A stretch of DNA of 64,000 bases, taken from NCBI RefSeq assembly GCF_005405005.1, contig NZ_BJDH01000008.1, positions 62,001 through 126,000 of the forward strand, in the 5' to 3' direction. Made by a program: the position numbers and the translations under genes. Source of the DNA: Lactiplantibacillus daoliensis (lineage in GTDB: Bacteria > Bacillota > Bacilli > Lactobacillales > Lactobacillaceae). The notes under the pieces are model-generated. The model was not told where the DNA came from. It ran no database searches and was given only the letters and a program-made list of their open reading frames with translations. Of the stretch, positions 1 through 64,000 are shown piece after piece; position 1 is the stretch's first letter, and every line of letters begins with the position of its first letter.

Positions 1-1619
1 TTACAATTCCTGCTGATAGTCAAAATCTGACGTTACCCGGCACTTATGATTTAACCTATTCCCTAGGTAATACAGATACGGTGACAGCTAAGATGACCGT
101 TACTAATCAAGCTCAGCTAGCCGGTCAAACCACCGCTATCAAACTCGGGAATACTTGGCAACCGGAAACTGGCATCAAAGCTGCCATCGACGAAAATGGT
201 CAAACTCTAAACGACTTTAGTCGAGTCACCGAGACCGACAATGTTAATTCAAATCAGCTTGGTGTCTATCATGTGACCTATACGTATATTGACGCTGCTG
301 GCAACCAAACTACCGCACCAACCGTCCAAGTCATTGTTTACGGCATTATTTTGAAACAGACTGACTTGACCAAGTCCACAACTGGTAAACTCGATCTCGC
401 TGATAATGTTAGGCAAGCACTTGATCGCGCTGGTATCCTCCGGAGCGGTTCAGATGTTACGGTTACTGCACCGGCTGACAATCCGCAATTGGGCAGACTG
501 GGCATTGCACCAATCGCCTACACTCTTGATGACTACACCGCCCCTGCGACGGTTACCATCACTAGTGCCGCCAAACTGGTCGGTCAGGCAACTAGTATTA
601 AACTCGGCACAAGTTGGGACCCTACTAGCGGTATCAAGACTGCGCTAGACGAAAATGGTGTCCCAATCACTGACCTGCATCAGCTAAAAGTAACTGGCAA
701 TCTCGATACTAGCAACCCCGGCATCTATTCAGTGGTCTATCACTACGTGGATGCTGCTGGCAATGATACTAGCGCTGCCCCGGTCAATGTCGTTGTTTAT
801 GGCATTAGCTTAGCAGAAACCAGTAAAACCTTAACGCCCACCGATGATTGGCAACCATTGAGCAACGTTACCCGTGCAGTCACCCCCACTGGGGATACCG
901 CTTCAACAGCGGACATTCAAGTAACACTGACTGACAGCAATGGCCAACCTGTAACTGATTTGGCTCAGCCTGGAAAATATTTGGTGACTTACCATTTAGC
1001 AGATGCTACAGTCACAATGCCGGTCACCGTTATTAGTTTGGCGGCAATCAATGCACACAATGTCACTCTAACTGTTGGTGATAGTTGGAACGCAGCAATG
1101 GGGTTAACGAACGCTACCGCCTTTGATGGTCAACCATTATCGTTGGCGCAATTAACCCTCACTGGTTCGGTTGATGCCAACACGATTGGCACTTATCCTG
1201 TTACTTATAGCTATACTGATGGTGAAAATCAAGTCACAACAAAAACCGTTTTAGTCACCGTAACCGCAAAACCTGCGACAGTTAATAATCAGCCGCGGCC
1301 TAATCCGGCATCACAACGTCCTGCTGAAGAAGTGGCACATTTAGCAGTTCAACCAACGACAAGACTTAAAAGTGATCCGATTCAGTCACCAGCTAAAATA
1401 GTTGCGACACGTGCTGATTCAGTAGTCTCATTGACACACTCGGGGCAAGCGACACCGTTCCCGACTGACCAAGCTACCAAAAAAGCACCAGTAACAAAGA
1501 CCTTACCACAGACAAATGAAGCTCATACGACTGCCAACCGTTTCCTGGGACTAGTCTTATTCGCCTGCACTGGCTTGTTGTTCGGACTCGGTCGCTACTA
1601 TAAACGTCAGCGTCACTAA
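1..1619 (+). CDS. LPXTG cell-wall anchored protein with bacterial Ig-like repeats, C-terminal part
   Basis: The frame is open from base 3, so the gene starts before the window and only about 538 C-terminal residues are seen. They hold four to five Ig-like (Big_3/DUF5011-type) repeats of about 75 residues, recognisable by recurring GDSW/GTSW-DP starts, GxYxVTYxYxDAAGN cores and a VxVVYGI exit strand. A Pro/Thr/Gln-rich wall-spanning linker follows, then the sorting signal LPQTNE, a hydrophobic segment (FLGLVLFACTGLLFGLG) and a basic tail (RYYKRQRH). Sortase A would anchor it to peptidoglycan. The repeats closely resemble those in the BspA-like protein encoded at 22.6-26.7 kb, so the two share domain ancestry. 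The ligand and the N-terminal domain are outside the window. An apparent start at base 81 is internal and not the real one. Confidence 0.9.
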   Translation, partial: TIPADSQNLTLPGTYDLTYSLGNTDTVTAKMTVTNQAQLAGQTTAIKLGNTWQPETGIKAAIDENGQTLNDFSRVTETDNVNSNQLGVYHVTYTYIDAAGNQTTAPTVQVIVYGIILKQTDLTKSTTGKLDLADNVRQALDRAGILRSGSDVTVTAPADNPQLGRLGIAPIAYTLDDYTAPATVTITSAAKLVGQATSIKLGTSWDPTSGIKTALDENGVPITDLHQLKVTGNLDTSNPGIYSVVYHYVDAAGNDTSAAPVNVVVYGISLAETSKTLTPTDDWQPLSNVTRAVTPTGDTASTADIQVTLTDSNGQPVTDLAQPGKYLVTYHLADATVTMPVTVISLAAINAHNVTLTVGDSWNAAMGLTNATAFDGQPLSLAQLTLTGSVDANTIGTYPVTYSYTDGENQVTTKTVLVTVTAKPATVNNQPRPNPASQRPAEEVAHLAVQPTTRLKSDPIQSPAKIVATRADSVVSLTHSGQATPFPTDQATKKAPVTKTLPQTNEAHTTANRFLGLVLFACTGLLFGLGRYYKRQRH

Positions 1620-1632
1620 AATTATTCCAGAT

Positions 1633-1683
1633 AAAAATGACACGCCTGATCAACAATCACTGTTGATTGGGCGTGTCATTTTT
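1633..1683. terminator. Bidirectional intrinsic terminator between convergent genes
   Basis: The arms AAAAATGACACGCC and GGCGTGTCATTTTT flank an inner ATCAACA/TGTTGAT stem. A- and T-runs on the two sides make it usable in both directions, for the LPXTG gene (+) and the reductase gene (-). Confidence 0.85.
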
Positions 1684-1692
1684 GACTACTTA

Positions 1693-3027
1693 TTAATATA
1701 AATACTGTAAGTCACTCGCTGGAGTCGGATAAGCAACAATCAGCTTTTGAATCGCTGCCAAACTGAGTTTCTTTTCAATCAGAATTGTTAAATAGTTAAT
1801 CATTTCATCGGCAATTTCACTTAAACAACTGGCTCCCACAATCAAACCAGTTTGTTGATCAACAACCACTTTCGCCAATGCTTGCGGTATTTGTAGTCGA
1901 TAATACGTGAACCATTTGGTCATATCTAAGGTCGTCACGCGATATTTAGTGGTGTCCGTCGCAACCTGAGCCGCCGTAACGCCAACTTCGGCTAATTTTG
2001 GTGACGCATAAACTTGGGTTGGCGTCACTGGATAACTAATCGGTGCGCCAGTTTCCACCAATTCGCCAACTAAGTAGCGCGCCTCATAACCGGCTAGTGG
2101 CGTCAACTTAGGCACCGGCGTATCACTGACGTCACCAATAGCATAAATGTGGTCAGCGGCCGTTTGTAAATGATCGTTAACCTGAATCCCATGGCGATCA
2201 TAAGTCACGCCAACATTTTCCAAGCCTAAATGATCCGCATTAGGGATCCGACCAGCTGAACAAACGACCAAATCAGTCGTTAACTCGAAGTCATCATGAG
2301 CAGTTAGATGTAGGCCATCCGCTGCTTGGGTAATCTGCTTGAGGTCCACGTTCAGATCAAAAGTGACCCCCTGATCCGTCAAATTGGCCATCAATGCTTT
2401 GACCAGTTCTGGATCAAAGTTTTTCAGTGGTCGATCGTTGTGGTGAATTAAATGAACTTCCGCCCCTGCTGCTCGTGCAATGGTCGCCAATTCGAACCCA
2501 ACGTAGCCGCCACCGACAAACGTGACGCGTTTTGGCATCTGATCTAAGTCTAAGAAGTCTGTACTCGTCTTGAAATACTCATGTCCAGGAATCGGTAAAA
2601 TTGCTGGGCGTTGTCCCGTTGCAATCACAATATCAGTGCCAGTAACCAAGTTGCCATCAACGGTTAATTCGCCATCCGCACGGAAATAAGCTTGGCCGTG
2701 TAAAGTGTCAATGGCTTGTGACTTTAAGCCGCTTAACGTGCCATCATTAATTCCATCCGTATAGCCCCGCTTCGTCGTCATCAAATTGGGCCAATCAATC
2801 GTTGGAACACCGGACAATCCATGCCCTTGAAAGTTTGTTGCAGCTTGTTTGGCTTCCACTGCACTCAGTAAAATCTTTTTAGGATCACAACCACGGTTAG
2901 GACAAGTTCCACCCCATAAATCTGATTCAACAATCAAAACCGATTTGCCTTGGGCCTTTAACCCACTTGCCAGCGCAGTCCCAGCTGGACCACCACCAAT
3001 TACGATTACATCATATTGTTTTGCCAT
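1693..3027 (-). CDS. Class I pyridine nucleotide-disulfide oxidoreductase, glutathione-reductase-like
   Basis: A 444-aa flavoprotein that should pass electrons from NAD(P)H through FAD to a redox disulfide. The N-terminal FAD motif GGGPAG (about residues 11-16) is followed by the redox pair in GGTCPNRGCDPKK (CxxxxC). The NAD(P) motif GGGYVGFE lies near residue 172, and the second FAD motif (AIGDVSDTP) and the dimerisation domain follow. Length fits the family (440-470 aa). Oddity: glutathione reductases end in HPTxxE, where the His-Glu dyad is the acid/base. Here the equivalent reads AYPTPASD, with Tyr for His and Asp at the Glu position, so the substrate may not be glutathione. An AGGAGG site lies 10 bases before the ATG. 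The class is sure; the disulfide substrate is not. Confidence 0.85.
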   Translation of the reverse strand: MAKQYDVIVIGGGPAGTALASGLKAQGKSVLIVESDLWGGTCPNRGCDPKKILLSAVEAKQAATNFQGHGLSGVPTIDWPNLMTTKRGYTDGINDGTLSGLKSQAIDTLHGQAYFRADGELTVDGNLVTGTDIVIATGQRPAILPIPGHEYFKTSTDFLDLDQMPKRVTFVGGGYVGFELATIARAAGAEVHLIHHNDRPLKNFDPELVKALMANLTDQGVTFDLNVDLKQITQAADGLHLTAHDDFELTTDLVVCSAGRIPNADHLGLENVGVTYDRHGIQVNDHLQTAADHIYAIGDVSDTPVPKLTPLAGYEARYLVGELVETGAPISYPVTPTQVYASPKLAEVGVTAAQVATDTTKYRVTTLDMTKWFTYYRLQIPQALAKVVVDQQTGLIVGASCLSEIADEMINYLTILIEKKLSLAAIQKLIVAYPTPASDLQYLY

Positions 3028-3058
3028 GATTGAAATTACCTCCTAATTTTTTGAGTGC

Positions 3059-3205
3059 TTGTGTCTGGAGGGCCCTGTTTTGTTGATGGTCGAAACGTGT
3101 TCGTCGAACCTGCTTCTTCCGCTTGCTACGCCAGGTAACTACTGCCAAAAACGCCGTAATTACCTGGCTAGGCAATGCTCGGAAGCACCCGGCTCAACTC
3201 ACACT
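3059..3205. other. Structured intergenic region with a long imperfect inverted repeat
   Basis: Between the transporter operon and the reductase lies an imperfect dyad of about 70 bp (roughly 3114-3184). Matching arms are CTTCCG/CGGAAG, TTGC/GCAA and CCAGGTAA/TTACCTGG around a short centre. A smaller GGTCGAA/TTCGTCGAACC pairing sits just left of it. No T-run follows on either strand, so it is not a typical intrinsic terminator. It could be an unrelated small repeat or a 3' UTR structure. Confidence 0.45.
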
Positions 3206-4174
3206 CTAACCATTTTCATGCATGCTCAAATACGCCATCACTGTTTGCCGGTCCAAATAGCCTTGTACAACCTTATCATCCGTAATCGCTAAATAATCAT
3301 GATTGGCGAGCGCTTCAAAACCAGTTCGTAGCGTGTCTTCAGTGTCTAACGTTTGAATCCGATTGTCTGCCACTGCTGGCTTCTCTTTGAGATAACCTTG
3401 TACTAGCCCTACCCGTCCCACATAAATATCATAGACATTCTTCGCACGACTGGCACCGAAAAAGTCACGGACAAAGTCATTGACCGGATGTTGGGCAATC
3501 GCGCTAGGCGTATCCACCTGCAATAAGTCACCATGCCGCATGATACCAATCCGATCGCCCAGCTTTAACGCTTCGCTCATATCATGCGTCACGAAGACAA
3601 TCGTATTGCCATAGCGCTGATGTAGCGTTAAAACCAAATCCTGCAACTGTTGCCGCGACAACGGGTCCAACGCACTAAACGGTTCATCCATCAGTACGAT
3701 TGACGGCTTCGAAGCGATGGCTCTCAAAATGCCAATTCGCTGCTGCTCGCCACCTGAAAGTTCATCTGGCATCCGATTACGATAAACTTCGGGATCTAAG
3801 CCAACTTCAGTTAATAATTCATCAATTGTTTTCGCAATCTCTTTTTTCGGGGTGCCTTTCATTTCTGGAATCACCGCAATGTTTTGTGCGACGGTCATGG
3901 TTGGAAATAGGGCAATCTGTTGTAACACATACCCCATGTCCCAGCGTAAATCCCGTACCGGCACCGTCGTGGTATCGCGATCATTCACCAAAATTTCACC
4001 AGCGGTCAGCGGTTCCAAGCGGTTAATCATCTTCAACGAAGTTGTCTTACCACTCCCTGAAGTTCCGACCAACACGAAGAGTTCACCCTTTTTTACACTG
4101 AGGTTCAAGTCAGGAATGACGTTAGTGCCATGAAAGTCTTTTTTGACGTGTTTAAATTCAATTGCTGTTGTCAT
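3206..4174 (-). CDS. choQ: Choline/glycine betaine ABC transporter, ATP-binding subunit
   Basis: A 322-aa ATPase of the OpuC/Cho (quaternary amine) family that powers uptake of compatible solutes. Visible motifs are Walker A GTSGSGKTT, the Q-loop (DMGYVLQQ), the signature LSGGEQQR, Walker B IVLMDEPF and the switch His in FVTHD. The C-terminal 80 residues resemble the CBS-type region of OpuCA/OpuAA. A longer reading starting 27 bases upstream overlaps the permease gene. I chose ATG at 4174 (MTTAIEFKHV) because a GGAGGGGAG site lies about 12 bases before it. It follows the permease-binding protein gene after 1 base, so the two are co-transcribed and probably translationally coupled. The symbol follows L. 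plantarum usage and is inferred. Confidence 0.9.
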   Translation of the reverse strand: MTTAIEFKHVKKDFHGTNVIPDLNLSVKKGELFVLVGTSGSGKTTSLKMINRLEPLTAGEILVNDRDTTTVPVRDLRWDMGYVLQQIALFPTMTVAQNIAVIPEMKGTPKKEIAKTIDELLTEVGLDPEVYRNRMPDELSGGEQQRIGILRAIASKPSIVLMDEPFSALDPLSRQQLQDLVLTLHQRYGNTIVFVTHDMSEALKLGDRIGIMRHGDLLQVDTPSAIAQHPVNDFVRDFFGASRAKNVYDIYVGRVGLVQGYLKEKPAVADNRIQTLDTEDTLRTGFEALANHDYLAITDDKVVQGYLDRQTVMAYLSMHENG

Positions 4175-4175
4175 C

Positions 4176-5702
4176 CTAATTGCTCCCCTCCAATAAACCA
4201 TGTTTAATCAAGTAGTTATGTGCCACTGTGGCCGCCGATTTGTTTTTTACGTTGACTTCATAATTCATTTCTTGCATATCAGTTTCTGAAATTTTCCCAG
4301 CCAATTTGTTCAGCGACTGCACCACTTTTGGATGTTTATTTGCAAATGCCGTCGTCATCAATGGTGCACCTTGATAAGTTGGGAAGAAGTGCTTATTGTC
4401 TTTTAAAATCGCCAAATGATACTGTCGTAGTTCGCTATCTGTTGAATAAGCATCAACTAAATTAATCCGACCTTTGCTAATGGCTTCATAGCGCAGAGCT
4501 GGTTCCATTGATTTAGCCGTTACATCTAAGCCATAGGCCTTTTTCAGTCCCTTTAGACCATCGTCACGGTCAATAAATTCAAGGGTCATCCCGGGTTTCA
4601 ACAGCGAATCAACTTGAGTCAAATCACTAATCGTTTCCAACTGATGTTCCTGCTTAAACTTCTTCGTCACGGCTAGCGCATAAGTATTGTTATAAGCCAT
4701 CGGTTTGAGTAGCGACATTTCATCTTGCTTGGCAAGCCGTTGCTTCGCTAAATGATACGTTTCCACTGCTGTCATTGACTTGGGATTATTCCCCTTAACT
4801 AGCGTCTCCAATACCGATCCCGTAAATTCAGGATAAATATCAATTTGATTATGTTTGAGCGCACTAAATAAGAACGTCGTTTTCCCAAAGTTAGGTTTTA
4901 ACGCCACTTTGACGTGCGCATCGCTCGCTTCAATCAAATCTTTATACATATTAATTAAGATCTCAGGCTCTGATCCTAACTTACCGGCAATCGTGATGGT
5001 TTCTGTCCGATTGGCGTAAGCACTGTAAGCACCCCCACTACCGAGCAACGCCACGATCACCGCAAAAACGGTCAAAGCTTGCTTGGGCTTGGCTGTCTGA
5101 AACCAACGCACTAGCGCGGATAACACAATCGCAAGTAACGCCGACGAAATTGCCCCAATTAACAACAATGACGTGTTATTGCGATCAATCCCGAGCATAA
5201 TAAAAGTTCCAAGGCCACCAGCACCGATTAAAGCTGCCAACGTGGCTGTCCCAATGATCAGGACTAGGGCTGTTCTAATCCCAGAAATAATTTGTGGGAG
5301 CGCGATTGGAAATTCTACTTTAAATAACTTCCGCATCCGTGACATCCCAAAAGCATCCGCCGCTTCTTCAATCGAATCGTCGATTTCTGAAATACCTAAG
5401 TACGTATTTTGAAAGATGGGTAATAACGCATAGATAATTAACGCAATCACCGCTGGTACTGTCCCAATCCCAACGAGTGGAATCAATAATCCTAACAGCG
5501 CCAGTGACGGAATCGTCTGCAGGACACTCGTCAGTTGCAAAAGTCCTTCCGCCATCTTAGGACGCCGAACAGCCCAAATAGCGAGTGGAATCGCAATGAT
5601 CATGGCAATCACTAACGCCGCGATTGAAATTCCCAAGTGTTGCCATAACGCCGTTAGTAAGTCCCCGCGTCGTTCCATAAATGTTTGAATCAAGGTCTGC
5701 AT
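4176..5702 (-). CDS. choS: Choline/glycine betaine ABC transporter, fused permease and substrate-binding protein
   Basis: A 508-aa fusion. Residues 1-215 form the membrane permease: about six hydrophobic segments plus the cytoplasmic EAA-type loop (DSIEEAADAFGMSRMRKLFKVEFP). Residues 235-508 are a periplasmic-type quaternary-amine-binding domain (starting ETITIAGKLGSEPEIL). The fusion tethers the binding protein to the outer membrane face and is typical of OpuA/BusAB/ChoS transporters of lactic acid bacteria. GGGAGGTAACTT precedes the ATG. It is the first gene of the operon, divergent from an Lrp-type regulator 200 bases away that might control it. Choline versus betaine/carnitine specificity cannot be read from sequence by eye. 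Confidence 0.9.
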   Translation of the reverse strand: MQTLIQTFMERRGDLLTALWQHLGISIAALVIAMIIAIPLAIWAVRRPKMAEGLLQLTSVLQTIPSLALLGLLIPLVGIGTVPAVIALIIYALLPIFQNTYLGISEIDDSIEEAADAFGMSRMRKLFKVEFPIALPQIISGIRTALVLIIGTATLAALIGAGGLGTFIMLGIDRNNTSLLLIGAISSALLAIVLSALVRWFQTAKPKQALTVFAVIVALLGSGGAYSAYANRTETITIAGKLGSEPEILINMYKDLIEASDAHVKVALKPNFGKTTFLFSALKHNQIDIYPEFTGSVLETLVKGNNPKSMTAVETYHLAKQRLAKQDEMSLLKPMAYNNTYALAVTKKFKQEHQLETISDLTQVDSLLKPGMTLEFIDRDDGLKGLKKAYGLDVTAKSMEPALRYEAISKGRINLVDAYSTDSELRQYHLAILKDNKHFFPTYQGAPLMTTAFANKHPKVVQSLNKLAGKISETDMQEMNYEVNVKNKSAATVAHNYLIKHGLLEGSN

Positions 5703-5902
5703 AAGTTACCTCCCACGTCCTTATCCTTAATGTTTTTAATCGTAGCATAACCAATCCCAAAACCGCAGTAAAACGCACCCATTTTCCACAATGATGTAAC
5801 TGAAAAAGTTTCATGTAAACAGTCTAACGTTTTATCAAAAGTCTGTTAACATTAAAAGGAAAGTCTTTCCGTCCTAAAACTTTAGAAAGTAAGGTGTTCC
5901 GT

Positions 5903-6319
5903 TTGATTGATTCGACTGATATGGCCATTTTAAAAGCCTTGAATCGAAATTGTCGACTTAAAGTTAGCCACTTAGCACAACAAGTGCATCTAACCGCGCC
6001 AGCCGTGGCCGCTCGCATTGCCAACTTGGAAGCCACCGGTGTCATTAAAAATTACACCATTGAAACTGATTTGAACAAGATCGGTTTCAATCTCCAAGTG
6101 TTCATTCAAGTTAAATTGTTAGCCACTAAGCAAACCGCTTATCTCGCGTTTATTCACCAACACCGTAATGACATTCGCCACCATTACCAAACCACTGGTG
6201 AAATGAACTATCTCATCGAAGCGGCCTTCATGTCCCGTGACAACTTAAAAGATTTTCTCGACAACTTGACGCAATTTGCGAGCTATCGCGTCATTGATGT
6301 CCTGGGAAAACAATTTTAA
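5903..6319 (+). CDS. Lrp/AsnC-family transcriptional regulator
   Basis: About 138 aa. The N-terminal winged helix-turn-helix (LKALNRNCRLKVSHLAQQVHLTAPAVAARIANLEATGVI) and C-terminal RAM/AsnC ligand domain (NLQVFIQVKLL... GEMNYLIEAAFMSRDNLKDFLDNL) are in the family order, and the length is normal. Start choice: a GTG at 5894 is possible. The family pattern (x-I-D-x-x-D-x-x-I-L) and an AAGGTG site spaced 5 bases away favour TTG at 5903. It is transcribed divergently from the choline transporter operon, so local control of osmolyte uptake or autoregulation is plausible but inferred. Confidence 0.85.
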   Translation: MIDSTDMAILKALNRNCRLKVSHLAQQVHLTAPAVAARIANLEATGVIKNYTIETDLNKIGFNLQVFIQVKLLATKQTAYLAFIHQHRNDIRHHYQTTGEMNYLIEAAFMSRDNLKDFLDNLTQFASYRVIDVLGKQF

Positions 6320-6324
6320 CTAAA

Positions 6325-6835
6325 GAAAGTTAAAAATTGCCAGTCTGCGCCACTACGTCAACAATTAGGTAATGAAAACTAGTTGATTACTGCCGCTTCC
6401 GGTTGTGGCCGACAACATGCGGACGAGGGACCGGTCCAAGACTTAGGAACGTCTTGAACCTCGCCCGGAAGCTTTGCCAAAAACGCAAATCTCCCGGACT
6501 GTCCGTGGTGTAAGGCCGGCAAAAGGAACGCCGGTCAAACGCCACCTGCACGTCCGATGCTATCGGCAACAGCCTCCAGCTAAGTCAGTAGTTGTTTTTT
6601 TGGATAGATTCGTTATTTACGAGTCAGTTAAAATTTGCGTGCGGTGTCGGCAAGATTAGTCGGCGTTCTTGGCTGACTAATCTCGCGGAGCAATTCAAAG
6701 ACGTGTTTTATCGGCTTGGAATTGAGGCACTAGACCGTACTTTGGCAAGCGCCTTCCCCCACAGAACACCGATTTTGACTGACGGAGCGCTAAATTTGGG
6801 TGAGTCCTACTGCAGACGTAACGGTTACTGATACT
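6325..6835. repeat. About 510-bp intergenic structured repeat, copy 1
   Basis: Near-identical in order and orientation to 40775-41285, with scattered substitutions and small indels. It consists of two folded modules. The left (about 6392-6590) has GGTCCAAGAC/GTCTTGAACC and CCGGC/GCCGG hairpins inside a larger dyad. The right (about 6640-6775) has CAATTCAAAG/CTTGGAATTG and the shared loop ACCGTACTTTGG at 6734-6745. The rest of the 6320-7020 gap holds no convincing gene; the 60-80-codon open frames inside it lack supporting features. Confidence 0.75.
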
Positions 6836-7020
6836 ACGACATTTGTGATGTTTTTGAGTCTTTCAACCTTTAGATTTTAACTAAAAACAGCATTTACAGA
6901 CTTGCATGCGTCCATAAATGCTGTTCATATTAACAATATCCTAAAATTGTCATACCACACGGTCAAACGACATAAAATTGATCGTTTGTCTCATTTACTA
7001 GCGATCTAAATGGTCAACTT

Positions 7021-7908
7021 TTAGTTATGTTGATAATGCCGTTTGCCCGTACGCTGACCATGATGTTCGAGCTTTGCTAACTTGGCGGCACCATTAATTG
7101 CGGTCGTCATCATCTTGTCGAATTGACGGTCTGACAACCATTTTCTAGCAGTCAGTGATAGACCAGAACCCATCCCAGCATGGTAGCGCGACTTCGGTTT
7201 CACATCATTGACCGCGCGAACCATCAATTTCGCAATGACACCGGGATTCGATGCAAACTGATCAAACAGTGATAAGATTGCACCAACTTTGATTGCTTGC
7301 TCATGATAAGCCGTCTCACCAGAAACTTCTAATAATTTTTTCTCCGCGATGCCGGCCCATTCGGTCTTAATACCACCGGGTTCAATGATCGACACATCGA
7401 TACCAAACGGGGCAACTTCCATCCGGATAGCGTCACTCATCCCTTCAATCGCATGTTTGGTGCCCATGTACCAAGCACTTAACGGTTGATAAATTTTGCC
7501 GCCAATTGACGATACGTTGATAATGCGACCGCGGTGTTGTGCTCGCATGATTGGCAATACCAGTTGGGTCAGACGCATTACACCGAAAACATTGACTTTA
7601 AATTGATATTCGCCTTCTGATAATGGCACGTCTTCCAACGCGCCATAAGAACCGTAACCGGCGTTATTAATCAAGACATCTAGCCGTTGTTGTTCAACTT
7701 GAATTGTTTTAACCGCTGCAATCAGCGTTTTTTCATCGGTCACATCAATTTTTAAAACGTGCACGCCGGCCGCAGCTAAGTCAGTCATTTTTTCAATCCG
7801 ACGAGCGGCGCCGTAAACAATGTTACCTTGTGCTTGAAGCTTAAGGGCGGTTGCCTTCCCAATTCCGGAAGACGCGCCTGTAATTAAGATTACCCGTGGT
7901 TTTGCCAT
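7021..7908 (-). CDS. Short-chain dehydrogenase/reductase (SDR)
   Basis: A 295-aa classical SDR oxidoreductase using NAD(P)H. The cofactor motif is TGASSGIG at the N-terminus, followed by NNAGYG and the catalytic Ser (NVSSIGG) with YMGTK (YxxxK). The C-terminal 50 residues extend beyond the catalytic fold. The substrate is unknown; this subfamily is commonly annotated only as 'oxidoreductase'. ATG at 7908 (MAKPRVILITG) is chosen over an ATG 18 bases upstream because GGAGG lies 8 bases before it and would itself be inside the longer reading. It stands alone, in the opposite direction to the next gene. Confidence 0.88.
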   Translation of the reverse strand: MAKPRVILITGASSGIGKATALKLQAQGNIVYGAARRIEKMTDLAAAGVHVLKIDVTDEKTLIAAVKTIQVEQQRLDVLINNAGYGSYGALEDVPLSEGEYQFKVNVFGVMRLTQLVLPIMRAQHRGRIINVSSIGGKIYQPLSAWYMGTKHAIEGMSDAIRMEVAPFGIDVSIIEPGGIKTEWAGIAEKKLLEVSGETAYHEQAIKVGAILSLFDQFASNPGVIAKLMVRAVNDVKPKSRYHAGMGSGLSLTARKWLSDRQFDKMMTTAINGAAKLAKLEHHGQRTGKRHYQHN

Positions 7909-8049
7909 TGTTTTTTCCTCCATCATATGGAACGTTTAATGTCATGCTACGGCAATCCCGTTCGAATTGCAATCGGATTCATAGCCAACACTATGCTAAA
8001 ATAAAAGCAACCATCGTGATGGCCTAGATTATCATTTGGAGGGATTCAC

Positions 8050-8952
8050 ATGCCAACTAAGATTATTATGGATACTGACCCAGGAATTGACGATGCAGCT
8101 GCGTTAACCATTGCACTCAATCATCCTGACTTTGATTTAGAATTAATTACCACGGTTGCTGGAAATGTTACCGTCGATAAAACGACTTTAAAATTAACAC
8201 GTTTCTTCAATAGTTAAGTTCCAGTCGCAGGTGGTGCGCCACAACCCTTGATCAAGCCGTTTGAAGATGCTGTTCGTATCCATGGTGTCTCAGGTATGCC
8301 GGGTTACGATTTTCCAACTGACTTAGCCGATCCATTGCCAGAAACGGCGGTCGAGGCTTTGCGTGATCACATTATGGCCGCCTCAAAACCAATCACGCTA
8401 GTTCCCACCGGTGCTTATACTAATATCGCTTTACTATTTAAGACTTATCCTGAAGTTAAAAAGCAGATCAAAGAGATTGTCGCTATGGGTGGCACCCTTG
8501 GCAGAGGCAACATGACAAGCGCCGCCGAATTCAACGTCTTTACCGACCCACATGCGGCCGAGATCATGTATCAATCTGGTGTGCCCATTACCATGGTTGG
8601 CTTGGATGTGACCATGAAAGCCTTGCTAACACCGGCAACCATGCAAAAGTTACCAACACTCGGACGCACCGGTACCATGCTTCACGCTTTATTCACGCAC
8701 TATGGTGATGGCGATAAAACTGGCCTACCGATGCATGACGTCAACACACTCTTCTACCTATTACATCCAGAAGCCTTCACCACTGAAAAAATGTGGATTG
8801 ACGTTCAAACTGAAGGTCCTGCCAATGGCGAAACTGTTGGCGATACCCGCGGTGCATACCACGATGGTAAAACCAATGCCACGGTTTGTGTCGACATTGA
8901 CGCTCATGCGTTTAATCAGTGGTTCTTAGAAACTGTCGCCGCAATCGGCTAG
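8050..8952 (+). pseudogene. Inosine/uridine-preferring nucleoside hydrolase broken by one in-frame stop
   Basis: Starting at ATG 8050, the frame reads [20 protein letters not shown], the Ca2+-binding DTDPGIDDA signature of ribonucleoside hydrolases. It stops at TAA 8215-8217 after residue 55 (...RFFNS). The same frame then continues without shift (VPVAGGAPQPLIKPF...) to 8952, for a full family length of about 300 aa. Downstream family features remain intact (VPTGAYTNIALLF, MGGTLGRGNMTSAAEFN, DPHAAEIMYQSGVP, MHDVNTLFYLL). One base substitution explains the break. A TTG at 8248 could restart translation, but that product would lack the metal site. GGAGGG precedes the original ATG. It is either a recent pseudogene or a sequencing error. 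Confidence 0.85.
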
Positions 8953-8968
8953 AACTTAGAATAATCAC

Positions 8969-8999
8969 GAGTCTGGGGAAAAGACCAGACTCTTTTTTT
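8969..8999 (+). terminator. Intrinsic terminator after the nucleoside hydrolase
   Basis: GAGTCTGG / CCAGACTC stem with an 8-base loop, followed by seven T. Confidence 0.9.
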
Positions 9000-9046
9000 G
9001 CCAAATATTTGTTATTAACCCGTGCAACAACAGTTAATGGCAAGCT

Positions 9047-9087
9047 AAAAAGCCGAACGATTGAGAGCCCCAATCATCCGGCTTTTT
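9047..9087 (-). terminator. Intrinsic terminator of the glycosyltransferase/MurF-like operon
   Basis: AAAAAGCCG / CGGCTTTTT outer arms with an inner GATTG/CAATC pair. On the minus strand it follows the last gene of the block (ending 9123) and ends in a T-run. It could also act as a second stop for the plus strand. Confidence 0.75.
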
Positions 9088-9122
9088 GGGCTATGCTAGG
9101 CTCATAACTTGCATAAACTTCC

Positions 9123-9317
9123 TTATTCCCAAGGATATTTGCCATTCTCATCCGTTTTTGTTTTCGCAACAAATTTTTTTGTTTGCTCATCCATTTCACG
9201 TCGAGATTTTTTTCGATTGCGGTGTCGAACTAGCATAACCAGCCCGCCCAGAACCAAATAAATAACCAAGCGCATCGCAGTTTTTAGGCTCGCGTAAATA
9301 GTCATTATAATCAACAT
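9123..9317 (-). CDS. Small single-span membrane protein, last gene of the adhesin-linked block
   Basis: 64 aa with one hydrophobic segment (about residues 12-30, RLVIYLVLGGLVMLV) followed by a strongly basic stretch (RHRNRKKSRR) and a charged cytoplasmic tail ending KYPWE. The positive-inside rule puts the tail in the cytoplasm. The ATG lies 3 bases after the stop of the MurF-like gene, with AGGAGAA inside that gene's end, so translation is coupled. I recognise no family. Position suggests a membrane anchor or accessory subunit for the enzymes encoded upstream. Confidence 0.7.
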   Translation of the reverse strand: MLIIMTIYASLKTAMRLVIYLVLGGLVMLVRHRNRKKSRREMDEQTKKFVAKTKTDENGKYPWE

Positions 9318-9320
9318 TAC

Positions 9321-10811
9321 TTATTCTCCTATTTGCTGACTAACTTTTTCTGGCAATTGCCATAAGTCAGAACCATACTTTCGGCCATCAGATGATTTTA
9401 TGATTACTAACGAATCATTTGGTAAGTCTTGAATAACCTGATTTACAGCAGTCAAATCAGTATAGAAATCAGTTTGAATTTTTGCTGACAAAGCATCCAC
9501 CAAGACCTTGATATCTGCATCTCGATACCCTATCAATTTGTCGATTTGACTCGAAAGAATACGCTCCTCAAACGCTAAATTATATTTAGCCGCTTTATTT
9601 CCTAAATCTTCACCAGTTTCCATGATTAGGACTTTCTTACCTTGATAAAATTTACCGCGTTCCTTGAAAACTGATAGCACATTATTAACTGAATGTAACG
9701 TCGATCCGTGCGTATCATCAACTACGGTCACTTGCCCATGGGCAGTATTAACCTTCTGAAACCGAAGCTCACTATTTAGTGCTTCGAAGCCCATAAATAG
9801 CTTTGTTAAATCTGGTAACTTGTATCCTAAGCTCTTGACCGTCACACATGCCGCCAACAGATCAGATATAACGCCGCTTCCGGGCATCGATAACTGAACC
9901 TGTTTTGTCTCATCTAACACTTGAATCGTCAGCTCAGTATAATCTCGAAAGTTTTTTTGTTCCAAAACATAAGCGTCAGCATGTTGGTCATGTAAACTAT
10001 AATTGTAAATGTTTGTCGTGTGTTCGGCTGCCTTTTGTACGACATACTTATAGACACGTGGTGTCATATCGTAGTTAATGATGGCTCGACTATCTTTGGG
10101 TAGCCCTTCAAAGATACGGGTCTTCCGTTCCGCTAAAAACATCAGTGGATCTTCAACCTGATCTAACTCCGCCAAATGAGCACCACCGATTTGAGTAATA
10201 ACGGCGGCAGTCGCACGATAAAGACGAGAAACGGGACCACCCTTCCTATCACGATTGTTCAAAGCATTGATTGACAATTCAGCAACCAACGCATCTGGAT
10301 TTTGTAAGGTCGTCGTGAGCAAAGGCACCGCAACTTGCCGAACGTTTTCATTACCAATATTGGTTAACACTTTTTGGTGCAACATTGTCAGTATTTTAAC
10401 GGTCATCAAGCGAGTCGTCGATTTACCAACCGATCCAGTCACAGTGATAATCTCACCAAAATATCGTTGACGAATATACGCCGCGACTGACTTATAAAAA
10501 TCCCATGTATTTGGGACAATAAATTGGGGTAATTTATCTTTTAATTCTGGGACGGGTTCCTCTGTAATTAACAGCTTCACTTTAGGGTGTGTGGTAATCC
10601 AAGTCGTCAGGTCAAAGGTTTCTGGATATTGCTGAGCATGCAAAAAAGCACGCCGTTCAGTATTCATGAACACAAAAGCACCATTGACAGACTGATCTGA
10701 ACCACTAAAATGAGCTCGCTTATGGCCGATTCGGTTGATAACTAACCCGGTAGGAACCTGCGGATAAAACTTACCCTCAAAATATCTAAAATCATTTTGG
10801 TCTAGTATCAT
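9321..10811 (-). CDS. Mur ligase family protein, MurF-like
   Basis: A 496-aa ATP-dependent ligase homologue. The N-terminal 110 residues form a substrate domain. The P-loop GSVGKSTT (about residue 127) is a variant of the usual GTNGKTT. The central domain keeps the Glu (AELSINAL) and the His of IGGAHLAE that coordinate ATP/Mg in Mur ligases. DDTHGSTLHSVNNVL matches the MurF DDSYNANPxSMxxAL motif at the start of the C-terminal domain. The enzyme should join an amino acid or peptide to a carboxylate by an acyl phosphate. Its start overlaps the stop of the upstream glycosyltransferase by 4 bases (ATGA). It is not in a dcw/cell-wall cluster, so its substrate is probably not UDP-MurNAc-tripeptide; a glycan or surface polymer is inferred. 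Confidence 0.75.
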   Translation of the reverse strand: MILDQNDFRYFEGKFYPQVPTGLVINRIGHKRAHFSGSDQSVNGAFVFMNTERRAFLHAQQYPETFDLTTWITTHPKVKLLITEEPVPELKDKLPQFIVPNTWDFYKSVAAYIRQRYFGEIITVTGSVGKSTTRLMTVKILTMLHQKVLTNIGNENVRQVAVPLLTTTLQNPDALVAELSINALNNRDRKGGPVSRLYRATAAVITQIGGAHLAELDQVEDPLMFLAERKTRIFEGLPKDSRAIINYDMTPRVYKYVVQKAAEHTTNIYNYSLHDQHADAYVLEQKNFRDYTELTIQVLDETKQVQLSMPGSGVISDLLAACVTVKSLGYKLPDLTKLFMGFEALNSELRFQKVNTAHGQVTVVDDTHGSTLHSVNNVLSVFKERGKFYQGKKVLIMETGEDLGNKAAKYNLAFEERILSSQIDKLIGYRDADIKVLVDALSAKIQTDFYTDLTAVNQVIQDLPNDSLVIIKSSDGRKYGSDLWQLPEKVSQQIGE

Positions 10812-12337
10812 ACCATCACCTCTGCGTTGCTGTTAAAATACGTTAATAATCGCTGCCATTGGTCATAAACTTCATCTTCAGAATACCGTTTGGCATTTTG
10901 ATAAGCATTGGCACTAAATTCAGCCAATTTATCCTGGTGGCTAAGCAGATCTAGCATTGCATCCGCCAACTGCTGAATATTACCATCGGTCGTTAAGATA
11001 CCACTAACACCATCTTGAATAATGTCACTTGGACCATACTTGACGTCATTAGCGATCATCGGTAAACCATGTGCCTGTGCTTCCAGCAACATCAGTGAGA
11101 AGCCTTCGGCACGACTCGGTAAGAGACCAATTTGGGCCCGATTATAAACGGCATTCACATCCGTGGTGTAACCCTTGAATAGCACATCGTCTTCTAAATG
11201 CGCTGCCTTAACTTGTTGACGCAGTGCCTTCTCAGTATCACCATTCGCATAGCCCCACAATTCAAGCTTTGCATCTGGAAATTGGCGTTTAACTTGTTGA
11301 AAGGCTTCGATCGAATGATTTTGTTGTTTTTCTGGAGCTAGTCGGGCAACTTGCACAATCAGATTGGATTGCCGTTGATCAAAGGAAGTTGGCGACATTG
11401 CGAGTGTTTCATCTGTCACATATCCCACTGGAATCGTGAAGCATGGGATTGACTTTCCAAAGCGTGCCACGACATCAGCTGATTGTTGTGGTGTTGCGGC
11501 AATCACCGCATCCCATTCATCCCAATTATTTAACGCATTCGCATAGTTATTATTCAAGGTAGAATGTAAAACGTCACTGGCATCTCCCACGTGGTTGTTA
11601 TGCAAATGGAGCACCTTACGCGCAGGTGTCGTCATATTGAATAATCCCCAAGCACACTCAACCGTTCGATCACAGATAAAGACATTTTCATCCTGATTCA
11701 TGGTATTTAATTCATCATAAAAGAAACGCGTTAGCTCATTCAGACCATTAAACGTCCAACTGCTTTCACGGTAATTCAGCACCCGCCAAGTTAAACGCTC
11801 TTTCCCCACATGATTCAATAAATGTAATTTTTCTAGATGAATCTGGCCATCGGGACCAAAGTAAGCCTCTTGAGCAATTTTTCCAGTCCAGTCGAAGAAC
11901 TGTTCCAAGCATTTCATTCCACGTGTATCCCACCAAGTCATCTTGAGGGTCTTACCATTCACGTCAAAGTATTGAACATTACTAATCTCATCACCTTGAC
12001 CACGTAAATAGATCACCATTAACAGCTTACCTTGCTGGAAAACTTGTACTTGGCGACCTTTACGCGTTTTAATGGCGTCCGCTGGCACTTGAAAGTCCGC
12101 TAGCATTAACGGTTGTGTTGGAACGGTTTGACTGCCACAAAAGAAATCAAACAGATTAATCACATCGGCGTCCACAAGCCCAGCACCTTGAATCACGGCA
12201 TGCAGATCCATCGCAAAAATGCGTGTCACAATTGCGGCTGCGTTATGATGCGCTTTGAAGAGTCGTAACCGATTGATCTCAGCCTCTTCAATACCTGATT
12301 TCGAGAATTGTAAATTATCATTTAAAAAATAATACAT
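10808..12337 (-). CDS. GT4-family glycosyltransferase, TagE/GtfA-type, catalytic residues intact
   Basis: 509 aa. The N-terminal domain (MYYFLNDNLQFSKSGIEEAE) and beta-meander region are typical of TagE-like poly(glycerol-phosphate) glucosyltransferases and of GtfA. The C-terminal GT-B half has LIVQVARLAPEKQQNHSIEAF and the EX7E motif in SRAEGFSLMLLEAQAHG, both Glu present, so it is likely active with a UDP-sugar. In L. plantarum the TagE5/TagE6 pair (renamed GtfA/GtfB) is known to be needed for protein O-glycosylation. Here this gene is paired with a paralogue and lies downstream of a Ser-rich adhesin gene, so adhesin glycosylation fits better than teichoic acid glucosylation. That role is inference. 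Confidence 0.8.
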   Translation of the reverse strand: MYYFLNDNLQFSKSGIEEAEINRLRLFKAHHNAAAIVTRIFAMDLHAVIQGAGLVDADVINLFDFFCGSQTVPTQPLMLADFQVPADAIKTRKGRQVQVFQQGKLLMVIYLRGQGDEISNVQYFDVNGKTLKMTWWDTRGMKCLEQFFDWTGKIAQEAYFGPDGQIHLEKLHLLNHVGKERLTWRVLNYRESSWTFNGLNELTRFFYDELNTMNQDENVFICDRTVECAWGLFNMTTPARKVLHLHNNHVGDASDVLHSTLNNNYANALNNWDEWDAVIAATPQQSADVVARFGKSIPCFTIPVGYVTDETLAMSPTSFDQRQSNLIVQVARLAPEKQQNHSIEAFQQVKRQFPDAKLELWGYANGDTEKALRQQVKAAHLEDDVLFKGYTTDVNAVYNRAQIGLLPSRAEGFSLMLLEAQAHGLPMIANDVKYGPSDIIQDGVSGILTTDGNIQQLADAMLDLLSHQDKLAEFSANAYQNAKRYSEDEVYDQWQRLLTYFNSNAEVMV

Positions 12338-12347
12338 CTGCTACCTC

Positions 12348-13853
12348 CTAGCGTCCCAATAATCGTTGCCAACGATGCCAAACTTTTAAGTGCGTCTGGT
12401 TTTCATGAATGTGTTTAAATGCCGCTTCACTAAAGTTTGCCAGTTGATCTGGATGTTGTAAAAACGTGATAATCCGTTGACTCATCGCCAATTGATCACC
12501 CGCAGGTACCACATAACCATCAACACCATCATTAATAAAATCACGCGGACCATAGTTAAAGCGATAACTAATCACTGGAATCCCATGTGCCATCGCCTCA
12601 GTCATGGCTAACGGCCCACCATTCACAAGTTCAGTATTTAATAATAGTTGATAGTCATCATAGTGATCTGCCAAATGAGGATCGTAATCCTTCAAATGAA
12701 CTTGTTGCGTTAATTTCAATGAGTCAATCAACTCAGTCAACGTCTTAATATAATCTGGATCACCAAAGCCGTATAAGTCACACTGAACATCTGGGACTTG
12801 ATCACGTACTAATGCGACCACCCGAATTAACTGGTCCAATTGACGGTCTGGTGCTAGACGACCGACGTATAGTAACTGTTGATGCCGGTCAGTAATTGGG
12901 ACCAAATGAGACTGTTTAAGCGCAGTCGTTGCGACTGTTGGCATTGTGGTGACAGATATCGCATTAAAACGTTGTTCCAAGTGTCGTTTCTGACTCTCTG
13001 TATCCGTAATAAAGCCGGTGAAATGTTGCAGATTGTCAAATGCTGGTTGTAAGAAACCATCTAATGGCGCATGTAACGGATCGTTAATGTCTTTAGTATG
13101 ATAAACCGGAACCATCACAAACTTTTGCGAATCATCATTCAAGGCTAACAGTGGTTCTACCCCGGTCCCAGGACGATCACTAATAAAGGTCGTTTTTTCA
13201 GAATCCCGGTGGCTCAATTCTTTAATGAAGAAATTAAACAAAGCTGTTGGATTTTGGAAGAAACGTTCTGCTTGTCCAGCATAGTCTTTTAAAATAATCC
13301 GCGATGCTAAGGGTTTCCCTGCTGTGTCTGCCACGAAAAATTGTTCTAAAACAATTTTTCCGGCGGGCGTGTAATAACGCTCCATAGTCAATTTACCGTC
13401 TTGCCCAAAATATTGGGTAGCCGATTTAAAACCCCGCCAATCCCAGAGATCAGTGGAAGCACGATTGCCTTGATTATCCAAAAATTCTTGGTAGAAAACG
13501 CGGCCAATCGTACCCGGAATAAAGCCAACATTTTCAACTAAGTCGTCACCATCAAAAACCCGACTGAAGTTTGATCCCACTTCGACGGCATATTCCACCG
13601 GAAGATTTAAATCTTCGGTGTGCATTACCTTAGTTTCCACAGCCGTCGCATCCTGAAAATAGTCAAACATATTCAAGATCTGATCATCAGCTAAGTCAAA
13701 GCTGGCCTGTGTGCGATGTTGTAGCCGATCATAAACCTTGGTCACAATTTGAGCAGGCTTATGGTAATGATTAAACAACTTGACCCGTTTGATGGCCCGA
13801 TGCTCAACGCTAGAATTTTTAGGTAGAATGTATTCATTAATAAAATAAATCAT
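12348..13853 (-). CDS. GT4-like glycosyltransferase paralogue, probable GtfB-type partner with degenerate active site
   Basis: 501 aa, sharing the whole-length plan of the next gene (MIYFINEYILPKNSSVEHRAI; GT-B domain with LLYVGRLAPDRQLDQLIRVV). The EX7E position reads ELVNGGPLAMTEAMAHG: the second Glu remains, but the first is Asn. A catalytic enzyme plus a degenerate paralogue is the arrangement of GtfA/GtfB complexes, where the inactive partner binds the acceptor protein. The stop lies 10 bases before the next start, so the two are co-expressed. GAGAGGAATTT precedes the ATG. It could alternatively be an active enzyme with relaxed requirement at that residue. Confidence 0.75.
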   Translation of the reverse strand: MIYFINEYILPKNSSVEHRAIKRVKLFNHYHKPAQIVTKVYDRLQHRTQASFDLADDQILNMFDYFQDATAVETKVMHTEDLNLPVEYAVEVGSNFSRVFDGDDLVENVGFIPGTIGRVFYQEFLDNQGNRASTDLWDWRGFKSATQYFGQDGKLTMERYYTPAGKIVLEQFFVADTAGKPLASRIILKDYAGQAERFFQNPTALFNFFIKELSHRDSEKTTFISDRPGTGVEPLLALNDDSQKFVMVPVYHTKDINDPLHAPLDGFLQPAFDNLQHFTGFITDTESQKRHLEQRFNAISVTTMPTVATTALKQSHLVPITDRHQQLLYVGRLAPDRQLDQLIRVVALVRDQVPDVQCDLYGFGDPDYIKTLTELIDSLKLTQQVHLKDYDPHLADHYDDYQLLLNTELVNGGPLAMTEAMAHGIPVISYRFNYGPRDFINDGVDGYVVPAGDQLAMSQRIITFLQHPDQLANFSEAAFKHIHENQTHLKVWHRWQRLLGR

Positions 13854-13880
13854 GTTAAATTCCTCTCTAAGTTAGTTTAA

Positions 13881-15524
13881 TCATCGCCGATAAGTATAGT
13901 TATAGTAATTAATCAACCCTGATAAGAAATGCTCACAGTCATCAATCCGCGTTCTAAAACTATCATGCCGCGCATAAAAACCACCGATAAATTTTGAAGG
14001 TGCATATAAATACATCGCAATTTCAGGTAAGAAACTTCCCGTAGTCACTTCATACTCTGCCCGATATTTCAAGGCTTGACGTAACCGCCGTAAATCATAG
14101 GGTGCTAGTAAATCATCATTACCACTAGCTTTAACCATATCCGTCATTTTAACGGCGGCATCCAACAGCTCTAACAAGGTCGGATACGTCGTTTCTCGTT
14201 CTTCAATAAACTTGAGATGAATGAACACATTTTTCAATCCCAAGGCCATGTATTGGCGGTTGTCAGGGAAAACTAACAACGCTTCATTAATGGCATATGA
14301 AATCCAGTGATCATGATAACGGCCGTAATCATTGGCAACCATGAAGTCCAAAATCTGCTTAACTAGTGCCAACACCGCTTCATCTTTAGTCAGCTCGTAA
14401 AGTCGGGCTAAGCCAAAGACCACTTCACCTTCATAATAAATAATCCGATACGCAGCTTTTAGCGTTAAATCAGGATTTAAAACATGCACCATTTTTCCGT
14501 TGTCCTGAATAAAATGTGGCACACCTTTGAAAGCCTGCATTAGCACTGGCATAAAGGTCTCATCACCAGTCACGTCCTGGTATTTGCTCAGGGTCAGCAT
14601 GAGTAACGCTTGACCACCTAATTTAAGCTCGCCATTATCATCAATAAAAATAGCACCATCCACTTCAACTGTGGCATTGTCTAATCCCCATTGGATTGCC
14701 TGCTTAATCTTGCTGTAATCTTCCGTCCGGCCAGTGAATTCAATGGCCTCTAGCAAAGCATATAATGAAGAAAAGTGACGAACACAGTTATAACTCGTCA
14801 ATACACGTTGCCGACTAGGGTAGTAGCCGTAAATAAACTCGCCGGTGGGTTTCAACTGATTGATTAAGAAGCGCTCACCATCGTCGATGACTTGCTTAAT
14901 CTCCGCTTCGGGATCGGTCAAAATACGAATTCCTTTCGCACAAGTTTCCGTAGTTTCTAACGACCAGATCTGACCACCGGTGGTAAAAATTCCTGCTGTG
15001 GTAAAGGTCCAAACTGACGCCGTCTTCGTGACATCTACTGCCAAGTCACCATCTCGGCGCTTTAAATATGGCACTAACCGCTCATAATCCACCCACGCTT
15101 TAGCAGAATTACGACCGATCTTATGCTCCTTGCTTGGTCTAAACATGGCCTGACCATTAATTTCCATCTCTAACAAGGCCGTTTTGAACGATGGATCAAA
15201 ACTAACGCCATCTCGCCAATAGTTCATTCGTTCGACTTTTGCCAACCGGGCTTCGAATTGTGCACGCGATAACTTCTGAACAGACTGTACACTTTCAATA
15301 CGAACCCATGCGTTCTGAGCAGTTTTAGTCAGTATGTCCGCAACGGCGCGCCATGCCGTGCTAAAAGTAGCCTCATGAATAAATTCAACCTTGGCTCGAT
15401 GTCGCCGCTCAGACACTGATAAGACCAACGTAACCGTCTGAGTACTTGGATCGTATAAGTTTCCTAACTTTCTGATAGATTGCTTCAACTGATTAATTTC
15501 TGTCCGTTGCAATTTAACACCCAC
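13881..15524 (-). CDS. Alpha/alpha-toroid (six-hairpin-like) protein of unknown activity
   Basis: 547 aa, no signal peptide. Residues 1-165 form an alpha/beta domain I do not recognise. Residues from about 190 to the end consist of repeated helical hairpins with aromatic- and Asp/Glu-rich turns (GEFIYGYYPSRQRV, YNCVRHFSSLYALLEA, IIYYEGEVVFGLARLYE, YGRYHDHWISYAINEALL, DDCEHFLSGLINYYNY). This resembles (alpha/alpha)6-barrel carbohydrate enzymes and epimerases. It is the first gene of the block and 27 bases from the glycosyltransferase pair. Start: the GTG at 15524 almost touches the GGAAAGG site; TTG at 15512 has better spacing and would remove four residues. A glycan-modifying, -trimming or -binding role is inferred from fold and neighbours only. 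Confidence 0.6.
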   Translation of the reverse strand: MGVKLQRTEINQLKQSIRKLGNLYDPSTQTVTLVLSVSERRHRAKVEFIHEATFSTAWRAVADILTKTAQNAWVRIESVQSVQKLSRAQFEARLAKVERMNYWRDGVSFDPSFKTALLEMEINGQAMFRPSKEHKIGRNSAKAWVDYERLVPYLKRRDGDLAVDVTKTASVWTFTTAGIFTTGGQIWSLETTETCAKGIRILTDPEAEIKQVIDDGERFLINQLKPTGEFIYGYYPSRQRVLTSYNCVRHFSSLYALLEAIEFTGRTEDYSKIKQAIQWGLDNATVEVDGAIFIDDNGELKLGGQALLMLTLSKYQDVTGDETFMPVLMQAFKGVPHFIQDNGKMVHVLNPDLTLKAAYRIIYYEGEVVFGLARLYELTKDEAVLALVKQILDFMVANDYGRYHDHWISYAINEALLVFPDNRQYMALGLKNVFIHLKFIEERETTYPTLLELLDAAVKMTDMVKASGNDDLLAPYDLRRLRQALKYRAEYEVTTGSFLPEIAMYLYAPSKFIGGFYARHDSFRTRIDDCEHFLSGLINYYNYTYRR

Positions 15525-15557
15525 ACCTTTCCAGAGTTAACTTTTCCCATATGTATG

Positions 15558-15580
15558 CCAAAACGGGTTAATAACCCGTT
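15558..15580 (-). terminator. Short hairpin terminator or attenuator after the large adhesin gene
   Basis: AACGGGTTA/TAACCCGTT hairpin followed on the minus strand by TTTT. It lies between the adhesin stop (15721) and the five-gene block (15524). It is short, so read-through from the adhesin into the block is possible. Confidence 0.55.
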
Positions 15581-15720
15581 CTGACGCTCAAATCAATTGT
15601 ACTGCCTAAATGATTAACGCATGTGTTAGAACGTTTATAAATTTAGTAATATTTTGGGAATTTTTTATGAAGCTTAACGAACCAACATTATTAATCTCAA
15701 ACTAGACAGTATCTTTGGCA

Positions 15721-18700
15721 CTATTTTGTATGGTCCTGTTTCTTGAACCCGCGACCAAGCAATGCAGCCAAACTGCTAAGGGCTAATAAGACTGCACCAC
15801 CAACCGTAGCTGGGTTAGTGCTTGCTTCATTAGTCTGTGGCAAGTTGTAGGTTGAACCTAATTGGTTTTTATCATTGCCAGAGACATGATCCGTATTGGT
15901 GATGTGGTCGGCCATGCCATTAGCAGAGTCGGCGCTACCATTCCCAGTTGAACCATTGTTTTGATTACCGGAGTTCACAGTATTACTACCGTTTGACCCG
16001 TTGTTCTGATCACCGGAATTGCTACCGTTTGACCCGTTGTTTTGGTCACCGGAATTGCTACCGTTTGACCCGTTATTTTGGTCACCGGAATTGCTACCGT
16101 TTGACCCGTTATTTTGGTCACCAGTATTGATATTGTCACCATCACCATCGGTGTCGGTATCGGTATCCGTATCGGTATCCGTATCTGTGTCGGTATCGGT
16201 ATCGGTATCCGTATCCGTATCCGTATCCGTATCGGTATCCGTGTCAGTATCGGTGTCAGTATCAGTGTCAGTATCGGTATCCGTGTCGGTATCTGTATCG
16301 GTATCGGTATCGGTATCGGTATCCGTGTCGGTATCAGTATCAGTATCGGTATCAGTATCTGTGTCGGTATCCGTATCGGTATCCGTATCAGTATCTGTGT
16401 CGGTATCAGTATCGGTATCAGTATCCGTATCAGTATCTGAGTCCGTATCCGTATCGGTATCGGTATCGGTATCCGTGTCGGTATCGGTATCAGTATCTGA
16501 GTCGGTATCGGTATCAGTATCCGTATCCGTATCCGTGTCCGTATCAGTATCAGTATCCGTATCCGTATCGGTATCTGTGTCGGTATTGGTATCGGTATCG
16601 GTATCCGTATCCGTATCGGTATCAGCATCCGCATCCGTATCAGTATCTGATTGATCACCGGCTGCTAAGGAAGCATAATAACCGGCTTTATCGGCAGCAC
16701 TTGAAGCTTTCTTCTTAGCTGATGAAGCAGCTGAGGCAGCTTCTTTGGCTGCTTGCGCGTGACTCGAAGCGGCCGAATTATCATTGGCTGCTTCAGCAGA
16801 ATCTGCATTTGCAGCGGCTGTGCTTGCAGCAGCTTCGGCAGAGTTAGCTTCACTCGCAGCTTCGGCGGCATCACTCGCAGCATTGGCTGCTTCAGCAGCA
16901 TACGATGCTGAGCTAGAGTTTTGATTCGTGTATTGACCAGCGACATCTGCATATGAGCTCGCAATTTTATCATAAGAGTCAGCTGCGTTGGCATGATCTA
17001 CAGCCTCACTTGCTGCAGAACTAGCTGTAGATGTTTGAATTGAATCAACAGTTAGGTAAGCACGTCCTAAGGTAACAGTCTGTGTGCTAGTCTTGCCATC
17101 TGTCGTAACACTGGTATTTACAACCAAGTAATAATAACCAGCTTGTCCTGCTGTAATATTGTTAAGGTTTAAATTAGCACCAGTTTGACCATCAAGTGCG
17201 GTGCCTTCACCATCAGCAGTAGCTGAGTAATACCATTGATAAGTTGCATCACTATCAGAACTGGTTGTATTACCTTCTGGGACCCAAGTTAAGTCATCAC
17301 CAGTAGAAACTTCTTTATCGCTTAAACCATTACCAACAGTGATCGTCTTTGATGAAGAATAAGTTGAACCATCCGCATTAGTAATCGTAACTGTGATAGT
17401 TGTTGTCCCAGCACCTACAGCAGTAACTAGACCAGTATCATCAACAGTCGCAACGTTAGGATTGCTGCTAGTCCAAGTTATTTCACCAGTCGCATTACCT
17501 GGGTTAGTGGTTGCCGTATATTGACCGGTAACGTCACTATCATTTGAGTTATCAGTTGGTAACACAAGGTAATCATTCCCATTAACCGAAATATCAGTTG
17601 CAGGAATATCACTATCATAAACATCAACTTCGGCTAAATTACTACCCCAGTTATAGAAAAGATAAGCGCCAAGATTGCCATATTGTGTGTAAGCTTGGAA
17701 GACCATCGTTCCTGTAAAGTCACTCGCAATTTGTGCAGTCAAAGTACTAGTGTTTGATGCGGCACGATTGCTCCCAGTAGCTGATTGACTAGTTAAATAG
17801 CCAGCAGTTACTGCATCGGCAACTGACATCCACGTTCCGTTGACTTGTACATACCAACTCGTTTTACTACCAGTATTAATAGCACCCAAACCAGTTGCAG
17901 AAGCAACAGATAAGGTAATTGTATTGCCAGAAGTAGTTGAGGTGACTGCAGCCGGCTGAGTTGTAAAGCCACCGGAAACAACAATCCCAAAAATACTGCT
18001 TGCATCGCCTTGTTCATCATATTTTGGATTGGATAGGTCATTAGAATAAGCAACTGCGCTGGTAGCAAGATCTTTACCAACCGCTGCGGCTGAATTGGCT
18101 ACTGCAGCGTATGAAGTAGCCGCATCCGTTGCCGTACTTGCAAGATTGACATATGAACTCGCATCTGCAAAGTTACCAGCGGCAACCGCACTTGACGCTT
18201 GTGTCATATAACTAGCAGCTTGTGAAGCTGAAGCATTTGCTTCGGCAGCGGCACTGGATGCATCCTTAGCGTAGTCTTGCGTTGCGGACACATATGATGA
18301 CCCAAGTGCGGTATTAGTGCCCGTTGTATTTGCGATTGAATCAGCTGTTGATCCTGCAATCGCAGCGGCTGACGACGCATCCGACGCAGCGTTCAACGCA
18401 TCTTGAGCGACCGAATTATAATAATCAGTCTCAGTATTCACGATTGTTGAAGTTAACGCTGCAGCTGCATTTGAAGCAGCGTTTAATTGTTCAGTGGCCA
18501 AGGTCAGCCCAAGTGACGCATAACTTTGTTGACGAGCGGCATTGGCATAATCGCCAGTTGCCGCATATGAAGCCGCTAAACTAGAGGCGTTAGCAGCATA
18601 AGCAGCGTATGAGCTGGCAGCGTAGGCTGCTGAGCTAGCAGCTGATGAATAACCATCAGTACCAGCATTGAAGTTCGCGCCAGAAATATAGGCGTTCGCG

Positions 18701-21315
18701 GCATCATTAGCATGTGAAGATGCCAGTGAAGCCTGGTTTTTGGCATTCTCAGCAGCGGCTGAAGCGGCATTGGCATAACTGGAGGCTAAATAATCCCCAG
18801 CTTCAGTCCCACCACCTTCGTTAACGGCTTGATTTAATGATTCAGTAATCGCACTTAATGCAGCTGAAGCGGCGGTACTGCCTAAAGCAGCATATGAACT
18901 GGCTGCGGCGGCATAACTCGCGGCATTAGCGGCGTATGAACTAGCAGTAACGTAATCACCAGTAGTTTCATAACCAGAAACTTGGTCATGCGCAGCTTGG
19001 GCTGCACTTGCGGCGCCAGAAGCTAGTTGTGCATATGAACTGGCATTGCTATAAGCTGAGTTTGCTTGGCTTGCATAGTAACTAGCCAGCGAACCACTCA
19101 GATTGGCACTTGAACTAGCTGCTGAAATAGCACTGCTAGCCATGTCGGCATTCGAACTAGCGCCTGAAGCATAACTTCCTGCCAAGTCTGCTGAGCTGCT
19201 AGCTTGTTCATCGTAAGAACCTTTTGGATCAGTGACTACGATCGTAATAACATTAGAAGAAGCCGTATAATTAGTAGATTGTACTAAAGTCGACTTTTTA
19301 CCTGAAACATAGGCTTGGAAATAATAAGTCCCGGCTTCAGTCATCATATAAGAAAGATAAGCACTGCCATCACTTTCAACTTTGGTCCAAGTTTTACCAT
19401 CAGTTGACATATACCAAACATACGTTGAAGTACTAATCGAATAGTTTGGTGCTAAAATACCACTACCATTGACTGCGGTAACCGTTGCAGCTAATTTGGC
19501 ATTACTACCGACTTTAACCGTTTCAGTACTGGTGGTTAAAGTTGAACTTGCGCCAGAATTAGCGTCTTGTTCGCCAGAAACGTCGTTACTAAATTCTTTA
19601 GCTAACGCAGCGTTGGTTTGTGCTGTGGCAGCATAGCTTGCGGCATCTGCTGCGGCATTGGCAGCCACCCGAGCTAACGAGTTGGCTTCTTTTGGTGAAG
19701 CAGCAATTGCAGCAGCTTCGGTTGCTGAGCTGGCAACGGCATAAGCTGATGAAGCGGCATCCGCAGCAGCATTAGCTAATGACGCATAGGTTGACGCCTG
19801 TGTCCCATTATAAGTAGCAGCATCACTGGCAGCAGTCGTCGCATCAGTAACAGATGAGCTGGCTGCGTTAGTATCATTGGCAGCTGATGAAGCAGCATCT
19901 GAAACCGCAACAGAATTTGCATAAGTCGCGGAAGACTGCGCAGTTTCATTAGCAGCAGCAACCGCAGAATTATTATTAATCGCGGTATTCATATTATCAG
20001 TTGCTACTGAATAAGCGGTGCTACCGGCAGTGTAATCATTAGCAGTAGCAGCAGCAATTGCGGCTGCGTAGGCTGATGAAGCCGCCGTGGCAGCGGCTAC
20101 GGCCGTTGAAGCTGCTGTTGATGCAGTAACTGCTGCGCCACTTGCAACGGCATAAGCTGAAGAAACATTGCCATTGTTTTTATCATATTGCATCGCAAGA
20201 TAAGCACTGTTAGCTGCCTCAGTTGCGGCATTAGCAGCACTCGTTGCAGCATTAGCAGCTGAACTGGCAGCGGCATAAGTACTGCTTGCCAAACTTACCA
20301 CGCCAGAAGTTGCCGCCGTTTTTGCGACGTCTGTTGCAGATGAAGCAACCGTTGCATATGAACTAGCAGCCGCTGCAGCAGAAACCGCAGCTGATGAAGC
20401 CGTTGCATAGTCAATTGCATTACCAGCAACTGAACCAACCCCGGCATCATTAGCGTTCAGATACATATTAGCTAAACTATTGTAATGATTTGCTAATGCG
20501 GCACTATTCAAAGCAGCTTGATAGGCACTCGAAGCAGCGCTTAACGCATTTTGTGTCTCTAAGGTATTTACTAAGTTCGCATATGAGCTAGCTTCAGAGG
20601 CATATGATGATGCCAAAGTTGCTGACGAGGCTGCGGCATTAGCAGCAGTACTGTCAGTGTTGGCATTTGAAGTCGCGGCATATGCATCAATCGCTGAGTT
20701 GGTGGCAGCGGTCGTGGCATCTGTTGATGTCACAACGTCAGCAAGCCCCTTTAAACTGTTTTGGGCAGTTTTTGTGTCTGAAGTTGCGGTATCGTCTGCA
20801 ACCGAACTATTTGCAGCGGAACTACTATCAGTTACACTGCTTGAAACTGTGCTACTTGCAGCTGAACTACTGTCAGCCGCAGTACTTGATACCGTACTAC
20901 TTGCGGCAGAGCTACTATCTGTAGCGACACTTGATGCGGTGCTGCTTGCAGCAGAACTACTATTAGTTGCAGTACTCGACGCCGTACTACTTGCAGCGGA
21001 GCTACTTGCCGCACTGCTTGAAGCATAACTTTCAACAGATGAACTACCGGCAGTGTCAGCCGCTAACATTGCAGCATTTTCGTAATCACTCACCTCGGTG
21101 CTAGCAGCACTATCCGTACTACTCCCCTCGGTACTTGAAGTTGTCACTGTACTTGCGGTATCGGCTTGTGCGGTGGTGTCAGCATGCGAAACGAGCATGC
21201 CACCAGTCAAGGCAAAGGATGCCATAGTCATAAAGACCCAGGTTCGACCCACTTTAAACATTTTGTAACGCAGTTTAGGGTCGCCCTTAAACGCCTTGTT
21301 TTGTAAAGATTTCAC
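15721..21315 (-). CDS. Very large Ser/Ala-rich LPXTG adhesin with KxYKxGKxW signal and (Asp-Thr)n stalk
   Basis: 1864 aa. N-terminus: KxYKxGKxW-type signal (YKMFKVGRTWVFM) and hydrophobic core ending VSHADT. Then about 600 residues of Ala/Ser-rich helical repeats (ASSYA, AASSAA, ANAAS units), an Ig-like insert near 620-690, more Ala/Ser repeats, and Ig-like domains including a Big_2-like one (TWTSSNPNVATVDDTGLVTAVGAG). A further Ala/Ser segment leads to about 170 residues of Asp-Thr dipeptides, 12-residue SGDQNNGSNGSN repeats, and LPQTNE with membrane anchor and basic tail. It should be sortase-anchored with a long acidic stalk. The Ser-rich regions are plausible glycan acceptors for the glycosyltransferases encoded immediately downstream. 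KxYKxGKxW signals are often linked to the accessory SecA2/SecY2 route, but no such genes are in the window. Confidence 0.9.
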   Translation of the reverse strand: MKSLQNKAFKGDPKLRYKMFKVGRTWVFMTMASFALTGGMLVSHADTTAQADTASTVTTSSTEGSSTDSAASTEVSDYENAAMLAADTAGSSSVESYASSSAASSSAASSTASSTATNSSSAASSTASSVATDSSSAASSTVSSTAADSSSAASSTVSSSVTDSSSAANSSVADDTATSDTKTAQNSLKGLADVVTSTDATTAATNSAIDAYAATSNANTDSTAANAAASSATLASSYASEASSYANLVNTLETQNALSAASSAYQAALNSAALANHYNSLANMYLNANDAGVGSVAGNAIDYATASSAAVSAAAAASSYATVASSATDVAKTAATSGVVSLASSTYAAASSAANAATSAANAATEAANSAYLAMQYDKNNGNVSSAYAVASGAAVTASTAASTAVAAATAASSAYAAAIAAATANDYTAGSTAYSVATDNMNTAINNNSAVAAANETAQSSATYANSVAVSDAASSAANDTNAASSSVTDATTAASDAATYNGTQASTYASLANAAADAASSAYAVASSATEAAAIAASPKEANSLARVAANAAADAASYAATAQTNAALAKEFSNDVSGEQDANSGASSTLTTSTETVKVGSNAKLAATVTAVNGSGILAPNYSISTSTYVWYMSTDGKTWTKVESDGSAYLSYMMTEAGTYYFQAYVSGKKSTLVQSTNYTASSNVITIVVTDPKGSYDEQASSSADLAGSYASGASSNADMASSAISAASSSANLSGSLASYYASQANSAYSNASSYAQLASGAASAAQAAHDQVSGYETTGDYVTASSYAANAASYAAAASSYAALGSTAASAALSAITESLNQAVNEGGGTEAGDYLASSYANAASAAAENAKNQASLASSHANDAANAYISGANFNAGTDGYSSAASSAAYAASSYAAYAANASSLAASYAATGDYANAARQQSYASLGLTLATEQLNAASNAAAALTSTIVNTETDYYNSVAQDALNAASDASSAAAIAGSTADSIANTTGTNTALGSSYVSATQDYAKDASSAAAEANASASQAASYMTQASSAVAAGNFADASSYVNLASTATDAATSYAAVANSAAAVGKDLATSAVAYSNDLSNPKYDEQGDASSIFGIVVSGGFTTQPAAVTSTTSGNTITLSVASATGLGAINTGSKTSWYVQVNGTWMSVADAVTAGYLTSQSATGSNRAASNTSTLTAQIASDFTGTMVFQAYTQYGNLGAYLFYNWGSNLAEVDVYDSDIPATDISVNGNDYLVLPTDNSNDSDVTGQYTATTNPGNATGEITWTSSNPNVATVDDTGLVTAVGAGTTTITVTITNADGSTYSSSKTITVGNGLSDKEVSTGDDLTWVPEGNTTSSDSDATYQWYYSATADGEGTALDGQTGANLNLNNITAGQAGYYYLVVNTSVTTDGKTSTQTVTLGRAYLTVDSIQTSTASSAASEAVDHANAADSYDKIASSYADVAGQYTNQNSSSASYAAEAANAASDAAEAASEANSAEAAASTAAANADSAEAANDNSAASSHAQAAKEAASAASSAKKKASSAADKAGYYASLAAGDQSDTDTDADADTDTDTDTDTDTNTDTDTDTDTDTDTDTDTDTDTDTDTDTDSDTDTDTDTDTDTDTDTDTDSDTDTDTDTDTDTDTDTDTDTDTDTDTDTDTDTDTDTDTDTDTDTDTDTDTDTDTDTDTDTDTDTDTDTDTDTDTDTDTDTDTDTDTDTDTDTDTDTDGDGDNINTGDQNNGSNGSNSGDQNNGSNGSNSGDQNNGSNGSNSGDQNNGSNGSNTVNSGNQNNGSTGNGSADSANGMADHITNTDHVSGNDKNQLGSTYNLPQTNEASTNPATVGGAVLLALSSLAALLGRGFKKQDHTK
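16000..16130 (-). repeat. 36-bp tandem repeat encoding SGDQNNGSNGSN
   Basis: Three full 36-bp units begin at 16000, 16036 and 16072, with a partial fourth from 16108. The units are nearly identical at DNA level and add 12 residues each to the adhesin stalk, so length can change by recombination without a frame shift. Confidence 0.85.
16141..16655 (-). repeat. Hexanucleotide tract encoding about 85 Asp-Thr dipeptides
   Basis: On the plus strand it reads as repeated (G/C/A)GTATC units, i.e. GAYACN hexamers on the coding strand. Rare Ser or Ala replacements appear (SDTD, DADAD). Synonymous third bases vary, so the tract is not a perfect microsatellite. The repeat length (6 bp) always keeps the frame. 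The result is a long, acidic, probably extended wall-spanning stalk like the Ser-Asp region of staphylococcal Clf/Sdr proteins. Confidence 0.9.
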
Positions 21316-21724
21316 GATGATGCCTTCTTTCAGAATTTAATAAAACAGTTGATCTAAGTTGATTGATACCGAGATGCAACCCTAGCTTTTTATCAGCACT
21401 AATCAAACTATTAATGCGCGTACACAGTGTCTGACGTTCTAAGTTAACGTTGTTAATCATTCCCGACGGCTTCATAATACATAATTTTCCGATATATTCC
21501 AACAAATGAATTTTAGTTGAATTTATTAACAATCTTTGAATTCATCTGTCAATATAACGAATAAATAATATCCTGATAAGGCAGTAATCACGATTAACTT
21601 AATTGGTAATCGCCTAATTTTCATGCCATCAGAAAAGCCTTAACCACAGCAATCCATGCCGCTTTTTTGAAATGTCTGTTTCATTCATTAACCCGTATTT
21701 AACAGTCTAACAGTTCGTCAAAAT

Positions 21725-21745
21725 GAAACTGATTAAATCAGTTTC
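21725..21745. promoter_or_regulatory. Perfect 21-bp dyad GAAACTGATT-A-AATCAGTTTC
   Basis: Ten-base arms around one central base. A similar sequence (AAACTG...CAGTTT at 22551-22569) lies 59 bases before the BspA-like gene. A shared regulator of both adhesins is possible; no T-run suggests it is not a terminator. Confidence 0.45.
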
Positions 21746-22205
21746 AAGGATTTCTCACATTGGTTAAACTTAATTTCTTGATAAGCTTATCTGAACAGTT
21801 TATTACAGATATTTATTTTTTAATCAAACTGCGCTTCACAGTTTCTTCATCACATTCACAATTTCTTCAAGATTGAATCGCAAAAAAAACGGTGTAGCAT
21901 TTCAGTCGATACTTTTTTTCTCAAACCACCAAAAATTTCCAATTTAGGAATCACTTTCAAAATAACTAACCCTAAAGCGATCCAAGCCAAAATGGCCACC
22001 TTACATCGCTAAATGAGTTAGTCCAATTTATTAACAATAAGTTTCAAAAAATAATAAATGTTTTCCGAAACCGTCTATATACATCGACATAACCAAATCG
22101 TTAGTTGATTTTTTTAAAAACAATTACAATTTCATTTTATATTTTAATTATTTTATACCATGAACATAGTATGTAGGAAATAGCTTGAATCGGAGGTGTA
22201 TTTGG

Positions 22206-22262
22206 TTGACTTTAAAGAATCAGTCTCAGCCTATACGAATCACATCAGTTTATCGATTTTGA
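22206..22262 (+). CDS. Possible 18-codon leader peptide behind a strong ribosome-binding site
   Basis: GGAGGTG at 22192-22198 is a near-ideal Shine-Dalgarno site with no real gene after it. TTG at 22206 (spacing 9) opens an 18-residue frame (MTLKNQSQPIRITSVYRF). An overlapping TTG at 22202 gives a 27-residue frame. It could be a leader peptide, or the remnant of a lost gene start. Support is limited to the site itself. Confidence 0.25.
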   Translation: MTLKNQSQPIRITSVYRF

Positions 22263-22297
22263 CAATAATTAGGTTTTTTAATTAATTAAGACACCAT

Positions 22298-22312
22298 TTG
22301 AAACCGTTTTCT
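22298..22312. promoter_or_regulatory. CRE-like CcpA site
   Basis: TTGAAACCGTTTTCT fits the consensus WTGNAANCGNWNNCW at every position. It lies 316 bases before the BspA-like adhesin start, suggesting carbon-source control if the promoter is nearby. One chance match in AT-rich DNA cannot be excluded. Confidence 0.4.
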
Positions 22313-22521
22313 AATTCTAAAATCTCCCATTTTGGTGCTTAAATTTCTTCAATAACATAATTTTATGTTGTTCCCTAATGACTTGTATAAAGGCGTTTAT
22401 TCGGCATTTTTGGACGGTTTACAAATAAATATATTGATATAAAATACAAATTATAGATAGTTAAGCACCACAATAAGCAACACCATCAAAGTTTACCAGT
22501 AACTTCATTTACTTATTGATC

Positions 22522-22569
22522 ACACCTATTTGATAGGTGTTTGTCAAAACAAACTGATTAAAACAGTTT
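22522..22569. promoter_or_regulatory. Two adjacent dyads just upstream of the BspA-like adhesin
   Basis: ACACCTAT-TTG-ATAGGTGT (22522-22540) and AAACTG-ATTAAAA-CAGTTT (22551-22569) sit 59-106 bases before the start codon, at typical operator distance. The second repeats the dyad at 21725-21745. Confidence 0.4.
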
Positions 22570-22627
22570 ACTAAGAAGCTACCTGTAACACTTTAATAGG
22601 TGAAATAATTTATAAGGGGATTTAATC

Positions 22628-25600
22628 ATGACACAACCAACTAACACCAAGGTTCATTACAAGATGTACAAAAAAGGCCGTTTCTGGGTTTTTGCCGGAT
22701 TGGCTGCTTTTACTTGGCAAATTAACACGTTAAACGCTCACGCTGATACTACTACCGAAACACCAATCGTAACGACTAGTCAGGTTAGCACCCAAAGCTC
22801 TGAAACCACACCATTAGCCACGAATACAAGTGTAACAACTGAAGCGACCGAAAATGACACCGCTAACAATGATACGAAAGCTGTCACTAGCGATACCGAA
22901 GTCACTTCGGATATGACGCCTACTACTGATAATGGCTCAGACGACAAGAAAACAACCGAAGTGACTGAAGATAGTTCGACAACTATAACCAATGATAGTA
23001 ACCAGGACACAAATACAACTAGTGACAATCAGACTGACAAGAGCACCACGACCACTGATCAAGTTGAAACTAATGACGGTCAGGTCAATAATAGCGACAC
23101 TGATGTTGACAATAGTAACGGCGAACAAACACCGGCACCTGACGAAACCAACACCACTAATCCAGATGAAACCACTAACGGTGATGATCAGACCATATTA
23201 AATGATGACAACACAACCGTTTCTGACCAGTCCGATACTGACACCAATGTGGCTAAAGATGACTCACTTGAAACTGTTCCAAACACCAGTGAAGACACCC
23301 TCAAAGTCGCTACACCAGAATCCGTTACCGTTCGGGCAGCGGCAACGGATGATATTGCTAGCGGGACTTATGGTGACAGTGCTTGGCGTATCGACAGTAA
23401 CGGCGTCTTGCATATCAGTGGTGGAACTTTCGTCAATACTAATGGCAAAAATCCTTGGGCAGCCTACGCCAACAAAATTAAGGAAATCAACTTTGAAGAC
23501 ACTGTTAATGGCGCATCAGATTCTTCTGGTCTCTTTAGAGATTTAACTAATTTGACGACAATTACTAATGCAAAAAACTTTAATACTAGTAATGTCACTA
23601 CTATGCAATCAATGTTTGCAAACGACAGTGCCCTAACATCGTTGGACATCTCACAATGGAACACGAGTCAAGTCAAAAATATGGCATCAATGTTTTATCA
23701 CGTTAGTTCACTTAAAACATTGGACGTCAGTAATTGGAACACTAGCAAGGTCACTGATACTGGTGCAATGTTCAATGGAACCAGTTCACTAACTAGTTTG
23801 GATCTTAGTAAATGGGATACCAGTAAAGTAACCAATATGGCGGGAATGTTTATGGGTGATACTGCCCTAGTATCTGTCAGTTTCGCTAATTGGAACACTA
23901 GTAACGTGACAAGCATGCGCAGTATGTTCTCTGGTGACACTGCCTTGACCACGATTGATGTCAGCCAATGGGATACCGGTAAGGTGACTGATATGGGCTT
24001 CATGTTTGCTAACAACACCAGCCTAGTAACAGTGAATGTTGGTAACTGGGACACTGGTCAAGTTCAGAATATGAATAACATGTTCGCTTATGATCGCCTC
24101 ATCACTTCATTAGATGTTGGTAAATGGAACACCAGTAGCGTGACTAATATGGGCTTCATGTTCTACAATACCAAGCTAAAAACGTTAGATGTTTCTAATT
24201 GGGATACGTCTCAAGTCACGATTATGGCCAGCATGTTTACCGGTAATACCATGTTAACCTCATTGGATGTTAGCCATTGGGATACAAGTAATGTGACGAT
24301 CATGAATTATATGTTCTTTGGAAATAACTCCTTAACCAATCTAGACGTTTCTAATTGGGACACTGGTCAAGTTACCGACATGAGCTATATGTTCTATACG
24401 ACTAACGCCCTGCAGTATTTGGACGTTTCGAAATGGAACACTAGCAACGTCACCAACATGAGTTTCATGTTCCAAAGTGCTTGGGTTCTCAGCGGCTTAG
24501 ATGTTTCTAACTGGGACACCAGTAAAGTCACCGACATGCAATACATGTTTGCTTACGCTGAAAAATTAACCAATTTGGACACCGGTAACTGGGATACGAG
24601 TAAAGTCACCAACATGAGTTACATGTTCAATGGCGCTATTGGACTCACCAACGTCAATGTGGCTAACTGGGATACCAGCAGTGTTACTGATATGAACCAC
24701 ATGTTCTGGGGCGCAAATGTCCTCAATAATCTGGACGTGGCTAACTGGGATACCGGTAACGTCACTGACATGAGCTTCATGTTCAATAGCACTTGGATAC
24801 TTGATGGACTAGATGTGGCTAACTGGAACACTAGCAATGTCACCAACATGCAGAACATGTTTGCCTACATGGAAAAATTGCAAAGTTTAGATACGAGCAA
24901 ATGGGACACTAGTAAAGTCACTAATATGAGTGGTATGTTCGTCGGTGATTTCATGTTAACAACATTAGATGTCTCAAATTGGAACACTTCAAATGTCGAA
25001 ACCATGTATGATATGTTTGATGGCGACTCAGCCTTAACTGCCCTAGATGTTTCAAAATGGGACACTAGCAAAGTGACCGATATGCGCTTCATGTTCTGGG
25101 GTAACAAAGGTCTGACCGTCTTAGACTTCTCTAACTGGGATATGTCGAAAGTCACCACAATGACCGACATGCTCACCAATACTAATTTACAAAAGATCAT
25201 CCTAGGCAGTAAGAATAACTGGAGTACCGATACTGGTCTTCCAGAAATTACAGCCGACGATACCTACACTGGTAACTGGATTGATAGTAACGGTGACAAG
25301 CTAACTTCTAGCGATTTGTTGGCTAATAACGCAACTGGTTCTTATATCCGGGAATTGGTGGACAGTCAAACCAGCTTGGACACAAACGATGGCAACCTAG
25401 TGGCTGGACCAAACACCAACTGGAACGTCAGTGATGGCTTTAGCGGTACCGACTACAACGGCAATCAGCTCACAATTGACGATGTCACAGTTGGCGGTGA
25501 TACGGTTGATACCAATGCTCCTGGTGTTTACAAAGTCACCTACACTTACACGGACGCAACTGGGAAAACCATTACAAAGACTGCAACGATTACGGTGACT

Positions 25601-26752
25601 GCAAGTACTGCATCCGTCGACAGCAATGATCAAACTGTTTCATTAGGTGATGGTTGGACTGCCGAAGATAACTTTGCAGGTAGTGATACGGACGGTTCCA
25701 GCGTTGATTTCAAAGATGTCACGGTCAGTGGCGATACGGTTGACGCTAACACGCCAGGCACTTATAACGTCACTTACACCTTCACCGATGCTGCCGGTAA
25801 TGTCGTGACCAAGACAGTTAAAGTGATTGTCTACGGGATTACGCTAAATGAAACCAACAAAGAAATCTCAACGACTAGCAACTGGGACCCAGCAGACAAC
25901 GTTAAGAAAGCTACTGATGGCGCGGGTAACGACCTTGCAGGTAGTGATTTAGCAATTACGATTAAGGACAGTAACGGTAACGTGGTCACTGACCTCACCA
26001 AGACCGGAACTTATACCGTAACCTATACCTTCATGACGCGCGCCGGTGAAACGTACGCCACAACCGCAACGATTGTCGTTTCCAACAAATCAAGCCTCGA
26101 TGCTAATGATTCGACAATTACGGCCGGTGACACTTGGAATCCAGCGGACAACTTCGTTAGTGCGACGGATGAAAACGGCGATGCGCTAGACTTTAGCCAA
26201 ATTACCGTTGACGGTGATGTCGATACCAATACCCCTGGCACCTACAAAGTCACTTACACTTATACCGATGCCAATGGCGACAGTATCAGTAAAGTAATCA
26301 CTGTCACGGTTACTGCCAAAGATACTGGCGATGGTGATGGCGACACGGATACCGGTGATAACAACGGTAACGGTGGCACGGACACTGACAACAATAACGG
26401 TGACGGCGATACTAATACCGGGGACAACAATGGTAGTGGTAACACCGATGGTAACGGTGACAGCATCAACACTGGCAATACCAACAATGGTAACAATAAC
26501 AGTAACGGCCAAGCCGATACGATTGTCACTACACCAACTAGTACTGCACCACAAGCTAACGCCAATGAACAAGTTAGCCTCAAGGACGCCGCTAAAAAAG
26601 TTGCTGCTCAAGATCAAAACTCATTGGACAAATTACCACAAACTGATGAAAGTTCCACACGGCACATCGCCGCTGCTGGAGCCGTACTCTTAGCACTTAG
26701 TGGTCTCGCCCTTGGCTTAGGCAAAGCCTTAATCAAGCGGCGTCAAAACTAA
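22628..26752 (+). CDS. BspA-like (DUF285) LPXTG surface adhesin with KxYKxGKxW signal
   Basis: 1374 aa. Signal: YKMYKKGRFWVFAG with cleavage near NAHADT. Residues 45-235 are Thr/Asp/Asn-rich low complexity. About residues 240-900 hold roughly 22 tandem 24-25-residue DUF285 repeats with the core LDVSNWDTSKVTNMSYMF, which form a leucine-rich-repeat-like solenoid as in BspA proteins. Four Ig-like (Big_3-type) domains follow (about 905-1240), then a Gly/Asn/Asp linker and LPQTDE, hydrophobic anchor and KRRQN tail. It is sortase-anchored and probably binds host or matrix ligands; the ligand is unknown. AAGGGGATTTAATC precedes the ATG. The Ig-like domains match those of the adhesin at the left window edge. 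Confidence 0.9.
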   Translation: MTQPTNTKVHYKMYKKGRFWVFAGLAAFTWQINTLNAHADTTTETPIVTTSQVSTQSSETTPLATNTSVTTEATENDTANNDTKAVTSDTEVTSDMTPTTDNGSDDKKTTEVTEDSSTTITNDSNQDTNTTSDNQTDKSTTTTDQVETNDGQVNNSDTDVDNSNGEQTPAPDETNTTNPDETTNGDDQTILNDDNTTVSDQSDTDTNVAKDDSLETVPNTSEDTLKVATPESVTVRAAATDDIASGTYGDSAWRIDSNGVLHISGGTFVNTNGKNPWAAYANKIKEINFEDTVNGASDSSGLFRDLTNLTTITNAKNFNTSNVTTMQSMFANDSALTSLDISQWNTSQVKNMASMFYHVSSLKTLDVSNWNTSKVTDTGAMFNGTSSLTSLDLSKWDTSKVTNMAGMFMGDTALVSVSFANWNTSNVTSMRSMFSGDTALTTIDVSQWDTGKVTDMGFMFANNTSLVTVNVGNWDTGQVQNMNNMFAYDRLITSLDVGKWNTSSVTNMGFMFYNTKLKTLDVSNWDTSQVTIMASMFTGNTMLTSLDVSHWDTSNVTIMNYMFFGNNSLTNLDVSNWDTGQVTDMSYMFYTTNALQYLDVSKWNTSNVTNMSFMFQSAWVLSGLDVSNWDTSKVTDMQYMFAYAEKLTNLDTGNWDTSKVTNMSYMFNGAIGLTNVNVANWDTSSVTDMNHMFWGANVLNNLDVANWDTGNVTDMSFMFNSTWILDGLDVANWNTSNVTNMQNMFAYMEKLQSLDTSKWDTSKVTNMSGMFVGDFMLTTLDVSNWNTSNVETMYDMFDGDSALTALDVSKWDTSKVTDMRFMFWGNKGLTVLDFSNWDMSKVTTMTDMLTNTNLQKIILGSKNNWSTDTGLPEITADDTYTGNWIDSNGDKLTSSDLLANNATGSYIRELVDSQTSLDTNDGNLVAGPNTNWNVSDGFSGTDYNGNQLTIDDVTVGGDTVDTNAPGVYKVTYTYTDATGKTITKTATITVTASTASVDSNDQTVSLGDGWTAEDNFAGSDTDGSSVDFKDVTVSGDTVDANTPGTYNVTYTFTDAAGNVVTKTVKVIVYGITLNETNKEISTTSNWDPADNVKKATDGAGNDLAGSDLAITIKDSNGNVVTDLTKTGTYTVTYTFMTRAGETYATTATIVVSNKSSLDANDSTITAGDTWNPADNFVSATDENGDALDFSQITVDGDVDTNTPGTYKVTYTYTDANGDSISKVITVTVTAKDTGDGDGDTDTGDNNGNGGTDTDNNNGDGDTNTGDNNGSGNTDGNGDSINTGNTNNGNNNSNGQADTIVTTPTSTAPQANANEQVSLKDAAKKVAAQDQNSLDKLPQTDESSTRHIAAAGAVLLALSGLALGLGKALIKRRQN

Positions 26753-26766
26753 CTCAATCGTTTACT

Positions 26767-26800
26767 AAAACACCCGTCACGGATTGTGGCGGGTGTTTTA
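26767..26800 (+). terminator. Intrinsic terminator after the BspA-like adhesin
   Basis: AAAACACCCG / CGGGTGTTTT arms with inner CAC/GTG pairing and a T-run. Confidence 0.85.
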
Positions 26801-26811
26801 CATTGGTCAAA

Positions 26812-26851
26812 AAAAGTGTTAGTTGCCAGATTGCAGACAACTAACACTTTT
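26812..26851 (-). terminator. Intrinsic terminator after the AccB-like gene
   Basis: Perfect 14-bp arms AAAAGTGTTAGTTG / CAACTAACACTTTT. On the minus strand it is followed by a T-run, directly after the AccB-like stop codon. Confidence 0.85.
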
Positions 26852-26853
26852 GC

Positions 26854-27393
26854 TTAAATATCACTTGGATTATCAGGAATTAATTGAATTAATGGCTGAC
26901 CAAAGTTAACTTCATCACCATTTTCAACTAGCAAGGCTTTAACTTGACCAGCTTGCTTGGCAACCACTGGCCGCATCATTTGCATCGCTTGAATCAAGCC
27001 GACTTGTTGACCGACACTGACTTGATCGCCAACACTGACATATGGCGTTTCTTCGGCTGAATGAGCCTGGTAGAAGATACCGACCACTGGTGCGGTAATG
27101 CACTCGGCTGGGTCAATTTCGTCCTCGACTGGGGCTGGTGCCGGCGTACTGATTGGTGTCGGTTCAGCGGTTGGCGCAACTGGCGTATCCACAATTGGTT
27201 CTGGTGCCGACTGAACTGGTTCCTCAGGCGCTACCGGCGCATTTGGTAGTGGTGTCGGTTGGGTATTGACCACCGGTTTGCCATGTCCTTTTTTACCCAT
27301 TTGAATTTCAAATTCTTGATCACGATATTCAAAATTAGATAAACTGCTTTGTTCAAACTTATCCATCAGTTGATAAATCTTATTTAAATCCAT
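26854..27393 (-). CDS. Biotin carboxyl carrier (AccB)-like protein lacking the biotin-accepting lysine
   Basis: 179 aa with the full AccB plan: an N-terminal helix (MDLNKIYQLMDKFEQSSLSNFEY), an Ala/Pro-rich flexible linker (about 40-95) and a C-terminal biotinyl domain (ITAPVVGIFYQAHSAEETPYVSVGDQVSVGQ... VENGDEVNFGQPLIQLIP). The modification site is EAMKM in BCCPs; here it reads QAMQMM, the codon CAA giving Gln for the acceptor Lys. It therefore cannot carry biotin (or lipoyl) at that position. It stands alone, away from accC/accA/accD. GGAGGG lies 7 bases before the ATG and the frame is intact, so it looks like a functional non-biotinylated paralogue rather than a decayed gene. A structural or regulatory role is speculation. 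Confidence 0.85.
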   Translation of the reverse strand: MDLNKIYQLMDKFEQSSLSNFEYRDQEFEIQMGKKGHGKPVVNTQPTPLPNAPVAPEEPVQSAPEPIVDTPVAPTAEPTPISTPAPAPVEDEIDPAECITAPVVGIFYQAHSAEETPYVSVGDQVSVGQQVGLIQAMQMMRPVVAKQAGQVKALLVENGDEVNFGQPLIQLIPDNPSDI

Positions 27394-27488
27394 CAGACAA
27401 CCCTCCAGTAATTTACACTTATCATACCACCAAGTGTCTCACAGGATTGTTGTGGAAGTGTGAATCCTTGATTAAGAATTTCTCAACT

Positions 27489-27809
27489 TTAAGCGGAAGC
27501 CAGTCCGTGCGCGGCAGTCACAACTTTAAATAAAAAGAGTGGGGCTGGTGATTTACCGGCGTCCGCATAAGCTAAAACCGCATCAACGTGATCGAGCTGC
27601 ATGAGCCGATTATCCAACTGCCATAAATCACGTTGATAATAATCACGACAATATTGAACTAAGTTCGTCAGAAAGTTGCCAATCGCTTCATTAGCGGTAT
27701 CACCACGGCCATCAACGCCCCAAAACTCGGCTGATTCCAACCAGAAACGTTGCTCCGACAATTCGCGGTAACGACCTTCTTCATGAATTAACACTAAACG
27801 TGGTTCCAT
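27489..27809 (-). CDS. Small hypothetical protein
   Basis: 106 aa starting MEPRLVLIHEEGRYRE. I chose ATG 27809 because GAGGGGG lies 8 bases upstream; a longer reading to 27941 has no site. The segment SAEFWGVDGRGDTANEAIGNFLTNLVQYCRDYY has the beta-turn-helix look of HicB/UPF0150-like antitoxin folds. No HicA-type partner is adjacent, so this is weak. It is 150 bases from the Rrf2 gene in the same direction and may be transcribed with it. Confidence 0.6.
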   Translation of the reverse strand: MEPRLVLIHEEGRYRELSEQRFWLESAEFWGVDGRGDTANEAIGNFLTNLVQYCRDYYQRDLWQLDNRLMQLDHVDAVLAYADAGKSPAPLFLFKVVTAAHGLASA

Positions 27810-27959
27810 TGCCAGTCCCCCTCTAAAAGATGCCTTGCCTTTAATGTCATTAAAGATAGCATCAACCGAGCCGACTGACAATTCCAAACAACAAACTCGT
27901 TTGAAATTAAGGTTCTTAACCTGGAGCACCTTAATTTGCAATTAGCTCAGTTGTTTTAC

Positions 27960-28430
27960 TTAAGAATCTAAACCGCGTTCCTTGGCTAAAAAAGTACCAT
28001 GGTGTTCAATGTCTCGCTGTAAATCTGCCATAGTGAATTGATGATAATACGCCCGATATTGCCGGTCCGCAACCGTAAACAAATCGGTTAACGTCTCACT
28101 AATATTGGCCGCAATTGGTGATTCCGTGGCTTCATCATCTGTCCCAGAATGGCCGGTAATAAAGCGCGCATAACTAAGCGTCGGTGGAATTGTTAAGTCA
28201 TACAGATCCCCCAAGTTCATTTCAGTGAGCGCTTTTTCTAGCTGATAGCCCCCATTTTTACCGACCGTACCGATTAAATAACCCTGCTTATGTAAAACGG
28301 ATAGAATATTACGAATCATGACGGGATTTAAATGTAATGATTGGGCCAGCTCCCGACTGGACACCTTGTTAGGGCGATGGGCGTCTAAATAGAGCAAACT
28401 ATGCACCGCCACGGAAAAATCAAGTTTCAT
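27960..28430 (-). CDS. Rrf2-family transcriptional regulator
   Basis: 156 aa. The N-terminal winged helix (MKLDFSVAVHSLLYLDAH... SSRELAQSLHLNPVMIRNILSVLHKQGYL) and the wing GKNGGYQLEKAL are characteristic of Rrf2 proteins. The C-terminal region lacks the three-Cys cluster of IscR/NsrR, so Fe-S sensing is unlikely; it resembles the YwnA-like branch. GGAGGG sits 5 bases before the ATG. Targets are unknown; the nearest candidates are its own promoter and the divergent helicase gene. Confidence 0.85.
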   Translation of the reverse strand: MKLDFSVAVHSLLYLDAHRPNKVSSRELAQSLHLNPVMIRNILSVLHKQGYLIGTVGKNGGYQLEKALTEMNLGDLYDLTIPPTLSYARFITGHSGTDDEATESPIAANISETLTDLFTVADRQYRAYYHQFTMADLQRDIEHHGTFLAKERGLDS

Positions 28431-28492
28431 AAAATCCCTCCTACGACTAAATTGGTTAGTTTTATTTTACCACCATCTGTAAGGATTACCAT

Positions 28493-28521
28493 TTCAATTA
28501 GCCCACGCATTACGTTATAAT
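28493..28521 (+). promoter_or_regulatory. Probable promoter of the DUF2075 helicase gene
   Basis: TTCAAT, 17-base spacer, TATAAT, followed 9 bases later by AGGAGG and the ATG at 28540. The -10 is perfect and the -35 weak. Confidence 0.45.
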
Positions 28522-28539
28522 GCGCACAGGAGGCTTTCT

Positions 28540-29736
28540 ATGACATCAGAACTTAGCGCGGCGACCTTTAAACTAGCGGATCAAGCCGCTTTATCGCCAG
28601 CGCAACAGCAATTGGAACAAACCTTACTAACTTTTATCCGGAAACATCGGCAACAACCAGATACTGGCCTGTTCGTCATTCACGGTGACGCCGGTACCGG
28701 CAAGAGCGCCGTACTAGCCGCGGCCTTCAGTCGGTTACAAGCTTTAAGCCGCAGCGAAAAACCGAATGACTTACAAAATACGACTAATTATCTGGTCGTT
28801 AACCATAACGAGATGCTCAAGATTTATAAGCGACTCGCCGGTGATGATCCCGATTTACGAAAAAAGGACTTTCAAAAGCCAACACCGTTAATTAACCGAC
28901 TCACTAAAACCGACACTATGGCGGATGTCGTCTTTATTGATGAAGCGCATCTCTTGCTCACGCAACCGGATCGCTACAATAAATTCACTGGACACAACCA
29001 GCTAACTGAACTGATAAAACACAGTCGTGTCGTTGTTCTCGTCTTCGATACGCGGCAAGTTTTAAAGCTAAAAAGTTACTGGCAAACGAGTGATCTAGCG
29101 CCATTTTTGGCGCTATATCCACATGAAACTTTTAATCTGGATGAACAATTCAGAATGAATGGTAACGCCGATGTTGTGAACTGGATTGACCAGTTTACAC
29201 AAGGAAACCTGTCACCCAAGCCTGTCGATAAACAGTTTGACTTCAAAGTTTTTTCAGACGGTCAACCCATGTATGACCTAATTCGCCAACGTGACCACGA
29301 AGTCAGCTTATCGCGATTGGTGGCGACTGCGGACTTTCCATACGTCGTTAACCACGGGACTTGGTACGTGACTGCAGGTAGTCTCAAGATTCCTTGGGAT
29401 AAAGTCAATTTAACAGATGATCCTTGGGCATTGCGATCAGAGACGCTCAACGAAGTCGGCTCAATTTACACTATCCAAGGTTTCGACCTCAACTATGCTG
29501 GCGTGGTTTTAGGACCATCTGTAGGTTATGACGCGGCCACGGATACCGTTGTCGTCCATCCCGAGCGGTACGAAGATCAAGAAGCGTTCAAGAACCGCGA
29601 TGACCTTGGTAACTTAGCGCCATTAAAAGCTCAAATCATTTTTAATTCGATTAATGTGTTAATGAAGCGCGGCCGCTATGGTCTATATTTATACGCCGTT
29701 GATCCGGCATTACGGCAACGCTTATTAGCGTTATAA
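28540..29736 (+). CDS. DUF2075 superfamily 1-like nucleic acid helicase/ATPase
   Basis: 398 aa. Walker A GDAGTGKSAV (about residue 47), Walker B VVFIDEAHLLL, an arginine-type motif in DEQFRMNG, and the late helicase motif SIYTIQGFDLNYAGVVLGPSVGYD are in the order of DUF2075/Uup-UvrD-type P-loop NTPases. The C-terminus (ALKAQIIFNSINVLMKRGRYGLYLYAVD) is conserved in the family. It probably acts on DNA or RNA in the cytoplasm, but its biological role is undefined. AGGAGG precedes the ATG. It is monocistronic and divergent from the Rrf2 gene. Confidence 0.85.
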   Translation: MTSELSAATFKLADQAALSPAQQQLEQTLLTFIRKHRQQPDTGLFVIHGDAGTGKSAVLAAAFSRLQALSRSEKPNDLQNTTNYLVVNHNEMLKIYKRLAGDDPDLRKKDFQKPTPLINRLTKTDTMADVVFIDEAHLLLTQPDRYNKFTGHNQLTELIKHSRVVVLVFDTRQVLKLKSYWQTSDLAPFLALYPHETFNLDEQFRMNGNADVVNWIDQFTQGNLSPKPVDKQFDFKVFSDGQPMYDLIRQRDHEVSLSRLVATADFPYVVNHGTWYVTAGSLKIPWDKVNLTDDPWALRSETLNEVGSIYTIQGFDLNYAGVVLGPSVGYDAATDTVVVHPERYEDQEAFKNRDDLGNLAPLKAQIIFNSINVLMKRGRYGLYLYAVDPALRQRLLAL

Positions 29737-29766
29737 TACAATCAACAACACTGGATATTACTTTAG

Positions 29767-30106
29767 TTTGCCACTCTGGTTGGTCCAAAGTTGGCTGGAA
29801 CGTGGTGGCCACGTTTGTGAGCCAAAGGACGGTCTCACAAGCCGGGCTTTATCTAAGGCGCAAAAACAGCGCCAAAGATAAACGACACCACTGAGCCAAT
29901 TTTGGCCCGCCCGACGTTAGATAAGTTTCCTGTTTTAGAAACTAAATCCAGCCGAGAGGTTCGCCCCTAAAATGCTCAGCCATGAAATTGGTCTTAGTAC
30001 GGGTGGTTTTTCCCGGACTTAGACCAAGGCCAGTTTTAAAGACCGCCTTTTGGCTTTAAAATGGCCCATGGCGTTCCAGCATTTTAGGGGCGAACCGGCA
30101 GGCGAA
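29767..30106. repeat. Compound structured repeat, modules A (inverted) and B
   Basis: Module A occupies about 29767-29925 on the minus strand and module B about 29945-30106 on the plus strand. A has hairpins TTTATCTAAGGCGC/GCGCCAAAGATAAA and TTGTGAG/CTCACAA around ACCGTCCTTTGG (29822-29833, minus). B has outer arms AAAATGCT/AGCATTTT and TTTTAAAG/CTTTAAAA around ACCGCCTTTTGG (30042-30053). The linker contains CCCGACGTT. The same A-B compound occurs inverted at 47838-48182 and partly at 38845-39077. No gene is seen in this gap. Confidence 0.8.
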
Positions 30107-30153
30107 ACGTCACACCAGTACCCAGTGCCATCAACTGTAAGGAGGAATTTTTG

Positions 30154-30663
30154 ATGAAAGTTTCAATTCCAACCGAAAATGGTGTCCTGGCTGCCAAGTA
30201 TTCCAAGCAAGCCGCACCAGAATTACAACTCAAGGGGCACCCAATCGTCTCATTTCCAATCCATATCGAAGATGTTCCCGCTGACGCTAAAAGCTTAGCC
30301 TTCGTTTTTTACGATGACGATGCCATTCCAGTTAGTGGCTTCACTTGGATTCATTGGATTGCTGCCAATATTCCCGCCGAGACAACGGATATTCCAGAAA
30401 ATGCTAGTCAAACTGGTGCCGTAGCTATGGTTCAAGGTAATAACTCGACCGCCGGTGGCTATACTGGCGAAACTGATCTGACCATTACACAACACTACGT
30501 TGGCCCCTATCCGCCAAATGAAGATCACGATTATACCTTTAAACTTTACGCCTTAGACACCGAATTACCCCTACAACCTGGTTACTGGTTAAATCACTTT
30601 TATAAAGCTAGCGCTGGACACGTGCTAGCGACTGCCACAACCGTCGTTGTCGGAAAAAAATAG
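30154..30663 (+). CDS. YbhB/YbcL-type phosphatidylethanolamine-binding-protein (PEBP) family protein
   Basis: 169 aa, cytoplasmic. Bacterial PEBP features are SLAFVFYDDDAIPVSGFTWIHWIAANIP (the DPDAP-like and GxxxxHW motifs) and the GPYPPNEDHDYTFKLYALDTEL loop. The family binds small anionic ligands; no defined role exists in lactobacilli. ATG 30154 has AGGAGG 8 bases upstream and is preferred to the TTG three bases earlier. It is monocistronic with its own terminator. Confidence 0.9.
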   Translation: MKVSIPTENGVLAAKYSKQAAPELQLKGHPIVSFPIHIEDVPADAKSLAFVFYDDDAIPVSGFTWIHWIAANIPAETTDIPENASQTGAVAMVQGNNSTAGGYTGETDLTITQHYVGPYPPNEDHDYTFKLYALDTELPLQPGYWLNHFYKASAGHVLATATTVVVGKK

Positions 30664-30672
30664 TTATTTACA

Positions 30673-30706
30673 AAAACCGTTACCAATTCATTTTGGTAAC
30701 GGTTTT
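30673..30706. terminator. Intrinsic terminator after the PEBP gene
   Basis: AAAACCGTTACCAA / TTGGTAACGGTTTT arms with a short AT loop and T-run. Confidence 0.9.
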
Positions 30707-30881
30707 ATATATTTATAGAATTATTTTTGCAATATTTCGATTATCGAATTTATCTAAAAGGATCACAAAACGGCAGCATTAGCACCAGAATTCAATTTAA
30801 CTCTGTGATATAATCAAAAACGTTGTCATCAATTAAATAACTATTCTATATCAAATGATTTAAGGAGGATCTTAGTTTCAA

Positions 30882-31793
30882 ATGCATTTAGAGAAGACTG
30901 AATTGCGTGACTACCTCGTTGGTTTTGCCTTAGTCCTTAGCATGGTTGGCATTGCTACTTGGTTACACGATTACGAAATTATTTTACCAGAAATTGGCGC
31001 CTTAACGGCAGGTATGTGGATCTATCACAAGCGTGACTGGATTCGCCAACCAATTAAGATTTTTCTAGCGCCATCCGGCACGGCGGTGATTGGCTTCATC
31101 ATCAATCTATTGCCACTCAACTATCCGACTAAAGTCGTGACCACCCTGCTACTAATACTCGTCTTATTAAGAAGTTTACGATCGACCCTAGCGCCTTCAT
31201 TTGCGACTGGGCTATTGCCGATTATCGTGAACGCGACACACTGGTCCTTTATCATCGCAATTTTTGGGTTCACACTGATTCTCATGGCTGGTGTGTTATT
31301 CCGCGGCTTGTATCACGGCATTCCTGCAGGTGAACCGTTGTCTATTCGCCACATGAGTATTTTTCTAGTCGCTGGAATCGTGTGGGCCGGTTTAGTTTGG
31401 TTAAGTGGCAATCCACAAATGGCGGCCATCCCACCAGTATTAGTGGTGTTTTTTGAAGCACTACAGCAACCAACTTATCATGGCAAAATGGCCCTCAAGC
31501 AAATCACTGCCTTAACTGGCGCTGCCACGCTTGGAGTCCTTATTCACCTCGTCTTCGCCTCTTGGCTATTAACCACACTCATTAGTTTGCCACTGGTTTT
31601 TATTTTATTGGCACTATTAAACTTAAAACTACCGGCCGCCTATGCATTTCCATTATTAGCCCTGGTTTTACCGACGAACATGTTTAACCATTTGCCACTC
31701 GCTGCCTTACTTGCATCCAGTTTCTTCTTAGGAATCGTCTTTACCTATAAGCAAGTCATTAACCGTGTTCGGGTAGCCACTGAAAATGACTAA
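30882..31793 (+). CDS. Polytopic membrane protein of unknown function
   Basis: 303 aa with about nine hydrophobic segments spread over the whole length, short loops, and a cytoplasmic motif YHKRDWIRQPIKIFLAPSGTA between the second and third segments. The second half (VSGNPQMAAIPPVLVVFFEAL, LPAAYAFPLLALVLPTNMF) resembles HPP-type or other small-molecule integral membrane families, but I cannot assign it. GGAGG lies 14 bases before the ATG, somewhat far. A TATAAT at 30809-30814 may be its -10. It is monocistronic. Confidence 0.7.
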   Translation: MHLEKTELRDYLVGFALVLSMVGIATWLHDYEIILPEIGALTAGMWIYHKRDWIRQPIKIFLAPSGTAVIGFIINLLPLNYPTKVVTTLLLILVLLRSLRSTLAPSFATGLLPIIVNATHWSFIIAIFGFTLILMAGVLFRGLYHGIPAGEPLSIRHMSIFLVAGIVWAGLVWLSGNPQMAAIPPVLVVFFEALQQPTYHGKMALKQITALTGAATLGVLIHLVFASWLLTTLISLPLVFILLALLNLKLPAAYAFPLLALVLPTNMFNHLPLAALLASSFFLGIVFTYKQVINRVRVATEND

Positions 31794-31797
31794 AAAC

Positions 31798-31842
31798 AGC
31801 ACGCCTGCGACCATTAATTGGGACGCAGACGTGCTATTTTTT
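31798..31842. terminator. Bidirectional terminator between the membrane protein and alpha-galactosidase genes
   Basis: AGCACGCCTGCG / CGCAGACGTGCT arms (one mismatch), T-run on the plus side and A-run on the other. Confidence 0.8.
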
Positions 31843-31844
31843 CT

Positions 31845-34103
31845 TTAATCTACCGCAATCAAATGATATAGATGTGATTGAAAATCACCGCGTAATTCGG
31901 CGGTATCTGCATTCGCACCATTAAATTGATCCGGTTCACGGAGTCCGAACTTTTGTAATAACCGCCCACTAACAATGGGACCATCGTCAATTTGATAATG
32001 GCGCTCGGCACTGACCATTGGCAAACTAATCGTCGCTAACACCGTTGGATTGGGACGGGCTAACTTACGATAAAACCCCACAAACAATTCGGTCTGGTCC
32101 GGATTTGTCACGCTCCAAGCAACCGTATTGGCAGTCGGTTCTATTGGTCGTAACTGCTGGAACTGACCGTTGACGAAGAGCTGACGATGTTGTTGATAGA
32201 ATGTGATATTGGCTTTAATCGCCGCTAGTTCATCCGCTGACAGCTTCGTAATATCCAGCTCATACCCTAGTGGCCCAAAATCAGCTACATTTTGCCGTAG
32301 TGCTAACGACGTTTGCCGGCCGACTTGCGCATTCGGAACTGCCGAAACGTGATTGCTGAACGCCGCTAAGGGGTAAGCTAAAGTTGTGCCAGTTAAGATA
32401 CCCAGCCGTTCCACCGCATCACTATCGTCGCTCGGCCACATTTGTGGGCTGTAAAAGAGCAGGCCTAGATCAAAGCGTCCACCACCGCCCGCACAGCCTT
32501 CAATTAATAAGTCTGGAAAATCCGTTAAGATTTTTTGATACAACTGATAAACACCCAAAATATAGCGATGATAAAATTCTGTCTGCGGCAAGCCTTGTGC
32601 CGCTAGATAAGGCGAGTACGCTTCAGTAATATTGCGATTCATGTCCCATTTCATAAAATCGAGCTGAGCCGCTTTAATCACTGGTTTCATTTGGTCATAA
32701 ATAGCTTGCACCACCGCTGGATTCGCAAAGTCTAACACATACTGATGCCGACCAATCGCCGTTCGAGGATATGGATGTCGCACGACCCAATCCGGATGAT
32801 CACGATAAAGTGGTGTATCTGGTGACACCATTTCTGGTTCAAACCATAAGCCCATTTGCAGGCCCATTGCGTGAATTTGCGTTGCAAAATGACCGATACC
32901 ATTTGGAAATTTGTGGTGGTCAACCCGCCAGTCTCCTAACGAGGTCCAATCATCATCCCGATGACCAAACCAGCCATCATCAACAACAAAACATTCCATT
33001 CCCAATTGCTGGGCTTGTTTAGCCAAAGTTAGCAATTTCGTCTCGTCAAACTTAAAATACGTCGCTTCCCAATTATTGAAAACAATCGGTCGAGGCCGCT
33101 GTTGCCATTGATGCGCCACAATGTGTTGTTGGGCGAGCGCTTGCGTTTCACTGATCAAACCATTGATTCCGGCATGGCTGTAATAGAGCACCGCTTCCGG
33201 CGTGCTGAAGGACTCTCCAGCCGCCAACCGCCAGCCAAAATAAGCCGGACTAATCCCAGTCATCAAGCGGGTCTGTTGCCATTCATTCACTTCTACTTGA
33301 GTCAAAAAGTTTCCCGAATAGATTAAATTACTGGCGTAAACGTCCCCGTGATTTAACTCACGACTGCGCATTAACGCGACAAATGGATTATGTTGATGTC
33401 CCGACGCCCCGCGCAAGGACTCCACCGAAACCGTCCCCTGAGCCAGATTATGTCGTTTAATGCCACGTTCTTTCAGCCACGCGCCCGCTAAGTTGACCAT
33501 TTCAAATTGATCATCCGGTAATTCCAAAGTGGCACTCATCATATTTTGAATCATGACTGGTTGGCTACCAAGATTCGTCAGCGTACTACTACGTACAATC
33601 GCACCATGGTCCTTAAAAATCGTGTAATACTGAATCAGTTTCAACTGGTGCACTTCGTCAATCAAAGTCACCGCAAGCTGTTGCGCGTCTTGGTCACCAA
33701 CCGCATATGTTGTCGGTTGAGCCAATGAACGGGGCTTCGTCGCCGTCACCGTATAACTTTTGTAAATAAAGTCTAGGTACCAAGGCTCTTGTTTCACACT
33801 AACCGCCAACGCCCCACGCCGAAAATCAGACGAACCGTACACCGGACATTCTTGCGCGCGGTCCGCCAAACTGAAATCACCCGTTTCAATTGAATAGGCC
33901 ACAACTCCAGCTGAGCGGCTGCTGTGCCGTTGTAAATAGGCGACATCCGCGTCAGTCAGCTTTCCCAACGTCTGACCATAGTACAAGTGTCCCAATTGAC
34001 CATTTGGCATGACGTCCAGTACGTAACTGATTTTTTGATTATGTAAATGAAAGACTTGGTCCCCAACTAACTCAATCATCGTGCTACTTTTTAACCCATC
34101 CAT
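31845..34103 (-). CDS. GH36 alpha-galactosidase
   Basis: 752 aa, typical for family 36 enzymes that release terminal alpha-galactose from melibiose, raffinose and stachyose; intracellular. The N-terminal beta-sandwich spans about residues 1-330. The catalytic barrel contains ECFVVDDGWFGHRDDD, LGDWRVDHHKFPNG, LWFEPEMVS and the nucleophile Asp in FMKWDMNR. The EGCAGGGGRFD loop and the acid/base Asp in MWPSDDSDAVERL complete the site. No transporter or galactose gene is adjacent, unlike melA/raf loci. The start at 34103 has only a weak GAAAGTGGG site; ATG 34079 (MIELVGDQ) is possible. Confidence 0.92.
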   Translation of the reverse strand: MDGLKSSTMIELVGDQVFHLHNQKISYVLDVMPNGQLGHLYYGQTLGKLTDADVAYLQRHSSRSAGVVAYSIETGDFSLADRAQECPVYGSSDFRRGALAVSVKQEPWYLDFIYKSYTVTATKPRSLAQPTTYAVGDQDAQQLAVTLIDEVHQLKLIQYYTIFKDHGAIVRSSTLTNLGSQPVMIQNMMSATLELPDDQFEMVNLAGAWLKERGIKRHNLAQGTVSVESLRGASGHQHNPFVALMRSRELNHGDVYASNLIYSGNFLTQVEVNEWQQTRLMTGISPAYFGWRLAAGESFSTPEAVLYYSHAGINGLISETQALAQQHIVAHQWQQRPRPIVFNNWEATYFKFDETKLLTLAKQAQQLGMECFVVDDGWFGHRDDDWTSLGDWRVDHHKFPNGIGHFATQIHAMGLQMGLWFEPEMVSPDTPLYRDHPDWVVRHPYPRTAIGRHQYVLDFANPAVVQAIYDQMKPVIKAAQLDFMKWDMNRNITEAYSPYLAAQGLPQTEFYHRYILGVYQLYQKILTDFPDLLIEGCAGGGGRFDLGLLFYSPQMWPSDDSDAVERLGILTGTTLAYPLAAFSNHVSAVPNAQVGRQTSLALRQNVADFGPLGYELDITKLSADELAAIKANITFYQQHRQLFVNGQFQQLRPIEPTANTVAWSVTNPDQTELFVGFYRKLARPNPTVLATISLPMVSAERHYQIDDGPIVSGRLLQKFGLREPDQFNGANADTAELRGDFQSHLYHLIAVD

Positions 34104-34239
34104 TTTGCGCCCACTTTCATCTTGACTCGCCGACTCAACTATTTACCCTTAATTATTTCACAACTAACCAACCAGACACTAGCAATTCAGCTTATGAAAA
34201 AAGCGCTCCATCAGGACACCCCCAATTAAGCACCACGAC

Positions 34240-34863
34240 TTAACTCGTCGTCAGTTCTCCTAAAATATAGGTAGCAATCATTCCCACCAAAATTCCCGCA
34301 ACAGCTGTAATGACCAAAATCCACCAACTAATCGCGTCCACGCCCAGCGCAAAGAAGGATCGATTCCAAGGTCCCCAAACGGGTAACCAGGCGCCCAGTA
34401 GATGTAACTTTAAAAAGGCAATCGCAATTAATGGACCGCTAATCAAAGTTGCCACTACCCCATTCAGCTGTCCTTGACTTGCTAAAACCAGTGAAATCAG
34501 ATTTGGCAGATAAACGATAATATTCACTAATAATAATGCCAACGTAAAATGATAATTCCAGCCCATCGCTTGACGCATATGGTCACAATCATGAATTGCA
34601 ATTACTTCTAGCATTGCTAAATTGGTGATCATCAAACTGTAAACTTGGCTCAGCGTCGGCTCATGACCAGAAAAAATTCGATTCTGCCGAACGGTGTGCA
34701 AGCTTCTCCAACCAACCAAGACAATTGTTAGACCTAATAGACCATGAATAACGACCCCAAATGGGCTTTTCCCCAGCCACATCAACCAAGTTGCCATGAT
34801 TTCAGTCACCGCTAATGCAACGATTAAGAGCCAACTAATTCCTTTTCCAATTCGTGATGTCAT
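34240..34863 (-). CDS. Polytopic membrane protein with an HDCDHMRQ motif
   Basis: 207 aa, six hydrophobic segments. A conspicuous polar motif, HDCDHMRQAM, sits between segments three and four (about residues 98-107), with another His in WNYHFTLAL. His/Asp/Cys clustering in a membrane protein could bind metal or heme, but I do not recognise the family. The second ATG (34863, MTSRIGKG) is chosen because GAGGGGG lies 9 bases before it and abuts the first ATG. It lies 136 bases upstream of the alpha-galactosidase in the same direction. Confidence 0.65.
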   Translation of the reverse strand: MTSRIGKGISWLLIVALAVTEIMATWLMWLGKSPFGVVIHGLLGLTIVLVGWRSLHTVRQNRIFSGHEPTLSQVYSLMITNLAMLEVIAIHDCDHMRQAMGWNYHFTLALLLVNIIVYLPNLISLVLASQGQLNGVVATLISGPLIAIAFLKLHLLGAWLPVWGPWNRSFFALGVDAISWWILVITAVAGILVGMIATYILGELTTS

Positions 34864-34959
34864 TTTGAACATCCCCCTCTCACCAGTTGATTAACCAGTG
34901 TTAATGACTTCTAAATTGTAACGCTTTCATTGACTAATTAACAGAGCTGAACGGCAAAC

Positions 34960-34992
34960 AAAAAAACACCCACATCATCTAGCGATGGGGTG
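34960..34992 (-). terminator. Probable intrinsic terminator downstream of the DUF1304 gene
   Basis: CACCCACATC / GATGGGGTG stem with one bulge and an A-run on its left (T-run for minus transcripts). Confidence 0.55.
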
Positions 34993-35027
34993 CAGCTCAA
35001 CTATCTATGATACCGTTTCGCCAGTCA

Positions 35028-35175
35028 TCCGGACTTTCCTGTGGGGGGAACGGTCACAGCCATAGTACGGTCTGTGGCCTCGCCTCAAAGCCGAAAATAC
35101 ACGTCTTTAAGGTCGCCCTGTGATCTAAGTCAGCATAAAGCGCTGACTAACATCACCGTCACGGGAAAGTCCGAA
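35028..35175 (-). repeat. Structured intergenic element, C-type, single module
   Basis: Bounded by GGACTTTCC / GGAAAGTCC. On the minus strand it aligns with the right module of the 510-bp repeats: a TTAAAGACGTGTATTTTCGG segment, then CACAG/CTGTG arms around ACCGTACTATGG (35060-35071), then TTCCCCCCACAG. It lies in the long 3' region of the DUF1304 gene. Confidence 0.7.
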
Positions 35176-35228
35176 TAACTTGCTACACTCAAATTGAAAT
35201 GATTATTATTTGAGTTCCAAAAACAATT

Positions 35229-35425
35229 CCAGCCGCAAGTTGTCAGTGACGAAACCTGCTATGTAAGTGGCTTTAGAACAGCGATTTTCTATTCTTAGGC
35301 CACCGACGACTTTTAAAATTTGCGGTTTGGGTAAAGCTTAAAAGCGAGGTTTCAGACGTCCTATGGCTGGAACCGGTCGCCATAGCTGGTGAAGTCACTG
35401 ACAACCGCAAGCGAAAATTTTCCAG
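35229..35425 (+). repeat. Structured intergenic element, D-type
   Basis: Outer arms TTGTCAGTGAC / GTCACTGACAA (35240-35250 and 35394-35404). An inner hairpin GGTTTCAG / CTGGAACC (one G-T pair) encloses ACGTCCTATGG at 35356-35366, a one-base-shorter version of the family loop. No gene is seen between 34873 and 35440. Confidence 0.65.
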
Positions 35426-35440
35426 TTAATTAGTCATTGT

Positions 35441-35809
35441 TTAGGCTAAATAAATCAAAACAAACGCGATCAACGCGGGCAATCCTTGTACGACGATGAT
35501 GGACTTGCTGGCAGTGACACTACCATAAGCTGCTGCGACCATTACGCAGGCTAAGAAAAACAACGTCACGCCCATGCTGGCCGCTGCCGGCACTACGAAT
35601 AAACTAAAAAGAATCCCAACAGCTAAGAAACCATTGTATAACCCTTGATTTTTAAACAAAGTCTGGACTTCTGGCTTTTTCAATAACTCTCGTGAAACAC
35701 CGAATGCTGAGGCGGCCATTTCGCTGTCCGCATTAAACATCTCTAACCATAAGATAAAAAAGTGTTCCAGCGCGACTAAACACGCCATAATTGTTGCTGC
35801 AAGTGCCAT
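35441..35809 (-). CDS. DUF1304 small membrane protein
   Basis: 122 aa with four hydrophobic segments. The start (MALAATIMACLVALEHFFILWLEMF), the soluble loop (FGVSRELLKKPEVQTLFKNQGLYNGFLA) and the last helices match the DUF1304 family. Function is unknown. The ATG at 35809 is spaced 8 bases from AGGGGGAA; the ATG six bases earlier is too close. It is monocistronic, with a long 3' region containing two structured repeats. Confidence 0.85.
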   Translation of the reverse strand: MALAATIMACLVALEHFFILWLEMFNADSEMAASAFGVSRELLKKPEVQTLFKNQGLYNGFLAVGILFSLFVVPAAASMGVTLFFLACVMVAAAYGSVTASKSIIVVQGLPALIAFVLIYLA

Positions 35810-35890
35810 TTTCATTTCCCCCTGTTAGAACAATTTCATTTCCCAGTCTAACAGACTCAACAGGTAGTTAACAGTATTTCTGAATCGCAA

Positions 35891-37033
35891 TTAAGCAAGC
35901 CAGCGTCGACTTAGTCCCAGCGATAACCCAATATAAATCAAACCAACCACGGCCAACACTAAGAACATCCCTTGATACTGAATATCTTCGACCAGCGCAC
36001 CAAGGACAACTGCACCCAATCCCATGCCTAAGTCATAAGAATTCAAAAACATGCCAGTGGCAGTATCGCGATTTTCAACGGAAGTCACTTTAAAGACCCA
36101 GGCTTGTAAGGTTGGATAAATTGCCCCATCAGCAACCCCATAAAAGATACCCGCCACCACTAGCAACCAATTACGATCAATGAACGCAATCATGACCATG
36201 CCGACCGTCAACAATACCGTACTGATGAGCAAAACTAACCGCGGCCCTCGTTGATCAAATGAACGCCCAACAATTGGTCGAATCACGACACCGGCCACCG
36301 CAGCGACAAAGAAAAACCACGAGATAGCCGTAAGATGCTTAAGCTGCGCATATATTGGCGTAAAGGTCATCACACCGCTCATTAAAACGCCTAAAATAAA
36401 TACCAAACTACACTGAGGGATAAATTGACGATCAAAGATGGCGGCCTTTTTCGCTGTATGTATAACCGGTTGCTTCGGCTGTGACGTCCCCAAAATGGCT
36501 AACATTGCCGCAAACAAAATGCCAATACAACTTAAAAAGAAGGCCGTAAACGAAAACTGTTGTACAATGGCTAATGCCAATAATGGCGCTAATGACGCCG
36601 TGACCATCGTCCCAATACCAAAGTACCCCATGCCCTCACCGATTTTATTAGCTGGCAACTCAGCCGCGGCCGAAGTGGCGAAATAAGTTGTTGTAATGCC
36701 GTGTCCTAGGCCATTGAATAATCGTAATAATACCAACAGGCCAAAGCTACCTAACAAGGGGTAGCCAACCGAAGCCAATAAATAGAGTAGAATCCCAACT
36801 ACTAGCAATACTTTCTTACTAAATTTTCCTGAAAACCACGGGACAAATAAGCGCGTCAATAAAGCCGCAAACATAATCGCACCAACAAAAATCCCAATTT
36901 GAGCTGGTGTTAACCCCAGCTTTTTCCCAAACAAAGGTAACACCGGAACTTGCATGTTATAGACCATAAATAGCAACGCGTTACCAATCAAAATTAAAAT
37001 AAAATTCCGACTCCAATAGGATGTTTCTTTCAC
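35891..37033 (-). CDS. MFS transporter
   Basis: About 380 aa with 12 membrane segments. The GIFVGAIMFAALLTRLFVPWFSGKFSKK loop (motif A position) and LLRLFNGLGHGITTTYFATS are typical of the small drug/metabolite efflux branch of the major facilitator superfamily. The substrate is not readable. Start: GTG at 37033, 7 bases after GGAGG; the longer reading starts inside the leader and would translate the ribosome-binding site. Expression is probably controlled by the attenuator-like leader immediately upstream, which hints at a ligand- or translation-sensing induction. Confidence 0.85.
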   Translation of the reverse strand: MKETSYWSRNFILILIGNALLFMVYNMQVPVLPLFGKKLGLTPAQIGIFVGAIMFAALLTRLFVPWFSGKFSKKVLLVVGILLYLLASVGYPLLGSFGLLVLLRLFNGLGHGITTTYFATSAAAELPANKIGEGMGYFGIGTMVTASLAPLLALAIVQQFSFTAFFLSCIGILFAAMLAILGTSQPKQPVIHTAKKAAIFDRQFIPQCSLVFILGVLMSGVMTFTPIYAQLKHLTAISWFFFVAAVAGVVIRPIVGRSFDQRGPRLVLLISTVLLTVGMVMIAFIDRNWLLVVAGIFYGVADGAIYPTLQAWVFKVTSVENRDTATGMFLNSYDLGMGLGAVVLGALVEDIQYQGMFLVLAVVGLIYIGLSLGLSRRWLA

Positions 37034-37055
37034 AATTTTTCCTCCCTGAGAAGAC

Positions 37056-37165
37056 AAAAAACGACCAGATAAGATTGTTGTTGCTCATCTTATCTGGCCG
37101 TAACCCTCCGATACGCCGCGGCGTACCTTATCTAACTTTAATGTCTTCCGATAGTGTTATTTATT
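37056..37165 (-). promoter_or_regulatory. Attenuator or riboswitch-like leader of the MFS gene
   Basis: On the minus strand the leader contains, in order: TTAGATAAGG, a perfect TACGCCG/CGGCGTA hairpin, CCAGATAAGAT, a short loop, ATCTTATCTGG, and a run of six T (37056-37061), 23 bases before the start codon. CCAGATAAGAT/ATCTTATCTGG is a strong intrinsic terminator (37064-37097). The earlier TAGATAAG copy can pair with the same 3' arm and would block it, giving mutually exclusive structures. I do not recognise a named riboswitch class. Confidence 0.65.
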
Positions 37166-37210
37166 TAGCTTAATTTTAGCGTATCTATTTACTGAAAAGC
37201 AAGCGCTAAT

Positions 37211-38716
37211 TTACATTCCTGGCATCCAAACATCTTCTGGTTTAACGCCTTGTTCTTCGGCAAACGCATTCCGCAAGGTTGTCATATCCATCAAATGATA
37301 CGTCTTTGGATGGTCTGGATCATAAGATTCAATTTGCGCCATCATCCCACCATCTTCATGTTCAATGATGTGACAATGATACATGTAAACCCCAGTCAAT
37401 TTGAACCGAACTTTAATCCGGACCGTTTCACCAGGATTGACACCGACCGTATCCTTCCAACCATGTTCATTTGGATAGACAGGGCCGCCATTCCGTGACA
37501 ACACGGTAAATTGCGTCCCATGTACATGGAATGGATGCACCATCCCGTTTTCAGTACTATTAGTGTTCGTAATATCCCAAATGGCAACGTCGTTCACTTT
37601 TTGACGAGCGTCGATGCGTTGCATATCGAACTTTTTACCGTCCATTGCGACTTCTTCATCCATCCCGTCCATTGTAATCTTCCGAACAGGTAACCCAGGT
37701 GTTGGCGTTTCATCAGGAATATCCACGAGATGTGCCGGCAACTTAGTCTCATCAGGGGTAAATGCCTTGATGCGGAAGTGGCACAATGGGGTATCGTCTG
37801 TCATCAACGTGACTTCATCGCCAGGTTGATATTTACCAAAGTCGATCACGATCTCATCACGTTCGGCACAGGTAATCATTAATTTGGTGAGATCAACGGG
37901 TGCTGGCATAATTCCGCCATCCGAAGCGACCTGTGCAAATTCCAAATCATCGTCAAAGTGTAAGCGCCATTCACGGCGGTTCGATCCATTTAAAATCCGT
38001 AAACGAACACGTTGCGTCGTCACGTCAAAGTACGGATTGACGGTCCCATTCACGAGTGCGGTATGCCCTTGGACACCATCGGGATCGTAGTCGGCACGAT
38101 AATCAAATTGGTTGTCTTCATGAAATTCACGATCTTGCAAAACCATCGGAATATCATCGACACCATAATTACGTGGTAATGGCAATTGGTCTTCCACATC
38201 ATCTTTGACGAGCACCATCGCGGCTAACCCTTTCCAAACTTGGGTGGCCGTTGATGGACATGGATGGGCATGTAACCAAATCGTTGCCGCTGGTTGATCC
38301 ACATCAAAATCAATGTGATTCGTTTTTCCAGGATAAACTGGCGCATGACAACCACCATCGGTAATTGGTCCGGGCACATTTAAACCATGCCAGTGGAACG
38401 TGGTTAACTCTGGCAACTCGTTCTTCAAATCGATATGCGTATGCTTACCGTTACGAAAAACAATTGTTTGACCCAAGAAACCAGCATTATAGCCCCAAGT
38501 CTTGGTCTTCTTACCAGGCAAAAATTGTGTTTCACTCGCTTCAGCAGTCACCGTGTAATAATCATCCGTCGCTGTTTGCTTATCTGGCTTCAACAGTGGT
38601 GGAATCACTAATGGTTGTGGCGCTACTTTCGGCGTGACCAGTGGAATATAGCCCCCATCATGAGTATTGTAAGCTGGTTCATCAAAAAAATAATCTGTAT
38701 AGACTTTCTTTGCCAT
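37211..38716 (-). CDS. Multicopper oxidase (laccase/CotA-like)
   Basis: 501 aa, no signal peptide. All four copper motifs are present: TFHWHGLNVPG, IWLHAHPCP, HPFHVHGTQF and HCHIIEHEDGGMM (type 1 site with axial Met). Three cupredoxin domains are arranged as in CotA/bilirubin oxidase-like enzymes, which oxidise phenols or metal ions while reducing O2 to water. AAGGGGATGTCGAG precedes the ATG. A one-mismatch CRE-like sequence (38771-38786) lies about 55 bases upstream, so glucose repression is possible. It is monocistronic. Confidence 0.92.
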   Translation of the reverse strand: MAKKVYTDYFFDEPAYNTHDGGYIPLVTPKVAPQPLVIPPLLKPDKQTATDDYYTVTAEASETQFLPGKKTKTWGYNAGFLGQTIVFRNGKHTHIDLKNELPELTTFHWHGLNVPGPITDGGCHAPVYPGKTNHIDFDVDQPAATIWLHAHPCPSTATQVWKGLAAMVLVKDDVEDQLPLPRNYGVDDIPMVLQDREFHEDNQFDYRADYDPDGVQGHTALVNGTVNPYFDVTTQRVRLRILNGSNRREWRLHFDDDLEFAQVASDGGIMPAPVDLTKLMITCAERDEIVIDFGKYQPGDEVTLMTDDTPLCHFRIKAFTPDETKLPAHLVDIPDETPTPGLPVRKITMDGMDEEVAMDGKKFDMQRIDARQKVNDVAIWDITNTNSTENGMVHPFHVHGTQFTVLSRNGGPVYPNEHGWKDTVGVNPGETVRIKVRFKLTGVYMYHCHIIEHEDGGMMAQIESYDPDHPKTYHLMDMTTLRNAFAEEQGVKPEDVWMPGM

Positions 38717-38844
38717 CTCGACATCCCCTTAAAATTTTAAACCGTATTTATCAGTTGAGTCTTTGATTGGTGTCAGCGCTTACTAACACGTGACTTTAGT
38801 TTAGAATTATTTTAAAGAGGTGTCAACGCCTGGACTGTGCTTTT

Positions 38845-39077
38845 TCGCCTACCGGTCGGGGTCTAAATTAGCTATTTGCATTGCTAGTTAATAATCAGAA
38901 TTAGCACTTTAAATTTAACAATTATTTAACGACGGACGGGTTAGAATTGGCTCAGTGGTGACATTTATCTTAGGCGGTGGTCCCACCTTAGATAAAGCCC
39001 GGCTTCTGAGACCGCACTTTGGCTCAGAAGCGCGGCCACCACGTTCCAGCTAATTCTGACCCAACTAAAAGTGACAA
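38845..39077 (+). repeat. Structured element, module A with a decayed module B
   Basis: Module A (about 38938-39077) matches 48035-48182: TTGGCTCAGTGGTG outer arm, a TTTATCTTAGG.../...CCTTAGATAAA hairpin, CTTCTGAG/CTCAGAAG around ACCGCACTTTGG (39011-39022), and CCACCACGTTCCAGC. The left edge (38845, CGCCTACCGGTCGGGGTCTAAA) matches the outer edge of module B at 47838, but the B core is replaced by AT-rich sequence. No gene is seen in this gap. Confidence 0.75.
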
Positions 39078-39085
39078 ACAACCAC

Positions 39086-39111
39086 AAAAATGAGCCTGGT
39101 TTTCACCAGGC
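39086..39111 (-). terminator. Intrinsic terminator after the matrixin-like protease gene
   Basis: GCCTGGT/ACCAGGC stem, four-base loop, with TTTTT on the minus strand. Confidence 0.75.
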
Positions 39112-39209
39112 CCACTAAAGGCGCATCGCTTGCATGATACTGGTTGTGGGGTCCAACGCTGTGCCTTCAAATCGACAGCTAACCGCCAACTATGGCTAAA
39201 ACTCTAAGC

Positions 39210-39770
39210 CTACGAATGTCTCCCTACTGGCGTATGGTACCGTCTCTCAACAGCGTAAATGTCATTACGACTAATCCCGTTATACCGATTATTGGCTAGC
39301 ATGACACTGTTTCTCGCAGTGCTATGTTGCAGCCCCATCACATGACCTAACTCATGTTCAGCGACGTGAATCTGATCGTAGGTCGTATAATGATAGGTTG
39401 CCAAATTTCTAGTCAATAACAGCACTCTTGCTTGGGTAAAGTACCCATTTCTCGGACCAGACGTAAAAGTAATCCCAGCCAACATATGATATTGACCAGT
39501 GGTCGCACCGCTTGTCGTCAACGTGACTTGATGATGGGCGTATGATCCTGGCACAAAATGAAATTGCCCCGTTGCATTCCAAGCCCGAATGGCCGTCGCA
39601 TAAATATAGCGATAATACGATGACCCACTGACCACATAAGTTACTCGTGGCGCTCGCCAACGACTGGTTCCAAACGGTGTCGCTGTAGAAGCATCCGCCA
39701 CGACCCCGAGATTCAAAACTAATGTGGTCGTCAGTATTAACACACCTAATCGAATTCGCTTTCTCTTCAT
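39210..39770 (-). CDS. Secreted matrixin-like (M10) zinc metalloprotease
   Basis: 186 aa. An N-terminal signal peptide (KRKRIRLGVLILTTTLVLNLGVVADAST) is followed by a compact catalytic domain. The zinc motif HELGHVMGLQH (HExxHxxGxxH) is complete, and a Met-turn follows (NSVMLANN). There is no wall-binding or propeptide domain, so the product is probably released or loosely associated. Substrate is unknown; similar small matrixin-like proteins are common in L. plantarum. AGAGGGTAACGGCA precedes the ATG. Confidence 0.88.
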   Translation of the reverse strand: MKRKRIRLGVLILTTTLVLNLGVVADASTATPFGTSRWRAPRVTYVVSGSSYYRYIYATAIRAWNATGQFHFVPGSYAHHQVTLTTSGATTGQYHMLAGITFTSGPRNGYFTQARVLLLTRNLATYHYTTYDQIHVAEHELGHVMGLQHSTARNSVMLANNRYNGISRNDIYAVERRYHTPVGRHS

Positions 39771-40005
39771 TGCCGTTACCCTCTTTCACCACAATTAGGG
39801 TAGCTATCAATGTACATTCATTTTAAGACGTGGCTTTAATCAAATAAATTTTCGCGTTTCAATTTATCATAAAATAAGTCTATTAATTACTAACTACTTG
39901 TAAGTTAATCGCGCTTTCTGAAGGCTAGTGCTATCATGGAATCAGTTCATCTCAGTCGTCCGAAACAACCCATGGCGACTCACTATATTTCAGGAGTGAT
40001 CATTA

Positions 40006-40683
40006 ATGTCTATCAAACAAGCCATCGTACAGCAGGCTTTACCTTTAATCAAACCCGGCATGATCGTCGGCTTTGGTGGTGGGTCGACTGTTGCCGAACT
40101 CGTCAAAGAAGCTGCTAATCATGTGAATGACATTCAAGTTGTCACACCATCACCAACCACACGCCAGCTGGCAACCGTTTTAGGTTATACCGTCATTGAT
40201 CCACAATATTGTGATCGAGTCGATATTGCTTTTGACGGTTGCGACCAGCTTGATACGCATGGCTCAGCCTTAAAAAGTGGCGGCGGCATCCATACCAACG
40301 AAAAAATCATTGCCACTTTGGCAGATAACTACTGGCTATTAACCGTCAAATCAAGACTCGTTCAAGAGCAATTTGACCCCAAGACGCCCCTCGTGCTCGA
40401 AGTCTTACCTAAAGCGCTTGCGCTCGTGATGCGCGCCATTACTGAACACGGCGGTCAAGCCAGCATCCGTACTGCGGCTAATCGTGATGGCATGACATTG
40501 ACCGATAACGGCAATTTTTTGATTGATTGTCATTTCCCAAGTTATAGCCATTTAACAGCTTTGAACACTGAGTTTGCAACTCTCGCCGGGGTGGTCGAAA
40601 CGTCCTATTTTGACCACTTAGTGACTAACGCTATCCTCGGCGACGAAGCGACTGGCACGGTTAGTCAGTTATTTGAAGAATAA
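40006..40683 (+). CDS. rpiA: Ribose-5-phosphate isomerase A-like protein
   Basis: 225 aa, the normal RpiA length. The phosphate-binding loop is FGGGSTVAELV and the catalytic region DGCDQLDTHGSALKSGGGIHTNEKI. The Asp pair (D-x-x-D), Lys and Glu positions of E. coli RpiA (DGADE..., IKGGG, REK) are kept. However, the classic GTGST and DGADEVD motifs are altered, so it looks like a divergent paralogue, probably secondary to a standard RpiA elsewhere. It interconverts ribose-5-phosphate and ribulose-5-phosphate if active. CAGGAGTGATCATTA precedes the ATG. Confidence 0.82.
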   Translation: MSIKQAIVQQALPLIKPGMIVGFGGGSTVAELVKEAANHVNDIQVVTPSPTTRQLATVLGYTVIDPQYCDRVDIAFDGCDQLDTHGSALKSGGGIHTNEKIIATLADNYWLLTVKSRLVQEQFDPKTPLVLEVLPKALALVMRAITEHGGQASIRTAANRDGMTLTDNGNFLIDCHFPSYSHLTALNTEFATLAGVVETSYFDHLVTNAILGDEATGTVSQLFEE

Positions 40684-40733
40684 TACCTGAGAACAACAAT
40701 CGTTAATTCACTGGTACGTTTCATCCTTCCCAC

Positions 40734-40760
40734 AACGTCACTATCATCGTGGCGTTTTTT
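40734..40760 (+). terminator. Intrinsic terminator after rpiA
   Basis: AACGTCAC / GTGGCGTT stem (one G-T pair) and six T. Confidence 0.75.
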
Positions 40761-40774
40761 GTTTCCAACTAAAG

Positions 40775-41285
40775 GTTGTAAGTTGAAAATTTTGTATCTG
40801 CGCTACTACGTCAACAATCGGACGATGAGAAATAATCGATTACTGCCGCTTCCGGTTGTTGCTGATAACATGCGGACGAGGGACCGGTTCAAGCCTTAGG
40901 AACGTCTTGAACCTCGCCCGGAAGCTTTGCAAAAACCGCAAATCTCCCGAACCGTCCGTGGTGTAAGGCCGGCAAAAATGCCGGTCAAACGCCACCTGCA
41001 CATCCGATACTATCGGCAACAACCTCCAACTAAGTCAGTAGTTCTTTTTTGGATAAATCTGTTATTTACGCTTAGCGGAGTCAGTCGAAATCGGTGTGCA
41101 GTGTCGGCAAGATTAGGCGGCGTTCTTGGCTGACTAATTTTGCGGGGCACTTCAAAGACGTGATTTTCCGGCTTTGAAGTGAGGCGCCAGACCGCACTTT
41201 GGCTGGCGTTGTCCCCCACAGCACACCGATTTTGACTGACGGAGCGCTATATTTGAATGAGTCCTACTTTAGACGTAATTGCTAC
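40775..41285. repeat. About 510-bp intergenic structured repeat, copy 2
   Basis: Direct copy of 6325-6835. The left module has TTGTTGCTGATA/TATCGGCAACAA, CTTCCGG/CCGGAAG and GGTTCAAG/CTTGAACC. The right module has GGTGTGCAGTG/CACAGCACACC outer arms, perfect CACTTCAAAG/CTTTGAAGTG, and CGCCAG/CTGGCG around ACCGCACTTTGG (41191-41202). Copy 1 carries CAATTC/GAATTG where this has CACTTC/GAAGTG, a compensated pair change. Confidence 0.78.
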
Positions 41286-41319
41286 GTTTGTGAGCCTTTT
41301 GCCCTTTTGTTACCAAGAC

Positions 41320-41370
41320 AAAAACAACCCGGCGATTCTAGCATTGCTAAGCAATGTCAAAATCGTCGGG
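41320..41370 (-). terminator. Intrinsic terminator after the frameshifted adhesin
   Basis: CCCGGCGATT / AATCGTCGGG outer arms and CATTGCT/AGCAATG inner arms, with a T-rich end on the minus strand. Confidence 0.75.
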
Positions 41371-41443
41371 CGTGATGCCAACTTGCTAAACAAGCTTGTT
41401 GGTATTGGGTTGAGGTTGCGATAGGGCAATCCACCTTTCTAAA

Positions 41444-44400
41444 TTACAATAGTCGCCGTCGATAATCAAAATACCCTAGTGTTAAGCCTAACAACAGTGC
41501 TAAGACACCAAGAATCGTATCAATAACCGTATTACGACGTTCACTAGTCTGTGGCAAACGACCAGGTGTCGGATTATATGGTGTTGGTACTTTCGGCGTC
41601 GTCACATTTGGCGTTGCTGGTGTCACACCCGGTTTAGCTCCTGGCTGCGCTGGTTGAACTGGCGTAGTCGGACCTGCACCAGGTTTGCCGGTTGTACCCG
41701 GATTGGTTGGCTTAGTCGTGTTGGGATTAGTCGTTCCTGGCTGCGCAGGACCTGGTGTTGCAGGTTGCGTTGTCCCCGGTGTGCCAGGTTCAGGTTTCCC
41801 TGGATTTGGTTTAGGCGTTGGTGTTGGCTGAGGCACTACCGCTGGACGATCAATTGACGCACTCGCACTCGCGTTATTGCCGTTGTCATCGCTGTAAAGC
41901 GCGGCATTGTCAAAGACTGCAGCGCCAGTTGGCGTATTCGTCTTCGTCTGATACGTCAGCTTCAAGTTCGTAGTAAATGTTCCGGCAAACTTAAAGGTCA
42001 CCATCTGACCAGTCACACTGACAGTCACAGCTACCGTCTGGCCAGCTTCATCAACGGCCTTGGCACTATTCTGCCACATAAGTTTGATTATCACTAAGTT
42101 CATCCGTAATCACTGGGTTAGCGAGCTCATTGCCATTCGCCGCAATCGCTAAAGTCCAATTAATCTTCGTCCGATCATTCATATCGGCCCAAGCAGCCAC
42201 TTTAGTCATGGTGACTGGATCGCTAATCGGTTCAACCGGTGGATTCTCACGATCAATCGAACTACCACCTTCAGCGTGATTACCATTATCGTCTTCGAAT
42301 TCGGCCGCGTTTGCAAAGACTGCCGCACCCGTTGGCTCATTAGTTGTCGTCTGATAGGTTACCGTCAGATCACTGGTCAAGCTACCGCTGAGTTTCATCG
42401 TCAAAATATTGCCGGTGACTGTTGCAACGACGGGCACCGTAGTCCCATCGGCAGTCTCAACTTTCACACTATCGGCAACATAAGTCTGGTTATCACTCAA
42501 TACGTCAGTAATCACTGGATTAACTAATTGGTTGCCATTGGCCGTAACCTTGAGTTGCCAATTAATCTTCGTTTTATCGTTTGGATCGCTCCAGACCGCG
42601 GTTTTAGCCATTGTGATTGGCTCTTTGGCTGGTTCAACCGGTGGCGCTTCACGATCAATCGAACTATTTGCCTCCGCATGATTATTGTCGTCATCATCCA
42701 GCACCGCCACATTCGCATAATTTGCCGCACCAGTCGGTGAATTCGTTGTGGTCTGATACGTCAGTGTGAAATCACTGCCATACTCACCAGAAAAGCTAAA
42801 TTTCAACTCATTACCAGTTACCGTAACCGTTACTGGCATCACCGTACCATCCGCCGCAACAGCTTTCGCACTGTCAGCGACATAGGTCTGCTCACCAGCC
42901 AGCAAATCCGTAATCACCGGATTCTTCAATAGGTTCTTGTTCGTGGTTACTTGCAATTGCCAGTTAATCTTCGTCTGGTCATTTGGATCAACCCAAGTTG
43001 CAGTCTTCGCCATCTCAATCGGAACTTTTTCAGGTTCCTCAGGTGGGGCTTCACGGTCAATCGATGTGTCAGTCTCCGCATGATTATCATTATCATCAGT
43101 GAAGACTGCCGCATTATCAAAGGTTTCTTCACCGGTTGGCGCATTAGTCGTGGTCTGATACGTTAACGTCAGGTCACTCGTCAAAGTTCCTTTAAACGCA
43201 AACGTCAGCTGACTACCAGCAACACTGACCGTTACGGGAACGTTTTGCCCAGTCGCATCAATAACTTTGGCGCTATCAGCAACATAGGTTTGATTAGTAC
43301 TCAACTGATCCGTAATCACCGGATTAATCATCTGATTGCCATTGGCCGTAACTTGTAATTGCCAGTTAATCTTCGTCTGATCGGCTGGATCAACCCAAGT
43401 AGCGGTTTTCGTCATTTCGATGGGATCCTTAACTGGCGGCGCTTCACGGTCAATCGACGCATTAGCTTCCGCATGGTTATTATTCTCATCGTCAAGCACA
43501 GCGACATTATCAAAGGTTGCTGCCCCAGTTGGCGTGGTCGTTTGAGTCTGATACTTGATTTCCAGATCAGTTTCATAATCGCCACTAATCTTAAAGACTA
43601 GCTTCGATCCATCAACTGTCACGGTAAATGGTAACGGTCCGGTAAGATCACGAACTTCCGCCGTCCCATCAATATAAGTGTGATTTGGACTTAACACATC
43701 GGTAACAACTGGGTTGACTAACGTATTCTCATTAGCATCGACGTCAAGCATCCACTTGATCTTCGTTGGATCAGTTGGATCAGCCCAAGCAGCTGTCTTG
43801 GTCATACTGATTGGTACTTTAGGCACTGGTGTCGCTTCACGCTCGATTGCCGCATTGGCGGAAGCACGATTACCAGCTTCATCGACATAAAAAGCAATAT
43901 TAGTGTATGTCGCTGCCGTACCAGCTTCATCAGTCGTCGTCTGATAGGTCAGCTTTAAATCCTCAGTATAAGTTCCGCTAAGTTGGAACGATAACTCCGT
44001 CCCATTTGGCGTCGCCGTCACCGGAATTGTTGCACCAGACGCCGTCATCGCTTTGACACTGCCACCAACGTAAGTCTGGTTACCACTCATCTTATCGACA
44101 ATCGACGGATTAACTAATTTGTTCCCATTGGCAGCCACCGCCAACGACCAGTTCAACTTGGTTTTATCATTCGGATCAGTCCAAGCAACCGACTTCGTTA
44201 ACCCAATCGGATTAGGGGTCGGCTCAACGGTCCGGTCAATATCGGCGTTAGCACTCGCCTTGTTGCCACTGTCATCCGTGTAGTCAGCGTTATTGGTAAA
44301 TGTTTCTAGGCCACTGGCCGCATTAGGCGTCGTTTGATACGTCAAATGTAAACTAGTGGTGAAGGAACCAACCGCCATGAAAACAATCGAATTACCACTG

Positions 44401-45488
44401 GTACTAACAGTCACTAACTGATATTCCCCTAAAGAATTAACCAGTTTGGCGCTGGCAGTGACATAAGTTTGGTTAGGACTGAGATGATCCACAATTTGGG
44501 GGTTAACCAAAGTATTCCCATTATCATTAACCTTAATCGACCAATTCAATTTCGTCTGGTCGTTCGGATCAGCCCAGCTAACTGACTTAGACATCGTTAT
44601 CGGTTCAGTTTCATTAGGCGTTTCTGGCTCTGGATTTTCCGGCTCAGCCTCACGATCAATCGAAGCGGTCGCCGAATCCTTATAGCCACCATCATCCGAA
44701 TAAACGGCGTTGTTAGTAAACGTGTCCGCACCCGTCGGTAGTTTGGTCTGTGTCTGATACGACAATACAATGTTACCAGTGTATGATCCAGTCAACTTGA
44801 ATGTGACACTATTGCCAAAGTAGCTCGTTGTCACCGCAACTGGGATCGTTTGACCGGCCGCATCCGTGGCTTCGGCACTCCCAGCAATATACTTTTGGTT
44901 GCTGCTAAAAGTATCCTTGATCACAGGATTCTTCATCGTCGTCCCATCATTGGGTTGCGCGACAACCCGCCAATCAATCACTGTTGGCGTTTCTGGATTA
45001 GACCAACTTGCCGATTTCGTCATGCTGACAGAACCCGCAACTTTGCTCTCCACACCAACCTTGATCCAACCATGTCGGTTCGTCCGATATTGCAGGCTGC
45101 TATTTAGTGTAATCACACCATACGACGCACCTTGATTAATATGAGCAGTCCCAATCGAACCAGAACCACTGGCTGCATACAAGGTGAAATCATCCGGTTC
45201 CGGCACATTAATATTGGGTGGTAGCTCAAACGTCATGGTATCGCCCTTTTTAACACTGGCACTATCGGGAATGCTCCAACTATAGTCGACCTCGTATTCG
45301 CCAGGCGGTAAGACTTCATCGTGCGTGTAAACTTTACCAGTACTATCTTTAATCACTGCACTATTGACATCTAAGCCAATGGCTTCGGTAATTTCGCGTG
45401 CTTGCCCAATCACAGGTGGACTAAATACCATCAGCGCTAAGCCAGTCACCGCGAATAATATAAATCGCCAAAACTTGCGCATCTTCAT
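41444..45488 (-). pseudogene. LPXTG adhesin with eight repeats, split by a 1-bp insertion near its C-terminus
   Basis: Signal peptide (MKMRKFWRFILFAVTGLALMVF...VIGQA), an adhesin-type N-domain (ending about residue 150), then eight repeats of about 115 residues. Their core is MTKTA.WADP.D.TKINWQL, NPVITD.LS.NQTYVADSAK and DDN.NHAEA..SIDRE, resembling Cna-type collagen-binding or Ig-like stalk domains. In the eighth repeat the frame reads TYVAE-stop (42066) where other repeats have TYVADSAK. Removing one A at 42069-42070 (minus-strand GCAGAATAGTGCC) restores VADSAKAVDEAGQ and continues to LPQTSE, anchor and tail at 41444. Intact length would be about 1345 aa. As sequenced, the main product lacks the sortase signal and would be secreted. 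Confidence 0.88.
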
Positions 45489-45756
45489 TCTCCTCCATTC
45501 AGTTTATTACCAAGCAAGCACTACTCACTTGATACCCAAAAGTTACCACGCCTGTACTTTATAAGATTAAGACAAGGTCTCATTCGTTAAGCTTACTAAC
45601 CGGCTGTAACCCCGGAAAACTAAGGATTTCATAAAATTAGTAATTATTTAAATTCAATCTAAGCACTGTGAGCTAGTATTCAATCATCGTCATTAATAAA
45701 AGCATTCATGGTTCAATTATCACGGTATTAATAGTCATAACTAACATTGGACCAGC
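45489..45756. other. Intergenic gap without a gene
   Basis: AT-rich sequence upstream of the frameshifted adhesin; presumably holds its promoter on the minus strand, but no clear -35/-10 pair or other feature stands out. Confidence 0.5.
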
Positions 45757-45806
45757 AAAAAAAAGACTAGCACAACGTCACTAAACTGTGACCTCGTACC
45801 AGTCTT
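45757..45806 (-). terminator. Intrinsic terminator after amtB
   Basis: AAGACT...AGTCTT outer arms and GTCAC/GTGAC inner arms, followed by eight T on the minus strand. Confidence 0.75.
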
Positions 45807-45817
45807 CTTAAACATCA

Positions 45818-47134
45818 TCAGCGGAACCTTTCGTGATTAGCCATTAACTTTGCCAGTTGACCTTGAAATTCGTTACTGTGCGTTTGAATATCGCTCAATT
45901 CAGAACTCATCGACACGGTATAATCCGCCACTTCACCATGCTCACCTTGATCCAAGCCGAGTTTTTCTTCGTCAACATCAACTCGCATTTTAACCACGCG
46001 TTTCAACAGAACAATAATCGCAATGCACATCACAGTCGTAAAAGCGATTGTAAATGCTGTCGCCAGCAGTTGTAACCCAAATAACTTGAACCCACCGCCA
46101 TAAAATAGACCGTTGATTGTAACCGTTGAATTAACCGCTTTGGTCGCAAATAATCCGGTCATGATACTCCCCATGATACCGGAAACCCCATGACAACCAA
46201 AGGCATCTAAGGCATCATCAATTCCTAATCGTGGCTTGAGTAATGTAATAAAGGCGTAACTAGTCATCGTCGCAATCATGCCAATCCAGAAGGCCCCGGT
46301 CGTGGTCACATAACCACAAGCTGGGGTAATCGCAACTAAGCCACACAAGGTCCCAGTACAAACGCCAACTAAGGTTGGTTTTCCTTTGGTAATCATATCA
46401 ATGACCATCCAAGTCATCATCGAAGTCGCCGTCGCCACCGTTGTGGTCAAAAAGGCCTGAATCGCCACACCATTCATTGCTAAAGCAGAACCGGCGTTGA
46501 ACCCATACCAGCCGATCCACAGAATGGCCGTTCCAAGTAAAACCCAGAGAATGTTGTAATGTTGCGTTTCACCTTTTCCATAGTTGTATCGTGGTCCTAA
46601 AAAGGCTGAAAGGACTAACGCTGTGATGCCGGCATTGATATGCACGACCGTTCCACCAGCAAAGTCGATCACGCCTAAATGGGCTAGGAAGCCGTTGTCC
46701 CAAACCATATGCACCATTGGATAATAAATCAAAATTGACCAGAAAATAATAAACGATAATAAAAACTTAAAACGAATTCGCCCAACGACTGCCCCAACAA
46801 ACAAGGCCGGTGTAATAATTGCAAACATCATCTGAAAAATCATGTAGAGTCCGGTTGGAATTTTCGTTGGCGTCAGTGCGGCCAAGTTGACCCCATGTAA
46901 CCAAACCGACTTCAAATCTCCCACGACACCACCTAAGTTACCCGAAAACGATAGCGAATAACCAACTAAAATCCAGAGTAGAATGGCTAAGCCACAAATC
47001 ATAAAAACTGATAACATTGTATTGACAACGTTGCGTTTAGAAACTAACCCCCCATAGAAAAAAGCTAAACCGGGAGTCATGAACAAGACCAATATACTTG
47101 ATAAAACTAAGAACGTTGAATTTGCAGCACTCAT
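45818..47134 (-). CDS. amtB: Ammonium transporter AmtB
   Basis: 438 aa with 11 membrane segments, conducting ammonium/ammonia. Family motifs: FFYGGLVSKRNVVNTM near the N-terminus, FAGGTVVHINAGITALV (pore His), WIGWYGFNAGSALA, and GCHGVSGIMGSIMTGLFA with the second pore His. ATG 47134 (MSAANSTFL) is chosen over upstream starts because GGGAG lies 8 bases before it. No glnK lies beside it, unlike many amtB loci. Two GlnR-type boxes upstream indicate nitrogen control. Confidence 0.93.
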   Translation of the reverse strand: MSAANSTFLVLSSILVLFMTPGLAFFYGGLVSKRNVVNTMLSVFMICGLAILLWILVGYSLSFSGNLGGVVGDLKSVWLHGVNLAALTPTKIPTGLYMIFQMMFAIITPALFVGAVVGRIRFKFLLSFIIFWSILIYYPMVHMVWDNGFLAHLGVIDFAGGTVVHINAGITALVLSAFLGPRYNYGKGETQHYNILWVLLGTAILWIGWYGFNAGSALAMNGVAIQAFLTTTVATATSMMTWMVIDMITKGKPTLVGVCTGTLCGLVAITPACGYVTTTGAFWIGMIATMTSYAFITLLKPRLGIDDALDAFGCHGVSGIMGSIMTGLFATKAVNSTVTINGLFYGGGFKLFGLQLLATAFTIAFTTVMCIAIIVLLKRVVKMRVDVDEEKLGLDQGEHGEVADYTVSMSSELSDIQTHSNEFQGQLAKLMANHERFR

Positions 47135-47162
47135 AATAACAACTCCCATCCGTACCATTTGA

Positions 47163-47179
47163 TGTAAGAAATTATAACA
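47163..47179. promoter_or_regulatory. GlnR/TnrA-type box 1 of amtB, overlapping the -10
   Basis: TGTAA-N7-TAACA on the plus strand (TGTTA-N7-TTACA on the minus), matching TGTNAN7TNACA. The minus-strand TGTTATAAT inside it is an extended -10, so binding would block amtB transcription. Confidence 0.65.
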
Positions 47180-47277
47180 TTAATTATGAGGTTTGCTCAT
47201 TATTTTTTAATTTTTTGCCTTTTTATATGTTTTTAAAGCCTGCCCATATGTTAATTTAGTGACTTTCACTAATTAAA

Positions 47278-47294
47278 TGTTACGTTTTATCACA
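47278..47294. promoter_or_regulatory. GlnR/TnrA-type box 2, upstream of amtB
   Basis: TGTTA-N7-TCACA, again matching TGTNAN7TNACA, 115 bp upstream of box 1. Paired boxes fit cooperative GlnR repression, and it could also touch the divergent small gene. Confidence 0.55.
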
Positions 47295-47481
47295 TATAGC
47301 AATCAACAAATAATTATCGAAAAAAATAAATTACGCAATATTGCGGTAACTGTCTCTGACTTAAGATTCCACTAAAACAAAGGGATTTCTCGAATTTTCT
47401 TGGCAAAATTAGTATAACCATGGTAGAATTTTACTAAACAGAACGTTTAATGCGTCAACTAATTATGGTGGGATGATTTTT

Positions 47482-47748
47482 ATGCAACAAAAGCTGACAA
47501 GTCGAGGACGATTCGCTTTAATCGTTATTTTAACCATTATCAGTGTCGGGACGGCCCTCTTAGGTAAATGGGGCCGCACCGCAAGTGTCATCCTGATTGG
47601 ATTCGCACTTGCAAGCTTAACTAGCGGTTGTCTACGGTTCTGCAAGGCCCGTGGACTCCAACAAGGCAGTAGCATGTTATTTTCACTCGTGATTGCCGCG
47701 GGTTACGTGCTCGTTATTCTAGGTAGCTATGGCTATTTCCGTGGCTAA
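47482..47748 (+). CDS. Small membrane protein
   Basis: 88 aa (MQQKLTSRGRFALIVIL...), with three hydrophobic segments and a basic first turn; it ends SYGYFRG. ATG 47482 is spaced 9 bases from GGTGGG; the ATG at 47473 abuts it. No family recognised. It is divergent from amtB and shares its 340-bp upstream region, so nitrogen-linked expression is possible. Confidence 0.7.
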   Translation: MQQKLTSRGRFALIVILTIISVGTALLGKWGRTASVILIGFALASLTSGCLRFCKARGLQQGSSMLFSLVIAAGYVLVILGSYGYFRG

Positions 47749-47770
47749 TGATCAGTTATTTTAGACAACT

Positions 47771-47817
47771 AAAATGACCTGCGATGACTCGCTTGAGTCG
47801 TCACAGGTCATTTTTTT
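47771..47817. terminator. Intrinsic terminator after the small membrane protein
   Basis: AAAATGACCTG / CAGGTCATTTTTTT arms with inner GACTC/GAGTC. Confidence 0.9.
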
Positions 47818-47837
47818 CAGTGGTTACATTATTGATT

Positions 47838-48182
47838 TCCGCCTGCCGGTCGGCATCTAAAAGGCTGGAACGCCGTGGACCATTTTAAAGCCAAAAGGCG
47901 GTCTTTAAAACTGGCCTTGTCCTAAGTCCGGAAAACCACCGTACTAAGGACAACTTCACGGCTGAGCCTTTTAGGTGCCAACCTCTCGACTAAATAGTTA
48001 TGACGCAAATTCCAAATAAACGGCTATTCAACGTCGGGTGAGTCAGAATTGGCTCAGTGGTGTTATTTATCTTAGTTGCTGGTTTTGCGACTTAGATAAA
48101 GCCCGGCTTACGAGACCGCACTTTGGCTCGGAAACGCGGCTACCACGTTCCAGCCAATTCTGATTCACCCAGAGTGGCAAAA
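47838..48182. repeat. Compound structured repeat, modules B (inverted) and A
   Basis: Reverse-complement arrangement of 29767-30106. B (47838-47993, minus) has TTTTAAAG/CTTTAAAA around ACCGCCTTTTGG (47891-47902, minus). A (48030-48182, plus) has a TTTATCTTAGTTGC/GCGACTTAGATAAA hairpin and CGAG/CTCG around ACCGCACTTTGG (48115-48126). The linker AACGTCGGG is shared. No gene is seen in this gap. Confidence 0.8.
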
Positions 48183-48199
48183 ACAGCTTTTTTTCACAG

Positions 48200-49633
48200 C
48201 TAAGCACGTTGCCGTTTTAACAAACGTATGCCCGTAATCACGGTTGCAATCAAACAAATTACGAGTGCAACCATGAACGCAACCCGCATCCCGTCAATAA
48301 AAACTTCTGGGTGAGCCGGTAAATATGACGTCACTTTATACCCAGCCGACTGACTCATCGCTGAGAATAAAACTGTCGTTGCTAGTGAAATCCCGATAAT
48401 CATCCCGAGTTCGCGCGCTAAGGCGTTAATCCCACCAGCGACACCTAAGTCTTTCACCTCAACTGAGCTCATGACAATCGAATTATTTGGCGCTTGGAAG
48501 ATCCCGTTTCCGAAACCGACCAGTCCAATGAAGAACATGAAGAACCATAGCGGCGTCGTCAAACTAGCAAACATATAGCCAATCTGACTCAACGTAATCA
48601 AGACCAACCCGATAAATGTTAATAGTTCTGGCCCAATTTTGTCAGAGATTGCACCAGCGATTGGCGCCACGATTACTTGAACAATTGGGAATGTCATTAA
48701 AGCATAACCAGCATAATTGGCAGCTAAGCCACGGGCATTTTCCAAGTAAAATGGTGAAATAACATTAAAGAAGAAATTTGCCACGAAGATCAGAAACGCA
48801 CAGAGAATACTAATTGAAAAACGCGAATTTTTAAATAGTTGCAGCGCTAAAATTGGATTATCATGATGTAACTCAACCCGGACAAAAATCACTGTGGCAA
48901 TAATTGCAATGACAAACGCACCCAGAATAATCGGCTTCGTAAATCCAATTTCTTGGCCGATAAAGACGCCGGCAAACAAGCTGACCATCATGACCGCAAA
49001 TAAGACAGCGCCAGGCTTATCAATCGGCTGCTTACTCATCGTAATGTCTTTTGGCAAAATGATCTGGCCCAAGATAATTGCTAAAATTCCCACAGGCACG
49101 TTTATCCAGAAAATATATCCCCAGCTTAAATGAGCTAAAATCAGGCCACCAATCCCAGGTCCGGCAATACTCCCCAACGCGACAAAAGAACCAATCATGC
49201 CCAATGCGCGACCACGTTCTTGAAAGGGAAAGACTTCGGTAATAATCCCGTTATTCGCACTCATCGTCATTGCGGCACCAACCGCTTGTAGACTTCGGGC
49301 AACCAACAACATCACCAGACCAGAGTTAAATCCACACAACAGTGACCCAACCGTGAATAAGACAGACCCAATTTTAAAGATCCGAATCTTGCCGTGAGAA
49401 TCGCCTAATTTCCCAAATAATAACAATAACGCACAAATAATAATCAAATAGATTGAGACGACCCATTCGGCTTGATTCATTGGAATCGCCAGCGACTTAC
49501 TCATCACTGGCAAAGCAATATTGACGATACTACCATCCAGGGTCGACATAAATGTAAATAAACAGACGGCAACTAAGATCCACCAACGCCGTTTTTGGAT
49601 TTGGGGATCAGCCGCAAATGAGGGTGTTTTCAT
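48200..49633 (-). CDS. DHA2-family MFS multidrug exporter (EmrB/QacA-like)
   Basis: 477 aa with 14 membrane segments. The first-helix motif FMSTLDGSIVNIALPVM and LFGKLGDSHGKIRIF (motif A) are diagnostic of DHA2 proton antiporters. GPGIGGLILAHLSWGYIFWINVPVG is motif C. Exports hydrophobic or cationic compounds; the substrate is unknown. Its start overlaps the stop of the PadR-type regulator by 4 bases, so the pair is one regulated operon. Confidence 0.92.
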   Translation of the reverse strand: MKTPSFAADPQIQKRRWWILVAVCLFTFMSTLDGSIVNIALPVMSKSLAIPMNQAEWVVSIYLIIICALLLLFGKLGDSHGKIRIFKIGSVLFTVGSLLCGFNSGLVMLLVARSLQAVGAAMTMSANNGIITEVFPFQERGRALGMIGSFVALGSIAGPGIGGLILAHLSWGYIFWINVPVGILAIILGQIILPKDITMSKQPIDKPGAVLFAVMMVSLFAGVFIGQEIGFTKPIILGAFVIAIIATVIFVRVELHHDNPILALQLFKNSRFSISILCAFLIFVANFFFNVISPFYLENARGLAANYAGYALMTFPIVQVIVAPIAGAISDKIGPELLTFIGLVLITLSQIGYMFASLTTPLWFFMFFIGLVGFGNGIFQAPNNSIVMSSVEVKDLGVAGGINALARELGMIIGISLATTVLFSAMSQSAGYKVTSYLPAHPEVFIDGMRVAFMVALVICLIATVITGIRLLKRQRA

Positions 49634-50172
49634 ATTTCTGCTTCCTTCTTTGTTTGAATTAGCCGAGTGACCCAGTCAAACTGTGTCTGTGCTCGGACAG
49701 TTTGTAGCTCATTCACCAATAAAGCATCGGTGATATCAGCCGCGACCATATGGACATTATGTTGTAACTGTAACTGATGTTCGGCCAATCTAGTTAACTG
49801 ACCTTGGGCAAAGGCTTGAAAGTCAGCTAAGACGGTTAACTGCTGCGGCAACGTCAACAAATGTAAAAAGTTCAGTTTGATCTGAAACGTCAATTGGGTT
49901 TGTTTATTCAACCCCACTGCCGCCATCATCAACTGCCAGAAATGTTGCTGACCTGTTTCCGTCAGTGTCGCCACTTTCTGGGGGCGTTTGCTCGTGGTCG
50001 CCTTGAAATCCAAGGTTAACTCATCCGCTGCGGCTAATTTGTCTAATAATGGATAAAGGGCACCAAAACTAATCGTCAACTCTTGCCCGACCACACTGAT
50101 CAGTGCCTTACGCAATTGATAACCGGTCATTGGTCGATCCATTAATTGACCTAAAATAAATAATTCATACAT
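49630..50172 (-). CDS. PadR-family transcriptional regulator
   Basis: 180 aa. The N-terminal winged helix (MYELFILGQLMDRPMTGYQLRKAL... SFGALYPLLDKLAAADELTL) is typical of PadR proteins, and a C-terminal helical domain (about 90-180) is for dimerisation, as in the Vir-like subfamily 2. It is first in an operon with the DHA2 exporter and most likely represses it, releasing on binding the exporter substrate. AAGGTGATTAAAA precedes the ATG. A palindrome fills its promoter spacer. Confidence 0.88.
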   Translation of the reverse strand: MYELFILGQLMDRPMTGYQLRKALISVVGQELTISFGALYPLLDKLAAADELTLDFKATTSKRPQKVATLTETGQQHFWQLMMAAVGLNKQTQLTFQIKLNFLHLLTLPQQLTVLADFQAFAQGQLTRLAEHQLQLQHNVHMVAADITDALLVNELQTVRAQTQFDWVTRLIQTKKEAEI

Positions 50173-50202
50173 TTTTAATCACCTTACTTCTAGAACTTCA
50201 CC

Positions 50203-50231
50203 AGTATATATATCTTTTAGATATATATCAA
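50203..50231 (-). promoter_or_regulatory. Promoter with embedded palindromic operator of the PadR-DHA2 operon
   Basis: On the minus strand: TTGATA (50226-50231), 17-base spacer, TATACT (50203-50208). A perfect dyad ATATATATCT-TTT-AGATATATAT (50206-50228) covers the spacer, the classic position for a repressor, presumably the PadR protein itself. Confidence 0.7.
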
Positions 50232-50350
50232 GCAATTGGCTATTTTACCGATAAAATTCACTTTTTTAACCAATAGAAAACAGACTAAAAGCAACGGTTC
50301 CCTAGTAAAACGTGCTATGATTAAACGATAACAATGAAGGGGGTTACCAG

Positions 50351-51517
50351 ATGAGTTCAATTATGGAAGATTTACAATTGGCCGAACAACAGGCCCACCT
50401 TATCAATCTCTACCAAGCCAATAGCGATGTGGTTTACACCGGCTATATTGACAGTCTGGCACCCGATGGCGTCGTCCTGAACACTTACGACGACGCTGGG
50501 CTTCAAGACGGCGCAGTTTTCATGCGCTACCGCGTCATTGACGAAGTGGAAACGATGAGTGAAGATTTAGATAACATGGCTTTTCGCATCGAAAATGCTG
50601 ATACGGAAGGCTTAAGTACCGTGCCACAATCCCCGGTTCATTTCAACGCCGAACACGCCGAACTGTCCCAGATTTTAGCGGACGCTTTGACCCAGCAACA
50701 GATCATCCTGTTAGTCGTTGCTAATAACGACAACTACTTAGAGGGTCAGGTACAGGGACTAGCGGAAGATACCTTCGATTTCATGCCATTTGATAAATTT
50801 AACTATAGTCAACAAAAGTCCCGCGCGCTCAATTACGATGCGGTCAATATTATTGAATTCCGCGGAAATGAGTTATTGCTTGAAAGTGCCTATGTGAAAA
50901 CAGCTTACCATCACGTTGATGCCATTAAGGCTACCGGCGCTCATGCGATCAATGATAGCTTGGTGAATGCCCAAGCTAAACACGATCTCATTGCCATTCG
51001 TTCCGCCGATGGCTCCGACATGTTCTTCGTTGGTTTCGTCAACACGTTGAACGCTGACAGTGTCGTCATCAATTTGGTCGATATGACCGGCCAATTTGGT
51101 GGCTACACGCTCTGCCGACGTTCTCTAATTGAATCGGTCACGATCCAATCAGACTACTTGCAAACGATGCGTGGCTTTATCGAATTGAATCAACAATATG
51201 AATTGAATGTTCAACCCGTTTTGAACGATGAACGTTTATTTGATGGCACGACCGATTTATTTGAAGCACAATTGCGACAGGCAAGTAACTTCAATAACCT
51301 CTTACACCTCACAACTGAAAATCCGATGTTACCGGACATGACTGGTTATCCAGGTACGGTTACCAACGGCCACTTTATTTTTTATAACGTGGAAGACGAT
51401 AACCAAATTAATCGCGTTGGTACCTTAATCGAACTGGACTCAGTGGTCGAATTGTCATTTGGCTATATGGACGCCTACTTGTTAGAGAAACGTTTGAAAG
51501 ACGCCGGCGATTTATAA
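50351..51517 (+). CDS. Unknown cytoplasmic protein with four internal beta-rich repeats
   Basis: 388 aa, no signal or membrane segment. Four segments share a pattern of hydrophobic-x-G-x-(I/V)-x-x-L-x-x-D-x-(V/F), a D/G loop, then R-x-x-I-x-E-V-x-(F/I): VYTGYIDSLAPDGVVL...RVIDEVE (about 28-70), YLEGQVQGLAEDTFDF...DAVNIIEF (about 127-170), FFVGFVNTLNADSVVI...SLIESVTI (about 223-265), and PGTVTNGHFIFY...LDSVVELSF (about 332-372). Each looks like a small beta-barrel of Sm/SH3 type. Length and repeat number suggest internal duplication. I know no function; nucleic-acid or peptide binding is possible. AAGGGGGTTACCAG precedes the ATG. Confidence 0.7.
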   Translation: MSSIMEDLQLAEQQAHLINLYQANSDVVYTGYIDSLAPDGVVLNTYDDAGLQDGAVFMRYRVIDEVETMSEDLDNMAFRIENADTEGLSTVPQSPVHFNAEHAELSQILADALTQQQIILLVVANNDNYLEGQVQGLAEDTFDFMPFDKFNYSQQKSRALNYDAVNIIEFRGNELLLESAYVKTAYHHVDAIKATGAHAINDSLVNAQAKHDLIAIRSADGSDMFFVGFVNTLNADSVVINLVDMTGQFGGYTLCRRSLIESVTIQSDYLQTMRGFIELNQQYELNVQPVLNDERLFDGTTDLFEAQLRQASNFNNLLHLTTENPMLPDMTGYPGTVTNGHFIFYNVEDDNQINRVGTLIELDSVVELSFGYMDAYLLEKRLKDAGDL

Positions 51518-51530
51518 ACAGTACTTTACT

Positions 51531-51584
51531 AAAATAAAAGGAAGCCTGAATTCATAACACGAAATTCGAGCTTCCTTTTATTTT
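51531..51584. terminator. Bidirectional terminator between convergent genes
   Basis: AAAATAAAAGGAAGC / GCTTCCTTTTATTTT outer arms with inner GAATT/AATTC; A- and T-runs on both sides. It overlaps the stop of the regulator gene. Confidence 0.85.
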
Positions 51585-52876
51585 GCCTGATAAATTGTTT
51601 GACTGATTACCTTAATAAAATCTGCTAAATTACTAGGATCAGCGAGAGTATGAATTTCAAAGAAACTAATATCATTTAAAAGTTCATTAGAACGAATCCG
51701 TAACTGATCAGAAATAAAGAATATATGTTCATGCGGTTGGATCAACTCGTCTAATTTAAACATATTATTACAGATCACAATTGGAATGTGCGGCTGTAAA
51801 ACAGCTGCCAGTTGTGTCTGCAACTGATATCCTGCCACTAAATCGTTCGTATAAATAATAACTTTAGCTTTACCTTGATTGCGCGTAAAGGTTCCTTCAT
51901 TAAGAAATTTTACAAAGGGTCGGTCAATATCATAAATTGTAAACGGACACGGCTGTTTCAAGGAATCTGTTATTTCATGAACTGGAAAATAAATATTTAG
52001 TATTGCTTGTTCATGGTATTGAAAATTAGTCAAAGCGAGCCGATACACGGTGTCATTTTCACTATTTTTATATTTTTCAAAAAAGTCTTGATAGTCACCA
52101 TGCAGTTGCATCACATTATTCACAGGTGATAATCGTAAATATTCGGTGATAAATTGCTGTCTTTCGACTGACATAGCCTGCAAGCTGAAATTTTCCACGT
52201 CACTTGAATTAGTCGACAACAAGTAAAAGACCAAGGCAACATATGACTCCGTATCTGGCAACCGAATTCCAGTCAATCGCTGATAATCCTCAACTAATTG
52301 GCTTAATAACCGTTTTAACTGTGGCTTGCTCACCTGACTTTTAAAGATCATTTTCAAATATAAATTATCAATGCGCCGATTAATCCGCGGCAATGTCAAT
52401 TGTGCTAAAGCAAAGTCCAACCAAAGCTTATTACCAATCAAAATAACCCCTTGTTTATTTCCTTGGACCCTGACGTGCCATGGACGGCAAACTATTTTCA
52501 ATTTTTTAAGCGTCCGATTGATCAATGAAACTGAAATGTGTAGCGTATCTTCTAAATTTTGAATCGTACATTGTTCATCCTTGGTATATAAATACCAATA
52601 TATTAAGAATGGCCAATCCTTGGCTAAGGCTAAATGATCATCACCGAATTCTTCAGAAGCAACTACCTTCACCAATCTTGCGGCGTCTTCAATAAAGTAA
52701 GCTCGCTTTTCCTTATCATAAATGACTAATTGACTTGAAAAATTAGCATTGATGCTTCGAATATCGTTCGTAATTGTTCTTGATGACACATTAAACTTTT
52801 CGGCCAATTGCTGACTCGATAGATAGTTAGCTTCTTGATTGAAAGCCGTTAAAATTTGTCGCTGACGATTCAGCAT
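51578..52876 (-). CDS. Mga/BglG-type PTS-linked transcriptional regulator
   Basis: 432 aa. N-terminal HTH_11/DeoR-like domain (LNRQRQILTAFNQEANYLSSQQLAEKFNVSSRTITNDI), a second HTH_Mga-like segment (TIQNLEDTLHISVSLINRTLKKL), a central helical PRD-like region and a C-terminal EIIB-like fold (KAKVIIYTNDLVAGYQLQTQL). The EIIB-like loop lacks the phosphorylatable Cys, as in other Mga-type members. ATG 52876 is spaced 9 bases from AAGGG. It lies downstream of the PTS permease and phospho-beta-glucosidase and probably activates them. Confidence 0.78.
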   Translation of the reverse strand: MLNRQRQILTAFNQEANYLSSQQLAEKFNVSSRTITNDIRSINANFSSQLVIYDKEKRAYFIEDAARLVKVVASEEFGDDHLALAKDWPFLIYWYLYTKDEQCTIQNLEDTLHISVSLINRTLKKLKIVCRPWHVRVQGNKQGVILIGNKLWLDFALAQLTLPRINRRIDNLYLKMIFKSQVSKPQLKRLLSQLVEDYQRLTGIRLPDTESYVALVFYLLSTNSSDVENFSLQAMSVERQQFITEYLRLSPVNNVMQLHGDYQDFFEKYKNSENDTVYRLALTNFQYHEQAILNIYFPVHEITDSLKQPCPFTIYDIDRPFVKFLNEGTFTRNQGKAKVIIYTNDLVAGYQLQTQLAAVLQPHIPIVICNNMFKLDELIQPHEHIFFISDQLRIRSNELLNDISFFEIHTLADPSNLADFIKVISQTIYQAK

Positions 52877-52926
52877 CGCTATCATCCCTTACAGCAACAC
52901 GTCATCAGTCAAACCACCGTGTCACC

Positions 52927-54225
52927 CTATTCTTGATTACCTTGTTCTTGTGCTAAGGCCTGATTATCTGCAATTCTAGCAAATGGCAAATAAATAATTG
53001 AGGTCACAATTATCATCACAATTTGAAGTATAACAAACGCGGGACCTGATTGTAAAAAGCCATTAATCAGTACTGGTGTTTGTTCTGGTAATGCCAACCC
53101 AATAATTGGTTTCACCCAGCCAATTAACGTCGCTAAGTATGAAACGCCAAAACTAACCAAAGGTGCAACGACAAATGGGATAAACATAATTGGGTTTAAA
53201 ACAATGGGCATCCCAAAAATAACTGGTTCATCGGTATTAAAAATGACAGCTGGTAAAGAAATCCGACCGAGTGTCTTGAATTGTTTAGATTTAGCAAAGA
53301 AAGCCAAGAACAAACATAACCCAAGCGCACAGCCCGTCCCACCAATCTTACTCGTCATATAGAAGAACCGCCACGTAATAATATTAGGAATCGCATTTCC
53401 TGCATGGTAGGCAGCTAAATTTTGAAAATCTAGGGTATATAAAATTGGCATCACGATCGAATTAATGGCCATTGAATGAATACCAAAGAAGAAGAATAAA
53501 CTATTTAATAACACGACTAATAATATTGCCCATGGCGAGGTTCCAATTTTTACCAAAGGCACTTGAAGTAAGGTATAGATGGCACTGTTCAAATCACCAT
53601 AAGTTGTAAAACTAAACGCAAACCGCACCAAGGTCATCAATGTCGCAATCAAAACAACTGGGATTAATGACTTGAACGACTCACCAATTGTCGACGGTAC
53701 ACTGTCTGGCATTTTAATCGTCCAATTGGCTTTAATAATACGGCTATAAAGCTCACCCACAATAATTGAAACAATCAGTGCCAAAAACAACCCTTTAACA
53801 CCAATGTTGTCGAATGGAATAAACGGTGTCGCCACACCTTTAATCTTAATCATCTTGAGTGGGGCTAAAATAAAAATACTCATCACTGATAAAATCGCAG
53901 GAATAACATTATCAACGTGTTTGCTCTTACAATAACTACGCGTTGTGAAATAGGCAACGATAATTGCTAAACTATTCATGGTAAATTGGTACGGCAAATT
54001 TAAGTAACTCGTTAAATGATTTGCTGCTAACCAATTGACAAATGGCGCATAGGGAAAATTAACAATAATACTAAATAATGAGCCCAAAATTAAGAATGGT
54101 AATGAAGAAATCATCCCTTCTTTGATTGCGGTCAGAATGACACTCTGACTCATTTTACCCGCAATTGGTTCGACCCATTTTTGCATTGCCGCTTGGAACT
54201 TGGACAACCAACTATTCGATTCCAT
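52927..54225 (-). CDS. PTS lactose/cellobiose-family EIIC permease
   Basis: 432 aa with about ten membrane segments, of the Lac family of phosphotransferase permeases. The IPFVVAPLVSFGVSYLA and FNTDEPVIFGMPIVLNPIMFIPF motifs (the conserved NEP/NxDEP..FG segment) are clear. It moves a beta-glucoside while it is phosphorylated by EIIA/EIIB, neither of which is encoded nearby. ATG 54225 (MESNSW) has GGAGG 9 bases upstream and overlaps the glycosidase stop by 14 bases, so translation is coupled. Confidence 0.88.
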   Translation of the reverse strand: MESNSWLSKFQAAMQKWVEPIAGKMSQSVILTAIKEGMISSLPFLILGSLFSIIVNFPYAPFVNWLAANHLTSYLNLPYQFTMNSLAIIVAYFTTRSYCKSKHVDNVIPAILSVMSIFILAPLKMIKIKGVATPFIPFDNIGVKGLFLALIVSIIVGELYSRIIKANWTIKMPDSVPSTIGESFKSLIPVVLIATLMTLVRFAFSFTTYGDLNSAIYTLLQVPLVKIGTSPWAILLVVLLNSLFFFFGIHSMAINSIVMPILYTLDFQNLAAYHAGNAIPNIITWRFFYMTSKIGGTGCALGLCLFLAFFAKSKQFKTLGRISLPAVIFNTDEPVIFGMPIVLNPIMFIPFVVAPLVSFGVSYLATLIGWVKPIIGLALPEQTPVLINGFLQSGPAFVILQIVMIIVTSIIYLPFARIADNQALAQEQGNQE

Positions 54226-55654
54226 CTTCTCCAACCTCCTCAGTATTTGCTTTAATGACACTTTGATACCAATAAAAACTAGCTTTTTTGATCCGTTGTA
54301 GGGTCTTCAAATTGTCATTATCACGATCGACATAGATCAAACCATATCGTTTATTCATACCACTGTGACCACTAATCACATCCATGAGTGTCCAAACGCA
54401 ATACCCTAACACCGGAATACCACTACTAATGACTTCGTGGACTGCTTTAATATGATCATGTAAATATGAGATTCGCTTTAAATCTGATACTGTTGTGACG
54501 CCAGCACGCTTTTCCAAACTTTCTTCATTGCTAAACCCATTTTCAGTAATCAGAATAGGCAATTCATAGTCATGATATAGCCGTTGTAACGCAATCCTTA
54601 AGCCGACACTATCAATCGTCCATCCCCACTTAGTTGTCGGCAAGGTTCGATTCTTAGTCTTGGTGTAAATGCCGTATTCTTTGTTTGGCACTGGTAGCCC
54701 TTCGGTTTTGCCAAACTTTTCTTGCGCGCTCAAAGATGACACATCATCAGTTGAGTAATAATTAATCCCAATAAAATCTGGTCGGTTATGCTTTAAGAGC
54801 GCCAAATCAGTTGTTGGAAAATCTGGAAAAATACCCCGATCCACTAAATATTTTTTGAATATCGGGTTATAGTGTCCTCGGCACTGCAAATCCAATATAT
54901 AGTTTTGTGTCAAGGTGGCTAAATCGTCAGCTGCTAATACATCTTCCGGTTGATCTGTCGCCGGATAATAGGCTTGATAAGAAAGTGCTGGACCAATTTT
55001 GGCATTCGGTAATAGCTGGTGGCACCTTGCAATAACCCGCGCAGACGCCACGCACATATTATGATTAGCAACATAGGCTTCCTGCTTGTAATTGCTAAAA
55101 TCAGCCTCCCCATCGCCAATACCAAGTCTTTCTGGCATTTTAATCACATGATCTTGTTCATTAATCGTAATCCAATACTTAACTTCGTCACCTAAAGCTC
55201 CAAAAAGATAAGTCGCATAATTCTCATAATCTTGGATACTCTTTCTGGACAACCAGCCACCATACTGTTCAACCAATTGAGTTGGATAGTCAAAATGATA
55301 GATGGTCACGATTGGCTCAATACCATTTTGTTTCAATTCATGAACAACGTTCTTATAAAATTCAATTCCCGCCAGATTCGGCTTGCCATTACCCGTGGGA
55401 AAAATTCTCGTCCAAGAAATCGATAATCGAAAAGCTTTTAGTCCCAATTCCTTCATCAGCTGGATATCTTCATGATAACGGTGATAGAAATCGACGCCAT
55501 CATCAAAATTAGTTGTACGGTCTTCCTTACGCGTTTGATCAATCACAGATGGGCCTTGACCATCCTTTTTCCAATTTCCTTCTGCCTGAAACGAAGAAAT
55601 TGCGGCTCCCCATAAAAAATCAGATGGAAATTCTGATAGCGTTTTCAATTCCAT
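54212..55654 (-). CDS. GH1 6-phospho-beta-glucosidase
   Basis: 480 aa, cytoplasmic. Signatures: FLWGAAISSFQAEGNWKKDGQGPS at the N-terminus, acid/base Glu in YWITINEQD, nucleophile Glu in ILITENGFS, and the C-terminal GYCVWTLMDVISGHSGMNKRYGLIYVD. It hydrolyses the phosphorylated disaccharide or aryl glucoside delivered by the adjacent EIIC, giving glucose-6-phosphate. CCAGGAGATGTTCAC precedes the ATG. It is the first gene of the operon. Confidence 0.92.
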   Translation of the reverse strand: MELKTLSEFPSDFLWGAAISSFQAEGNWKKDGQGPSVIDQTRKEDRTTNFDDGVDFYHRYHEDIQLMKELGLKAFRLSISWTRIFPTGNGKPNLAGIEFYKNVVHELKQNGIEPIVTIYHFDYPTQLVEQYGGWLSRKSIQDYENYATYLFGALGDEVKYWITINEQDHVIKMPERLGIGDGEADFSNYKQEAYVANHNMCVASARVIARCHQLLPNAKIGPALSYQAYYPATDQPEDVLAADDLATLTQNYILDLQCRGHYNPIFKKYLVDRGIFPDFPTTDLALLKHNRPDFIGINYYSTDDVSSLSAQEKFGKTEGLPVPNKEYGIYTKTKNRTLPTTKWGWTIDSVGLRIALQRLYHDYELPILITENGFSNEESLEKRAGVTTVSDLKRISYLHDHIKAVHEVISSGIPVLGYCVWTLMDVISGHSGMNKRYGLIYVDRDNDNLKTLQRIKKASFYWYQSVIKANTEEVGEDGIE

Positions 55655-55684
55655 GTGAACATCTCCTGGTTAATTTATGAATCA

Positions 55685-55713
55685 ATTATGTTGCAGGAAC
55701 CATTTCTCAACAA
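55685..55713 (-). promoter_or_regulatory. Candidate promoter of the beta-glucoside operon
   Basis: Minus strand TTGTTG (55708-55713), 17-base spacer, CATAAT (55685-55690), 30 bases before the start codon. Moderate fit on both boxes. Confidence 0.4.
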
Positions 55714-55754
55714 TATCTGCTTTTTCCAGTACATCCGGAAACAAATGAGATTTA

Positions 55755-55794
55755 AAAAATGGCCCGCCAATTATTATCATTGGCGAGCCATTTT
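55755..55794 (-). terminator. Intrinsic terminator after the 78-aa gene
   Basis: AAAAATGGCCCGCCAA / TTGGCGAGCCATTTT arms (one mismatch) just after the stop of the small gene. Confidence 0.75.
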
Positions 55795-55803
55795 AGTGAC
55801 CGT

Positions 55804-56040
55804 TTATAAACGTTTTTCGATGTGGTACTTTCGTGCGTCTGGTTTAGGACCATCCGCCGAAATGAGATCATCCGCATAAAAGACTGAGAAGCCATGATCT
55901 TCTTCTAGCGGTTTCGCAATCAAGAGCCCGCGTTTGCGACCTTGTTGCGCATTGTAAATATCCGCACTACGTAATGCTTCGTTATAATCATGGGATTCGG
56001 AAATTGCGTCACCCGGATTAAATAAGACATTTTCATCCAT
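55804..56040 (-). CDS. Small conserved-looking hypothetical protein
   Basis: 78 aa, acidic N-terminus (MDENVLFNPGDAISESHDYNEALRSADIYNAQQGRKRG), no membrane segment, ending HIEKRL. AAGGGGTGATCTGAA gives a good site and its own terminator follows, so it is likely real. No known domain. Confidence 0.65.
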   Translation of the reverse strand: MDENVLFNPGDAISESHDYNEALRSADIYNAQQGRKRGLLIAKPLEEDHGFSVFYADDLISADGPKPDARKYHIEKRL

Positions 56041-56101
56041 TTCAGATCACCCCTTTGGATTGGTACCTTAATTATACACACTTACTGATGAAACGAAAAT
56101 C

Positions 56102-57514
56102 TTAAAGGTTGATATCAACGTTATAAGTTAACTTCGATAGCGTTAACCCTTTAGTGATCAGACGACTGATTAAGTCTTCTGCCTTGTCACGCATGTCAGC
56201 AACCATCTGCTTATCTTGTTCAGTCAAGAATTTTGTCAATTCTTCACCTGACAACTTGGCTGCTTTGGCATCCGTGTCAGCGACAAATTGCCCTAATTCC
56301 ATCCGGCATTCTTTCAAGTAATCAATGTCTTCTTGAACAAAATCAGCGTAATGTGATTCCACGATCATTGACACAGTCCGGTATAACCAGTAAGCACTCT
56401 TCCGGTCATAAGTTAATGGCGTGTTGGCGAAGCTAGGATCTGTTTCGGAAACATTCGCATGGAATGGCAAATATGGTGCAAATGACGGCATCCCGAAAGT
56501 CATCCACATAATGGCACTTTGTTCTTCAGGGACGTCATTACGAATCTGCATGACATGTGAATTTTGGGTCCGGTTCATTGAGATTGGCCGGAACTTTTTA
56601 CCCTCCGGCGAATCAGTAAATGGATCGTACTTCGTTTCGTTGTAGTGTGACCCTAAAACATATTCTACGTCAGCAACCGAAATCAATTTAGTGGCATGAC
56701 AGATGAATGGGAGTTCACTTGATTGTGGATCCTGTTCGATCTCTGGGTTGAAATAATGTTGACCATACCAAACACGTGGCGTGTTGTAATGACGGTCTTT
56801 TTCATTATCAGTCCCAAAAATGTGACGGAAGTTAAAGCCTTCCTTGTCAGGGTTCAAATGGTGTTCTTCAACGAATTCACGAATATTTTCTGACCACATG
56901 AAGTTGTCAGGATCGTCAAAGTCGACCCATTGGATCGCAACTTGGTTGGCAGCAACGGCGTATGCGTCGTCAGGAATCCGTTGAGCGACCCAGTGATGAC
57001 CAGTAACGATTTCCATGTACCAGACGTCGTTCTTGTCATTGAACAAGACACCATTACCTTCGGGTGAACCATATTTAGCAATCAACTTGCCTAGATATTG
57101 AACCCCTTCTTTAGCGGAATTGATGAATGGAATGACCATCGTTGGGAGTGAATCTTCAGCCAAACCATTTTTAACAAATGGATCAAAGGTTAAAGTATGT
57201 TCGTTCCCGTAGACACTTTCAGTTGAGGAAATGCCGACGTTCTTTTCGTTAAAGCCATTTTCTTCAAAGACACCTTTTTCGGCAACTTCGATGTTAGGTA
57301 CCCCTTGATAGCGGTAGCCATCTTCGGGTAGTGGCGCTGTAAAGCCGTTCTTACCAGAAGTTAACGTTTCGTGACGGCCATGGACCGCTGGATGGACAAT
57401 AAACTTTTGTGGTGTGATGGGCATAAAAGTATCATCGTTCCGGGCAATCATGGTAGAGCCATCAACGCTGGCCTTTTTACCTACTAAAATGGTTGTACAA
57501 GCTTGTTCGTTCAT
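56102..57514 (-). CDS. pepD: C69-family dipeptidase
   Basis: 470 aa, a normal PepD length. The Ntn-type catalytic Cys is in the N-terminal MNEQACTTILVGKKASVDGSTMIARNDDT, exposed after removal of a five-residue propeptide. The family region YLGKLIAKYGSPEGNGVLFNDKNDVWYMEIVTGHHW follows. It cleaves a broad range of dipeptides in the cytoplasm, feeding amino acid pools. A perfect CRE-like site lies 80 bases upstream. It is monocistronic. Confidence 0.93.
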   Translation of the reverse strand: MNEQACTTILVGKKASVDGSTMIARNDDTFMPITPQKFIVHPAVHGRHETLTSGKNGFTAPLPEDGYRYQGVPNIEVAEKGVFEENGFNEKNVGISSTESVYGNEHTLTFDPFVKNGLAEDSLPTMVIPFINSAKEGVQYLGKLIAKYGSPEGNGVLFNDKNDVWYMEIVTGHHWVAQRIPDDAYAVAANQVAIQWVDFDDPDNFMWSENIREFVEEHHLNPDKEGFNFRHIFGTDNEKDRHYNTPRVWYGQHYFNPEIEQDPQSSELPFICHATKLISVADVEYVLGSHYNETKYDPFTDSPEGKKFRPISMNRTQNSHVMQIRNDVPEEQSAIMWMTFGMPSFAPYLPFHANVSETDPSFANTPLTYDRKSAYWLYRTVSMIVESHYADFVQEDIDYLKECRMELGQFVADTDAKAAKLSGEELTKFLTEQDKQMVADMRDKAEDLISRLITKGLTLSKLTYNVDINL

Positions 57515-57594
57515 GCAAACACTCCTCTATTTATCTTTATGAATACGTTTTACCACCTTTAATTTTACACGCTCTAGGTAAAAATGCTAGGTTG

Positions 57595-57609
57595 ATGGAA
57601 ACGTTAACA
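57595..57609. promoter_or_regulatory. CRE-like CcpA site upstream of pepD
   Basis: ATGGAAACGTTAACA fits WTGNAANCGNWNNCW at all positions and is nearly palindromic. It lies 81 bases before the pepD start, a position compatible with repression. Confidence 0.5.
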
Positions 57610-57696
57610 AAAATTCTTACGCGATTTTAATGGGTAAAATGGTTGAACGCTTAGAGAAGCCAATCAATTTTAAGAATTTGACACTACAATTAGCTT

Positions 57697-57740
57697 AAAA
57701 AAGTACTGATAGAATGCGATAAGTATCTCCATCAGTACTT
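57697..57740 (-). terminator. Intrinsic terminator of the WxL operon
   Basis: Perfect AAGTACTGAT / ATCAGTACTT arms and six T on the minus strand, just after the last gene of the operon. Confidence 0.85.
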
Positions 57741-57745
57741 AGTTA

Positions 57746-59329
57746 TTAATAAGGTACATCTGCCAATGTCCACACGATGGTTGTACTATATTTGGCAATT
57801 TTCATGTTCGGCATGGCCTTGACAAATAGACTTCGTGTGACACTGTCCTTATTCTTATTCGTACCACTAAAAAGGATTTCTGTTTCTTGATCGGTTGTGT
57901 CTTTCCCTTTTTGATAGACAATCGTGCTCGAACCCAGCGACTGACTTTGGGAATGCTCGTCCACGTAGTATAAGAACGGGGTCAAATCATTTTCAAGGCT
58001 GGAATTTGAACCTTTAGCTACCGCTGAAATTTGCCACGGAATCTTTTTACTACGATGATCGTCTACAGTTATCTTGAAATCTCGGTCTGGGTAAATACGT
58101 GTTGGCACCATTGGAATCTGCTGTTGACCAAACTCAAGAGTAGTTTCACTTTGATTAAACGCTAATGCGCCGACACTTTTAGTGACTTTCACGTTAATTA
58201 CCTTCGATTGAATATAGCCATTCTTCTGGGCATAGATTGGAATTTCAATCGTTCCCCCTTGCTTTAATTGTCCGATTAAAGCATTCAGTTTTTCTTCGCT
58301 ATAACTACTTTTGAATACCACATTGCTAGTATTCTCGGCATTAATGTGCGCCTTCTTGGCCACCACGTCTGCAATATTATCAGAGGTTAAGTCAACTGAA
58401 TCTTCAAGATCAAATGCTTGATCTTGTTCTGCATGCAACAAACTAACTTGATTAATTGTCTTTGATCCAGCGTCTCCCTCGAGATTGCTTTCAGTAATCG
58501 TCAAACCATTATCCTTGATCAACGATTTTTCTAAATTTTCTTTCAAATCGAGCTTATAGTTACCATTTGCGTCAACTATTGTCTCCTCAGAATTAATATT
58601 ACTAGTAATTCGATTGCCTGCAGTTCCTGTTCCTTCTATTATTTGTGTCTGAGGGGTAACAGGATCCTTAATTGTCGGTGCATTTAGCTGACCTGCTTTA
58701 AATGTTCCAAGTGAATATACGACCGTGCCAAGATAACTCGGATTTGTCTTTGAGATACTGACGGCATCAAAACTAAAGCCAACTTTTAAAGGCAACAGAT
58801 CCCTTAAATTAGATAGATTCTCAACTTCAAAGGTGATGACTTTTCCACTTGAAACACCATCAAGTGCTACGAGATCAGTATTTTTAAATTCCACGCGCGG
58901 GTTATTTGTCGCAGGTATAGGACTCCATTTGCCACTTTTTTTAGACAATAAAGCAAAGTTGAACGGCGCAAAATTAAATTGTAGCTTACCGTTATTATCA
59001 TGCGAAGTCATTCGGCCCCGAACTGTGATTTCTATTTTTTTTGTATTCACGGTCAGTCGGCCATTTTTATCAACATAATTCGCCTTAACTCCCTTTAAAA
59101 TCCATTGAGGCAGCAACTTAAAATCTTTTCCCTGTAGCAGATAAGCTTGGTTATCTTTTAAACCATCCGATACTTGCACATGCTCCACATTATTTTGAAC
59201 GAAGAACGTACCATTTTTCATGACATCTTTCATCTCATCAGTCGCAGCCTGCCCTGCCAATCCATTGAAAGCAAATGTAAAACTAAAAATCACCAAAACA
59301 AGGATTTGTTTCACTATTTTGACCCGCAT
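57746..59329 (-). CDS. Large secreted surface protein of a csc-like WxL cluster
   Basis: 527 aa with a signal peptide (MRVKIVKQILVLVIFSFTFAFNGLAGQA). The N-terminal part (about 35-220) is a beta-rich domain, followed by an Ig-like carbohydrate-style segment (QIIEGTGTAGNRITSNINSEETIVDANGNYKLDL). The C-terminal third ends in TIVWTLADVPY, which resembles the second WxL half-motif (WTLxDxP). The position after a WxL gene and a DUF916 gene fits the CscC-type member of cell-surface complexes. It presumably assembles with them on peptidoglycan. No LPXTG is present. Confidence 0.72.
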   Translation of the reverse strand: MRVKIVKQILVLVIFSFTFAFNGLAGQAATDEMKDVMKNGTFFVQNNVEHVQVSDGLKDNQAYLLQGKDFKLLPQWILKGVKANYVDKNGRLTVNTKKIEITVRGRMTSHDNNGKLQFNFAPFNFALLSKKSGKWSPIPATNNPRVEFKNTDLVALDGVSSGKVITFEVENLSNLRDLLPLKVGFSFDAVSISKTNPSYLGTVVYSLGTFKAGQLNAPTIKDPVTPQTQIIEGTGTAGNRITSNINSEETIVDANGNYKLDLKENLEKSLIKDNGLTITESNLEGDAGSKTINQVSLLHAEQDQAFDLEDSVDLTSDNIADVVAKKAHINAENTSNVVFKSSYSEEKLNALIGQLKQGGTIEIPIYAQKNGYIQSKVINVKVTKSVGALAFNQSETTLEFGQQQIPMVPTRIYPDRDFKITVDDHRSKKIPWQISAVAKGSNSSLENDLTPFLYYVDEHSQSQSLGSSTIVYQKGKDTTDQETEILFSGTNKNKDSVTRSLFVKAMPNMKIAKYSTTIVWTLADVPY

Positions 59330-59355
59330 TCTTTTCCCTCCTCAATCAGTAAAGG

Positions 59356-60402
59356 TTATTTAGTATGCGTCCGCCTTTTTAAAAAGTAGAAAAACCATAG
59401 TACTAGTCCTACAACTATGAGCATGCCGATTGCACCCCAAAGAACTAACCAAATCGGACTGATACCGCTATTTTCAACTGATTGATGTTTATATTTTTTT
59501 ACAGCTGCTGGCGTAATCGTAAAGTCCTTCTCAAATTTCCAATGGTGCGCCTTATTTTTAACAGTCATTTGTAAATGATAATCACCGGGCTTTAATCCCG
59601 AGGAACCTACCAAAAGTGGATAAGAATACACTGTATTGGGTGCCAACTGCACGTTCGACTTTTTCTCTTTTTTAGCAACTTTGCCTGTGGCTTTATCAGT
59701 AATAGTTGTTTCTAAGTTTAAATTTGGCACGATTACGGCCGAAACATTTCGTAATGACGAAAGTACGGCTTGATGTGCATTTTTCAATCCTAGGCCAACT
59801 TTAGCTAGCTGCAACTCTGGATTTGGTGCCTTTCCAAATGAATATTTCATCCCAATCACATAAGAATATTGACTATGAACATTCATTGAATCTTGAACTT
59901 CACTTGTCACTTTCTCATCCAATTTTTCAAAATACCAACCACCCAACATCACACCCTGAAAATCTGTTTTAGGAATTTTAACCTGAGCTTCAACGACCTT
60001 TGAGCTTTCTGCTGGGACGGTGACAACCTTCTCTCCCGTCAGCTTCGTTAAGCGTCCAAGCTGATACTTTAGTGAAGGGTCAAAAGTCTTGGCCTGCTTA
60101 ACATAATCAATCACACCGTTATCGTTGGTATAAGCTGTATGAATACCAGTTTTTATTTTCATGTCACGCTTCGTTACATTATAAATAGTCGTTTTCAAAG
60201 TTTGCGTCTGCCCAGCCGTCATTTTTAAATCAAAGAACGAATGGTCCTTATTAAGTTGATTAGACGGCAACTGGGCGGATACACTAAATCCAATATTATT
60301 GCTCGGACCAGTCGCTGCACGACTCACTTGCGCAAAGGCCAGGCCAAATAGCAAGCTCAGAACAAAACTTACGATTCCCCAAAACCGCGTCTTCATTAAC
60401 AT
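59356..60402 (-). CDS. DUF916/DUF3324 (WxL-interacting, CscA-type) membrane-anchored surface protein
   Basis: 348 aa: signal peptide (FWGIVSFVLSLLFGLAFAQVSRA), DUF916 domain (about 35-155, GFSVSAQLPSNQ...GGWYFEKL), DUF3324 domain (about 165-290, NPELQLAKVGLGLKNAHQAVLSSLRN) and a C-terminal membrane helix (SPIWLVLWGAIGMLIVVGLVLWFFYFL) with basic tail RRTHTK. The family binds WxL proteins at the wall. GGAGTAGGTTGA precedes the first ATG. It lies 73 bases after the WxL gene and 26 before the large surface protein gene. Confidence 0.9.
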   Translation of the reverse strand: MLMKTRFWGIVSFVLSLLFGLAFAQVSRAATGPSNNIGFSVSAQLPSNQLNKDHSFFDLKMTAGQTQTLKTTIYNVTKRDMKIKTGIHTAYTNDNGVIDYVKQAKTFDPSLKYQLGRLTKLTGEKVVTVPAESSKVVEAQVKIPKTDFQGVMLGGWYFEKLDEKVTSEVQDSMNVHSQYSYVIGMKYSFGKAPNPELQLAKVGLGLKNAHQAVLSSLRNVSAVIVPNLNLETTITDKATGKVAKKEKKSNVQLAPNTVYSYPLLVGSSGLKPGDYHLQMTVKNKAHHWKFEKDFTITPAAVKKYKHQSVENSGISPIWLVLWGAIGMLIVVGLVLWFFYFLKRRTHTK

Positions 60403-60475
60403 TCAACCTACTCCTTATTATTTACCCACATTATGTAAAAGAGTGCCGCTTACTTACGACACTCCATTTAATGCT

Positions 60476-61234
60476 TTAACTAGTTGCAACGTCTGACAAA
60501 GTCCACTTTAGCGTTGTCGTGTACGTGCCCGGTTTAGTACTATTTGCGGGAACCTTCAAAGTAATTTGACTAGGATCAAACTGTGCAGTCGTATAGCCAG
60601 CAGCTTTGCTACCTTCTGCCTTTAATATTTCTTGCTGTTGATCATTCAAATCAATCGCTTTAGTTTCTCCATCAACCCGTGATGTTGTCGCTTGTTCCCC
60701 ACTCTGATGGATCGTACTTCCTGGCCAACTAATTTGTGCACCCGTGACATTGTCTTTTCCAGAGGTTAAAGGACTTGCACTCAGATTTAAATGCCACTTT
60801 GCATCGATGCCACGCCCATCCGCAATTTCCACAATAAAATTATTTTTCCAATCATCCGATACTGCTTTTGCCTGTTTATCCTTCGGTTCATTCAGCATAA
60901 CATTGGCCGCAACCGAAACGGGCTTAATCATATCAATGGTTTGTGCGGTCGTTCCAAATGTCATATTTTTCGTCACATACACGAACGAAGCGCCGGCAGG
61001 CACATTGGTTATGTCCCCATTTCCCAACTCTGGATCTTTCGCAATCTCATTAGGATTATTGGGATTCACAGGTATCAAGTTGGTCGTTTCTCTGGCTTTG
61101 AACTCGATTGTTGCATTGGTACTCCCAGTTGCCAATTCTGGTTCTCCGGTGCCCGTATCCGCCGCCTTAACGCTCACCGGGGCCACTAGTAGTGTCATGC
61201 TAAATAATACGAGACCTGTCATTAGTTTTTTCAT
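60476..61234 (-). CDS. WxL-domain cell-surface protein (CscB-type)
   Basis: 252 aa. Signal peptide (MKKLMTGLVLFSMTLLVAPVSVKAADTG) and a WxL domain covering the rest, with the first motif in AKWHLNLSAS and the second in TTLKWTLSDV at the C-terminus. WxL domains attach non-covalently to peptidoglycan in Gram-positives. It is the first gene of a three-gene operon with DUF916 and the large surface protein; the product set is proposed to bind plant or host polymers. Confidence 0.9.
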   Translation of the reverse strand: MKKLMTGLVLFSMTLLVAPVSVKAADTGTGEPELATGSTNATIEFKARETTNLIPVNPNNPNEIAKDPELGNGDITNVPAGASFVYVTKNMTFGTTAQTIDMIKPVSVAANVMLNEPKDKQAKAVSDDWKNNFIVEIADGRGIDAKWHLNLSASPLTSGKDNVTGAQISWPGSTIHQSGEQATTSRVDGETKAIDLNDQQQEILKAEGSKAAGYTTAQFDPSQITLKVPANSTKPGTYTTTLKWTLSDVATS

Positions 61235-61295
61235 TGATCAGTACACTCCTTATTCTATTTTTAGTGCCAAGTTAGGCCGAATAACTAACAGCTAG

Positions 61296-61832
61296 TTGTT
61301 TATTCCAGCTGTGTACAACTAGAGTATAAGCGGACTAGATTACGCTGGCAATAGTCGACTCAGACGACTATTACCTTTAAACGTTAACTTTATTTTTGTC
61401 TATAATTATCGCAATAAATATAATTGAATCGATACTCAATTAATTAAGATTAGCCAATATAATTAGACTAGTAATTAATGTGAAATATTATCGTCAATTA
61501 ATACAACACCTCAACTATTTGAAAAAACGCAATTTGGTGCAAACTGTTATCCATCAAGCCTTCACGAAATTACATTTCAATAACCACGATTTGGCATATC
61601 AATTAAGGATGTAATTGTTTTATTCACTTATCATAGTTTAAATAAGCATCCAGCCAGCCGTTCTATGCCCTAATAACGTCACATTTTAATGACGGACGTT
61701 ATTCTCGACCAAAACCATCTATAAATAACTTTATTTTTAACGAATTGGCCCAGTTTAAGAAAGTCTTCTCAATTTTGAAAAACCATCGCCACACTTTCTT
61801 CATATTTCGTTGTTATATTATATTCATAGCAA
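61296..61832. other. AT-rich intergenic gap, no gene seen
   Basis: Upstream region of the WxL operon. No supported frame, terminator or repeat stands out; promoter elements are probably present but ambiguous in AT-rich sequence. Confidence 0.5.
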
Positions 61833-61883
61833 TTAAGGATTCCCCTCCAAGGTTGCTACTATAACAATTAACATTCTTTTCAT
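61833..61883 (-). CDS. Possible 16-residue peptide with a strong ribosome-binding site
   Basis: GGAGGAGTAA directly precedes ATG 61883, opening a frame for MKRMLIVIVATLEGNP. The basic-hydrophobic start looks like a truncated signal peptide or a small membrane peptide. It may instead be a decayed gene start, or the GGAGG may only be the complement of C-rich motifs in a plus-strand RNA. Confidence 0.25.
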   Translation of the reverse strand: MKRMLIVIVATLEGNP

Positions 61884-61884
61884 T

Positions 61885-62063
61885 TACTCCTCCAAAGTAA
61901 TGAAATCCGTCAGAGCGAATAACTCTGACAAGCCCAGTGAGCGGCATGTGAACGTCCCCCCGCTTATATGAATAAACGCTTACTGGGTTCTCAGCATGTG
62001 ATTCCCCAATTGCATGCTGACCTACTCCTTTTGACCTTCGTATTCCCGTACGAAGGTTTTTTA
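61885..62063 (+). ncRNA. Candidate structured small RNA
   Basis: The plus strand contains GTCAGAG/CTCTGAC, CCCAGTGAGCG/CGCTTACTGGG enclosing a CGCTTATATGAATAAACG pairing, and AGCATG/CATGCT hairpins. It ends in a good intrinsic terminator, CCTTCGTA/TACGAAGG plus six T (62036-62060). Several C-rich stretches (ACTCCTCC, TCCCCCC, TTCCCC) resemble the anti-Shine-Dalgarno motifs of Gram-positive regulatory RNAs. No promoter is clear. The opposite reading, a minus-strand leader of the short peptide at 61833-61883, is not excluded. Confidence 0.4.
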
Positions 62064-62068
62064 TTGCC

Positions 62069-62121
62069 AAAAAATAGGCCATTACCATCGAAACGTTCTC
62101 GAATAATGGTAATGGCCTATT
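62069..62121 (-). terminator. Intrinsic terminator after the helicase gene
   Basis: Perfect AATAGGCCATTACCAT / ATGGTAATGGCCTATT arms and a T-run on the minus strand. Confidence 0.85.
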
Positions 62122-62146
62122 CCACATTTAAAGAGAATGGCTTAAC

Positions 62147-64000
62147 TTAGCCGTGATTAACCTTTTTAGCCTTTCGCGCGGGAACCGTAAAGTTCTCTAC
62201 AAAATCGGCCATTGTTAATTTTTCAGCACGCATCAAACTTTCTAACGCATCCGCAGTCCATTCGCTTGGCATTCGGGCACTGAGCTTTTCAGCCAAGCAA
62301 TCAATTTTTCTAACTAACTCTTCAACCTTGGTCGCAGTCAGAACTCGCGTCGCTCTAATCAGATTGGTTGGCAACGTCAGCGTTCGCTTGGTCTGTACCA
62401 GGACGAGTTGCGCCGAAGCGTCACCATATTCGGCTTGATACCACTCAATCGCAGCTTGCGTCATCACTGCACCACCTACTGGATCATCCGGTAAATTAAT
62501 CTGAAAGACAATATCCTGTTTCAGGCCACGCCACAATTCTGAAGGCTCAGCAATCATTTCCACAGTTGGCCGAGTCGTTTCAAAACCAACCAACATCCCA
62601 ACCCAAGCCAGCGCACGCTGAAAATCTTCAGTCAAAAAGTCCGCCTTAACATCTAATGGCATCACCCGTGCTTCGAAATAAATGGCTAAATCATTGCCGT
62701 TATCAAAATTCAATGCTTCTAAATAGGCTTTGAGCCGCTTGCCCGTCGTTAACTCAGGCCGAGGCACTGGCAAATACGCAACTCCAGCTGGACGTAAATA
62801 AGCTGGATTTTCACGGTAGGCTTGTTTTTGGATAACTAACGCCTTTGCCGGATCAATCTGATACTGATAAGTTGCCTGCTGTTCAAGCGTTGCGGCGGTT
62901 GGCTGGGCCACCTCACTAATTAAAGTAGCCGCCTCTTGAAACTTACCGGCCAAAGCCAGTTGATTTGCTTGGCGAATCTGTGCAGCTTGAGCGGCTTTTA
63001 TCGAACAATAGGCAACCGATTTGATCTGGCGGTAATTATAATTGATGTTTTCATGATAAATTGCGCGCCAACGTGGATCTCTCGTCAGAACTGCCTTAAT
63101 CAACTGATTCAACTTAATCGTGATGTCGGAAGCCGTCCGACTCGTCTTTTTGATAGCAGTTCCTAATTTCTGTGAAAACTGCAATTGCGCGCGTGTCTGA
63201 GGACTAAATAGTTCCTGAATCTCTGGCATCACTGTCAACGCTTGTAACTGATCACCTAACAGGAACACTAATGAACTATCCGCGCCAGAACGGACAGTAC
63301 GCCCAAGCCCAGCTTCAATTAACTCCACAATAGTCCTAATCTTGGCCCGTGCCCCTGGATCTCGTTGTAACGCAATGCGGTCCGCTAACCGATTAGGATT
63401 TGGTAACCCATCCAAGACAAGGCAGTGACTGGCAGCACCACGCAAATCTAAGTGACGATAGCCATCAATGACGACTGCCATCATCAATTTAGTCCCAGTT
63501 AAATCGGCCATCAGTTCCTTCTGATCAGTCGATTGATAAACCTTCGCTCCCATTTTTTGCCAAATAATTGCAGCCTCATCAGTTGGCACAATAATCACCA
63601 AGTTGGTTGTCAGCAAGCCACTTTCAAATAAGTATTTTAAATAACTACGCATTCGTGAATCATTAAGTTGGATATCAAATTGTTGCGGCGTAATAATCAA
63701 CTTTTCACCAGCGTCGCCCGTTGATCTGACTTCGATTGGTGCCAAGAGACTACTGGGAGACAATCCCCATTGTTGAACTAAATCCGTCCCAGTAGTCAAA
63801 CTGGTCACCAAAAACAAGCGCCGTACCGCTTCGTTTAATACCGGCAACTGCTCAATCGGTAATTGTCGTGGTTGAAATTCAATGCCTGCTTGATCAATGT
63901 AGCACTCCACATTAGCGAGATTTTGAATCCATGCTGGCGGTGCCACTGGTCCTGCCAAAATACGTGCCTGATACTTAGCCAGTGTCCAATAAGGCACGGA
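62147..64000 (-). CDS. DinG/Rad3-like helicase, C-terminal part
   Basis: About 617 residues are visible; the frame is open at the right window edge, so the N-terminal part with Walker A/B is missing and the Met at 63997 is probably internal. The second RecA-like domain is seen in LKYLFESGLLTTNLVIIVPTDEAA and the motif VI-like EAGLGRTVRSGADSSLVFLLGDQL, with ADRIALQRDPGARA before it. A helical extension of about 300 residues (TPR-like segment near residues 340-390) follows and has no obvious domain. It should unwind or remodel nucleic acid. Chromosomal repair versus a defence role cannot be decided without the N-terminus and the right-hand neighbours. Confidence 0.65.
   Translation of the reverse strand, partial: SVPYWTLAKYQARILAGPVAPPAWIQNLANVECYIDQAGIEFQPRQLPIEQLPVLNEAVRRLFLVTSLTTGTDLVQQWGLSPSSLLAPIEVRSTGDAGEKLIITPQQFDIQLNDSRMRSYLKYLFESGLLTTNLVIIVPTDEAAIIWQKMGAKVYQSTDQKELMADLTGTKLMMAVVIDGYRHLDLRGAASHCLVLDGLPNPNRLADRIALQRDPGARAKIRTIVELIEAGLGRTVRSGADSSLVFLLGDQLQALTVMPEIQELFSPQTRAQLQFSQKLGTAIKKTSRTASDITIKLNQLIKAVLTRDPRWRAIYHENINYNYRQIKSVAYCSIKAAQAAQIRQANQLALAGKFQEAATLISEVAQPTAATLEQQATYQYQIDPAKALVIQKQAYRENPAYLRPAGVAYLPVPRPELTTGKRLKAYLEALNFDNGNDLAIYFEARVMPLDVKADFLTEDFQRALAWVGMLVGFETTRPTVEMIAEPSELWRGLKQDIVFQINLPDDPVGGAVMTQAAIEWYQAEYGDASAQLVLVQTKRTLTLPTNLIRATRVLTATKVEELVRKIDCLAEKLSARMPSEWTADALESLMRAEKLTMADFVENFTVPARKAKKVNHG

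Follow-up and report, generated by a model that had tools for sequence, protein, structure and literature searches.

Covarying structured modules paired head to head in MITE-like units of Lactiplantibacillus, and their possible role as RNA

Background

Does a folded repeat that recurs between genes fold only in order to move, or does its fold have a job once a copy has settled? The question is raised by a 64,000-nucleotide stretch of the Lactiplantibacillus daoliensis genome (contig NZ_BJDH01000008.1, positions 62,001 to 126,000; hereafter the window), in which nine hairpin cores with a shared loop and covarying arms had been recognised from the sequence. BOX, NEMIS and ERIC are mobile structured repeats long suspected of regulating genes; to our knowledge, evidence for selection keeping settled copies of such repeats is scarce. 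With an elaborate fold, strong covariation and hosts that include common food and probiotic species amenable to culture and manipulation, the question of a MITE turning into a functional RNA element can be put directly to the test.

Six units in the window

All nine cores are real and lie at the positions and on the strands first given for them, but they are to be read as parts of six larger, usually two-module units (Table 1). The loop alone is little proof, since in the window the 12-base core with at most two mismatches has 19 matches against 13.7 expected, a number that 8 of 100 shuffles reach. Genome-wide, the 16-base core AGACCGYMCTTTGGCT, also with at most two mismatches, occurs at 67 + 55 = 122 places and the reversed pattern at 4 + 0. 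Covariance model R1, whose training alignment includes class I modules of the window itself, adds the minus-strand class II partners of units 1 and 5. The copy at 6734 is a decayed module of this second class, and the lone copy at 39011 has the look of a deletion derivative in which only the base of the partner survives. Its unit is missing from the matching place in one congener (G010, locus L165), with no clean target duplication. Unit 1 was delimited by aligning it with 27 further class II copies from this genome, ends included. When unit 2 is folded as RNA its ends close and both modules fold; around it, predicted promoters are fewer than in shuffles and predicted terminators are within the shuffle range. 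As originally described, the units are intergenic, judged by the open-frame caller of this analysis.

Table 1. Units and modules in the window (R1 scores in bits)
Feature	Position	Strand	Description
Unit 1, class II	6319..6873		termini ACTAAAG... / ...CTTTAG; two head-to-head modules, the right one decayed
Unit 1, left module	6387..6588	-	R1 31.9, E 9.9e-10; absent from the earlier list
Unit 1, core loop of decayed right module	6734..6745	+	core match; no R1 report at E <= 0.01
Unit 2, class I	29749..30127		inverted ends CACTGG... / ...CCAGTG enclose two head-to-head modules
Unit 2, module A	29764..29925	-	R1 155.1; copy part of the model alignment
Unit 2, module B	29943..30110	+	R1 148.9; copy part of the model alignment
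Unit 3, class II variant	35058..35420		ends approximate
Unit 3, module	35072-35164	-	R1 30.5; partial match
Unit 3, module	35224-35420	+	R1 42.0
Unit 4, lone class I module	38841..39080		apparent base of lost partner at left
Unit 4, module	38921-39080	+	R1 142.5; copy part of the model alignment
Unit 5, class II	40768..41310		left end located, right end approximate
Unit 5, module	40840-41038	-	R1 35.1; absent from the earlier list
Unit 5, module	41067-41254	+	R1 32.1
Unit 6, class I	47834..48184		two modules
Unit 6, module	47834-47998	-	R1 152.7; in the model alignment
Unit 6, module	48023-48184	+	R1 150.9; in the model alignment
Unit-end sequence of the family, for reference			ACGCNTNGTGC

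Architecture and covariation of the modules

In a full unit, two homologous modules are set head to head. Among modules found by regular expression less than 400 bp apart, the orientation is -+ in 44 cases, -- in two, ++ in two and +- in none. With this layout each strand has one sense module, whichever way the unit lies. The module, about 165 nt in size, folds three- or four-way; besides an outer stem it has a conserved CA/GTTCC internal loop and either two or three hairpins, with a bulged AGAC...GGCT core in the final one. The neighbouring hairpin and the outer stem that had been noticed around the cores were both confirmed.

The covariation claimed for the core arms held up well. From 150 non-redundant modules, 75 of the two-hairpin type were retained after thinning by hand (set A1), and RNAalifold assigns them 46 pairs, 37 of which show compensated double changes. 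Pairing cells amount to 97.3% against 73.9% after shuffling, a level reached by 0 of 500 shuffles, and fall to 31-47% when slid by 1-3 columns; the covariation score is 0.622 versus 0.179 shuffled. A second set, drawn from five genomes fetched separately, has 65 rows, 63 of them distinct; aligned by the model and sharing no 80-base stretch with loci L001-L156, it scores 0.625 versus 0.191. The shuffle tests of both sets show the significant covariation that marks a structured RNA class. Within an 83-copy subfamily the module columns are mostly near invariant, and it is the linker and three base pairs beside the core that vary; seven of its ten imperfect tip triplets owe their imperfection to nothing but a G.U pair. 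Conservation extends to unpaired internal-loop motifs.

Terminal repeats, target duplications and empty sites

The Lactiplantibacillus units are MITE-like, as the original prediction had allowed, showing terminal repeats, filled and empty sites, and duplications of 7-9 bp at the target. The terminal inverted repeat (TIR) ACGC[AT]T[TG]GTGC[TG]AGTT, with at most three substitutions, bounds 61 units among the fetched loci. The class II terminal repeat is ACTAAAGGTTGAAAG, from end alignments that omit L001, L018 and the window unit at 35058 and, at the left end, keep 21 of 25. Exact adjacent repeats flank 26 of the 61 TIR-bounded units (7 bp in seven, 8 bp in 13, 9 bp in six) and are absent from 35; 1000 shuffles gave a mean of 0.45 and a maximum of 3. 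When one mismatch and a one-base shift per junction are allowed, 41 of 61 have a duplication, against a shuffled mean of 1.50. Filled and empty sites are seen in L062 versus L084, where the empty site is clean, and for class II in L036 versus L041. The module-bearing TIR-bounded units examined contain no credible gene, a transposase gene included. Across Lactobacillaceae, complete units measure about 400-1,080 bp, with shorter derivatives down to about 200 bp, and decayed copies occur. In ten Levilactobacillus units tested, inverted similarity is mostly the module's own base; only L135 has a longer outer repeat, and no duplication is found there.

Search for the mover

A Y1/RAYT transposase was rejected as the mover because the presence of elements does not track Y1 genes: eight element-bearing congeners (G003, G004, G005, G008, G013, G016, G018 and G020) have no PF01797 match, and G001 and G002 have such matches and no module. 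Module pairs with long spacing yielded no clear gene-bearing parent, and no intact insertion sequence with the unit's ends was found among the TIR matches listed. TIR matches of G019, G003 and G005 were extended 3 kb inward, and the types of eight larger open frames close to TIRs were determined. Six correspond to ordinary host genes, unrelated genes or fragments of either; at L262 an IS30-type transposase adjoins a lone TIR, and at L274 broken pieces of an IS3-type transposase lie between two TIRs, with neither module nor target duplication. A 3.4 kb TIR pair in G060, considered as one parent, resolved into two distinct units that have two open frames between them. In these searches neither a functional transposase nor an autonomous copy turned up.

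Constraint on settled copies

Copies occupying the same site in two species were compared in six module pairs from three species pairs, namely five of nine initial pairs and one found by the model. Three comparisons of one three-hairpin copy were left out for their few stem differences, as was L095/L133, whose orthology is doubtful (25 of 167 positions differ, the core triplet included). Substitutions number 17/73 in terminal loops, 13/546 in stems, 4/115 in internal loops and junctions, and 23/250 outside. Five of the 13 stem substitutions left or entered a non-pair; two of the eight that keep pairing are both sides of a single compensated double change, which arose after insertion. By these figures the fold is kept intact even in settled copies, which suggests that it has a job. 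Together with covariation in two sets, the substitution pattern supports the earlier claim that the fold is under selection.

The strands are not equivalent. G.U pairs outnumber A.C pairs by 99 to 31 (24 versus 7 column pairs, p=0.003) in a sum that excludes one loop-closing pair (A1) and two loosely aligned core pairs (A3), and by 95 to 21 in the second set, an excess which indicates that the fold of one strand is selected in place. As RNA, 62 of 75 modules fold more stably in the sense than in the complementary strand. With DNA parameters the sense strand is the more stable in 74 of 75, and folding of a single strand of DNA is also consistent with the asymmetry.

What the fold may do

Our preferred reading, to which we assign a probability of roughly 0.58, is that these are MITEs, a family of non-autonomous transposable units in Lactobacillaceae mobilised in trans, and that they carry an orientation-independent structured module whose likeliest mode of action is as RNA within read-through transcripts. 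The units would be moved through their terminal repeats by a transposase encoded elsewhere, and the sense-strand fold would work as RNA within transcripts reading through the unit. The bulged AGAC..GGCT hairpin and the CA/GTTCC internal loop may offer a folded landmark to a protein or ribonuclease, which, once bound, could fix the end of the transcript or its decay; the head-to-head layout would make this action independent of the direction of insertion. Only tentatively do we go further and propose an undescribed structured RNA motif, spread by MITEs as head-to-head pairs, whose copies the host may keep as genome-wide, orientation-independent transcript-processing sites, with fast-changing terminal loops around a fixed junction core.

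Were the units ordinary MITEs, the fold would serve transposition only, its covariation would be inherited from successive active sources and settled copies would be neutral. Terminal repeats, target duplications, intergenic placement and decayed copies are all in keeping with this, as are the low R1 scores of the window's class II copies; however, in same-site copies the stems and internal loops are kept and the terminal loops evolve roughly ten times as fast, and the near invariance of most module columns in the 83-copy subfamily, beside a varying linker and three varying core-side base pairs, also speaks against an explanation that we consider unlikely. It is improbable, too, that a recombinase or HUH enzyme recognises folded DNA strands, as for REPINs and integron attC sites. 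The elements do not follow Y1 transposases, and Y1 enzymes are not known to produce terminal repeats with 7-9 bp duplications, even though the inverted pairing of modules across a variable linker is reminiscent of REPINs, the hairpins are bulged and the DNA fold favours the sense strand; on the same grounds the units are not REP- or RAYT-like in the strict sense, one of the identities first proposed. We give very little credence to mutational homogenisation, by which template switching in hairpins would perfect the arms and produce covariation without selection. The pairs flanking the hairpin tip do change fastest, and terminal loops change faster than the DNA just beyond the outer stem, yet such correction is blind to strand and would not account for the G.U excess, for tip triplets made imperfect by just a G.U pair or for the conservation of unpaired internal-loop motifs. 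Taken as a whole, the earlier interpretation is partly supported.

Relation to known repeats

BOX of Streptococcus pneumoniae and Bcr1 of Bacillus cereus are high-copy intergenic repeats with an RNA-like fold and no known internal transposase; the present units share these traits and probably differ from both in sequence and fold. REPINs, inverted pairs of short hairpin modules with a linker and many copies per genome, are similar in these respects, but here the modules are about 165 nt long with junctions, and there are TIRs, target duplications and no Y1 link. The REPIN/RAYT hallmark is a GTAG-type tag with a short palindrome; the invariant module columns hold no such tag, and the module is not a short palindrome. 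NEMIS/Correia and ERIC are simple TIR hairpins and are not known to have a junction fold like the elaborate one described here.

Where PMC3116915 treats them, REPINs are RAYT-mobilised REP pairs. The relevant passages of PMC10969869 name BOX elements and present NEMIS/Correia and ERIC as MITEs with transcripts that RNase III cleaves or that expose sites for RNase E, a function of the kind proposed for our units. They also describe QMITE2 of Coxiella burnetii, which like these units has TIRs, 7-9 bp direct repeats, intergenic placement and a transcript predicted to fold; relative to that description, the units here differ by having two head-to-head modules with conserved internal loops and three- or four-way folds that covary, by the constraint on copies in place and by a complete size of 400-1,080 bp. 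Keyword searching of the papers available found no description of the element, sequence-string searching of papers returned unrelated papers only, and passages of PMC2527527 do not name it. Rfam has 0 matches in the window and, in five loci at E <= 1, gave only a TPP riboswitch that lies apart from the modules, together with miRNA models scoring below threshold.

Distribution and genomic context

In a survey scoring at most 48 candidates per genome, the covariance model matched 23 of 60 genomes (own included), among them 18 of 20 congeners. The 16-base core with one mismatch occurs in 17 of 60 (own genome counted), and four of these have it at one place only; the patchy presence within the genus that this exact-core search had implied was dropped as mostly divergence, given the model's reach. 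Across the order, 142 of 148 sampled genomes have no match to the model. Motif copies number from dozens to more than 100 per genome in Lactiplantibacillus and Levilactobacillus; certain other genera and a second family have copies as well.

Copies are present on L. plantarum plasmids. A type unit of the L. plantarum group matches 26 plasmid records and no phage, and a 47-base unit end matches three Lactiplantibacillus plasmids, with chance-level matches elsewhere; unit 2 of the window finds nothing in plasmids or phages. The pair pPLAN563/pAWA2013_3 was rejected as an empty site, pPLAN563 showing internal deletions only, and a second plasmid search gave none usable. None of 20 plasmid records listed has a feature under the match in a plasmid gene table that is incomplete, and such unannotated copies point to an annotation gap. 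With respect to neighbouring genes, class I has no clear preference for 3' ends, and class II leans towards them (36 gene 3' ends versus 16 gene 5' ends).

Results

Copies and anatomy of the module

The nine cores of the original prediction, which belong to six units, are present in the window sequence. Searched by itself with mismatches, the core gives a window count not above chance; the extended core AGACCGYMCTTTGGCT matches at 122 sites across the genome (2.63 Mb) compared with 4 for the reversed pattern. With a covariance model based on 75 class I modules, five of them from the window, ten modules are found in the window. The predicted list of copies was right in its cores and incomplete in its partners: two class II modules had been overlooked. 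In the same organism's genome at least 101 modules are found at E ≤ 0.01, with 150 of 628 candidates scored.

The class I module measures about 165 nt. A basal motif of approximately GCCGWGAGG / CCGGYAGGC, which differs among types, is accompanied by an outer stem of free sequence and by an internal loop, conserved as CA facing GTTCC, that is enclosed by GGCT/AGCC. Beyond this loop a six-pair stem leads to two hairpins, the final one being AGAC[CGNNCTTTG]GGCT with a bulged A. Class II modules and some Levilactobacillus copies have an additional hairpin of the AGAC..GGCT type. Because the class I model detects class II modules, the two classes are homologous. Neighboring modules found by regular expression less than 400 bp apart are almost always head-to-head (44 -+, 2 --, 2 ++ and 0 +-).

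Single modules also occur. One of the paired modules of locus L002 is absent from the matching place in L. nangangensis (L120), where the flanks align gap-free. Plasmids pAWA2013_3 and pPLAN563 (L232/L235) have near-identical stretches that differ by two deletions, roughly 279 and 160 bp long, within one unit. The second takes out the greater part of the right module, and both deletion junctions show a short overlap. Internal deletions of this kind may be the origin of single modules.

Positions of individual features
Sequence	Positions	Strand	Feature
Window	15721-21315	-	very long open frame, 1864 aa
Window	22628-26752	+	very long open frame, 1374 aa
Window	38841-39080		unit 4, single class I module
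L002	951-1106		module absent from L120
L274	141-2488		about 2.35 kb between two terminal inverted repeats

Selection on the fold of one strand

The predicted covariation of the arms is borne out. Across the 75 aligned class I modules (A1), double changes occur in 37 of 46 pairs and 97.3 % of 3429 cells (one base pair position in one row) pair; the covariation score is 0.622 compared with 0.179 after shuffling and at most 0.091 when slid. A second alignment, fitted to the model and drawn from five separately obtained genomes (A3; 65 rows, 63 distinct, from G005, G031, G034, G035 and G058), has 95.0 % of cells paired and a score of 0.625 versus 0.191 shuffled. G035 may be one of the named Levilactobacillus species, and no 80-base stretch common to the A3 rows and loci L001-L156 was found. 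Within an 83-copy subfamily most module columns are near-invariant, and variation falls on two loop bases and the three base pairs adjoining the core; these triplets are complementary in 73 of the 83 copies and imperfect through a G.U pair alone in 7 of the remaining 10.

Cells with G.U outnumber those with A.C in A1 (99 versus 31; 24 versus 7 column pairs, p = 0.003, indicative only as the sequences are related) and in A3 (95 versus 21). Of the two strands, the sense strand folds more stably in 62 of 75 modules with RNA parameters and in 74 of 75 with DNA parameters. Selection acts on the fold of one strand, and both RNA and single-stranded DNA fit.

Constraint on settled copies

Six pairs of modules at the same site, two for each of the species pairs L. 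yonginensis/tongjiangensis, L. paucivorans/humaensis and L. songbeiensis/dongliensis, were compared by structural position. Substitutions occur at 17 of 73 positions in terminal loops, 13 of 546 in stems, 4 of 115 that are internal or at junctions, and 23 of 250 lying outside the outer stem (loops versus stems, Fisher p ~1e-9 with sites taken as independent). Pairing is retained in eight of the 13 stem changes, two of them being both sides of one compensated double change; of the other five, three are in one copy. This contrast shows that settled copies are under constraint, beyond the lineage of active ones. Gene conversion is disfavored, since same-site copies mostly retain their own tip triplets in the pairs compared (L095/L133 excepted). 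Terminal loops changed at 23 % of sites compared with 9 % for DNA just outside the outer stem, and there is a hint of raised mutation or diversifying change at the hairpin tips.

Owing to the head-to-head layout, a read-through transcript crossing a unit in either direction would include one module in sense. We consider a folded RNA landmark within such transcripts the likeliest role, as the constraint in place and the strand-specific fold would both favor it. It would resemble the roles reported for Correia elements, where RNase III is involved, and for ERIC, where RNase E is (PMC10969869).

Mobility and novelty

Units in L. songbeiensis and L. dongliensis measure about 400 bp and terminate in ACGCTTGGTGCTAGTTG; the 16-base end is found at 198 and 192 places in these two genomes (reversed control 4 and 2) and at 7 places in the genome of L. 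daoliensis (control 3). Congeners G003, G005, G015 and G019, presumed to be of the L. plantarum group partly from plasmid matches, carry units of about 600-1,080 bp in which the end is the related ACGCATTGTGCTAGTTAATTTG. Exact adjacent direct repeats flank 26 of 61 units bounded by terminal inverted repeats (7 bp, n = 7; 8 bp, n = 13; 9 bp, n = 6) compared with 0.45 on average, and never more than 3, in shuffled controls. Relative to filled site L062, empty site L084 lacks the unit together with one ACTTATTTC copy; the class II unit of L036 is missing from the matching place in L. nangangensis (L041), and unit 4 is missing in congener G010 (L165) with no clean duplication.

A single transposase was seen between two such ends, a broken IS3-type one in two separate pieces in L274 (genome G005); this stretch, devoid of module and target duplication, could be either a relative of the mover, now broken, or a nested insertion. 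Plasmid records match in 26 cases (19 Lactiplantibacillus, 7 Ligilactobacillus), the Ligilactobacillus salivarius plasmids through a stretch about 91 % identical that spans one module; phage records gave no match.

We file the repeats with the MITE-like structured repeats because the Lactiplantibacillus units show terminal repeats and target duplications. They differ from such repeats in their paired complex modules together with constraint in place. The module matched no Rfam family, and a literature search with partial coverage of subscription papers found no description, an earlier one being possible.

Distribution and gene context

Related genomes have copies. With L. daoliensis itself counted, the model (E ≤ 1e-4, up to 48 candidates scored per genome) matches at least 23 of 60 genomes; it matches at least 18 of 20 congeners, unlike congeners G001 and G002 (about 2.6 Mb each), where it found no module. 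Carriers among the matches listed by pattern scan include Lactiplantibacillus songbeiensis, dongliensis, nangangensis and pingfangensis, and Levilactobacillus brevis, namurensis and others. Placement relative to genes was judged with our own open-frame caller. Of 231 units, 42 overlap frames of 80-139 aa that are taken as spurious; all others are either intergenic or at the edge of a locus. Class I units are mostly between tandem genes, like the background; class II units in the L. daoliensis genome are in 12 convergent, 8 tandem and 2 divergent settings; 4 more are overlapped by a short frame and 2 are at a locus edge.

Across an order-wide sample (E ≤ 1e-6, up to 19 candidates scored) at least 6 of 148 genomes match, own included, three of them from another family (f2). 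Distant modules in G058, a genome from another family of the order, are mutually very similar (L173, L179, L185, L191 and L197) and retain the AGAC..GGCT hairpin and a TTTCC internal loop.
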